Shown here: positions 1-33,942 of the stretch, one piece after another
Position numbering within the stretch: the stretch's first letter is position 1
Layout of the letters: each line of letters begins with the position of its first letter
From: Tepidiphilus sp. J10
GTDB taxonomy: Bacteria > Pseudomonadota > Gammaproteobacteria > Burkholderiales > Thiobacillaceae
Assembly: GCA_945897955.1 (NCBI GenBank)
Contig: CAMDGQ010000040.1
Location: 1 to 33,942 of the forward strand
Direction of reading: 5' to 3'
DNA length: 33,942 nt
The notes under the pieces: model-generated
Database searches by the model: none
Told to the model about the DNA's origin: nothing
Seen by the model: the letters and a program-made list of their open reading frames with translations, nothing else
Program-made: the position numbers and the translations under genes

Positions 1-294
1 GAGAAGCGAACCCCACACTGCAAATTGTCCGTGGTCAAAGCCTTGATCGAGGCAGGCAAGGTGAAAACCACCCATGCCGCCCGAGTCGGCGCCACCGCTT
101 TGGGGTTCGATTATTCCGGCATGCTGGCTGTGGTATTGGCGCTCACACCAGCCGATTTTTACAAGAGCATGACGACTCACGTCGATCACACCATCTGGCA
201 GGACGTCTATCGTCCGAGCACAGCCGTTGGCGACATCTATCTGAAGTTGACGGTCATCGACGATGTGCTAATCGTGTCCTTCAAGGAGCTATGA
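1..294 (+). CDS. mqsR: MqsR-family mRNA interferase toxin (5' end cut by window)
   Basis: The protein closely follows E. coli MqsR, a RelE-fold endoribonuclease that cleaves mRNA mainly at GCU and is neutralised by MqsA. The reading frame is open from base 1 and the first codons (EKRTPHCKLS) already match the family N-terminus (about 98 residues in full). The start codon is therefore almost certainly one codon or so left of the window, and the TTG at 25 is not the real start. The hallmark central block YKSMTTHVDHTIWQDVY and the C-terminal VIDDVLIVSFKEL are intact, so the visible part looks functional. The stop overlaps the next gene region (TGA at 292-294), as expected for a translationally coupled toxin-antitoxin operon with the toxin first, the usual mqsRA order. 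The promoter and any MqsA operator lie outside the window. Confidence 0.93.
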   Translation, partial: EKRTPHCKLSVVKALIEAGKVKTTHAARVGATALGFDYSGMLAVVLALTPADFYKSMTTHVDHTIWQDVYRPSTAVGDIYLKLTVIDDVLIVSFKEL

Positions 295-296
295 AC

Positions 297-698
297 ATGA
301 AATGTCCTGTTTGCGGCGCAGCGGAATTGATCCACGACACCCGCGACCTCCCCTATACCTACAAGGGCGAAACCACCCTCATCACAGCAGTGACGGGCGA
401 TTACTGTCCAGCATGCGCAGAGTCCGTGCTGGATGCAGCCGAATCGGATCGCGTCATGCGCGAAATGCGCGCGTTCTCCAAGCAGATCAACGCAGCGATT
501 GTTGATCCCGCGTTCATTGCCAGCGTGCGCAAGAAACTTGCATTGGACCAGCGCGAAGCCGCCGAAATCTTCGGTGGCGGCGCCAATGCGTTTTCACGCT
601 ATGAAAATGGCAAAACCAGACCACCTCTGGCGCTGGTGAAGTTGCTCAAGATGCTCGACCGTCACCCGGACCTGCTCGACGAAATCAGAGCCGCTTAA
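297..698 (+). CDS. mqsA: MqsA-family antitoxin, zinc-binding HTH protein
   Basis: This is the antitoxin partner of MqsR. An N-terminal zinc domain has two CxxC pairs (CPVC near residues 3-6 and CPAC near 37-40), a linker follows, and a C-terminal XRE/HTH domain contains the family signature EIFGGGANAFSRYENG. In E. coli the N-terminal domain binds the toxin and the HTH represses the operon. Two in-frame ATGs exist, at 291 and 297. I prefer 297 because the AAGGAG ribosome site at 283-288 lies 8 bases before it but only 2 before 291, and E. coli MqsA starts at the equivalent MKCPVC. The gene is full length (133 residues against about 131). Confidence 0.93.
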   Translation: MKCPVCGAAELIHDTRDLPYTYKGETTLITAVTGDYCPACAESVLDAAESDRVMREMRAFSKQINAAIVDPAFIASVRKKLALDQREAAEIFGGGANAFSRYENGKTRPPLALVKLLKMLDRHPDLLDEIRAA

Positions 699-721
699 CG
701 GTCGCCGCTACAGTTCATCCC

Positions 722-811
722 CTACCCCACCACCGGCAACGCCGTCTTGTCGATCACCCGGCGCAGCAAAAGGCTGCTCTCGCCACAGCCTTCGCATTGA
801 ATATGTTCCAT
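722..811 (-). pseudogene. Displaced copy of an Lrp C-terminal tail (remnant)
   Basis: Read on the minus strand, this stretch ends in LLLRRVIDKTALPVVG followed by TAG. It nearly repeats the end of the Lrp-type regulator at 1778-2269 (VLRRVIDKTALPVAGG then TAA). Thirty-nine bases, 730-768, are identical to 1789-1827. Upstream of the shared part the frame continues into an unrelated Cys-containing segment (from an ATG at 811: MEHIQCEGCGE), so no Lrp DNA-binding or ligand domain is present. This is either a truncated lrp paralogue or a duplicated gene end left by an insertion. A 29-residue peptide could be translated from 811, but I see no ribosome site for it. Confidence 0.6.
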
Positions 812-895
812 GTTGATCATCCGATAGGGCTTTGAAGCTGCGTTGCCCTGGATTCCGGAAGCACGACAAAGGCAAGGCAGTTCACCATGTTCGGC

Positions 896-1417
896 TCATT
901 TCAGGTTTTCCTGACGCTCGGCCGGAATAAACGGAATCAGCCCTTTTTCGTGAGCGAGGCGCTGCAACTCAATCGGCGCCTGGCGAATATCCATCAACAG
1001 GCCGTTGACCTCCAGCATCCACACCATGGGATTGTCGGCAAGCCGGCTGGGCAACGTCCATTCAGGTGAAAAGTGATCCATGTTGAGTGCATCCCGGATG
1101 CCCTTGGATTTGTTCTGCCCCGTGCTCTGCGCGACCCCGAAAAATTCAAAGATCACTTTCGGCAAACAGTGTGGATCTTGAGCAGGGTCATCAAGAAAAT
1201 TGACGCGGCCGACAGCATGCACGGCAGCGGCAGCCCAGACGCTTTCCTTGCCTGTTGACAGCGGCGAGGGGCGCTTTCTGGCCAGCGCACCCACGGCGTG
1301 GTGAATCATCTGGCGATATTCTTCATTCAGGTAGCGGGCACAGAATGGGTCGATGAGTGCTGTGATGCCGGCAAATTTCTCTGCCATGGCCTTGGGGATG
1401 CGTTCTTGCGAGGTCAT
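896..1417 (-). CDS. DUF6398-like protein of unknown function
   Basis: I recognise the pattern of the uncharacterised DUF6398 family from its conserved stretches: MAEKFAGITALIDPFC near the N-terminus, KRPSPL, WAAAAVHAVGRVNFL, GVAQSTGQNKSKGIRDAL, and the core WTLPSRLADNPMVWMLEVNG. The segment around QSTGQNKSKGIR resembles a helix-turn-helix. No membrane segment or signal peptide is visible. The start is uncertain. The frame is open to a TTG at 1483, but the sequence before MTSQER is low in family character, so the ATG at 1417 is chosen; an ATG at 1387 (MAEKF) is also possible, and none has a good ribosome site. The gene sits alone between two copies of the lrp 3' end, suggesting it arrived as cargo of an insertion. 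The function is unknown. Confidence 0.7.
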   Translation of the reverse strand: MTSQERIPKAMAEKFAGITALIDPFCARYLNEEYRQMIHHAVGALARKRPSPLSTGKESVWAAAAVHAVGRVNFLDDPAQDPHCLPKVIFEFFGVAQSTGQNKSKGIRDALNMDHFSPEWTLPSRLADNPMVWMLEVNGLLMDIRQAPIELQRLAHEKGLIPFIPAERQENLK

Positions 1418-1534
1418 GTTGGCGGTGAAGTTAGTGGAAACAGCAGCATTGTCATGGGTCGGCTCATCGACGCCAATCGGCAAGGCTGAAATTACATTGA
1501 TTTGATGCTGACGAGAGCACGTTGAATAGTCAGC

Positions 1535-1641
1535 GTAGCCCAGATGGAATGCAAAGGAATCCGGGGCCTTTGACCTGTGGCGAACCGATCCATGCCGCGT
1601 GCTGAACTGCCCCGGATTCCGCTGCGCTGCATCCGGGCTAC
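1535..1641. repeat. Dispersed palindromic element, GTAGCC family, copy 1
   Basis: The outer arms GTAGCCCAGATGGAATGC... and ...GCTGCATCCGGGCTAC are inverted copies about 32 bases long. They end inward in GGAATCCGGGG and CCCCGGATTCC and enclose about 43 bases. The left arm has several mismatches and the right arm is close to the consensus. Related copies lie at 4128-4241 and 30895-30968, all in spacers. Confidence 0.75.
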
Positions 1642-1662
1642 GGGTGGGGAGTAGCCAGCCGT

Positions 1663-1757
1663 GTAGGGCGGAAAAGCGGCTTTATCGCGCCTTCCGCCGG
1701 ATGTTTTGGCATGCGGCGGATAACGCCGGCAAGAAGACGCCGGCTCATCCGCCCTAC
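1663..1757. repeat. Dispersed palindromic element, GTAGGGCGG type
   Basis: The stretch begins GTAGGGCGGAAAAGC and ends GGCTCATCCGCCCTAC, with a nested CCGCCGGATG/GCGGCGGATAACGCC pair, so it can fold into a long hairpin. It sits directly beside the GTAGCC-family element and just beyond the stop of the Lrp-type gene, where it could also help end transcription. A relative with perfect 29-base arms lies at 33227-33301. Confidence 0.65.
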
Positions 1758-1777
1758 ATTTTGCCGCTTGCTTACGT

Positions 1778-2269
1778 TTATCCCCCTGCCACCGGCAACG
1801 CCGTCTTGTCGATCACCCGGCGCAGCACGAAGCTGGAATGCACGCCGGTGATGCCTTCGATGCGAGTGATGCGGTTGAGCAGCAGCGCCTGGTAGGCGTC
1901 CATGTCCTTCACCACCACCTTGAGCTGGTAATCGGCGGCCTGGCCGGTGATCAGCAGGCATTCCATGACTTCCGGAATCTCGCTGACCTGCTGCTCAAAG
2001 CGTTCGAAGCGCTCCGGCGTGTGGCGGTCCATCGAGATGTGGATCAGCGCCATCAGCGAAAAACCCAGCGCCTTGGCGTCGAGCAGCGCGCGGTAGCCGG
2101 TGATCAGGCCGGATTCCTCCAGCGCGCGCACCCGGCGCAAGCAGGGCGACGGCGACAGGCCGATGCGGTCAGCCATATCCTGGTTGCTGATGCGGCCGTC
2201 TTCCTGCAGCAGTTGCAGAATCTGGCGGTCGTAGCGGTCGAGTTGAATTGGATTGCTCGTTGCATTCAT
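1778..2269 (-). CDS. Lrp/AsnC family transcriptional regulator
   Basis: A 163-residue protein with the standard two-domain layout. The N-terminal winged HTH (about residues 9-60) includes LDRYDRQILQLLQEDGRISN and the recognition region LSPSPCLRRVRALEESGLI. The C-terminal RAM/AsnC ligand domain runs from about residue 65 and contains GQAADYQLKVVVKDMDAY. Members bind DNA as oligomers and respond to amino acids. The gene is divergent from leuA across a 144-base spacer, so control of leucine synthesis and of itself is a reasonable inference. The frame is open to a TTG at 2278, but the ATG at 2269 (MNATSNPIQLDRYD) is the better start. The last 12 codons are duplicated at 722-768. Orthology to E. 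coli lrp itself is not claimed. Confidence 0.92.
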   Translation of the reverse strand: MNATSNPIQLDRYDRQILQLLQEDGRISNQDMADRIGLSPSPCLRRVRALEESGLITGYRALLDAKALGFSLMALIHISMDRHTPERFERFEQQVSEIPEVMECLLITGQAADYQLKVVVKDMDAYQALLLNRITRIEGITGVHSSFVLRRVIDKTALPVAGG

Positions 2270-2283
2270 GGATAGCAATTAAA

Positions 2284-2299
2284 TATCAATTAATTGTTT
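2284..2299. promoter_or_regulatory. AT-rich dyad between lrp-type gene and leuA
   Basis: The spacer 2270-2413 is markedly AT-rich against its GC-rich surroundings. It contains the palindrome CAATTAATTG (2287-2296) inside ATATCAATTAATTGTTTAT, 15 bases or so before the regulator's start codon. AT-rich imperfect dyads are typical Lrp-family targets, so this is a candidate operator shared by the divergent pair. No clear -35/-10 pair could be assigned. Confidence 0.35.
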
Positions 2300-2413
2300 A
2301 TTAAAGACTGAATATATCTCATATGCACATAGTTCAAGCATAGTACGCAATCAAATTTCCACACACCCCGGCTACGATGACGCATCGAAAATCGCACTTC
2401 AGGAGCCGTCATC

Positions 2414-4111
2414 ATGTTGTCCAACCCCGCCGCCAAATACCGTCCCTTCCCGGCCATCCACCTGCCTGATCGCCAGTGGCCGAGCCGCAGCATCACCGCG
2501 CCGCCGATCTGGATGAGCACCGATTTGCGCGACGGCAATCAGGCCTTGTTCGAGCCGATGAACGTCGAGCGCAAGATGCGCATGTTCCGCACCTTGTGCG
2601 AGATCGGCGTCAAGGAAATCGAAGTCGCGTTTCCGTCCGCGTCGCAGACCGATTTCGACTTCGTGCGCAGCCTGATCGAAGGCGGCCACATTCCGGATGA
2701 CGTGACGATCGAAGTGCTCACCCAGGCGCGCGAGCACCTGATCCGCCGCACCATGGAGTCGTTGCGCGGCGCGCGCCGCGCCATCGTCCATGTCTACAAC
2801 GCCACCGCGCAGCCGTTCCGCGACATCGTGTTCGGCATGAGCAAAACAGAAGTCGTGAACATGGCGGTGGATGCGGTCAAGCTCATCAAGCAGCTTGCCG
2901 CTGAACAACCGAACACCGAATGGGTGCTCGAATACAGCCCGGAGGCGTTTTCCACCACCGAACTCGATTTCGCCCGCGAAATCTGCGACGCGGTCACCGC
3001 CGCCTGGGGTGCCACGCCTGAAAACAAGGTCATCCTCAACCTGCCCGCAACGGTGGAAGCCGCCACACCGAACGTCTATGCCGACCAGATCGAATGGATG
3101 CATCGCCATCTCGCCCGCCGCGACAGCGTGATTCTCAGCCTGCACCCGCACAACGATCGCGGCACCGCCGTCGCTGCCGCCGAATTGGGCATCATGGCCG
3201 GCGCCGACCGGGTCGAGGGCTGTTTGTTCGGCAACGGCGAGCGCACCGGCAATGTCGATCTGGTCACCCTCGCACTCAATCTCTACACGCAAGGCATCGC
3301 GCCGGGGCTCGATTTCTCCGACATCAACGCCATCGCCCGCACCGCCGAACATTGCACCGGCTTGCCGATCCATCCGCGCCATCCGTATGTCGGCGATCTG
3401 GTGTTCACCGCCTTTTCCGGTTCGCATCAGGACGCGATCAAGAAAGGCTTTGCCGCGCAAAAACCGGATGCGATGTGGAACGTGCCCTACATGCCGGTCG
3501 ATCCGGCCGATCTCGGTCGCGGCTACGACTCGGTGATTCGCGTCAACAGCCAGTCCGGCAAGGGCGGCGTGGCGTATTTGCTGGAAACCGAATACGGCAT
3601 CGTCATGCCGCGCCGCTTGCAGGTGGCGTTTTCCGCCGAAGTGCAGCGCCATACCGACCGCCACGGCGGCGAGATGAGCGCGGCTGATCTGTGGACGCTG
3701 TTTTCCGGAACTTACCTCACCCATGAAAGCAGCGTGTACTACGTCGAACACCATCTGTTCGAACACGGCAAGGCACAGGGCATCCGCCTGACCATAGCAA
3801 TTGATGGCGTGCCGCACCTGCTCACTGGCGAAGGCAACGGCCCCATCGACGCCGCCGTGCACGCCTTGCAAGGCGCCGGCATCGACGTGCAGGTGCGCAG
3901 CTACGAGGAGCGCTCGCTGCGCGCCAGCGAACACGCCGGCGATGCGCAAGCCTGCGCCTTCATCGAACTCGCCCCGGCCGGTGGTGGTGCGGAACAGTAC
4001 GGTGTCGGCATGGACGGCAACATCGTCACCGCCTCGATCAAGGCCCTGCTCAGCGGGGTGAATCGGCTGGACGATGCGTGCCGGCCCGCGATCAGCGCCA
4101 AAGCAGCGTGA
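2414..4111 (+). CDS. leuA: 2-isopropylmalate synthase
   Basis: This enzyme makes 2-isopropylmalate from acetyl-CoA and 2-oxoisovalerate, the first committed step of leucine synthesis. The 565-residue protein is of the longer LeuA type that opens with an extra N-terminal stretch ([15 protein letters not shown]). The HMGL-like TIM barrel carries the metal and active-site motif [11 protein letters not shown] (35-45), [10 protein letters not shown] with metal-binding His244 and His246, and GNGERTGN (273-280). A C-terminal regulatory domain, the leucine feedback site in this family, starts near residue 430. The start is firm: AGGAG at 2401-2405 lies 8 bases before the ATG. The gene stands alone, followed by a palindromic repeat, and faces away from an Lrp-type regulator that may control it. 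Confidence 0.96.
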
Positions 4112-4127
4112 AAGCCGGGCAGCAGTT

Positions 4128-4241
4128 GTAGCCTGGATGTAGCGCAGCGGAATCCGGGAGGAAGGTGGCACGCAAGGCCAAGTCGAGGCTCGTGTTCAAG
4201 CCAAAGGGCCCCGGATTCCGCTTTCGCTGCATCCAGGCTAC
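4128..4241. repeat. Dispersed palindromic element, GTAGCC family, copy 2
   Basis: The left arm GTAGCCTGGATGTAGCGCAG continues into CGGAATCCGGGA. The right arm is its inverted relative, CCCCGGATTCCGC... ending ATCCAGGCTAC. About 48 bases separate the arms. It begins 16 bases after the leuA stop and could act as that gene's terminator, although no T-run follows. Confidence 0.75.
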
Positions 4242-4369
4242 GCGGCTTCCTCCGCCAGTCAGTCGACATTAATCCATCGCCTGACTGGCCTATACCCGCT
4301 TAATTTGCTAGGGTACAAGGACAAGACAACGCGGGCCGTTTCACGAGCCCGATTCAGGAGGAAACTGAA

Positions 4370-5377
4370 ATGGCGCGACCATCGCAACCGAATGGATTAA
4401 TTGGGGAATCCGGGGTTTTTCAGCACATGCTGGCGGCAATCAACAAGATTGCCGGCTATGACGCCACCGTACTCATCAGCGGCGAAACCGGCAGCGGCAA
4501 GGAACTGGCTGCCCGCGCCATCCACTACCAGGGCAAGCGCGCCGACAAGCCGTTCATCCCGGTCAATTGCGGCGCCCTGCCGGACCATCTGATCGAAAAC
4601 GAACTGTTCGGCCATTGCAAAGGCGCTTATACCGACGCCCGCGAAGCGCAGAACGGTCTCATCGCCCAGGCCGAAGGCGGCACACTGTTTCTCGACGAAG
4701 TCGATGCGCTGTCGCCGAAAGCCCAGGTCAGCCTGTTGCGCTTTCTGCAGGATGGCAAATACCGCCCGCTCGGCGGCACCCGCCTGCTCTCGGCCGATGT
4801 CCGCATCCTCGCCGCCAGCAACGACGATCTCCAGGCGCTGGTCAACCAGGACCGCTTCCGCGCCGACCTGCACTACCGCCTCAACGTCATGGAACTGGCC
4901 GTACCGCCGCTGCGCGAGCGCGGTGACGACATCGTCATGCTGGCCCGGCATTTCATCAACGAAGCCGCCTGTCGCTACAACATGGTCCAGCTTGAATTGC
5001 ATCCGGACACCCTGCCCTGGCTGGCCCGCCAACCCTGGCCGGGCAACGTGCGCGAATTGCAGAACCGCATCCAGCGCGAGTTCCTGATGTGCGACGGCCC
5101 CGACCTCCTGATTTGCGACCCCGCGCCGGAATCGGAGCGGCGGCGGAAGGCGGATCGTCGCCAGGCTCTGCTTGACGCCCAGACCAACACGCTCAATTTC
5201 AACGATGCCAAACAGGCCACATTGCAGGCCTTCGAACGCAACCACCTGATCCGCCTGATGCGCGAAAGCGCCGGCAATGTCTCGCACGCCGCCCGCCTGG
5301 CCGGCAAGGAACGCCGCGCCCTGGGCAAGTTGCTGAAGAAGTACTGCATCGAACCGGAAGTCTTTCGCGGCGCCTGA
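4370..5377 (+). CDS. Sigma-54 activator without sensor domain (AAA+ plus Fis-type HTH)
   Basis: A bacterial enhancer-binding protein: AAA+ ATPase that remodels sigma-54 RNA polymerase at -24/-12 promoters. Visible motifs are Walker A GETGSGKE (38-45), Walker B GGTLFLDE (103-110), FRADLHYRL (163-171), WPGNVRELQN (223-232), and a C-terminal Fis-like HTH around residues 302-325. The AAA+ domain starts almost at residue 10, so there is no receiver, PAS or GAF domain; as in PspF-type activators, control must come from another protein or from expression. The sigma-54-contacting loop reads GAYTDA (85-90) instead of the usual GAFTGA. An aromatic residue is kept, but Gly is replaced by Asp. A strong AGGAGG site precedes the ATG. 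Three matching enhancer/promoter sets at 5385, 9495 and 22626 are inferred to be its targets. Confidence 0.93.
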   Translation: MARPSQPNGLIGESGVFQHMLAAINKIAGYDATVLISGETGSGKELAARAIHYQGKRADKPFIPVNCGALPDHLIENELFGHCKGAYTDAREAQNGLIAQAEGGTLFLDEVDALSPKAQVSLLRFLQDGKYRPLGGTRLLSADVRILAASNDDLQALVNQDRFRADLHYRLNVMELAVPPLRERGDDIVMLARHFINEAACRYNMVQLELHPDTLPWLARQPWPGNVRELQNRIQREFLMCDGPDLLICDPAPESERRRKADRRQALLDAQTNTLNFNDAKQATLQAFERNHLIRLMRESAGNVSHAARLAGKERRALGKLLKKYCIEPEVFRGA

Positions 5378-5384
5378 AACTACT

Positions 5385-5441
5385 GGGTCCGGCCGGACCC
5401 GCCCGACTACGGCAAACAAGTTGAGTGGGTCTGGCACACCC
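5385..5441 (+). promoter_or_regulatory. Tandem enhancer sites for sigma-54 promoter A
   Basis: Site 1 is the perfect 16-base palindrome GGGTCCGGCCGGACCC (5385-5400). Site 2 is GGGTCTGGCACACCC (5427-5441), a GGGT-N7-ACCC form starting exactly 42 bases later. The pair begins 8 bases after the activator's stop codon, and site 2 starts 80 bases before the -24 element. The same two-site layout recurs at 9495-9551 and 22626-22682. Binding by the activator encoded at 4370-5377 is inferred. Confidence 0.75.
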
Positions 5442-5506
5442 CACCCGATCCGACCCGCACGCCGGTAACCCACTGAATCAATAGCCAATTCACCCTTTTT
5501 CCGGCT

Positions 5507-5522
5507 TGGCATGCAGGTTGCG
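5507..5522 (+). promoter_or_regulatory. Sigma-54 (-24/-12) promoter A
   Basis: TGGCATGCAGGTTGCG matches the consensus TGGCACGRNNNTTGCW with correct GG-to-GC spacing (GG 5508-5509, GC 5520-5521). Mismatches are only at the sixth, eighth and last positions. The predicted transcription start is near 5533, about 20 bases before the GAGGAGGGG ribosome site and the ATG at 5555. It would drive the small winged-helix-like gene and the KAP NTPase gene. Confidence 0.82.
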
Positions 5523-5554
5523 TAACCCCACTCATCACGTCGAGGAGGGGTGGC

Positions 5555-5782
5555 ATGCAACCGCGGGAAGAACACCTCACAGAAATCGTCGATGCCATCC
5601 TGCGCTACCTGGATAGCCACCCGGATGCCGCCGACACGGTTGAAGGCATCGCCAAATGGTGGCTGCCGGACGGCTGGTGCGCCGACACGCGCAGCGTGCA
5701 ACTGGCGCTGACCCGCATGGAAGCGCAGGGCCTGGTGCATCGGCGCATCCATACCGATCGACACGTGCTGTATTCGCGTTGA
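5555..5782 (+). CDS. Small winged-helix-like protein
   Basis: A 75-residue protein with a very strong ribosome site (GAGGAGGGG at 5542-5550). It reads as one compact winged helix-turn-helix: helix HLTEIVDAILRYLDSHPDA, then DTVEGIAKWWL, a likely recognition helix RSVQLALTRMEAQGLV, and a two-strand wing HRRIHTDRHVLYS. I do not recognise a characterised family. It is the first gene after sigma-54 promoter A and lies 55 bases before the KAP NTPase gene, so the two are probably co-transcribed. A role as regulator or adaptor for the NTPase or for the sensorless activator is possible but only inferred. Confidence 0.75.
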   Translation: MQPREEHLTEIVDAILRYLDSHPDAADTVEGIAKWWLPDGWCADTRSVQLALTRMEAQGLVHRRIHTDRHVLYSR

Positions 5783-5837
5783 TTCGCGTTGACCACAGCC
5801 TCGCCGCAACGCTGAAAAAACTCGCGCCGAGGCCGAC

Positions 5838-8800
5838 ATGAACAAAGCAGAGCCCGACTCCCCGCCCGCCAAGGCCAACAAGGTTTCCTTCGCCGACGCG
5901 CAAACCTTGCCGCCAAATGTCAGTCGCCCACATGACAGTCCCCCACATGCCAGCCCGCTGCCGGCCTGGCTGATGACGGTCGCCGGCATCGTCCTGATCC
6001 TGTCCGCCCTGGCCGGCGCCTGGTGGCAGCCGCCGCGCCCGTTCCCGCAAACGCAACCGGCGGCGTTCGCGCCCGGCGATATCGACTGGTGGCGCTACCC
6101 GCTCGAATCCAACCCCGCTCTGCGTCTGCCCGCCATTCAGGGCAAGCTGCGCGGCGTGCATGCGCTGGCGGACGGCAAGGTCTGGGTAGTCGGCGAAGGC
6201 GGCCTGATCCTGCACTCGCCGGATGCCGGCCTCACCTGGCGGCAGCAGCATCCGAAGCCGGCGACGACAGCCCCCGAAGCAACCGGCATGCACCTCCCCG
6301 GCTTGCTCGGCAAGGCTTACGCGATGGACCCGCGCCAGCAAAGCATCCTGCCGCCCGAGCCAAACATCATTCAAAACAACGCACCTATCGTGCTGCCCGA
6401 CCCGAAGCGCAGCGAACCGCTGAAGATTCCGCCGCAAACCAACACCACCAGCACCCCGCCCGCTGTCACCACACCGCCCGCCAAGCCGGCAACCAGCCCC
6501 ATCCTCAAGACGCCAGCCCGGCTGATCCCCAAATCGGTGTTCAAGCCCACGCCCAAGACCATACCCAAGACCTTTCCGAAGGCCATTCCACAGCCCGCCG
6601 CAAAACCCGCGCTGCCCAAACCTGTCGCCATCGCCCCACCGCCCGATGATGTCGAACTCCTCGGCGTGTTCTTCCAGAACGCCAATCGCGGCTGGGCGGC
6701 GGGCGATCAAGGCAAGATATGGTTCACCGATAACGGCGGCCAAACATGGCAAGCCGGCTTCGTCGGCGAGCATGCACGCATCGTCCAGATCTTTGCCGAC
6801 AACGGTTTTGTTATGGCGATCAGCGACCAGGGCCGCATATTCGGAAGTAACGGCAACGACAAAACCGCCAACACCTGGCTAGCGTTCGAACAAATGCCCG
6901 CCAGTCCGGCGACCATCGCCGCGATGCTTGGCCGCGCCAACGCGCAAGCCAGCCAGCGCAACGGCGGCATCTTCGCTACGCCCGCCGGGTTCTGGCAGCT
7001 TGGAGAAAAGGGCGAAATCCGGCACGCCAAAGACGCGCCGCAAAACTGGCAGACCCGGCCCAGCGGCACGCAAACCCCGCTTACCGGCATTGCCTTCGCC
7101 GACACCAGGCGCGGCTGGGCGGTGGGCGATGCCGGCACCATCCTGCACAGCGACGACGCCGGCCAGACCTGGCGCGCCCAGAGCGGCGGCGAGGCCGCGC
7201 TGGCCGCCCGCCGCGCCGGCGAAGAAAACCGTCGTTACCCGGCGCCGTGGACCTGGCTGATGTTGTTCCTCGGCGTCGCCCGGCTGGCCATAGGCGCGCG
7301 CCGTCTCGATCTGGCAAACGCGAAGGCACAGAACAGCACGGAAACCGCCGGCATCGCCGGCCTGTTCGTATCCGATCAGCCGCTGAAACCGGGCGAAATC
7401 GACCACCTCGGCCATGCCCGCATCGCGCGCGGCCTGGCCGACTTCATCCGCAACCGCAACACCGAACCCGGCCTGACGCTGGCGGTAACCGGCTCCTGGG
7501 GCAGCGGCAAGAGTTCCATCATGCGTCTGCTGGAAGACGACCTGAAACGCGCCGGCTTCCGCCCGGCCTGGTTCAACGCCTGGCATCACCAGCAGGAAGG
7601 TCGCCAGCTCGCGTCGATGTTCAACACCATCCGCGCCCAGGCGGTGCCGGCCATCCATACGCCTGCCGCCTGGCGCGTGCGCGCCGCGCTGTACTGGCAC
7701 CGAGGCTGGTTCTACCGGCTGCTCGCCCTCGGCGTGCTCGGCCTGTTTCTGCTCGGCTTCCTCGAAGCGCACGACCAGAAAGCGCCGCTGACGCAACTGC
7801 GCCAGGTCGTGGTCGGCGCGCTGATCGATACGCGGCCGGTAGTCATCACCTCGGCCAGCCTGGAAAAACTGAAGAAGAGCGGCGTCCTGCATCCGCATAC
7901 CCTCGCCACCCTGACCGGCAAGATGGTCTGGCAACCGCGCGCGGAAGCCGGCGAAGGCTGTCTCGAAGTGCGCGGCGAGCAAGCAGGTGATTGCCGTTTC
8001 CACAACCTCGACCAGTTGTACGCCAGCCTGGACCATGAAACGCACCCGGTCGGCCTGACCGACGAAGAAAAGCAGGCGCTCGGCGACGCCGCCCAGCACC
8101 TGGGCGACACACCGCGCGGCATGCTCGGCGTGCTGCTCGGCGCACTGGTCGTGCCGCTGCTGCTCGGCAAGGGCCTGGCCGTGTACGGCCTCAACTATCT
8201 CGACCTGTTCAAGCGCCTGCTGCCGGAACGCGGCAAGGTCGAAGGCAAGGAAGCCGTCGGCACGATGGAAAATTTCCGCAACCAGTTCTGCAACCTGACC
8301 CAGGCCCTGGACGGGCGCCTCGTGCTGTTCATCGACGACCTCGACCGCTGCGACTGCGCCACCGTGCGCGAGGTACTGGAACTGGTCAATTACCTGGTCA
8401 GCGTCGGAAAGTGCTTCATCGTGCTCGGCATGGCGATGGAACACGTCGCCTGCTGCATCGAACCGAAATCGCCCAAGCAGCAAACCGACGGCTACGCCAT
8501 GCAGTACCTGAAGAAGCTGGTCAACATCGAAGTGCCGGTGCCGAAAGCCGACCTCGGTGGCATCCGAGCCATGCTCGAAGGCCAGGCAAAGGCCGGCGAA
8601 CGACCAGTCGATAACGAACCCGCCCGGCGCTGGGCAGCCTGGAGCTTCTCCCTGCTCGTGCTGGCCGCCCTCACCTGGGGCATGCACACGACCTGGACCC
8701 AATGGCAACCGGACACCAGCCCGAAAACCTTCCTGACCGCCGCCACGCCAGGCACGACGCAGCCCGCCGCATCAACCCCGCTCGAACTCAAACCATTCAT

Positions 8801-9443
8801 CGCCGAACGAGAGCCTGACAACCCCGCCGTCGCTCCCGCCAGAAAAACCCAAGGCCCGATCGGCCTGATGCCCACAATCAAGCCGGAAACCAGCCTGTGG
8901 ACCACATGGCTCAGCCTGCTTTCAGTCGCCGCACTGATCGCCGGCGCGGGTTGGTCGACGCGCGACAAATGGCTGCACTGGCTGCACCGCCACGGCATCC
9001 TGCAAGCCATCCGCATCAAACTCGGCGGCGCCGAACGCAAACGCGACACCCCCGCCTTCCGCGCCGCGCTGGAAAGCTGGCACAAAGTCATCGTCGCCGG
9101 CGACCCCACCCCGCGCGGCATCAAACGCTTCGTCAACCGCGTCCGCTTCCTGGCAATGATGGAACAAGCCCTGGAAAGCGACCAGATCCCCGAAGGCGTC
9201 CTGGTCGGTTTGGCGGCGCTGCATCATGCCAAGGTGGATTTGCCAGAGGATATCCAGCAATTGTCAGTTAGTACCTACTGGGCTTCCATCATTGAAGAAG
9301 AAGCTGAGAAATCCGGCAAACAACCGTCGCACAGCATTCATTACGCAATCCGGGATGCCACGCAAAACACCCCGGACTGGCCGCCGACACCTCAGCACAT
9401 CGAACGATTCCTGCACATGGTCGAGTTTATGCATGTGAGGTGA
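5838..9443 (+). CDS. Membrane KAP-family P-loop NTPase with YCF48-type propeller repeats
   Basis: A 1201-residue fusion. A short cytoplasmic N-terminus leads to a membrane segment at about 44-63. YCF48/BNR-like repeats follow at about 104-138, 274-306, 315-347 and 414-446 (for example RGWAVGDAGTILHSDDAGQTW), interrupted by a Pro/Thr/Lys-rich linker (about 195-268). A second membrane segment at about 470-488 leads into the KAP domain: Walker A GSWGSGKSS (552-560), Walker B FIDDLDRCD (831-839), and a C-terminal TPRGIKRFVNRVRFL motif. Further hydrophobic segments lie near 628-648, 760-790, 933-952 and 1020-1040, as is usual for KAP proteins with inserted TM helices. The predicted topology puts the propeller outside the inner membrane and the NTPase in the cytoplasm, suggesting an envelope sensor coupled to an ATP- or GTP-driven switch. 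Function is not established. Confidence 0.85.
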   Translation: MNKAEPDSPPAKANKVSFADAQTLPPNVSRPHDSPPHASPLPAWLMTVAGIVLILSALAGAWWQPPRPFPQTQPAAFAPGDIDWWRYPLESNPALRLPAIQGKLRGVHALADGKVWVVGEGGLILHSPDAGLTWRQQHPKPATTAPEATGMHLPGLLGKAYAMDPRQQSILPPEPNIIQNNAPIVLPDPKRSEPLKIPPQTNTTSTPPAVTTPPAKPATSPILKTPARLIPKSVFKPTPKTIPKTFPKAIPQPAAKPALPKPVAIAPPPDDVELLGVFFQNANRGWAAGDQGKIWFTDNGGQTWQAGFVGEHARIVQIFADNGFVMAISDQGRIFGSNGNDKTANTWLAFEQMPASPATIAAMLGRANAQASQRNGGIFATPAGFWQLGEKGEIRHAKDAPQNWQTRPSGTQTPLTGIAFADTRRGWAVGDAGTILHSDDAGQTWRAQSGGEAALAARRAGEENRRYPAPWTWLMLFLGVARLAIGARRLDLANAKAQNSTETAGIAGLFVSDQPLKPGEIDHLGHARIARGLADFIRNRNTEPGLTLAVTGSWGSGKSSIMRLLEDDLKRAGFRPAWFNAWHHQQEGRQLASMFNTIRAQAVPAIHTPAAWRVRAALYWHRGWFYRLLALGVLGLFLLGFLEAHDQKAPLTQLRQVVVGALIDTRPVVITSASLEKLKKSGVLHPHTLATLTGKMVWQPRAEAGEGCLEVRGEQAGDCRFHNLDQLYASLDHETHPVGLTDEEKQALGDAAQHLGDTPRGMLGVLLGALVVPLLLGKGLAVYGLNYLDLFKRLLPERGKVEGKEAVGTMENFRNQFCNLTQALDGRLVLFIDDLDRCDCATVREVLELVNYLVSVGKCFIVLGMAMEHVACCIEPKSPKQQTDGYAMQYLKKLVNIEVPVPKADLGGIRAMLEGQAKAGERPVDNEPARRWAAWSFSLLVLAALTWGMHTTWTQWQPDTSPKTFLTAATPGTTQPAASTPLELKPFIAEREPDNPAVAPARKTQGPIGLMPTIKPETSLWTTWLSLLSVAALIAGAGWSTRDKWLHWLHRHGILQAIRIKLGGAERKRDTPAFRAALESWHKVIVAGDPTPRGIKRFVNRVRFLAMMEQALESDQIPEGVLVGLAALHHAKVDLPEDIQQLSVSTYWASIIEEEAEKSGKQPSHSIHYAIRDATQNTPDWPPTPQHIERFLHMVEFMHVR

Positions 9444-9494
9444 TGGGGAGTGAGTCGGACTTCAATGCTCTACATGTATGACTGCTGGCCTCCT

Positions 9495-9551
9495 GGGTAC
9501 AAATTGACCCATTCAGGATGGGAAAGTCGTTAATGTGGGTCATTCGTACCC
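9495..9551 (+). promoter_or_regulatory. Tandem enhancer sites for sigma-54 promoter B
   Basis: Site 1 GGGTACAAATTGACCC (9495-9510) and site 2 GGGTCATTCGTACCC (9537-9551) start 42 bases apart, the same spacing as at promoters A and C. Only the GGGT/ACCC arms are symmetric in site 1. Site 2 starts 81 bases before the -24 element. The pair begins 51 bases after the KAP NTPase stop. Confidence 0.75.
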
Positions 9552-9617
9552 CATGCTTAAACCTGGTTCTAATTACTAACTTATTGAAAACACGGGGAGC
9601 GCAAAGAACTAATAAAC

Positions 9618-9633
9618 AGGCACGATGATTGCA
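9618..9633 (+). promoter_or_regulatory. Sigma-54 (-24/-12) promoter B
   Basis: AGGCACGATGATTGCA fits TGGCACGRNNNTTGCW at every position but the first, and shares GGCACG-N-TGATTGC with promoter C. The predicted start is near 9644. The next convincing gene begins only at 9900, and AT-rich DNA intervenes. The promoter may therefore now read into the 9900 and beta-amylase genes, or may originally have served the genes from 12398 onward. Confidence 0.78.
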
Positions 9634-9899
9634 CATTGTCCAAAAATTGCTTGAGCGTCGCGCGAGGAAGGCAAGTAAGGAACCAAAAAGGATTTATTTT
9701 AACCTGGCCCCATTAATCCCAAGTGGTTACGCGCTTATGCCAAGTTGAACAGAGGAAAATAGGATAACTTTTGCTTTCATCCCCAAAGCAAGTTGCCCTC
9801 CATACTTGACGGGCATCGGCCAATCCCGCGACACAATTTGCGAAAAGAGGTTTATTCAATTTTATTATTAGTGGCGAATATATCATTGGAGTAATTATT
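9634..9899. other. Leader after promoter B with start of AT-rich segment
   Basis: No gene of its own is visible here. GC-rich sequence runs to about 9690. The motif TTAACCTGGCCCCATTAAT (9699-9717) follows, an inverted relative of the TTAAAGGGGCCAGG copies at 12041-12250, and the DNA is AT-rich from there on. GGAG at 9888-9891 is the ribosome site of the next gene. Confidence 0.5.
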
Positions 9900-10574
9900 A
9901 TGGATGAAACACAATCAATGTGGTGGAAACGTATTGTTTCCCTTGCAAAAACCGCGACGGTAGTTTGTGCATTTCTTGCGTTTTCATTAAGTATGCGTCA
10001 AAAGGAAATGGATCGGTTCTCAGAGATTAAGCCATTGTTTGAGATCGACGCGCCGCATGTACAGTCATCAATCAAAATCAAGAACCATGGTGGGTTGGTG
10101 TATTTTGTAGGCATCTATCCCAATGAAAGCGGTGACGCTGTTATTTCTACTCCGCGGAAATATTCTGCACTCAGCAGCAATGCCAATAGCGAGGCAATTT
10201 TTAAGGTATCAGATCAATTAAAATTAATAGAAACAGAGGCAAACAAGGATAAAAAAAGCGAAGGAATAGTCACTTATTGGAGGGATGTTGATCTAAATGC
10301 ATATGAGGTCACGATTGTCCAGAGGAAAGACGGATACGGATATCGCATTAAGCACGTTCCGTTTTCGTTTCGTTCCAGTCTTTACATTACCATGTCAAGC
10401 AAATCGCTAGATTATATTCTGAGCAGTATTTTTCCAAAAGAGTGGTTTAGCGAGTTAGATAATAGCGTAATAGCGCAAGATAAAAGCGAAAAAAAGAAGA
10501 TGGAAAATGTATTCGATATTGACAAATACGTTTTTGAAAAAAATAACCAATTTTATATCGGAAAAGCCAGATAA
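9900..10574 (+). CDS. Membrane-anchored protein of unknown function
   Basis: I do not recognise this 224-residue protein. It has one hydrophobic segment near the N-terminus (about residues 16-32, LAKTATVVCAFLAFSL) after a short charged start, then a soluble Lys/Ser-rich domain with predicted strands (IKIKNHGGLVYFVGIYPNE), so it is probably a single-pass protein with most of its mass on one side of the membrane. The start is supported by GGAG 8 bases before the ATG. Codons are AT-rich, unlike the neighbouring KAP and patatin genes, pointing to recent acquisition together with the beta-amylase gene that follows 85 bases later. It is the first gene after sigma-54 promoter B. Confidence 0.65.
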   Translation: MDETQSMWWKRIVSLAKTATVVCAFLAFSLSMRQKEMDRFSEIKPLFEIDAPHVQSSIKIKNHGGLVYFVGIYPNESGDAVISTPRKYSALSSNANSEAIFKVSDQLKLIETEANKDKKSEGIVTYWRDVDLNAYEVTIVQRKDGYGYRIKHVPFSFRSSLYITMSSKSLDYILSSIFPKEWFSELDNSVIAQDKSEKKKMENVFDIDKYVFEKNNQFYIGKAR

Positions 10575-10659
10575 AACTAGCAACTATTTAAATGCAGCAC
10601 TCGGCTTGTCTAATTGTAACGATTTGACATTAAATTATTACTTTAATTGAACTATAATC

Positions 10660-12036
10660 ATGTTATCTTTTTTAATTCGGTTTGTTATAGCCTTTCTTAT
10701 TGTGCCCACATTTGTCGCAGCACAACCATTGACACGCCCTGCAGCGATGGCGCCATTAGAAGTGCAAGACTGGGGTGCTTTCCGATCCCAACTAACCATA
10801 GCCAAGTACATAGGCATTACCTCAATTAGTACAGATGTATGGTGGGGTAAAGTCGAGGGTGCTGGCGATGAGCAGTTCAATTGGAGTTACTACGACAAAG
10901 TAAGCCAAACTATTATTGACTCAGGGCTCAAGTGGATGCCAATTCTTTCTTTCCATCAATGTGGTGGCAATGTAGGCGACGATTGTAATATACCCATTCC
11001 CTCTTGGGTTTGGAAAAAACTGGGCCACATGCCCCCAGAACAACATAAGTATAAAAGTGAAAAGGGAAATTATTCGAACGAAGTAATCTCCCTTTGGTCA
11101 AATGATAAAGCAAGCAGACAATACATTGAATTTGTTACCGCCTTCCGTTCCCGCTACAGCATGTTATCCGAACATATAGAGGAAATAAATATTAGTACCG
11201 GCCCTTCTGGCGAATTACGTTATCCCTCGTACAACACACATGATCACTTTACCTACCCCGAACGTGGTTTTTTTCAAGCTTACAGCGACGATGCCATAAC
11301 TGATTTCGTCGGATATACACGAAATAAATACGTAACCTTGGAAAAGGTTAATGACGCCTGGGAAACCAATCTACAAGACTGGCTTGAAATTCGCCCCCCT
11401 ACGAAACCTGAAGAATTCTTTACTCAAAAAGAATATCTTAACACCCAATACGGAAAAGATTTCACCTATTGGTATAGCCAGTCTTTGTTAAAGCACGGCG
11501 CATTCATGCTTCAACTTGTAACCAATACACTTGGTTCTGATTTTTCTGGCATTCCGTTAGGAATCAAAATTCCCGGAATTCACTGGCAGATGAGTTCGCC
11601 CACGATGCCTCGCTCGGCCGAAATTACTGCTGGCCTTATTTCCACAGACAATGATATTTTCAGTGAAACCACTGGGTATGGGTATTTTCGCATTATTGAA
11701 ATGATAAAACATGCGAACACTGAACATCGTCCAGTAGTACTACATTTCACGTGCTTGGAAATGGACAACAACCCCTCTACGCCCAACTACTCGCAAGCTA
11801 AGAATTTGGTGTTTTGGGTTGACCAGGCAGCCAAGTCACAAAACATCGAAATCATGGGTGAGAATGCCTTAAGCAGTGGCGTAAAAAATGAGCGCGGTTG
11901 GGACAATATTGATAATGCGATAAGATGGGGCAGTTACCGTGGTCTTACAACCCTTCGCTTAGGCGATCTGGCAGTTGACAATAACCTTGGTTTTAAACGT
12001 TATCAACGGCTTATCGAAGACTTCAAGCCTCAATAG
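10660..12036 (+). CDS. Secreted GH14 beta-amylase
   Basis: Beta-amylase releases beta-maltose from the non-reducing ends of starch or other alpha-1,4-glucans. Glycoside hydrolase family 14 blocks are all present: STDVWWGKVE (57-66), LSFHQCGGNVGDDC (96-109), GPSGELRYPSY with catalytic acid Glu185, IPGIHWQM (304-311), HFTCLEM (362-368), and GENAL with catalytic base Glu401. A signal peptide is likely (about residues 1-21, cleavage near VAA/QP), so it is exported. The start is limited by an in-frame TGA at 10648-10650, and no good ribosome site precedes the ATG. A TTGACA (10624-10629) and TATAAT (10653-10658) flank it but are 23 bases apart and too close to the ATG for a normal promoter. Base composition is AT-rich and foreign-looking. 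Family assignment is firm; maltose-forming activity is inferred. Confidence 0.93.
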   Translation: MLSFLIRFVIAFLIVPTFVAAQPLTRPAAMAPLEVQDWGAFRSQLTIAKYIGITSISTDVWWGKVEGAGDEQFNWSYYDKVSQTIIDSGLKWMPILSFHQCGGNVGDDCNIPIPSWVWKKLGHMPPEQHKYKSEKGNYSNEVISLWSNDKASRQYIEFVTAFRSRYSMLSEHIEEINISTGPSGELRYPSYNTHDHFTYPERGFFQAYSDDAITDFVGYTRNKYVTLEKVNDAWETNLQDWLEIRPPTKPEEFFTQKEYLNTQYGKDFTYWYSQSLLKHGAFMLQLVTNTLGSDFSGIPLGIKIPGIHWQMSSPTMPRSAEITAGLISTDNDIFSETTGYGYFRIIEMIKHANTEHRPVVLHFTCLEMDNNPSTPNYSQAKNLVFWVDQAAKSQNIEIMGENALSSGVKNERGWDNIDNAIRWGSYRGLTTLRLGDLAVDNNLGFKRYQRLIEDFKPQ

Positions 12037-12040
12037 AAGG

Positions 12041-12250
12041 GCTAAAGGGGCCAGGCTTAGAAGAGCTAAAGGGGCCAGGCTCAATTAACTAGAAATATCT
12101 ATGAAAAGCAATCCGTCCCTGCCCCCTTTAATTCTGCTCGCGGCGGCTGGCGCATCCACGAATATTAGGGAAATATAAGTCAGGCTCGATTATTTTTTAA
12201 TGTAATGTCAATTAAAGGGGCCGAATGTCAATTAAAGGGGCCGGGCTCAC
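12041..12250. repeat. Cluster of short TTAAAGGGGCC repeats
   Basis: GCTAAAGGGGCCAGGCT occurs at 12041-12057 and again at 12065-12081. AATGTCAATTAAAGGGGCC occurs twice in tandem (12204-12222 and 12224-12242), and an inverted GCCCCCTTTAATT lies near 12121-12133. A single inverted relative sits at 9699-9717, on the other side of the AT-rich gene pair. No gene is seen between 12037 and 12397 otherwise. Confidence 0.7.
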
Positions 12251-12397
12251 ATTTATTATGCACATATATTCTCTAGCCGCCATGTCCAACTGGCGCTGTG
12301 AGATGGACACTCAAAACGCCCGGCACTTTTAACAACACTCAAACTAAATTTTAGCCCCAATCTGTATCACCGCAACCACTGACGAGAGGAGTAAGAA

Positions 12398-12985
12398 ATG
12401 GCAGATCATATTGAAGTCAAAGATATCAAGGCGCTTCCTGTTCTACCATACGTGGATGTACGCGCAAAGCTGAAGTCAGGTGACATTTTATTCACATCCG
12501 GGGACTATCTCATTTCCAAGGCCATTCAGAAAATGACCGGCAGTCCCTGGAGTCATGTGGGCATTGTTTTTCGGCTTGATTCCATTGACCGCGTGCTGTT
12601 ACTGGAAAGCGTTGAGGATATGGGAGTGCGGTTTGCCCCTTTGTCGAAATACCTCAATAACTACGAAGGTGGCAAGCCCTATAAGGGGCGTGCAGTTCTT
12701 GCCCGTTGTCAAGACGTAACAAGCGAGACCATTATTAAACTTTCCACTTTTGGAATTGACGAACTGACTCAGCCCTACGACAAGGATGAGATCGCAAAAA
12801 TAATGGCACGTATTACCCTTGGCATAGGCAGGAAGGAACGTGACCGTGAATACATCTGTTCAGAGCTGGTCTATGAATGTTTTGCACGTGCAGGAAAGGA
12901 GTTTGCTTTTAACCCCAAAGGCTTTATCAGCCCGGAAGATGTCTGGCTCGATGGAAAACTTTCTCTTGTTGGACGAGTTCTTTAG
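12398..12985 (+). CDS. YiiX-like permuted papain-fold hydrolase (NlpC/P60 superfamily)
   Basis: A 195-residue protein of the YiiX/YycO-type circularly permuted NlpC/P60-papain group. The signs are KSGDILFTSGDYLISKAIQ at 26-44, then SPWSHVGIVF with the probable catalytic His53, LLES with Glu70 as possible polar partner, and YICSELVYECF with the probable nucleophile Cys154 near the C-terminal half. His before Cys is the permuted order. Relatives cleave amide or ester bonds in lipids or in acylated or peptidoglycan-derived substrates, and the substrate here is unknown. No signal peptide is visible. GAGAGGAG precedes the ATG. It begins the run of envelope genes 12398-22600, which may once have been directly behind promoter B. 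Confidence 0.8.
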   Translation: MADHIEVKDIKALPVLPYVDVRAKLKSGDILFTSGDYLISKAIQKMTGSPWSHVGIVFRLDSIDRVLLLESVEDMGVRFAPLSKYLNNYEGGKPYKGRAVLARCQDVTSETIIKLSTFGIDELTQPYDKDEIAKIMARITLGIGRKERDREYICSELVYECFARAGKEFAFNPKGFISPEDVWLDGKLSLVGRVL

Positions 12986-13155
12986 CCAGATGATTTCATC
13001 ACGGATCAACAACTTCTGATTTTTTCTTAGTGAACATCTGAACATGATAGAAAACAATAATTTAGTTTTGCAAGAGAACAAGCACGTCCTCGACTACTGT
13101 TTATCAATTTTTGCCTCCCATATTTTCCATTGTCAGATCGTTCTTGGAGATATAA
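12986..13155. other. Spacer before lipoprotein gene
   Basis: AT-rich spacer of 170 bases with no gene, strong hairpin or sigma-54 element that I can see. TTGGAGATATAA just before the next ATG supplies its ribosome site. Confidence 0.5.
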
Positions 13156-13764
13156 ATGAAGAAATTAATAGCATCAGGAGTGAGTGCAGCAATGGCGGTG
13201 GCCTTGTTATTACCGGGCTGCGCGAGCGGGCCTGAAAACCGGGCGCTGTTCGGTATAGGAACAATCATTGCTGGAGTCACGCCAAGTGATGACATCCTGC
13301 AAACCTATTACCTCGGAGTTTTCGACCCCACCGAGCAAATCCCTCAAACGGTTTACCGGGTGCGGGTACGCGGCCAAGCCAATCTGCTGAGCCGGACCCA
13401 CTTCGCCAGCGGCTGGGTGCCTGCCTCCCTGATCGACACATTGAACGGCCCCGATATCAAGAAGATCGGCGATGGCGAAGCGGGAAATCCTTTCTCCTCC
13501 AACTATCGCAACCGTCGTCTGGTCATGTTCGGACCGGAAGGCTTCCGCGAGGCACCCAAGGATCACCGGCTGGTGATCGTCATGGGATCGACACCCCAGG
13601 ACTTCTTTTCCGCCGTGGATTCTGCCCTGGGCTCGGTGGCACAAGTTCAACTCGATAGCGATACCACTCATCTGCGTCAGGCATTGCTGGAGGGATGGGT
13701 CAACGCACTACACCAGGAACAGCGTCTCGCTGACATTTCCAGGCAATTCGAAGCCGCCCAATAA
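13156..13764 (+). CDS. Lipoprotein of unknown function
   Basis: A 202-residue protein with a clear type II signal peptide: MKK start, hydrophobic core, lipobox LLPGC with lipidated Cys22. The mature part begins with a short Gly/Ile-rich stretch and then an alpha/beta domain (VYRVRVRGQANLLSRTHFAS, HRLVIVMGSTPQDFFSAVDS) that I cannot assign to a family. The residue after Cys22 is Ala, which by the +2 rule of enterobacteria favours the outer membrane. It lies 11 bases before the larger lipoprotein gene, so the two are almost certainly co-transcribed and may form a complex. Ribosome site GGAG at 13146-13149. Confidence 0.75.
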   Translation: MKKLIASGVSAAMAVALLLPGCASGPENRALFGIGTIIAGVTPSDDILQTYYLGVFDPTEQIPQTVYRVRVRGQANLLSRTHFASGWVPASLIDTLNGPDIKKIGDGEAGNPFSSNYRNRRLVMFGPEGFREAPKDHRLVIVMGSTPQDFFSAVDSALGSVAQVQLDSDTTHLRQALLEGWVNALHQEQRLADISRQFEAAQ

Positions 13765-13775
13765 GGAGAACCACC

Positions 13776-16775
13776 ATGTTCGCCAAGTTCATGATCGTGC
13801 TTTGCTCTCTGCTTCTGGCTGGCTGCGCCAGCCTGAGGGTGGATGTGGATGTCTACAAGGGGCCACTAATCAATGAGCCGGATGTGCAACTGAAACAGGT
13901 GGCGGCACAGGCCATCGCTGCGCAGCCATTGATCAGGACCATGATCGTCGATACGTATCATGGAGGTTATGACGTTAAGCCATACAAACCTTACGTGAAG
14001 GAACTTCGCACATCGCTCGAAGCGCTTGCGGACATGATCGAGCTGGACCCGCAGGTTGTATCCATCGTTAGCAAACTTGCGGCAGATTGCACCTTCGATA
14101 AACAGGCGACTCGTCTCGCGGAGTGTATCGCAATGGCCGAGGGCGAGATTGCACTACGCTTTTCCGCGCCCCAAATCCAAGCGCAATTGGTTACCGCGCG
14201 ATCCAAGCTACTTACCGATTCAAGTCCGGATGTCGACAGCATCGCCGCACATATAGGCCAAATGGCGCAAGCAGCACAAAAAGGCGGAATCGTTAAGCAA
14301 ATCAAGCTATGGGAGAGCGATCCGCGGATGCCAGAATATAAAAAGGACTTGCGCAATGATCTGGTCGAGTTCGCCGAACGCGCCAGATGGATCGGCAATC
14401 ACGCCAAGCTGTTCCTGAAGCTCTTGAATGACGAGATGGCTGGGCAAGCACAACCTTTCTCGCCTTCACCCATTGTTGAACCCAGCAGGCTTCTACGCCA
14501 GGCCATCGAAACCCATTCCCTGATCCTGCAAACCATCGGCAACTCCATCTTGAGCCAGACCAACGAAATCGAACGCATGGCGGGCTTGAACAGCGACTCA
14601 AGAAACGCACGTCTGAAAGCACGGGAACTGACGGTATGGGGTAGCGTGGGCTGGGCCAGGAACAGCGTTCTGGCTGCGGTCAAGGCGCGTAACGACACAT
14701 GGACATCATTCCCTTCACTGATCAATTCCGATTTCAAGAGTAGCCTGCTGGCCCACTTGAACGCTGCGGATAACAAGTCACTTGAAGCCATCAGCCTGTT
14801 GGGAGAATCAATCCCTCATTACCAGAAGGCGATCAAACCGTTTGATTCCGTTGCAAAAGCCTACGCAGCAACCTCGAAGCTGAACTGCGGCGGCAAACCA
14901 GAAGGAAAGCCGGCTGAACTGCTGCAAGCCTGCCTGAGTAGCGATTTCGCCGAGATGAATACGCTCCAGGACGTGCTGCTCGGGGATGGGAAGGAAATCA
15001 CCAATACAGAGGCATCTATTGCACTGAGTGCTCTGCGCACGCACCTTGAAAACTTGAAAACGAAACTTGAAGGCTGGAAGACGGACCTCGTCTTGTTACG
15101 CAACTGGAAAGCCAGCCTGGAAGGCGCCGAAATGCTGCTGCGGGGGGGGCTGGCAGGAAGTGAAGTCAAGAATCCCCGCGAAGTCATTGATCTGGGAGTG
15201 TCACGCCTGCGCGGCATGCAGGTCGAGGCAGTGCTTGCGGAAGATGCGACTCGCCGCGCGAGAATTGAGGATGCCATCCAGATACTCCTCACCCACCGGG
15301 CCGGCATGGTTCCCCTGGTGCCTTCCGCCTCCTATCTTCGCAACAGCCTGCCGGCCACCTCTCTGAGTGAAGGTATTCGGGAAAAGGATGAGGCCAACAT
15401 GCTCTGGCAAGCTTTTATCCGCGCCTTCCCTGACACGAAGGCAAACGGGGAGGAACAGATGCGCCTGGATGTAGACAAGCAGTACTGGCAGCCGGTCAAC
15501 CGTGTACGGGTAAGTGGCGGCGGCAGCGTCAACAAGGTACTGGCCAAGGACGATGTCGGCAACTGGTATGTAAAGAGCTTCGATACTGACAAGAAGGCGG
15601 TGATCGAGACCATGAAGAAACTCGCTCTCTACAACCTGGCGGGCGCCACACCCGCTCTTGGCGCCCTGCGCACCCAATTGGCCAACGCCAAGGGTCTCTC
15701 CGTGGATCAGTTGAAAATGAGTGACCTGGGCATTGGTAAAGCCATGCCGGTTTCCTCTGCGCCGATAGACAACGATCTTTTGGTGGTCACTCAACCGGCG
15801 ATCACGGAAGCCCCATCCGACGCACCCAACGGTACGGTGGCGGATGTTTACAAGGTGGTACTCACCCGTTACGGCAAGGCCTTGCAGACGACTTATCAGA
15901 CCCTGCAATGCGACACCAAAGTGGGGGATGTGAATACCGACGTGTGCGCTGATGGCAAATTGACCACGAAGGCTCAGGAGGAACTTGGCAAGATGAACTT
16001 GAAAACGCTGGATGAAGAAGTGGCCAGATTGCTGGGCGAACGGACGTCCACCTGCAAACCAGATATCGCCAATAAGTCTTGCAAAGGCACATCTCCGTCC
16101 AAACCCGCATCCGAATCTGCCAGCAGCACCAAGCTCACCAAGGCAGATATGCAGGGTCTCAGCCTGGATGAGTTGAAGTTATCTGCCGACAAGCCATGGT
16201 CCGTTGCATCGATGACCGTGAGCGACTTGTCCGTAAGTGAATTGCGAGCCATGACAGAGGCGGCGGCTGCAACGGGCAAAGAGTCGGTCTCCAAAATTAC
16301 CGGTGGAAAACTCACTGCCGCCAAGATTGAGTCCATCACCTTGAAACCGGGGAGTGTGCTGCATGCCGACCAAGTCAGCCTCATCCAGGGTAAGGCGGGC
16401 GGCATAGAGGTGCCAAAGGGCACTTATACCCAGGTCGAACTGGCAGCCCAGGCCGGGCAAGCCACATCCATTTTCCAGAGTACAGAGCAACTTGCCGACG
16501 TCCAGATCATGAGCGCGACCAGTAGCGAACAGGGCGGCAAGGTCAAATTGACCGATGCTGTGTTCAAAGGCGGGACATTGAGCAAGCCACTCTTCGGTGC
16601 CATCGCGTTCTCCGGCACCTTGATCAAAGAGAGCAGTGCCGCCGCCACGGCTAGTGGGGACGCCCCTCGCTTCGAAACACTGTCCTCTCTCATCAACAAG
16701 CAAGCCGATGCCCTCAAACGCCTCAAGAGTGATATGGAAACCCTCAGCGCATCCATCAGCAAACCCCTGCAATAG
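13776..16775 (+). CDS. Very large lipoprotein, helical, unknown function
   Basis: A 999-residue protein with lipobox LLAGC (Cys17) behind a short signal peptide, preceded by AAGGAG. The mature start RVDVDVYKGPLINEPDVQLKQ looks like a conserved motif but I cannot name the family. Residues about 30-560 are largely helical with many Leu/Ala heptad-like stretches. A mixed region near 575-620 follows (VRVSGGGSVNKVLAKDDVGNWYVKSF). The C-terminal 200 residues contain approximate repeats built on LSLDELKLS, MTVSDLSVSELRAM and KIESITLKPGSV, reminiscent of a beta-solenoid, and end in a short coiled coil (LINKQADALKRLKSDMETLS). Size and anchoring suggest an envelope scaffold or surface protein working with the neighbouring lipoprotein. 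Confidence 0.75.
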   Translation: MFAKFMIVLCSLLLAGCASLRVDVDVYKGPLINEPDVQLKQVAAQAIAAQPLIRTMIVDTYHGGYDVKPYKPYVKELRTSLEALADMIELDPQVVSIVSKLAADCTFDKQATRLAECIAMAEGEIALRFSAPQIQAQLVTARSKLLTDSSPDVDSIAAHIGQMAQAAQKGGIVKQIKLWESDPRMPEYKKDLRNDLVEFAERARWIGNHAKLFLKLLNDEMAGQAQPFSPSPIVEPSRLLRQAIETHSLILQTIGNSILSQTNEIERMAGLNSDSRNARLKARELTVWGSVGWARNSVLAAVKARNDTWTSFPSLINSDFKSSLLAHLNAADNKSLEAISLLGESIPHYQKAIKPFDSVAKAYAATSKLNCGGKPEGKPAELLQACLSSDFAEMNTLQDVLLGDGKEITNTEASIALSALRTHLENLKTKLEGWKTDLVLLRNWKASLEGAEMLLRGGLAGSEVKNPREVIDLGVSRLRGMQVEAVLAEDATRRARIEDAIQILLTHRAGMVPLVPSASYLRNSLPATSLSEGIREKDEANMLWQAFIRAFPDTKANGEEQMRLDVDKQYWQPVNRVRVSGGGSVNKVLAKDDVGNWYVKSFDTDKKAVIETMKKLALYNLAGATPALGALRTQLANAKGLSVDQLKMSDLGIGKAMPVSSAPIDNDLLVVTQPAITEAPSDAPNGTVADVYKVVLTRYGKALQTTYQTLQCDTKVGDVNTDVCADGKLTTKAQEELGKMNLKTLDEEVARLLGERTSTCKPDIANKSCKGTSPSKPASESASSTKLTKADMQGLSLDELKLSADKPWSVASMTVSDLSVSELRAMTEAAAATGKESVSKITGGKLTAAKIESITLKPGSVLHADQVSLIQGKAGGIEVPKGTYTQVELAAQAGQATSIFQSTEQLADVQIMSATSSEQGGKVKLTDAVFKGGTLSKPLFGAIAFSGTLIKESSAAATASGDAPRFETLSSLINKQADALKRLKSDMETLSASISKPLQ

Positions 16776-16889
16776 GCCCGCGTTGATTGATCCAGGAACT
16801 CCCACCAGGAAACCAATGCAGCCCCGTGCGGGTTTCCATCACCCTGTTTCATCACCCACATTACCCGTCACCAATACCTTGGAGAAATC

Positions 16890-18251
16890 ATGGCCCACCC
16901 TTACTACCTGATTACCGCCGAGCCCAGGAAACTCGCCAAGATCGCCAAATATGCCCGCAGCCTGACCGGCAGCAAACAGGGTGATCCGGTGCATGTCGTC
17001 GGTTCGCATCGCATCGTGCTGATGCCAGTGGCGGTTGGGAAGATGCTCGACAACGCAACTGAATCCATTGATCCGGCGCGTCCGAACACATTCGAGGGCA
17101 TCGTTCAATCGATGGGCGCGCAAGGCGCGGCGGCGATCAGCGCGGAACGTCTGCGGGAACTGCTGGCGGCGCGTGCGCCGGAGGAGTTGGGCATCCCCCG
17201 AGACATGCCCAAGTCCGGCGACCTGGTCATCGACGGGGTTGACTGGCATATCAAACGGACGCGCCTAGTGGAGGCCTGGGCTTTGCTGGGCGGCCCGGAT
17301 GCGATCGACTGGCAAGACGTGCGCGTCGGGCAGATCGATACAGGTTTTCGCCCCATCCCCTGTCTGGGCTTTGGTCCGGACGGCACATCCGGCTTCGTGC
17401 TGATCGACTTCGACCGGAACTTCTTTCCCGGCGATTTCAATCGCGATGACCATCTGGATTACGGCACTACGCTGAGAAGCGCGGACTCCGCGCTGGACCC
17501 GCTGCTGGGTGGTGCCTTCGACGGTCATGGCACCCGTACCTCCAGCGTGCTGGCTGGCCGCGACGAGGCTCAGGTGTATTTTGGGGCGGCGCCGCGTGTG
17601 CCTTTCATCCCGGTGCGGATCAGCGACAGCGTCATCGTCAATCATGTGCAGACGCCGTTGGCGCAGGCCATCGAGCATCTGGCCGGGCATGGTTGCGGCG
17701 TCATCACGCTGAGTATGGGCATGGCGCTGACCTACGTCACCGACCGCCTCCGGTCCGCCATCGATTACGCCTATGAGCAAGGCGTGATTCTGGTCACGGC
17801 GGCAGGCAATGTCTGGGATCCGGTGGTCTATCCCGCCCGCCTGAATCGCACGCTGGCCGTCGGCGGCTGCACGCTGGCGATGACGCCCTGGCTGGGCAGC
17901 AGCTTCGGCCCTGAAGTCGATCTCTGCGCGCCAGCCTGGCCGATCCGTCGGGCCACCGTGGACCGAGCTGGAAATCCGGAATACGGCCATGGCGACGGCA
18001 CTTCCTTCGCCACGCCGCAGGTGGCCGGCACGGCGGCGCTGTGGTTGCGCTATCGGGACCAGGAGATACGTGACCTCTATCCGCATAAGTGGCAGCGGGT
18101 AGAAGCCTTCAAACGCATCGTCACCAGTACCACCCAACCCGGTACGGAATGGAATCGCAACCTGTATGGCGCCGGCATTCTGGATGCGGAAGCCGCGCTC
18201 AAGGCCGAACTACCGGCGCCCGCGAGTCTGATCAAGGACAACAATGCCTGA
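16890..18251 (+). CDS. S8 subtilisin-like serine protease
   Basis: A 453-residue subtilase with an intact catalytic set: Asp150 in QIDTG, His213 in DGHGTRTSS, oxyanion Asn307 in TAAGN, and Ser372 in DGTSFATPQVAG. Residues 1-140 precede the catalytic domain and may act as a propeptide or regulatory part (MAHPYYLITAEPRKLAKIAK). No signal peptide is visible, so it is either cytoplasmic, released by lysis, or exported by a non-Sec route. GGAG at 16881-16884 supports the ATG. It follows the large lipoprotein by 114 bases and precedes the patatin gene by 281. Such leaderless subtilases also occur as proteolytic switches in bacterial conflict systems, but nothing here proves that role. Confidence 0.92.
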   Translation: MAHPYYLITAEPRKLAKIAKYARSLTGSKQGDPVHVVGSHRIVLMPVAVGKMLDNATESIDPARPNTFEGIVQSMGAQGAAAISAERLRELLAARAPEELGIPRDMPKSGDLVIDGVDWHIKRTRLVEAWALLGGPDAIDWQDVRVGQIDTGFRPIPCLGFGPDGTSGFVLIDFDRNFFPGDFNRDDHLDYGTTLRSADSALDPLLGGAFDGHGTRTSSVLAGRDEAQVYFGAAPRVPFIPVRISDSVIVNHVQTPLAQAIEHLAGHGCGVITLSMGMALTYVTDRLRSAIDYAYEQGVILVTAAGNVWDPVVYPARLNRTLAVGGCTLAMTPWLGSSFGPEVDLCAPAWPIRRATVDRAGNPEYGHGDGTSFATPQVAGTAALWLRYRDQEIRDLYPHKWQRVEAFKRIVTSTTQPGTEWNRNLYGAGILDAEAALKAELPAPASLIKDNNA

Positions 18252-18532
18252 CAGGGGCTAAGTGAAGCTTGAAGCGTGCTTATCCGGTTAGCTGCCAACC
18301 CTACCACCTGTGTAGTGGCTCGGGATTTCATTAATGGAACTACTAGCCAATCGACTAAGCGAGCAAACAACGCTCGCCAAATCGCTTGATAGCCTGCGAA
18401 AGCGGGAATGACGTGGGCTTGGATATTACTTGTCGGATCAACAATCCGTCCCCCAGGAATGGGGTAATCCGGGGCGGAATGACGGAATTGAAATTTCATT
18501 AATCCCCCTCTTCCCGCTTCTGGAGCCATGCC
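18252..18532. other. Spacer with repeat-like fragments
   Basis: No gene seen. The stretch holds a small hairpin GCGAGC/GCTCGC (18359-18377) and the fragments GCCTGCGAAAGCGGGAATGACG (near 18394) and GGAATGGGGTAATCCGGGG (near 18459). The first resembles dispersed ATTCCCGC...GCGGGAAT repeats of betaproteobacteria. GGAG at 18522-18525 is the ribosome site of the next gene. Confidence 0.4.
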
Positions 18533-21500
18533 ATGCAACACACGCAAAACCAGAACCAAGAACTCGAACCCGAGGAACTGAGGAGGACGCTGGAAGGACT
18601 CGGTTTGCTCGAATCGCCGGTCAAGCCGGGGGACGAGTTCAAGGTGCATGTTGCGGCCTCCAGCGCGGAAGAAATCGAGAATGCGGTCAACCGGCTGCGC
18701 GAGTCATTTGGATGGGAACCGCATGGCCAGGTGACGCAGAACACCTTGCGTGCGATCCGCATCCAGGTGGCTGCGTTGCAACGCAAGCTGGCGGCGCACG
18801 GGTGTTACCAGGGCGAGGCGCATGGTCGCTTCGATGAAGACACACGGCTGGCGTTGGTGCAGTTTCAGGCCGGACATGCCGATCAGTGCCTTGATCAAAC
18901 CGGCATACTGGACGCGGCCACCCGCGCCGTGCTGAAGGCTTTGCCGCCGTATACCTTCGACGAGGTTCTGGCCTCGGAACTGGATGCGGTGAACAAAAGC
19001 CGCGGCGAAACCGGGCAAAACCCGGAAAAGGATGCGGCCGAGTCCGACAACGCGGTGGTGCGCGCGCATCAGGCCAGGCTGATGGGTTTGGCGTTCTCCG
19101 GCGGCGGTATCCGCAGCGCCACTTTCAATCTGGGCATTCTGCAAACGCTGGCACGTCTTGGGTTGTTGCGCCGGGTGGACTATCTTTCCAGCGTTTCCGG
19201 TGGCGGCTACATCGGCAGTTGGCTGCACGCCTGGGTAAAACGCGAAGGCGGCGACATCCGGAAGGTGGAAAGCCGGCTGGCGGTCCAGCCTGGCGCCGCG
19301 CTGCATGAACCGCGGCAGGTGTCATGGCTGCGCCAGTACAGCAACTATCTGACGCCGCGCATCGGCCTGCTCAGCGCCGACACCATGGCCGGCATCGCCA
19401 CCTGGCTGCGCAATGTGCTGCTCAATCAGGTCATTCTCGGCGCGTTGGGCCTGGCGGTGCTTTGTGTGCCGTGGATTCTGTTCATGCTGACACCCGAGTG
19501 GCGGGATGGCATGGCGTTCTCGGCGATGCTGGCCGGCGGCGGCGCACTTTTGCTGCTGGCGATGGGCGTCGGCGTCATGGAAACCCGGGCAATCCGGCGC
19601 GATATAGCCACCGATATTGCTACCAGCAAAACGGCGACTGCCTCCTTCGATCCGGCTTGCCGCCATCGAAGAGCCAAGGTGGTGATCGCCAGTGCAGCCA
19701 CGAGCGCGCTGCTGCTCGGCCTGGTTCTACCATTCGCGCTGGAGATTGAGTTGGAGCAAGCCTTTCAACGCATGTCTTTGATCGTGCTGGGTCCGCCCGG
19801 CGTGCTGCTTGCGCTGTTGCTCGGCGTGACCCTCGGCATCGGCCTTGCCGGCAGGCAATTGCGCGAGGCAGCGCGTGAATGGTGGAGTCGCGTCGGAGGC
19901 ATACTTCTGACCATGCTGCTGGGCTGGCTGGCGCTGGACGGCGTCGCACTGCTCGGCGGTTACGCACTGATTTACGTGGGCGAATGGGTCAGCGCCATGG
20001 GCGGCATCCTCTGGCTGGTCACCACGATTGCCGGCGTGGTTCTCGGCCGCAGTTCCGCTACCGGCAACGAAAATGGCAAATCAAAGGGCGGCTGGAAGAA
20101 CCAGATCGCCACCCTCGCGCCCTGGGTCTTCGTGGCGGGCCTGCTGATCCTGCTTTCGCTGGCCTTGCACACGAGCACGATCAATCTCGGCGGAGCTGCC
20201 GGCATCCAGGTCTGCAATCCGACGCCGGACAGGTCCGACCCCGGCCTGCTCGCCACTTATCGCTTCAACCTGGAAACCGGCAAGGAGTCGGCCGTCACTC
20301 GCGGCGAGGTATTGCAGGTCAAACCCGATCCGGGTTGCAGTATTGCCAGCTATGCGCGGCAGGCGGAACAGGCGGTTTCGAACGCGCCCTTCTTCTTGCT
20401 CTGGCCATTTGGATTGGTGCTTCTGGCCTCACTTCTCGGCTGGCGCGTCGACATCAACGTGTTCGCCTTCCACATGTTCTACCGCAACCGGCTGGAACGC
20501 TGCTACCTGGGGGCCAGCAACCCGAAGCGTCGTGCCAACCCGTTCAGCGGCCTCGACATGTCCGATTCGCCCCGCCTGGACGAGCTCAAGCACGCCGGCC
20601 ATGTGCAGCGCCCGTATCCGCTGATCAACACCGCGCTGAACATCGCGCGCTCGAAGAATCTGGCCTGGCAGGAACGCAAGGCCGCTTCCTTCCTGTTCAC
20701 GCCGGAATTCTGCGGTTACTCGCTGCCGGGCATCAGCGATGCCGGGATTGCCGCCTATCAGAAGACCGAGCAGTTTCTGGCGCCGCCGGAGAAAGCGGGC
20801 AAGCCGGGCGCCAGATCAGGCTGGCTGGGGCTGGGCACGCCGATGACCATCTCCGGCGCGGCGGCCAGCCCCAACGCCGGGTATCACACCAACCCGGCCA
20901 CCGCGTTCCTGATGACCGTGTTCAACGTGCGGCTGGGCTGGTGGATACAGAACACCCGCAAACTCGACAACTGGATCAAACCCGGTCCCCGGCAATCCAT
21001 CGGTTACCTGCTCAAGGAACTGCTGGCAAACACCAAAGACTCCGACGATTTCGTCTATGTCAGCGACGGCGGCCATTTCGAGAACCTGGGCATCTACGAG
21101 CTGGTACGCCGCCGTTGCCGCTACATCATCGCCTGCGATGCCGGCTGCGATCCAAACTACACGTTCGAAGACCTGGGCAATGCCATTCGCAAATGCCAGA
21201 TCGACCTCGGCGTCGAGATCAGGATCGACCCCGCCGCCATCGTGCCCGACCCGGAAACCGGTCGCAGCCTGTTCCACTGCGCGGTGGGCACGATTCATTA
21301 CGAACAGCGCGATCCGGTTGCCACGCCCGGATATCTGCTCTACATCAAGGCCTCGCTGAGCGGCAACGAACCGAGCGACATCAAGCAATACAAGGCCGAA
21401 CACAGCGCCTTCCCGCACGAAAGCACGGGCGATCAGTGGTACAGCGAATCGCAGTTCGAGAGCTATCGCAAACTCGGTCAGCATGTGGCCGAGCAGGTGC

Positions 21501-22600
21501 TGCAACAGGCACGCGACGATGCCGCCCGGCACAGCCTCGCGGCAAGCAGGCAAAACGCCGTCGGTTCAGCTCGGTCGTGTGACCTGGAACTGTTCTTCCA
21601 CACGCTGTCCGAGCAGTGGTATCCGCCCAGCGACGCGAGCCGTGCGGCCTTTTCAAGGCACGGCATCGAACTCGAAAAGATCTACGACCGCATGCGCCTG
21701 GACGCCAATCTGCGCTTCCTAGACAGCCAGATCTATCCGGAATGGGTGAAGCTCTCGAATCGCGTCAAGCCGGAGCCGAATCAAGCCCAGCAGACCATGT
21801 TCCCCGTCAGCGGGAACGAACTGAGAGCCGGCTTCTACCTGTGCAACACGCTCATCCAGCTGATGGAAAACGTCTATACCGACCTGCATCTGGAAGAAGA
21901 GCACGCCCATCCGGACAATCGAGGCTGGATGAACCTGTTCCGTCACTGGTCATGGTCCGGCATGTTCCGCGTCACCTGGGCGGTTTGCGTCGCCACCTAT
22001 GGCGCGCGCTTCCAGCAGTTCTGCCGTCGCACACTCGGTCTGGAAAGCGGCAAGTTGACGCTGGGGAACAGTGTCATTGTGGGCAGCGCAGGTTGGGAAA
22101 GCAGCATCAACTTCCTGGAAGTCGAACACATACAGCGCATCATCGCGGGCGGATACGCCGGATCGGCAAACGCGCTTGAAAGCCTGAACAAGGACAGGAT
22201 CGCCGAAATCGCCAACCAATGGATACGCAGTCAGAGCAGCATGCAACTTCAGGTGCAGCCGCTGGAAATTCGGGTCAGCGACCCCTTCGGCAAGGAGCCG
22301 GACTTCGAATTTCCGGTGGGTTTCGGGCTGCTGAAAAAATCGGATACTGGGCCTGAGTACAGCTTGGCCTACTACCGCATTCAGGACCATCTGCGCCGCA
22401 TGGGACTGGGTCGCGAGGGCCTGCGCAAACTACAGGAAAAATACACTGGCATTTATGTCGACCTGCCACTCGGCCTGACCCGGGTCATTCACGAAGCAGA
22501 GCCTGATAAATTGCAAAACCTGTGGCATCTGGTGCTCTGGAGCAACCCGGCAGCCAAGAGAAAAGATCTCGGGCAGTCTGTATTCACGCATGCGCAATGA
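18533..22600 (+). CDS. Patatin-like phospholipase with peptidoglycan-binding and multi-TM regions
   Basis: A 1355-residue protein. Near residues 75-137 is a PG_binding_1-type domain (LQRKLAAHGCYQGEAHGRFDEDTRLALVQFQ read in parts). The patatin lipase core follows, with oxyanion loop GGGIR (190-194), nucleophile Ser222 in SVSGGG, and catalytic Asp845 in SDGGHFENLG. Between nucleophile and Asp, roughly 295-550, lie about seven hydrophobic segments, plus one near 617-635, so the lipase fold is split by a membrane domain. The last 350 residues contain no domain I recognise. Patatin-like enzymes hydrolyse acyl chains from phospholipids. Usual bacterial patatins are 300-400 residues, so this is an unusually elaborate form. 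GGAG 7 bases before the ATG supports the start; the ATG at 18528 is out of frame. Confidence 0.9.
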   Translation: MQHTQNQNQELEPEELRRTLEGLGLLESPVKPGDEFKVHVAASSAEEIENAVNRLRESFGWEPHGQVTQNTLRAIRIQVAALQRKLAAHGCYQGEAHGRFDEDTRLALVQFQAGHADQCLDQTGILDAATRAVLKALPPYTFDEVLASELDAVNKSRGETGQNPEKDAAESDNAVVRAHQARLMGLAFSGGGIRSATFNLGILQTLARLGLLRRVDYLSSVSGGGYIGSWLHAWVKREGGDIRKVESRLAVQPGAALHEPRQVSWLRQYSNYLTPRIGLLSADTMAGIATWLRNVLLNQVILGALGLAVLCVPWILFMLTPEWRDGMAFSAMLAGGGALLLLAMGVGVMETRAIRRDIATDIATSKTATASFDPACRHRRAKVVIASAATSALLLGLVLPFALEIELEQAFQRMSLIVLGPPGVLLALLLGVTLGIGLAGRQLREAAREWWSRVGGILLTMLLGWLALDGVALLGGYALIYVGEWVSAMGGILWLVTTIAGVVLGRSSATGNENGKSKGGWKNQIATLAPWVFVAGLLILLSLALHTSTINLGGAAGIQVCNPTPDRSDPGLLATYRFNLETGKESAVTRGEVLQVKPDPGCSIASYARQAEQAVSNAPFFLLWPFGLVLLASLLGWRVDINVFAFHMFYRNRLERCYLGASNPKRRANPFSGLDMSDSPRLDELKHAGHVQRPYPLINTALNIARSKNLAWQERKAASFLFTPEFCGYSLPGISDAGIAAYQKTEQFLAPPEKAGKPGARSGWLGLGTPMTISGAAASPNAGYHTNPATAFLMTVFNVRLGWWIQNTRKLDNWIKPGPRQSIGYLLKELLANTKDSDDFVYVSDGGHFENLGIYELVRRRCRYIIACDAGCDPNYTFEDLGNAIRKCQIDLGVEIRIDPAAIVPDPETGRSLFHCAVGTIHYEQRDPVATPGYLLYIKASLSGNEPSDIKQYKAEHSAFPHESTGDQWYSESQFESYRKLGQHVAEQVLQQARDDAARHSLAASRQNAVGSARSCDLELFFHTLSEQWYPPSDASRAAFSRHGIELEKIYDRMRLDANLRFLDSQIYPEWVKLSNRVKPEPNQAQQTMFPVSGNELRAGFYLCNTLIQLMENVYTDLHLEEEHAHPDNRGWMNLFRHWSWSGMFRVTWAVCVATYGARFQQFCRRTLGLESGKLTLGNSVIVGSAGWESSINFLEVEHIQRIIAGGYAGSANALESLNKDRIAEIANQWIRSQSSMQLQVQPLEIRVSDPFGKEPDFEFPVGFGLLKKSDTGPEYSLAYYRIQDHLRRMGLGREGLRKLQEKYTGIYVDLPLGLTRVIHEAEPDKLQNLWHLVLWSNPAAKRKDLGQSVFTHAQ

Positions 22601-22625
22601 GGAGGAAGACGCGCCGGGATGCCCT

Positions 22626-22682
22626 GGGTTGAAATCAACCCGGATTAACTCGATTGATCGAGGCATGGGGTGTTTATTACCC
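22626..22682 (+). promoter_or_regulatory. Tandem enhancer sites for sigma-54 promoter C
   Basis: Site 1 GGGTTGAAATCAACCC (22626-22641) is symmetric except at its centre. Site 2 GGGTGTTTATTACCC (22668-22682) lies inside a longer inverted repeat, GCATGGG/CCCATGC. The starts are 42 bases apart, and site 2 starts 78 bases before the -24 element, matching promoters A and B. The pair begins 26 bases after the patatin gene stop. Confidence 0.77.
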
Positions 22683-22745
22683 ATGCATGTGCGAATGGAG
22701 TTCGCCAAATGGTTGAAATCAAGAGGGGATGGAAGTTTTTCAACA

Positions 22746-22761
22746 TGGCACGCTGATTGCT
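22746..22761 (+). promoter_or_regulatory. Sigma-54 (-24/-12) promoter C
   Basis: TGGCACGCTGATTGCT agrees with TGGCACGRNNNTTGCW at every fixed position except the purine at position 8, with correct spacing (GG 22747-22748, GC 22759-22760). It is the best of the three. The predicted start is near 22772, about 100 bases before the ATG at 22876. It would drive the secreted HExxH gene and possibly the genes through 28553. Confidence 0.87.
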
Positions 22762-22875
22762 TTTAATGCCAGACCGCGAATCAAGCGGGCTGCAAAGTAA
22801 TGGATGTTCTGGCATTAATGATTTGATCAGTTTTCTCGTTCTCGTATAAACCCGTTCAACATCAAGGAGTTCATT

Positions 22876-23568
22876 ATGCACATCCTCCGTTTTCTTCTAC
22901 TCTGCATTTCATTTATTAGCATCCCCACCAGCTTCGCCGACAGTTTCAAGGTCAAGGATTGCGACGCGGATGCGGCCGCCGATGTTACCGAGGCGTATCG
23001 ATTTGTTGCGAACAACTTGAACAAGGTATTCAACCCGATGGATTTCCTGACTTCAAAGCAACGTGAGGAAATGAAAAGCAAATGGGGGAAATTGACGGTT
23101 GATTGTATCGATGACAAAAACAAATGCGTCAACACAGACGGATTGCTCGGTCGCGCGCATGGTGGAATCGGCAATCAAGTCAATATCTGTTACTACAATC
23201 ATGTAGATTTTTGAAGCAGCCTGTGTGAACTCGTCGGAAGCATGGTGCATGAGGAAGGCCATGCCAATGGCATGCCGATAATGAAAGGTCATAATAGTCC
23301 GACCGCAACTGTTTTCAACAATGACCTCGTTTATAGAATGGGAGGTGTGGCAGAAGAATTTTGTGAAGCGGAAGCCGCGGCCGGCCGATTTTCAGACAAT
23401 TTGTTGCGCGGAAAATCCCAACGCGCCATGGGCAAGAGTTGCGGCAAGGATGATCAATGCAAGACGGGAAAATGCGAAAAAGGCGAATGTGTCTGCAAAA
23501 GCGATAGCGACTGTCCGGGTCAGAAATGCAAAAAACCGCTGGGCGGAATAAACCAATGCCGACCGTGA
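22876..23568 (+). pseudogene. Secreted zincin-like Cys-rich protein interrupted by in-frame TGA
   Basis: One frame of 230 residues is broken only by TGA at 23212-23214 (codon 113). Before it are a Sec signal peptide (residues 1-21, cleaved near SFA/DS) and a helical region. Directly after it come SSLCELVGSMVHEEGHANGMP, with HExxH zinc motif His125-Glu126-His129, and VYRMGGVAEEFCEAEAA, which could supply a third ligand. The tail is a Cys-rich module with ten Cys (SCGKDDQCKTGKCEKGECVC onward). Protein-like character on both sides and the absence of a frameshift indicate a recent nonsense change or a recoded codon. ATG at 23242 could start only a truncated product without signal peptide. I see no convincing SECIS hairpin after the TGA. 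It is the first gene after promoter C. Confidence 0.75.
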
Positions 23569-23592
23569 TGAATTTTAAATAATTTCAACCGA

Positions 23593-23605
23593 CGATTTCA
23601 AATCG
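23593..23605. terminator. Weak hairpin after the HExxH gene
   Basis: CGATTTCAAATCG forms a six-pair stem 25 bases after the stop. A T-run (GTTTTTT) lies 16 bases further on, too far for a standard terminator, so this is at most a weak or accidental element. Confidence 0.25.
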
Positions 23606-23666
23606 GCCATTTATTGATCCGTTTTTTCCCGCAACAATACGTTGCATAAACAAGGAGGTTATAAAA

Positions 23667-25115
23667 ATGAATTTGATCATCGAGTGGAACAACATTGCGC
23701 TTGAGGCCATCCGCAACATTGGCAAGCTGCCTTTCAGCAGCCGGGATCGTGAACGTGGCGGGCCGCCTCAAGTTGCGCGTTCCATCGGCATTATCTACAC
23801 CGCCATTTATGACGCCTGGGCGGCCTACGACAACGTCGCCAAGCCGGCCCACAGCACCACGCCGCGCCGGCCCGCCGCGCAACGCACCGATGCCAATCGG
23901 CGCAAGGCGGTCAGCCAGGCCGCCTACCGCGCCATCGTCGACCAATTCCCGCCTTCCATCTTCGGGCTTTGCAATGTCACCTTCATGTCCGAGTACGAGT
24001 GCATGCTGGAGGCAAAACTCGCAGCCGAGGGCATTGCCGTTGGCGACATCAACACCAATGCGAACAATCCGGTCGGCGTGGGCAATCTGGCGGCGAATGC
24101 CGTACTCGCGTTCAGGCATGCGGACAATTCGAATCAGGCCAATCTCTACGCGGATACCACCGGTTACGCGCCGGTGAATTCGCCCATGTCGGTCGCCCTG
24201 CCGCCGGCGGTCGACGCCATTGCCTTCCCCGGGCGCTGGCAGGCATTGACCTACCTGAATGCGGATCACGAGGCGAAAACCCCGAAGTTCATCGCGCCGC
24301 ACTGGGGCGGCGTGAAGCCCTTCGCGATGACCAGCGGCAGCCAGTTCCGCCCCGTCACGCCGCCGCAGAATCCGCTTTCCCAAGGCTATCTCGACCAGGC
24401 CAAACATGTGATGGATATCCAGACGCGACTGACGCCCGAACAGAAGGTGATCGCGGAATACTGGGCCGATGGCCCGAAATCCGAACTGCCGCCCGGACAC
24501 TGGACGGAGTTCGCGGCTTTTGTCGCCGAGCGGCCGGCAATTCCCGGTTTGCCCGGCAGCGGCGCGCTGAATCTGGACGACACGGTGAAGCTCTATTTCG
24601 CCCTGGCGAATGCCATCATGGACGCCAGCATCGCGACCTGGGATGCCAAACGCCATTTCGACTATGTCCGCCCGATCACCGCAATCCGGCATTTGTTCCG
24701 CGGCAAGATGGTCAGCGCCTGGGCCGGGCCGGGCAAGGGCACGCAGGAGATTTTGGGCGAAACCTGGCGACCGTTTCAGGTGCCGAGTTTTCCGACGCCG
24801 CCGTTCTCCGAGTTCACCTCCGGACACAGCGGTTTCTCGATGGCGGCCGCCACGGTGCTGCGCAAATTCACCGGCAGTGACCGCTTCGGCTTCTACTACG
24901 CACAGAACGAGCCGCTGAAAGCGGATCCGACTGAACCTGTAACCGATGTGGTGCTGTCCTGGCCCACCTTCACCCAGGCGGCCCGCGAAGCCGGTGAATC
25001 ACGACTGTACGGCGGCATCCACTTCTACGAAGGCAACGTCGTCGGCCTGGATCTCGGCGAGAAAGTCGGCGAAAAGGCCTTTGCGCGCGCGCAAGACCTC
25101 TGGTCGGGTGCTTGA
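23667..25115 (+). CDS. Vanadium-dependent haloperoxidase-like protein (PAP2 superfamily)
   Basis: A 482-residue, two-helical-bundle protein of the vanadium haloperoxidase/acid phosphatase group. The vanadate-binding residues can be placed by spacing: Lys328 and Arg335 in KRHFDYVRP (7 apart), Ser385-Gly386-His387 in FTSGHSGFS, and Arg446 and His452 in SRLYGGIH (6 apart). This is the same spacing as the chloroperoxidase active site. Such enzymes use peroxide to oxidise halides to hypohalous acid; related proteins act as phosphatases, so halide use is not proven. No signal peptide is visible. AAGGAGG precedes the ATG. It lies about 100 bases after the HExxH gene and may share promoter C. Confidence 0.88.
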   Translation: MNLIIEWNNIALEAIRNIGKLPFSSRDRERGGPPQVARSIGIIYTAIYDAWAAYDNVAKPAHSTTPRRPAAQRTDANRRKAVSQAAYRAIVDQFPPSIFGLCNVTFMSEYECMLEAKLAAEGIAVGDINTNANNPVGVGNLAANAVLAFRHADNSNQANLYADTTGYAPVNSPMSVALPPAVDAIAFPGRWQALTYLNADHEAKTPKFIAPHWGGVKPFAMTSGSQFRPVTPPQNPLSQGYLDQAKHVMDIQTRLTPEQKVIAEYWADGPKSELPPGHWTEFAAFVAERPAIPGLPGSGALNLDDTVKLYFALANAIMDASIATWDAKRHFDYVRPITAIRHLFRGKMVSAWAGPGKGTQEILGETWRPFQVPSFPTPPFSEFTSGHSGFSMAAATVLRKFTGSDRFGFYYAQNEPLKADPTEPVTDVVLSWPTFTQAAREAGESRLYGGIHFYEGNVVGLDLGEKVGEKAFARAQDLWSGA

Positions 25116-25180
25116 CGGGGTCAACAACTCTTGCAAGCGTGGATTCGGCACAGTGGAATTTCACGCGTCATGGCCTTGAT

Positions 25181-25239
25181 TGGATGGACTTCTCCTGACT
25201 GCCACGGTCTCCATGCGCCTGACCGGAGAAGTCCATCCA
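25181..25239. terminator. Perfect 15-base inverted repeat after the haloperoxidase gene
   Basis: TGGATGGACTTCTCC (25181-25195) pairs perfectly with GGAGAAGTCCATCCA (25225-25239) across a 29-base loop. There is no T-run on either side. It may terminate or stabilise transcripts between the haloperoxidase and the next gene, or be a mobile-repeat remnant. Confidence 0.45.
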
Positions 25240-25373
25240 TTGCGCTGGCTGGCTGCATATTCGACAGTTGACATGCTCCACCCGGGTGAAAACCAACCCG
25301 GTTTTGAGTAAACTTCAAATGGACACCCTGACATGATAATTGTCATTTTTAACCATTAAAATCGAGCAATACG

Positions 25374-26669
25374 ATGAGAAACGCCCATTCGTCAATCGAG
25401 GGCATTATTCTTTCAGTTTTATGCTTTACCTTGGCTGGCTGCGCTACAACACCGCCATCGAATAAAGTTTATACAGCACCAACAGATTTCAAGTATTTTG
25501 CCGAGTATGGCTGGATGCCGGTTGCCGAAAACTCAACTGGCGGCAATGAATTATATAAATCCAGGATTCTTGTCAGTTATGTTGCATATGACTGGAAATC
25601 AAGCGGCGGCGGAGAAGTGTGGCATTCACAGCGGGCCCTGCCTGAAACCGAGGCAGAAGCCAGAGCAACTGTGCAAAGTAATTTTGCCGAATTAGCAAAG
25701 TCGAGAAATGAACAAGGGCCACAGACCAACGAAGCATTAGAAACAGCAAAAAAGATAATATTCGCCCCAGTGGCTCTGGCTTTTATTGCCACTTTGCCGA
25801 TCAGCTATCCAATCGAACAACAAATAAAAAGAAATACATCAACTGGCGCACCTTTTCCCGAGGAAGCCAAGAATGCCAGATCCACACTGCATCTTGAGCC
25901 TGTCAGACCACCTCCCGTACCAGACAAAGCCCGCTTCGATATTCGTGTCGAGGACCGCTCGGGCAATCCTGTCAAGGATGCAAAGGTTTTGGTGATTCAT
26001 TCACCAATCAGATTCACCGCCTATGCGGATGCAAAGTATCGTAGAGCTTTCCCAATAGAACAAATGGTTGACGATTATGGCGTGTCATCCGAGTTGGCCG
26101 AAAAACTGGCTCATCATCTCGGACGCGAGGGTGCACCGGGTGGCGAATTTACAGATGCAAACGGCAGATTGCCAGTAGAATTTCGCACTGGAATGAAGGA
26201 GTATGTGCAACTCCCGCGCATGGTGCATTTCCTGATCAACAAGCCGGGATATGTGCCACAGACCCGATCCATTCCAGCCGAGAAAGTAGGCTCCATCGAT
26301 ATTCTTCCATTTACTCTGGAGGTCGACACAAAACCGACCGACTCCATTTCATTGGAGCTTAATCCATGGACCACCACCCGCAAACTGGAGCAATATGTGT
26401 GGCACCTTTCGAGAAAATACGCCGACGAGTCGGCATGGAAAGCTCAGCCTGACACGCCACCACCCGAGTTCGACCGGTTCAGGGAATATGCCCTGGCTGC
26501 GTATTCATTTGCTCCGGATTACCCCATTGTGCAGTCCGCCATGTTTTTCCTGGAATTGGAAAACGGAAATCGCGAGGAGGCAAGGAAATACGGGCGTTTT
26601 ATCGACAACAATATCTATGCCAAGGCCATCTATCGCATGATCTGGAACGACAATCCTTCGACCAGATAA
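25374..26669 (+). CDS. Lipoprotein of unknown function
   Basis: A 431-residue protein with lipobox LAGC (Cys23). A hydrophobic stretch around residues 127-142 (IIFAPVALAFIATLPISYPI) may touch the membrane. Residues about 190-215 (FDIRVEDRSGNPVKDAKVLVIHS) look like a carboxypeptidase-regulatory or Ig-like beta-sandwich of the kind found in surface proteins, and the C-terminal third is helical. I cannot assign a family. Its composition is less GC-rich than the haloperoxidase gene. The spacer before it (258 bases) contains an inverted repeat and a single GGGT-N8-ACCC site (25284-25299) but no -24/-12 element. Confidence 0.72.
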   Translation: MRNAHSSIEGIILSVLCFTLAGCATTPPSNKVYTAPTDFKYFAEYGWMPVAENSTGGNELYKSRILVSYVAYDWKSSGGGEVWHSQRALPETEAEARATVQSNFAELAKSRNEQGPQTNEALETAKKIIFAPVALAFIATLPISYPIEQQIKRNTSTGAPFPEEAKNARSTLHLEPVRPPPVPDKARFDIRVEDRSGNPVKDAKVLVIHSPIRFTAYADAKYRRAFPIEQMVDDYGVSSELAEKLAHHLGREGAPGGEFTDANGRLPVEFRTGMKEYVQLPRMVHFLINKPGYVPQTRSIPAEKVGSIDILPFTLEVDTKPTDSISLELNPWTTTRKLEQYVWHLSRKYADESAWKAQPDTPPPEFDRFREYALAAYSFAPDYPIVQSAMFFLELENGNREEARKYGRFIDNNIYAKAIYRMIWNDNPSTR

Positions 26670-26866
26670 TATTTTTCCCAATTTAATCAATCACCCCGAT
26701 CATGCAATGTGGCAAACATTGATCACTCCACCATCAGCATCTCGGGATGCGGCATGCTGCCAGGCAGCAATTGGCAACCAGTTATTTATTCAGAGCGCGA
26801 CAGTCAGGCGCATAGTACAAACCACCTCCAGTTTTTAATTCGAAAACTCACCAAGTCGAGACAAGC

Positions 26867-27628
26867 ATGCTCCCCTATCAAGAAAAAATAATTTCCGAAA
26901 TCCTGTCTGCAACGTCAATCCAGGGTGCCAGAATACTGGAAATAGGCGGAACACCGCCCTGGACCGTTGCAAACAAATTGATTGAAATGGGAGCGAAGAG
27001 CGTCACTTCCATCAACTACAGGAGTGATCTGGAAAATTTGAGGATCAGTGACAGTATCGATTTCTACAATATTGACGCGCGAATCATGTCCAGTGTGTTG
27101 AAGGAGAAATACGACTTGATTTTTGGAATTGCCGTGATTGAACATCTGCCCAATCTGGAGACAATTCTGGGGGAGTGCGTAAAGATATTGAACACAAACG
27201 GCAGGATTGCTCTGCACGGAGCCGCATTCTGGTCCAGCAACCTGGGACACCATGTTTTCGTTCACATTGACAATGCCAGATACGAATTCAACGCAAACAA
27301 CCCGATAGACGATTTCAGCCATATTTATTTCAGCAAGCAGGAGATGGAAACTCATCTGATCGAAGTAAAACAACTTCCTGCAACACATGCCACAGCAATC
27401 GTCAACTATATCTACGACAATCCAATTCTGAATCGTTACCATTACGAGGATATATTATCTTCATACAAACGTGCCGGACTCGAATTTTCCTATTTCAGAC
27501 ATAGCAACTGGAAAACCCCAACCAGCGACACCCTTGATCGCATACAAGCGAGGCTTGGCCCCTATTTCAGCCAGATCTACAACAACTATTCCTGCGGTGA
27601 ATTGCTGCTGATTGCCTCAGTCAATTGA
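26867..27628 (+). CDS. Class I SAM-dependent methyltransferase
   Basis: A 253-residue protein with a Rossmann-type methyltransferase fold. The SAM-binding motif I is ARILEIGGTPPW (21-32), an acidic or polar turn at strand 2 is SINYRSD, and motif IV-like YDLIFGIAVIEHLPNLETIL (82-101) is followed by GRIALHGAAFW. The layout resembles Methyltransf_11/23 proteins; the substrate is unknown. The ATG at 26867 has only a weak GAGA upstream. The 197 bases before it contain no gene, and a frame open from 26709 lacks protein-like features. It lies between a lipoprotein and a secreted glycosidase, so modification of a sugar or surface component is conceivable but unproven. Confidence 0.82.
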   Translation: MLPYQEKIISEILSATSIQGARILEIGGTPPWTVANKLIEMGAKSVTSINYRSDLENLRISDSIDFYNIDARIMSSVLKEKYDLIFGIAVIEHLPNLETILGECVKILNTNGRIALHGAAFWSSNLGHHVFVHIDNARYEFNANNPIDDFSHIYFSKQEMETHLIEVKQLPATHATAIVNYIYDNPILNRYHYEDILSSYKRAGLEFSYFRHSNWKTPTSDTLDRIQARLGPYFSQIYNNYSCGELLLIASVN

Positions 27629-27689
27629 ATCAAATCACCCCTGATCACGATTTTCCAACAAACAACATCCATCACCCGAGGCATCCGGC

Positions 27690-28553
27690 ATGAGCATGCG
27701 AATTGAAAAATCAAACTGGTTGATCGTAGTTCTGATACAGGTTTTCGCATGCTGCATCAGCCATGCACCCGCAGCCTGGGCATTGGAAGCGCCGAAGCCC
27801 TTGTCCGACCCGCAAGGCAGCTGGCTGCTTCAGCCGGCTTATTCGGACGAATTTGATGGCAAGTCGCTCGATTTATCCAAGTGGGACAACGATGTGGTGG
27901 ATTGGGGGGTGTGGTCCTGGCTGCCGGAGAATGCCTGGGTCGAATCGGGCAATCTGTCATTGCGCATGAACTATCAGGAGCATGAGCGCAAAGGTCAGCG
28001 TCTGTTCTATACCTCCGGCATCGTCAGATCGAAGGCTGCGCCGATCAAGTACGGATATTTCGAAGCGCGTATTCAAGCTGCACCGAAGTTTCCCGGCGTT
28101 TGCCCGGCTTTCTGGGCGTTCCGGCAGGAGGCGGACATGTGGACCGAGATCGACTTCGTCGAACTGACTCAACGCCATAACACGCCGCGTCAAATCGACA
28201 TTTTCAGCCTGGTTCATCGCCATCCCGACCTGAAGCCGGGCGAGAAAATTGTCGAGGAACGCACGGTCATGGTCGATTGGGATCCCAGGGATGCATTCCA
28301 TGTCTATGGCGTCGAATGGAATGAATCAAGACTCAACTGGTACATAGACGGCGTATTGGTCGGCACGAGCAAGAACCTCTACTGGCATCAGGCGCTGGAC
28401 ATTGTGCTGTCGTTCGGCGTGAGACGGTCCTTACGGGACAACCCATCGGCGCAGGGCTTGCCAACCACTGCCCTGGTTGACTATGTCAGGGTCTGGAAAA
28501 ATGCGGCAACCCCGGATTGCCGGCACGGTTCCGGAACGAACCCGGCTCCCTGA
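27690..28553 (+). CDS. Secreted GH16 glycoside hydrolase
   Basis: A 287-residue beta-jelly-roll enzyme of glycoside hydrolase family 16, which cleaves beta-1,3/1,4-glucans or marine galactans. The catalytic signature ExDxxE is exact: Glu153 (nucleophile), Asp155, Glu158 (acid/base) in WTEIDFVEL. Supporting blocks are SDEFDGKSLDLSKW (52-65), YGYFEARIQ (121-129) and HVYGVEWNESRLNWYIDG. A signal peptide is probable, with cleavage near AWA/LE about residue 31. Two close ATGs exist (27690, 27696); CGAGG upstream fits the first. Exact substrate cannot be read from sequence. It is the last gene of the plus-strand accessory block. Confidence 0.9.
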   Translation: MSMRIEKSNWLIVVLIQVFACCISHAPAAWALEAPKPLSDPQGSWLLQPAYSDEFDGKSLDLSKWDNDVVDWGVWSWLPENAWVESGNLSLRMNYQEHERKGQRLFYTSGIVRSKAAPIKYGYFEARIQAAPKFPGVCPAFWAFRQEADMWTEIDFVELTQRHNTPRQIDIFSLVHRHPDLKPGEKIVEERTVMVDWDPRDAFHVYGVEWNESRLNWYIDGVLVGTSKNLYWHQALDIVLSFGVRRSLRDNPSAQGLPTTALVDYVRVWKNAATPDCRHGSGTNPAP

Positions 28554-28591
28554 ACGCCCGACAGGGTCTGGATGCAGCGCACAAATAAAGA

Positions 28592-28611
28592 CGCCTCGGC
28601 ATGCCGAGGCG
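28592..28611 (-). terminator. Terminator for the convergent psiE-side operon
   Basis: CGCCTCGGCATGCCGAGGCG is a perfect 20-base palindrome. Read on the minus strand it is followed by TCTTTATTTG, a reasonable T-rich tract after the psiE stop. On the plus strand it follows the GH16 gene without a T-run, so it may serve both directions weakly. Confidence 0.65.
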
Positions 28612-28636
28612 CCTTCGGGGTGCTCAACTTGCCGGG

Positions 28637-29035
28637 TTACTCGTGATCGCCATAGGAGAATCGGATGTGTCCGAAGCGGATGACCAGTACCGCCAGCGTC
28701 AACAGCAGGATGGCGGCGGTGACTCCGAGGATGCGGTATTCGTCCAGGTTCTTCATGTCCAGCACCAGATAGCGCGATAGCGCGACGATGGCGATGTAGA
28801 TCGGGAAGCGCACCGGCAGGCGGCCGGACTGGAAGTAGAGGCCGACCATCGCAAGTATTTCCAGGTAGAGGAACAACAGCAGCAGGTCGCCCAGGTTGAC
28901 GGTGCCGGCTGTAATCATGACATCGACTTCATGCGCGCCTGCGATGACCGTGGCGATGGTGATGATCGTCAGGCCGAGATATTCGATCAGGCCGAGAAGG
29001 CCGATGGCATGATGGGTGAACTTGTTTTGACGCAT
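28637..29035 (-). CDS. psiE: PsiE-family membrane protein
   Basis: A 132-residue protein matching PsiE (phosphate-starvation-inducible, about 136 residues in E. coli), with four hydrophobic helices (about 14-34, 47-68, 75-88 and 102-120) and conserved-looking FPIYIAIVALSRYLVLDMK. The molecular role of the family is unknown. AGGAGAG lies before the ATG. It follows the P-loop gene by 21 bases on the same strand, so it is probably the last gene of that operon. Confidence 0.85.
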   Translation of the reverse strand: MRQNKFTHHAIGLLGLIEYLGLTIITIATVIAGAHEVDVMITAGTVNLGDLLLLFLYLEILAMVGLYFQSGRLPVRFPIYIAIVALSRYLVLDMKNLDEYRILGVTAAILLLTLAVLVIRFGHIRFSYGDHE

Positions 29036-29056
29036 GGCGAGTCTCTCCTGGCTTGG

Positions 29057-29908
29057 TTAGCGCGGGGTGCGCGCGATGGCGGTTTCCACCAGCGCAAGAA
29101 AATCCGCCTGGTTCTTGACCTGCGCGACTTCCTGCGAAGTTACCGTGTAGCCATGCGGCCCGGCGATGGCTTCATAGCGCGGCACGCGCGAATGGAACAG
29201 ACGCGGGAATACCCAGCGCGTGAAATCGTTGGGTTCGATCTGGGCGACAAATTCGAGCCCTTTTTCCGCCATGTAGATGGGCAGATTCTCGGTCAGGAAG
29301 GCGGGACGGTAGTACAGCGGCTTGGGATCGGACTGGGCGCGGCGGATCAGGGTTTCTTCCTCCTCCGTGGTCGTCACCTTGATGTACAGAATGAGGGTGT
29401 GTGCGGCCAACAGGTCGATCACCGTATCGTCTTCCAGTTCGCACAGGCTGCCACCCACATCGTTGACGAAATGGTCGTAACCGTAGATTTCCTGCGCCTT
29501 GCGAATGAACTCGGGCACGTCCTTCATCGCGGCAATTTCGGCGTCGCGGTACAACGCCTGGCGGCGGCTGAATTCGGGAAGCGAAAGGCCCGTGAAGTCC
29601 GGATTGCCGAGTTTGCCGACGAAAGACAGCACCGGACCGAGATCCTGGATCTTGATGTTGTTGCGGATGTCGATCCAGTCGTTGCGCAGCAGTTCGCGCA
29701 GGAAGGGAACCTGCATCGCCTGCTGCTTGATCAGGTCGAGGATCGGTTCGTCCAGGTAGCGCGTGCCGATGCGATAGTCGCCGGAGAAGTGGAACCAGTC
29801 GTGGCGGCGCAGCAGGCTGGAGATATAGGTTTTGCCTACACCGGACATGCCCAGCAGCGTGATCTTCTTGCGATCCCAGGCGCGGAAGGTTTCAGGAGTG
29901 AATTTCAT
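29057..29908 (-). CDS. P-loop ATPase/kinase-like protein, unknown substrate
   Basis: A 283-residue cytoplasmic protein with a Walker A motif close to the start (GMSGVGKT, 20-27) in KKITLLGMSGVGKTYISSLL, resembling the shikimate/adenylate kinase-like P-loop group. TLILYIKVTTTEEEETLIRRA (about 188-208) looks like a later core strand. FHFSGDYRIGTRYL (39-52) may form the substrate-binding lid. The frame is full, with ATG at 29908 and TAA at 29057. It sits 81 bases after prpB and 21 bases before psiE on the same strand. A link with propionate metabolism rests only on position. Confidence 0.75.
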   Translation of the reverse strand: MKFTPETFRAWDRKKITLLGMSGVGKTYISSLLRRHDWFHFSGDYRIGTRYLDEPILDLIKQQAMQVPFLRELLRNDWIDIRNNIKIQDLGPVLSFVGKLGNPDFTGLSLPEFSRRQALYRDAEIAAMKDVPEFIRKAQEIYGYDHFVNDVGGSLCELEDDTVIDLLAAHTLILYIKVTTTEEEETLIRRAQSDPKPLYYRPAFLTENLPIYMAEKGLEFVAQIEPNDFTRWVFPRLFHSRVPRYEAIAGPHGYTVTSQEVAQVKNQADFLALVETAIARTPR

Positions 29909-29989
29909 GGTTGGCCTACTTGTAAAAGGCGTAAGTACAGCGGGCCGCCAGTTTGCCCGAGTCGCTTCGTCCGGTGAATCCGCCCCGGA

Positions 29990-30874
29990 TTATTTCCCTT
30001 CCGCGAACAGCGCATCCAGCTTCTGTTCGAAGCTGTGGTAGCCGAGGTGATCGTAAAGCTGCATCCGCGTCTGCATCGTATCGACCACGTGCTTCTGCGT
30101 GCCTTCCTGGCGGATCGCGCCATAGACATCAAGCGCCGCCTTCGCGCTGGCGCGGAACGCGGACAGCGGATAGAGCACCAGGCCGACGCCGACGCCGCGC
30201 AGTTCTTCCACCGTGAACAACGGGGTTGCGCCGAACTCTGTGATGTTGGCCAGGATCGGCACCCTGACCGCCTTGCTGAAGGCAGCGTACTGCGCCAGTT
30301 CGGTCATCGCTTCCGGGAAGATCATGTCGGCGCCGGCTTCCACGCAGGCGCCGGCGCGGTCGATCGCGGCCTGCAAGCCTTCCGCCTGCAACGCATCGGT
30401 GCGCGCCATGACGACGAATTCCGAGTCGATCCTGGCGTCCACCGCCGCCTTCACCCGGTCCACCATTTCGGCTTGCGTGACGATGGCCTTGCCGGGGCGA
30501 TGACCGCAGCGCTTCTGCATGACCTGATCCTCGATATGGATCGCCGCGACGCCGGCGCGGGTCAGCGCCCGCACCGCGCGCGCAATGTTGAAGGCGCCCC
30601 CCCAGCCGGTGTCGATATCGACCAGCAAGGGCAGCGCGGTGACGTCGGTAATGCGGCGGGCGTCGATCAGCACATCTTCCAGGGTCGTGATGCCGAGGTC
30701 GGGAATGCCGCAGGAACTCGCCGCGACACCGCCGCCGGAGAGGTACAGCGCCTTGAAGCCCGAATGTTCGGCGAGCAGGGCGGCATAGGCATTGATCGCG
30801 CCGACCACCTGCAAGGGTTGTTCGGCGGCGACGGCGGCGCGGAACTGGGCGCCGGCAGATTTGGGTTGCGTCAT
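29990..30874 (-). CDS. prpB: 2-methylisocitrate lyase
   Basis: PrpB splits 2-methylisocitrate into pyruvate and succinate, the last step of the methylcitrate cycle for propionate. The 294-residue protein has the isocitrate-lyase superfamily barrel with [14 protein letters not shown] (46-59), DIDTG (86-90), IEDQ (114-117) and the mobile active-site loop KRCGHRPGK (121-129) including the catalytic Cys123. The length is normal. The neighbour upstream on the same strand is prpE, separated by a palindromic repeat (30895-30968). The rest of the cycle (prpC and prpD or acnD/prpF) is not in this window. Confidence 0.95.
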
Positions 30875-30894
30875 GAATTCTTGCCTTTCATCAA

Positions 30895-30968
30895 GTAGCC
30901 CGGATGCAGCCTTCGGCGGAATCCGGGATCAAACAGCTCTGGATTTCGCTACGCTACATCCAGGCTAC
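30895..30968. repeat. Dispersed palindromic element, GTAGCC family, copy 3
   Basis: The left arm GTAGCCCGGATGCAGC... runs into GCGGAATCCGGGA, and the right arm CTGGATTTCGCTACGCTACATCC ends AGGCTAC; the arms are inverted relatives with about ten bases between them. It lies inside the prpE-prpB gap, so it would be part of any shared transcript and could lower expression of prpB. Confidence 0.72.
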
Positions 30969-30972
30969 GGAG

Positions 30973-32865
30973 TTACTTTGCGACGGCCTTGCGGATTTCC
31001 TCCAGCGCGTTCGGGTCATCCAGCGTCGATAGATCGCCGGTTTCGCGGCCTTCCGCCAGCGCCTGGATCGAACGCCGCAGCAACTTGCCGGAGCGGGTCT
31101 TGGGCAGGGCAGTGACGAAGTGCAGCCTGTACGGCTTGGCGACCGCGCCGAGCAGTTCCGCGACCTTGGCGATGCAGGATTTCTCCAGCGCTTCGCGACC
31201 GGCGGCATCGGCGATCAGGCTCGGGTCTTTCACCGTGCAGAAACCCACCGGCACCTGGCCCTTGAGTTCGTCATGCAAGCCCACCACGGCGACTTCGGCG
31301 ATGGCCGGATGCGCTTGCAGCGCTTCCTCGATCTCGCGCGTGCCGAGGCGATGGCCGGCGGTGTTGATGACATCGTCGGTGCGGCCGAGGATGAAGGTGT
31401 AGCCGTCGTCGTCGCGCACCGCCCAATCGGACGAGGAATACAGCAAGTCCTTCTCGAACTGGCCGAAATAGCTGTTGATGAAACGCCTGTCGTCGCCCCA
31501 TACCGTGCTCAGGCAGCCCGGTGGCAAAGGTGGCACCACGGTCAGCACGCCTTTTTCGTTGGGTCCGCAGTCGGCGCCGGTCAGGTCGTTGACGATGCGG
31601 ATGTTGAAGCCGTAGGCCGGGAAACCGGGCGAGCCGAAGCGGTTCGGCTTCAATTCGACGCCGGGCAGGTAGGTCAGCATCGCCCAGCCGGTTTCGGTCT
31701 GCCAGTAATGGTCCAGCACAGGCACGCCGAGGCCGTCGGAAATCCAGCGCGATGTGGTCTCGTCGAGCGGTTCACCGGCCAGGAACAGGTAGCGCAGGCT
31801 GGAGAGGTCGTACTTCTTCAGCCAGGCCGGGTCTTGTTTCTTCAATACACGGATCGCGGTCGGCGACGAGAACATCGTGGTGACCTTGTGGTCCTGCACG
31901 ATCTTCCACCAGATGCCGGCGTCCGGCCTGGTCGGCAGTCCTTCGTAAACGATCGTCGTCATGCCGTGCAGCAACGGCCCATAGACGATGTAGCTATGGC
32001 CGACCACCCAGCCGATGTCCGACGTGGTGAACATCGCTTCGCCAGGGTTGGCGTTGTAGACGTACTTCATGGTGGATGCGAGCGCCACCGCGTAGCCGCC
32101 GACATCGCGCTGCACGCCTTTGGGTTTTCCCGTCGTGCCGCTGGTGTACAGGATGTAGCTGGGTTCGTTGGATTCCAGCCAGGTCACCGGCACTTCCGCG
32201 TCGCGGAATTCGTCGCGCGCATCCCAGTAATCGACATCACGGCCATCGCGCCATTTCATGTCGGGATCAAGGCCGCGATCGACGATCAGCACTTTCGGCG
32301 GCGGAAATTTAGCTTCCTCGATCGCCGCATCGACCAGATGCTTGTAGGGCACCGCCTTGCCGCCGCGCATGCCGGCATCGGCGCAGATCAGCAGGCAGGG
32401 TTTGGCATCGTCGATGCGCAGCGCCAGGTTATGCGCGGCAAAGCCGCCAAACACCACCGAATGCACGGCGCCAAGGCGGGCGCAGGCCAACATGCAGAAA
32501 ATCGCTTCGGCGATCATCGGCATGTAGATCACCACCCGTTCGCCCTTCGCCACGCCCAGGCTTTGCATGACGGCGGCGCAACGGTTCACCTCGCGGTGCA
32601 GTTCGGCGTAGGTGAACTGCTTTTCCTCACCGGTTTCGCTGGAAAGATAGATCAGCGCAGGCTGATCGGCGCGCGTCGCCAGATGCCGATCCACTGCGTT
32701 GTGGCACAGGTTGGTTTCCCCCCCGACAAACCACTTCCTGAATGGCGGATTGCTGTAATCGAGCACCTGCCGTGGTGGCTTGCGCCATTCGATCAGTTTG
32801 GCCTGATCACCCCAAAACCCGTCCGGATCGTCGATGGAACGACGGTAAAACGCCTGGTAATCCAT
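30973..32865 (-). CDS. prpE: Propionyl-CoA synthetase
   Basis: A 630-residue AMP-forming acyl-CoA synthetase that activates propionate to propionyl-CoA. The adenylation motif YILYTSGTTGKPKG and the downstream HYWQTETGW are intact, as is the C-terminal catalytic lysine region LPKTRSGKLLRRS (Lys near 594). The PrpE-type N-terminus (MDYQAFYRRSIDDPDGFWGDQA in parts) and close linkage with prpB favour propionate over acetate as substrate. AGGAGG precedes the ATG. It is the first gene of the minus-strand run prpE-prpB-(P-loop)-psiE. The lysine is also the usual site of regulatory acetylation or propionylation in this family. Confidence 0.93.
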   Translation of the reverse strand: MDYQAFYRRSIDDPDGFWGDQAKLIEWRKPPRQVLDYSNPPFRKWFVGGETNLCHNAVDRHLATRADQPALIYLSSETGEEKQFTYAELHREVNRCAAVMQSLGVAKGERVVIYMPMIAEAIFCMLACARLGAVHSVVFGGFAAHNLALRIDDAKPCLLICADAGMRGGKAVPYKHLVDAAIEEAKFPPPKVLIVDRGLDPDMKWRDGRDVDYWDARDEFRDAEVPVTWLESNEPSYILYTSGTTGKPKGVQRDVGGYAVALASTMKYVYNANPGEAMFTTSDIGWVVGHSYIVYGPLLHGMTTIVYEGLPTRPDAGIWWKIVQDHKVTTMFSSPTAIRVLKKQDPAWLKKYDLSSLRYLFLAGEPLDETTSRWISDGLGVPVLDHYWQTETGWAMLTYLPGVELKPNRFGSPGFPAYGFNIRIVNDLTGADCGPNEKGVLTVVPPLPPGCLSTVWGDDRRFINSYFGQFEKDLLYSSSDWAVRDDDGYTFILGRTDDVINTAGHRLGTREIEEALQAHPAIAEVAVVGLHDELKGQVPVGFCTVKDPSLIADAAGREALEKSCIAKVAELLGAVAKPYRLHFVTALPKTRSGKLLRRSIQALAEGRETGDLSTLDDPNALEEIRKAVAK

Positions 32866-32891
32866 GGTCTCCTCCTATGGTTGGCGAATTC

Positions 32892-33130
32892 AACCTTGAA
32901 ACAGCAGTTGAACCCGACCGAGGGCGGGGTGGGGAAGCTGGCTGGCAAGGCGTGACGACGAGTCATGCCGAGGCATGGCGAGGAGGAACAACGCAGCCAG
33001 ACGGTTTCCCCACCCCGACAGCGGGCGGGTAGCGGGCTCACCCAAATGGTGAACGTCATCGAAGCGCAATACTTCAGCCAGCATGAGACCTCACAAGGGA
33101 TAAGGAGCGGTCAACTGCTGTTTCAAGGTT
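32892..33130. repeat. Nested inverted-repeat element upstream of prpE
   Basis: Twenty bases AACCTTGAAACAGCAGTTGA (32892-32911) are repeated exactly inverted at 33111-33130. Inside them CGGGGTGGGGAA (32925-32936) is again inverted at 33006-33017. The roughly 240-base element lies between prpE and the next repeat. No protein-coding gene is convincing here. Confidence 0.65.
33065..33080 (-). promoter_or_regulatory. Possible sigma-54 promoter for prpE
   Basis: On the minus strand TGGCTGAAGTATTGCG has the GG/GC core with correct -24/-12 spacing and TTGC intact, but it differs from consensus in the ACG block. It lies about 200 bases upstream of prpE. Propionate operons of enterobacteria use sigma-54 with PrpR, which makes this worth listing. 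No GGGT/ACCC enhancer pair accompanies it. Confidence 0.3.
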
Positions 33131-33226
33131 CATTGTGCACTGCAAAAACTGACGCGAATCTTACGCGATTGATGAGACACGAAGCACATAGTGCGCGAGA
33201 TGGGCTTACTTCGGCCTTGCTGCGGC

Positions 33227-33301
33227 GTAGGGTGGATAAGCGCAGCGCATCCACCTTTGTTGCCCATGACTGGGTGGATGCGCTGCGCTTATCCACCCTA
33301 C
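33227..33301. repeat. Perfect palindromic element, GTAGGGTGG family
   Basis: Two perfectly complementary 29-base arms, 33227-33255 (starting GTAGGGTGGATAAGCGCAGC) and 33273-33301, are separated by 17 bases. The element lies just downstream of the manC-like stop codon (33332, minus strand) and could act as its terminator. The perfect arms suggest a recently copied member of a dispersed family; the 1663-1757 element is a diverged relative. Confidence 0.85.
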
Positions 33302-33331
33302 GATTCTTGACGCCGATAACAGTACAAGCGC

Positions 33332-33942
33332 TCAACTACGCTGGTAAATATCCTCGAAACGCACGATATCGTCCTCGCCGAGATAGCTGCCGGACTGCAC
33401 TTCAATCAGATGCAGCGGTACGCGGCCGGGATTCTCCAGGCGGTGCGTGGTGCCAAGCGGGATGTAGGTGGACTGATTTTCCGACAGCAGTTCCTCTACG
33501 CCGTCGCGCGTCACGCGCGCGGTGCCGGACACCACGATCCAGTGTTCGGCACGGTGATGGTGCATCTGCAACGAAAGCTTCTCGCCCGGTTTGACCATGA
33601 TGCGTTTGACCTGGAAGCGCTCGCCGATGTCGATGCCCTCGTACCAGCCCCAGGGCCGGAATACGCGGGTATGGAACTCGTGCTCGCTGCGGCCGCTGGC
33701 TTTCAGGTAATCGACCACCTTCTTCACGTCCTGGGCGCGGCTCTTGTCCGCCACCAGCACCGCGTCGGCGGTTTCCACAATCAACAGGTTGGCAACGCCG
33801 ATGGCGGCCACCATGCGTGATTCGGCGCGTACCAGACTGTTCTCGACGCCTTCGAGAAAGACATCGCCGCGCAGGACATTGCCGTTGGCGTCCTTGCTGC
33901 CGACATCCCACAACGCCGACCAGGCGCCGATGTCGTTCCAGC
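33332..33942 (-). CDS. manC: Mannose-1-phosphate guanylyltransferase/mannose-6-phosphate isomerase, C-terminal part (cut by window)
   Basis: The frame runs off the right edge (it continues as [15 protein letters not shown]), so the ATG-like starts inside the window are not real starts. About 203 C-terminal residues are visible: the end of the GDP-mannose pyrophosphorylase domain ([24 protein letters not shown] read in parts) and the type II phosphomannose isomerase cupin, with [31 protein letters not shown] and [14 protein letters not shown]. The bifunctional enzyme makes GDP-mannose for exopolysaccharide or LPS. The orthologue could equally be named algA or xanB. Confidence 0.9.

Follow-up and report, generated by a model that had tools for sequence, protein, structure and literature searches.

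Type VI secretion uses a contractile injection apparatus that has a sigma-54 activator of its own (VasH/VCA0117 type), and PspF is an activator consisting of AAA+ and HTH domains alone, in which it resembles the activator described here. The cargo of eCIS, which are phage-tail-like contractile injection machines, is usually sought beside the structural genes. In the accessible part of PMC3709507, two UASs of Escherichia coli PspF lie upstream of the sigma-54 pspA promoter, as do the paired sites reported below, and PspA, made from this promoter, restrains PspF. For eCIS, GerE has been named the first conserved regulator (Geller et al. 2021, PMC8213781); in the accessible part of that source, the reported loci carry a transcription regulator beside the operon, as here, and no word beginning with "sigma" occurs in the main text. 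These reported regulators are of the GerE/LuxR type, whereas a sigma-54 activator and a winged-helix protein are found here. A literature search covering titles and the starts of abstracts returned no paper about sigma-54 control of eCIS, and a search on sigma-54 with caspase and patatin returned nothing relevant. As far as these passages tell, the switching-on of eCIS production has been little explored.

Compared with type VI secretion, the system considered here presumably serves an eCIS-type apparatus and probably differs in activator architecture, operator and partner gene. It was recognised in a 33,942-nucleotide stretch of Tepidiphilus sp. J10 (hereafter, the window), where three spacers carry paired palindromic sites followed by a -24/-12 element. 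The features are as follows.

4370..5377, + strand: sensorless sigma-54 activator, 335 aa (PF00158, 4.8e-63; PF02954, 1.3e-5)
5385..5400, unstranded: unit 1, site 1, GGGTCCGGCCGGACCC; counterparts present in orthologous spacers
5427..5441, unstranded: unit 1, site 2, GGGTCTGGCACACCC
5507..5521, + strand: unit 1, -24/-12 element, TGGCATGCAGGTTGC
5555..5782, + strand: winged-helix protein of 75 aa, heading unit 1; its start codon lies 34 bp past the -12 GC
5838..9443, + strand: KAP-type P-loop NTPase with YCF48-like/BNR repeats, 1201 aa (PF07693, 2.4e-27; PF14870, 4.6e-12)
9495..9510, unstranded: unit 2, site 1, GGGTACAAATTGACCC
9537..9551, unstranded: unit 2, site 2, GGGTCATTCGTACCC
9618..9632, + strand: unit 2, -24/-12 element, AGGCACGATGATTGC
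9900..10574, + strand: protein of 224 aa without a family match; inspection by eye suggests one membrane stretch
10660..12036, + strand: beta-amylase-like glycosyl hydrolase family 14 (PF01373, 4.6e-113)
12398..12985, + strand: permuted papain-like amidase, C92 (YaeF/YiiX; PF05708, 9.4e-14)
13156..13764, + strand: protein of 202 aa, lipoprotein-like on inspection by eye; no family found
13776..16775, + strand: protein of 999 aa, lipoprotein-like on inspection by eye; no family found
16890..18251, + strand: subtilase S8 (PF00082, 4.3e-26)
18533..22600, + strand: peptidoglycan-binding and patatin-like protein, 1355 aa (PF01471, 2.9e-13; PF01734, 6.8e-6)
22626..22641, unstranded: unit 3, site 1, GGGTTGAAATCAACCC
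22668..22682, unstranded: unit 3, site 2, GGGTGTTTATTACCC
22746..22760, + strand: unit 3, -24/-12 element, TGGCACGCTGATTGC; match 11/11
22876..23568, + strand: Cys-rich, HExxH-containing peptidase-like gene (ORFs 22876-23214 and 23242-23568)
23667..25115, + strand: VCPO/PAP2-like protein (PF22778, 2.3e-22)

The arrangement described in the earlier note, GGGT-N8-ACCC followed by GGGT-N7-ACCC and then a -24/-12 element, was recovered exactly in all three spacers, with offsets of 42, 42 and 42 between the sites and distances of 80, 81 and 78 bases from the start of the second site to the element. TGGCATGCAGGTTGC, AGGCACGATGATTGC and TGGCACGCTGATTGC are the window's three best matches to TGGCACG-N4-TTGC, the -24/-12 consensus of sigma-54 promoters, and each has the -24 GG and the -12 GC at the fixed spacing. 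The unit 2 spacer is 80% identical in a relative (G002), which also retains the KAP-type NTPase gene as a neighbour. This gene presumably belongs to unit 1 with the winged-helix gene, and the VCPO/PAP2-like gene possibly belongs to unit 3. The peptidase-like gene of unit 3 is interrupted by one in-frame TGA (23212-23214), and neither of its pieces had a Pfam match. The patatin match of the 1355-aa protein (26.8 bits) lies just below the PF01734 cut-off of 27.7; relatives of this protein were found at L044, L091, L092 and L113.

The activator has the architecture of PspF, with an AAA+ sigma-54 interaction domain (PF00158, residues 10-176, 212 bits), a C-terminal Fis-type HTH (PF02954, residues 285-325, 25.2 bits against a cut-off of 22) and no N-terminal sensor domain, the AAA+ domain beginning at residue 10. 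It did not pass the PspF equivalog models (TIGR02974, 232.2 of 443.55 bits; NF008622, 197.9 of 529 bits), and identification as a known activator was rejected, no cut-off being reached among the 25 of 28 NCBIfam model matches listed. Its loop reads GAYTDA (residues 85-90) where the canonical GAFTGA is expected, and GAYTDA or GAFTDA occurs in all 14 aligned activators. Eleven other genus members yielded orthologues with 59-86% identity. More distant relatives at L126, L130, L132 and L046 have 142-179 residues before the AAA+ domain in the open frame; with open-frame starts, this stretch had no Pfam match. The likeness to PspF may extend to a partner protein made from the system's own promoter, the winged-helix gene standing in the place of pspA, whereas the activator here has other targets and, we assume, an operator different from that of PspF.

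To follow the pairs beyond the window, 23 genomes of this genus, among them its own assembly (G000, 92% complete), and 94 others of the family were scanned; in the genus scan the pattern was restricted to offsets of 40-46 and to N8 at the first site. Exact pairs were found in 10 of the 23 genus genomes versus 1 of the 94 elsewhere in the family, and the existence of one regulon of paired enhancers and sigma-54 promoters, as the earlier note proposed, is thereby strongly supported at the level of sequence. The own genome holds four exact pairs and a fifth with two mismatches, all with a promoter, giving at least five predicted units; the fifth has an 11/11 -24/-12 element at +80 and precedes a matrixin/astacin-like peptidase gene. 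Another two-mismatch hit (C15:16695, offset 43) had no promoter and was taken as chance. Downstream of 21 of the 22 distinct pairs in the 10 genomes there is a -24/-12 element (at least 9/11) at 50-110 bp, in 17 cases at 78-81, whereas the other side gave a promoter in 1 of 22; the 12 N8/N8 pairs were oriented by their promoter side, and of the 10 oriented by the pattern itself nine have the promoter. The corresponding frequencies in random windows were 0.012 for the 50-110 range and 0.0005 for 78-81. The sole pair lacking a promoter lies on contig C251 of G021. The N8-then-N7 order holds in the window's three spacers; it was rejected as a rule because 12 of the 22 pairs are N8/N8. The general operator is GGGTC-N6-GACCC, and the N8-then-N7 order is local. 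The further targets scanned are largely hydrolases, as judged by Pfam on chosen downstream proteins (G017 C166 and G010 C46 left out), and away from detected eCIS the operator marks genes for amylases and for caspase-like, papain-like, patatin-like and matrixin-like proteins.

The winged-helix gene behind promoter 1 was absent from the earlier note. Its product has matches in 22 of 121 genomes and 34 named loci; the AlphaFold2 model (pLDDT 88, H-H-H-E-E) has Fur/MarR-type winged helices as its nearest PDB folds (best E 6e-3). At least one exact site lies within 400 bp upstream of the gene at 22 of the 34 loci (12 of 23 outside the genus), compared with 1.6% of 17,463 control stretches; before the gene in G001 there is one exact site only. 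The 12 loci without an exact upstream site comprise eight of the nine Accumulibacter loci, L121 (= G015), L133, L134 and L136. A family activator was found at 27 of the 34 loci, at 24 of which its HTH contains KERRxLGKL[L/I]K. Genes of eCIS lie within 10 kb of the winged-helix gene at 21 of the 23 loci outside the genus and at 1 of the 11 within it, and in Neptunomonas and Marinobacter the winged-helix gene is immediately followed by a sheath gene. The order activator, enhancers, promoter, winged-helix gene and eCIS operon, to which Neptunomonas comes close, was probably the ancestral one.

Within the genus, 12 genomes bear a sheath gene, and 8 of them (G001, G002, G004, G005, G010, G015, G019 and G022) have two sites and a promoter ahead of the sheath operon when up to one mismatch per site is allowed. 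The site spacing is short (42-44) in two of these and long (80-91) in six. An exact long-spaced pair with TGGC behind it was found in 6 of the 23 genomes, always at these sheath operons, and the control gave 0; the pair of G004 was matched on the opposite strand. The filter also returned four places that are not sheath-operon starts, namely the G022 site read backwards and three with mismatched sites only. A caspase-like C14 gene lies between promoter and sheath gene in G019 and G005. Pfam searches with selected proteins from G002, G005, G015, G019 and G022 confirmed the eCIS structural families, and the sheath, gp19 tube, Pvc16, CIS tube and baseplate families are the same as in reported eCIS loci. 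In front of the sheath genes of G006, G011, G012 and G017, the search gave no two-site promoter; the sheath regions of G012 and G017 may be phage genes because none of the eCIS queries matched there. The own assembly had no match to the sheath or Pvc16 families (PF04984, 0; PF14065, 0), the latter search giving no match in any control genome either, and the eCIS part of our interpretation therefore rests on relatives.

Taken together, these comparisons suggest, with a probability of roughly 80%, that the activator binds the paired sites and switches on a predicted hydrolase regulon here, and eCIS operons as well in relatives. Dimers of the Fis-type HTH would sit on both palindromes, which are separated by about four helical turns, and seed an AAA+ hexamer; DNA looping would then carry this hexamer to the RNA polymerase with sigma-54 at the -24/-12 element. 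The short spacing would serve the hydrolase units and two of the eight sheath operons, and the long spacing the other six. Since there is no recognisable sensor domain, the activity of the activator would have to depend on a partner or on its own expression; the best candidate for such a partner would be the winged-helix protein behind promoter 1.

That the three repeats arose by chance, or spread to the spacers as copies of a mobile repeat, has nothing in its favour except the similarity itself, and its probability is negligible. The site frequency in dinucleotide shuffles (about one per 92-106 kb, or 0.32 N8 and 0.37 N7 sites per window) is somewhat lower than the one per 65,000 positions given earlier. 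Not one pair of any kind 30-60 apart appeared in 2000 first-order Markov sequences, and a chance origin was rejected on this result. Across the own genome (3.9 Mb), the combination of an exact N8 site with an exact N7 site 16-36 bases further on occurs at these three places only, and the reversed-pattern control gave 0. A mobile repeat was rejected on the absence of any spacer-spacer alignment beyond 19 bp, the best cross-match (E 0.03) lying over the -24/-12 element. As to the binding protein, the earlier note took the adjacent activator as the obvious binder, and it is still the most likely candidate by sequence comparison, although the winged-helix protein tracks the sites about equally and searches of G005 (96% complete), whose sheath operon has two sites and a promoter, found neither an activator nor a winged-helix gene nor a matching HTH. 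The palindromes might instead be operators of the 75-aa winged-helix protein, as repressor or co-activator, with the activator using other or weaker sites. The predicted fold, of a DNA-binding winged-helix type, is consistent with this, as is G007, in which the activator is present and neither a pair nor a winged-helix gene was found. We nevertheless consider this improbable: the sites lie about 90-150 bp upstream of the expected start, which is usual for sigma-54 enhancers and unusual for a repressor; exact short pairs also follow the activator, occurring in 9 of 12 genus genomes with an orthologue of at least 59% identity versus 1 of 11 without; and eight of nine Accumulibacter loci retain the winged-helix gene without sites before it. 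The exception without an activator, G004, has a 77% complete assembly, and the contig with its pair stops 271 bp past the pair in the direction in which the activator would be expected. Constantly spaced pairs, moreover, suit an HTH-dimer activator, as with the two UASs at pspA in the accessible part of PMC3709507. Relatives that keep the genes and lack the sites, named in the earlier note as evidence against its reading, were found in part: besides G007, they are G015 and the same eight Accumulibacter loci, where both activator and winged-helix gene are kept and the latter has no sites before it.

Alternatively, the regulon may govern exterior hydrolases in general, the association with eCIS stemming from co-inherited mobile gene blocks with no link to injection. 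In line with this, the own genome keeps the regulator and its units with no sheath detected, G018 and G021 (71% and 93% complete) have pairs and no sheath match, and the beta-amylase, alpha-amylase and PhoD phosphatase targets look metabolic or secreted. We regard this explanation as rather unlikely, given the sites and promoters on most of the sheath operons, the sheath gene directly after the winged-helix gene in Neptunomonas and Marinobacter, and the caspase-like family, which occurs both within eCIS operons and in a dispersed unit. A bolder reading, to which we give somewhat less than even odds, is a single regulon across Beta- and Gammaproteobacteria in which a sigma-54 activator with its own operator commands injection machines together with unlinked peptidases, lipases and amylases. 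The operator would then be a genome-wide tag of machine-arming genes, and the window's lineage would have kept command and arsenal and lost the injector.

A searchable operator (two GGGTC-N6-GACCC sites and a -24/-12 element) could allow the control and cargo of eCIS to be predicted genome-wide, and such a search would show which genes work with injection machines. Within one activator family, paired-enhancer spacings of 42-44 and 80-91 bp can also be compared. A pattern of a single site plus promoter was found in 14 of the 23 genus genomes, with control hits in two; hits in G003, G012 and G014 (no activator) and one of three in G021 (C10) looked by eye like repeats or coding sequence and were not counted. 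The window itself also contains one unpaired N8 site, at 25284, and one unpaired N7 site, at 16830.

The three spacers to which the earlier note assigned paired sites and a −24/−12 element (at 5385, 9495 and 22626 of the window; units 1, 2 and 3) proved to have exactly the contents, coordinates and distances given there. In composition-matched shuffles, single sites are expected at 0.32 (N8, GGGT-N8-ACCC) and 0.37 (N7, GGGT-N7-ACCC) per window, and no pair 30–60 bp apart arose in 2000 Markov sequences. Across the 3.9-Mb own genome (assembly 92% complete, 128 contigs, of which C40 is the window in full), the three spacers were the sole matches to the N8/N7 pattern (control, 0), and no alignment between spacers exceeded 19 bp. 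When the second site could be either N7 or N8, a fourth pair appeared at C57:16299–16356; the genes behind it encode papain-like C1 and patatin-like proteins and an N-acetylmuramoyl-L-alanine amidase. A fifth pair, obtained when two mismatches were tolerated, lies at C9:16855 and is followed by an 11-of-11 −24/−12 element at +80 and then a matrixin/astacin-like peptidase gene. On sequence grounds, the paired sites and promoters constitute a predicted regulon reaching beyond the three window sites.

Features of the window (putative extents of transcription units)
4370–5377: AAA+/HTH sigma-54 activator with no recognised sensor domain
5555–5782: 75-aa winged-helix gene directly behind promoter 1, start 34 bp past the −12 GC
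Unit 1: KAP NTPase
Unit 2: beta-amylase GH14, C92, two lipoprotein-like, subtilase and patatin-like proteins, if the unit reaches 22600
Unit 3: interrupted Cys-rich HExxH gene and VCPO/PAP2 protein

Of 117 family genomes, 11 had pairs: 10 of the 23 in the window's genus and a single one of the 94 others, where the pair sits within a short repeat; a reversed-pattern control matched in 2 of the 23. With offsets of 40–46 permitted, the 22 distinct genus pairs were spaced at 42 (12 pairs), 43 (9) or 44 (1). A −24/−12 element lay 50–110 bp downstream in 21/22 pairs (at 78–81 in 17/22), the downstream side of the 12 N8/N8 pairs being defined as that with the promoter, and on the opposite side in 1/22; the frequencies in random windows were 0.012 (50–110) and 0.0005 (78–81). 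Among the 10 pairs whose orientation is fixed, nine carried the element. Base counts over 34 N8 sites gave the general form GGGTC-N6-GACCC (C in 23/34, G in 24/34). Lone sites were also observed: the exact site GGGTGAAAACCAACCC at 25284–25299, about 75 bp upstream of a lipoprotein-like ORF (25374–26669), with no second exact site or good −24/−12 element nearby; the N7 site GGGTTTCCATCACCC at 16830–16844, immediately upstream of the subtilase gene and lacking a promoter match; and a site followed by TGGCACGCGGCTTGC at L177 (G021 C18:1441), a possible extra unit.

The unit-2 spacer shared 80% identity with G002, a genome of the same genus, over 276 columns, and the downstream genes differed there, which points to a retained promoter with exchanged cargo. 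Apart from eCIS components, the scanned proteins whose genes lie up to about 6 kb behind pairs included papain-like, patatin-like, caspase-like, CHAT with TPR-S, alpha-amylase, M15, PhoD, GDSL, trypsin-like, reprolysin-like and alpha/beta-hydrolase types. In G015, a Tle1-like phospholipase gene follows a winged-helix gene without exact sites. The beta-amylase gene (10660–12036) belongs to GH14, mainly a plant family; the genome here is bacterial, and the relatives of that genome are titled Betaproteobacteria and Hydrogenophilales. The first gene of unit 3 is interrupted by one in-frame TGA (23212–23214), with the HExxH motif just past the stop; a pseudogene, an assembly error and recoding are alternative explanations.

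The winged-helix gene connects this arrangement to contractile-injection (eCIS) genes. Searching 121 genomes gave matches to it in 22, and it was also matched in 34 named loci, 11 from the window's genus and 23 from outside (including Accumulibacter, Propionivibrio, Methylococcales, Marinobacter, Neptunomonas, Stenotrophomonas, Cupriavidus and Variovorax). AlphaFold2 predicted its product as a winged helix (mean pLDDT 88), with Fur/MarR-type domains as the nearest PDB folds (best E 6e-3). Sheath, tube, Pvc16 or baseplate relatives lay within 10 kb in 22/34 loci, that is, 21/23 outside the genus (exceptions L107 and L126) and 1/11 inside; the sheath gene is the next one after the winged-helix gene in Neptunomonas and Marinobacter. 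At least one exact site was located within 400 bp upstream in 22/34 loci (12/23 outside the genus), compared with 1.6% of control stretches. The 12 loci without one were 8 of 9 Accumulibacter loci, which instead have AGCACGA-N3-TTGC 47–67 bp before the match, and L121, L133, L134 and L136. Further promoters were seen behind winged-helix genes: TGGCACGAGCCTTGC at L117:10531 (Accumulibacter), before the sheath gene and preceded at 89 bp by one exact site, the winged-helix gene itself having no upstream sites; and the promoter-like CGGCACGCGGCTTGC at L036:7723 (G006 C29), before a papain-like gene and preceded at 80 bp by one exact site.

Sheath matches were found in 12 of the 23 genus genomes (11 above the family cut-off). 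Examination of 13 regions showed two sites and a −24/−12 element ahead of the sheath operon in 8 of the 12. The sites of G002 and G015, which have one mismatch each, are spaced at 42–43, and the exact sites of G001, G004, G005, G010, G019 and G022 at 80–91. Exact long-spaced pairs followed by TGGC occurred in 6/23 genomes, at those six operons (in G004 on the opposite strand; control, 0). No two-site unit was found at the sheath regions of G006, G011, G012 and G017, and none of the eCIS queries used matched those of G012 and G017. In G002, Pfam confirmed Pvc16_N, sheath, gp19 tube, CIS_tube, baseplate hub and OB domain; other genomes gave subsets of these families. Across entries L156, L157 and L158, the sheath operons of G019 and G005 begin with a caspase-like C14 gene (Pfam), then sheath, and G010 shows a 37% match. 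A separate C14 gene of G002 lies behind a short pair in another part of that genome. The own assembly (92% complete) gave no sheath or Pvc16 match, which either loss or an assembly gap would explain indistinguishably.

The activator at 4370–5377 is the candidate binder of the predicted sites. GAYTDA or GAFTDA was present in 14/14 aligned relatives, and the protein scored under the cut-off of every one of the 25 known-activator models shown. A same-family activator was found in 27/34 winged-helix loci, and 24 of these 27 activators contain KERRxLGKL[L/I]K. Orthologues of at least 59% identity occur in 12/23 genus genomes, own included; 9 of these 12 have exact short pairs versus 1 of 11 without an orthologue, namely G004 (77% complete), whose contig ends 271 bp past the pair. 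The three activator-bearing exceptions are G001 and G015, with two sites upstream of the sheath operon (one mismatch per site in G015), and G007, in which neither a pair nor a two-site sheath promoter was found. G005 counts against the activator as binder: its sheath operon has two exact sites and a promoter, and its 96%-complete assembly yielded neither the activator nor the winged-helix gene nor a matching HTH.

Around the observed sites, spacing, promoter match, gene order, conservation and eCIS association, a mechanism can be proposed in which the activator would occupy the paired sites, form a hexamer and contact the promoter by DNA looping, making the units sigma-54 dependent; the winged-helix protein would be the partner setting its activity. 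The nearest worked example is PspF, for which pspA has two UASs and PspA serves as the brake (PMC3709507). GerE is termed the first conserved eCIS regulator in another study (PMC8213781), and no publication on sigma-54 control of eCIS was found among those compared by title and abstract opening. In G019 (C16, L070) and G022 (C35, L071), winged-helix relatives lie near further sigma-54 activator matches, which suggests that the activator and winged-helix pairing may be wider. In L126, L130, L132 and L046, distant activators have about 140–180 residues N-terminal to the AAA+ domain; this stretch gave no Pfam match and may be an unknown sensor that the window's genus has lost.
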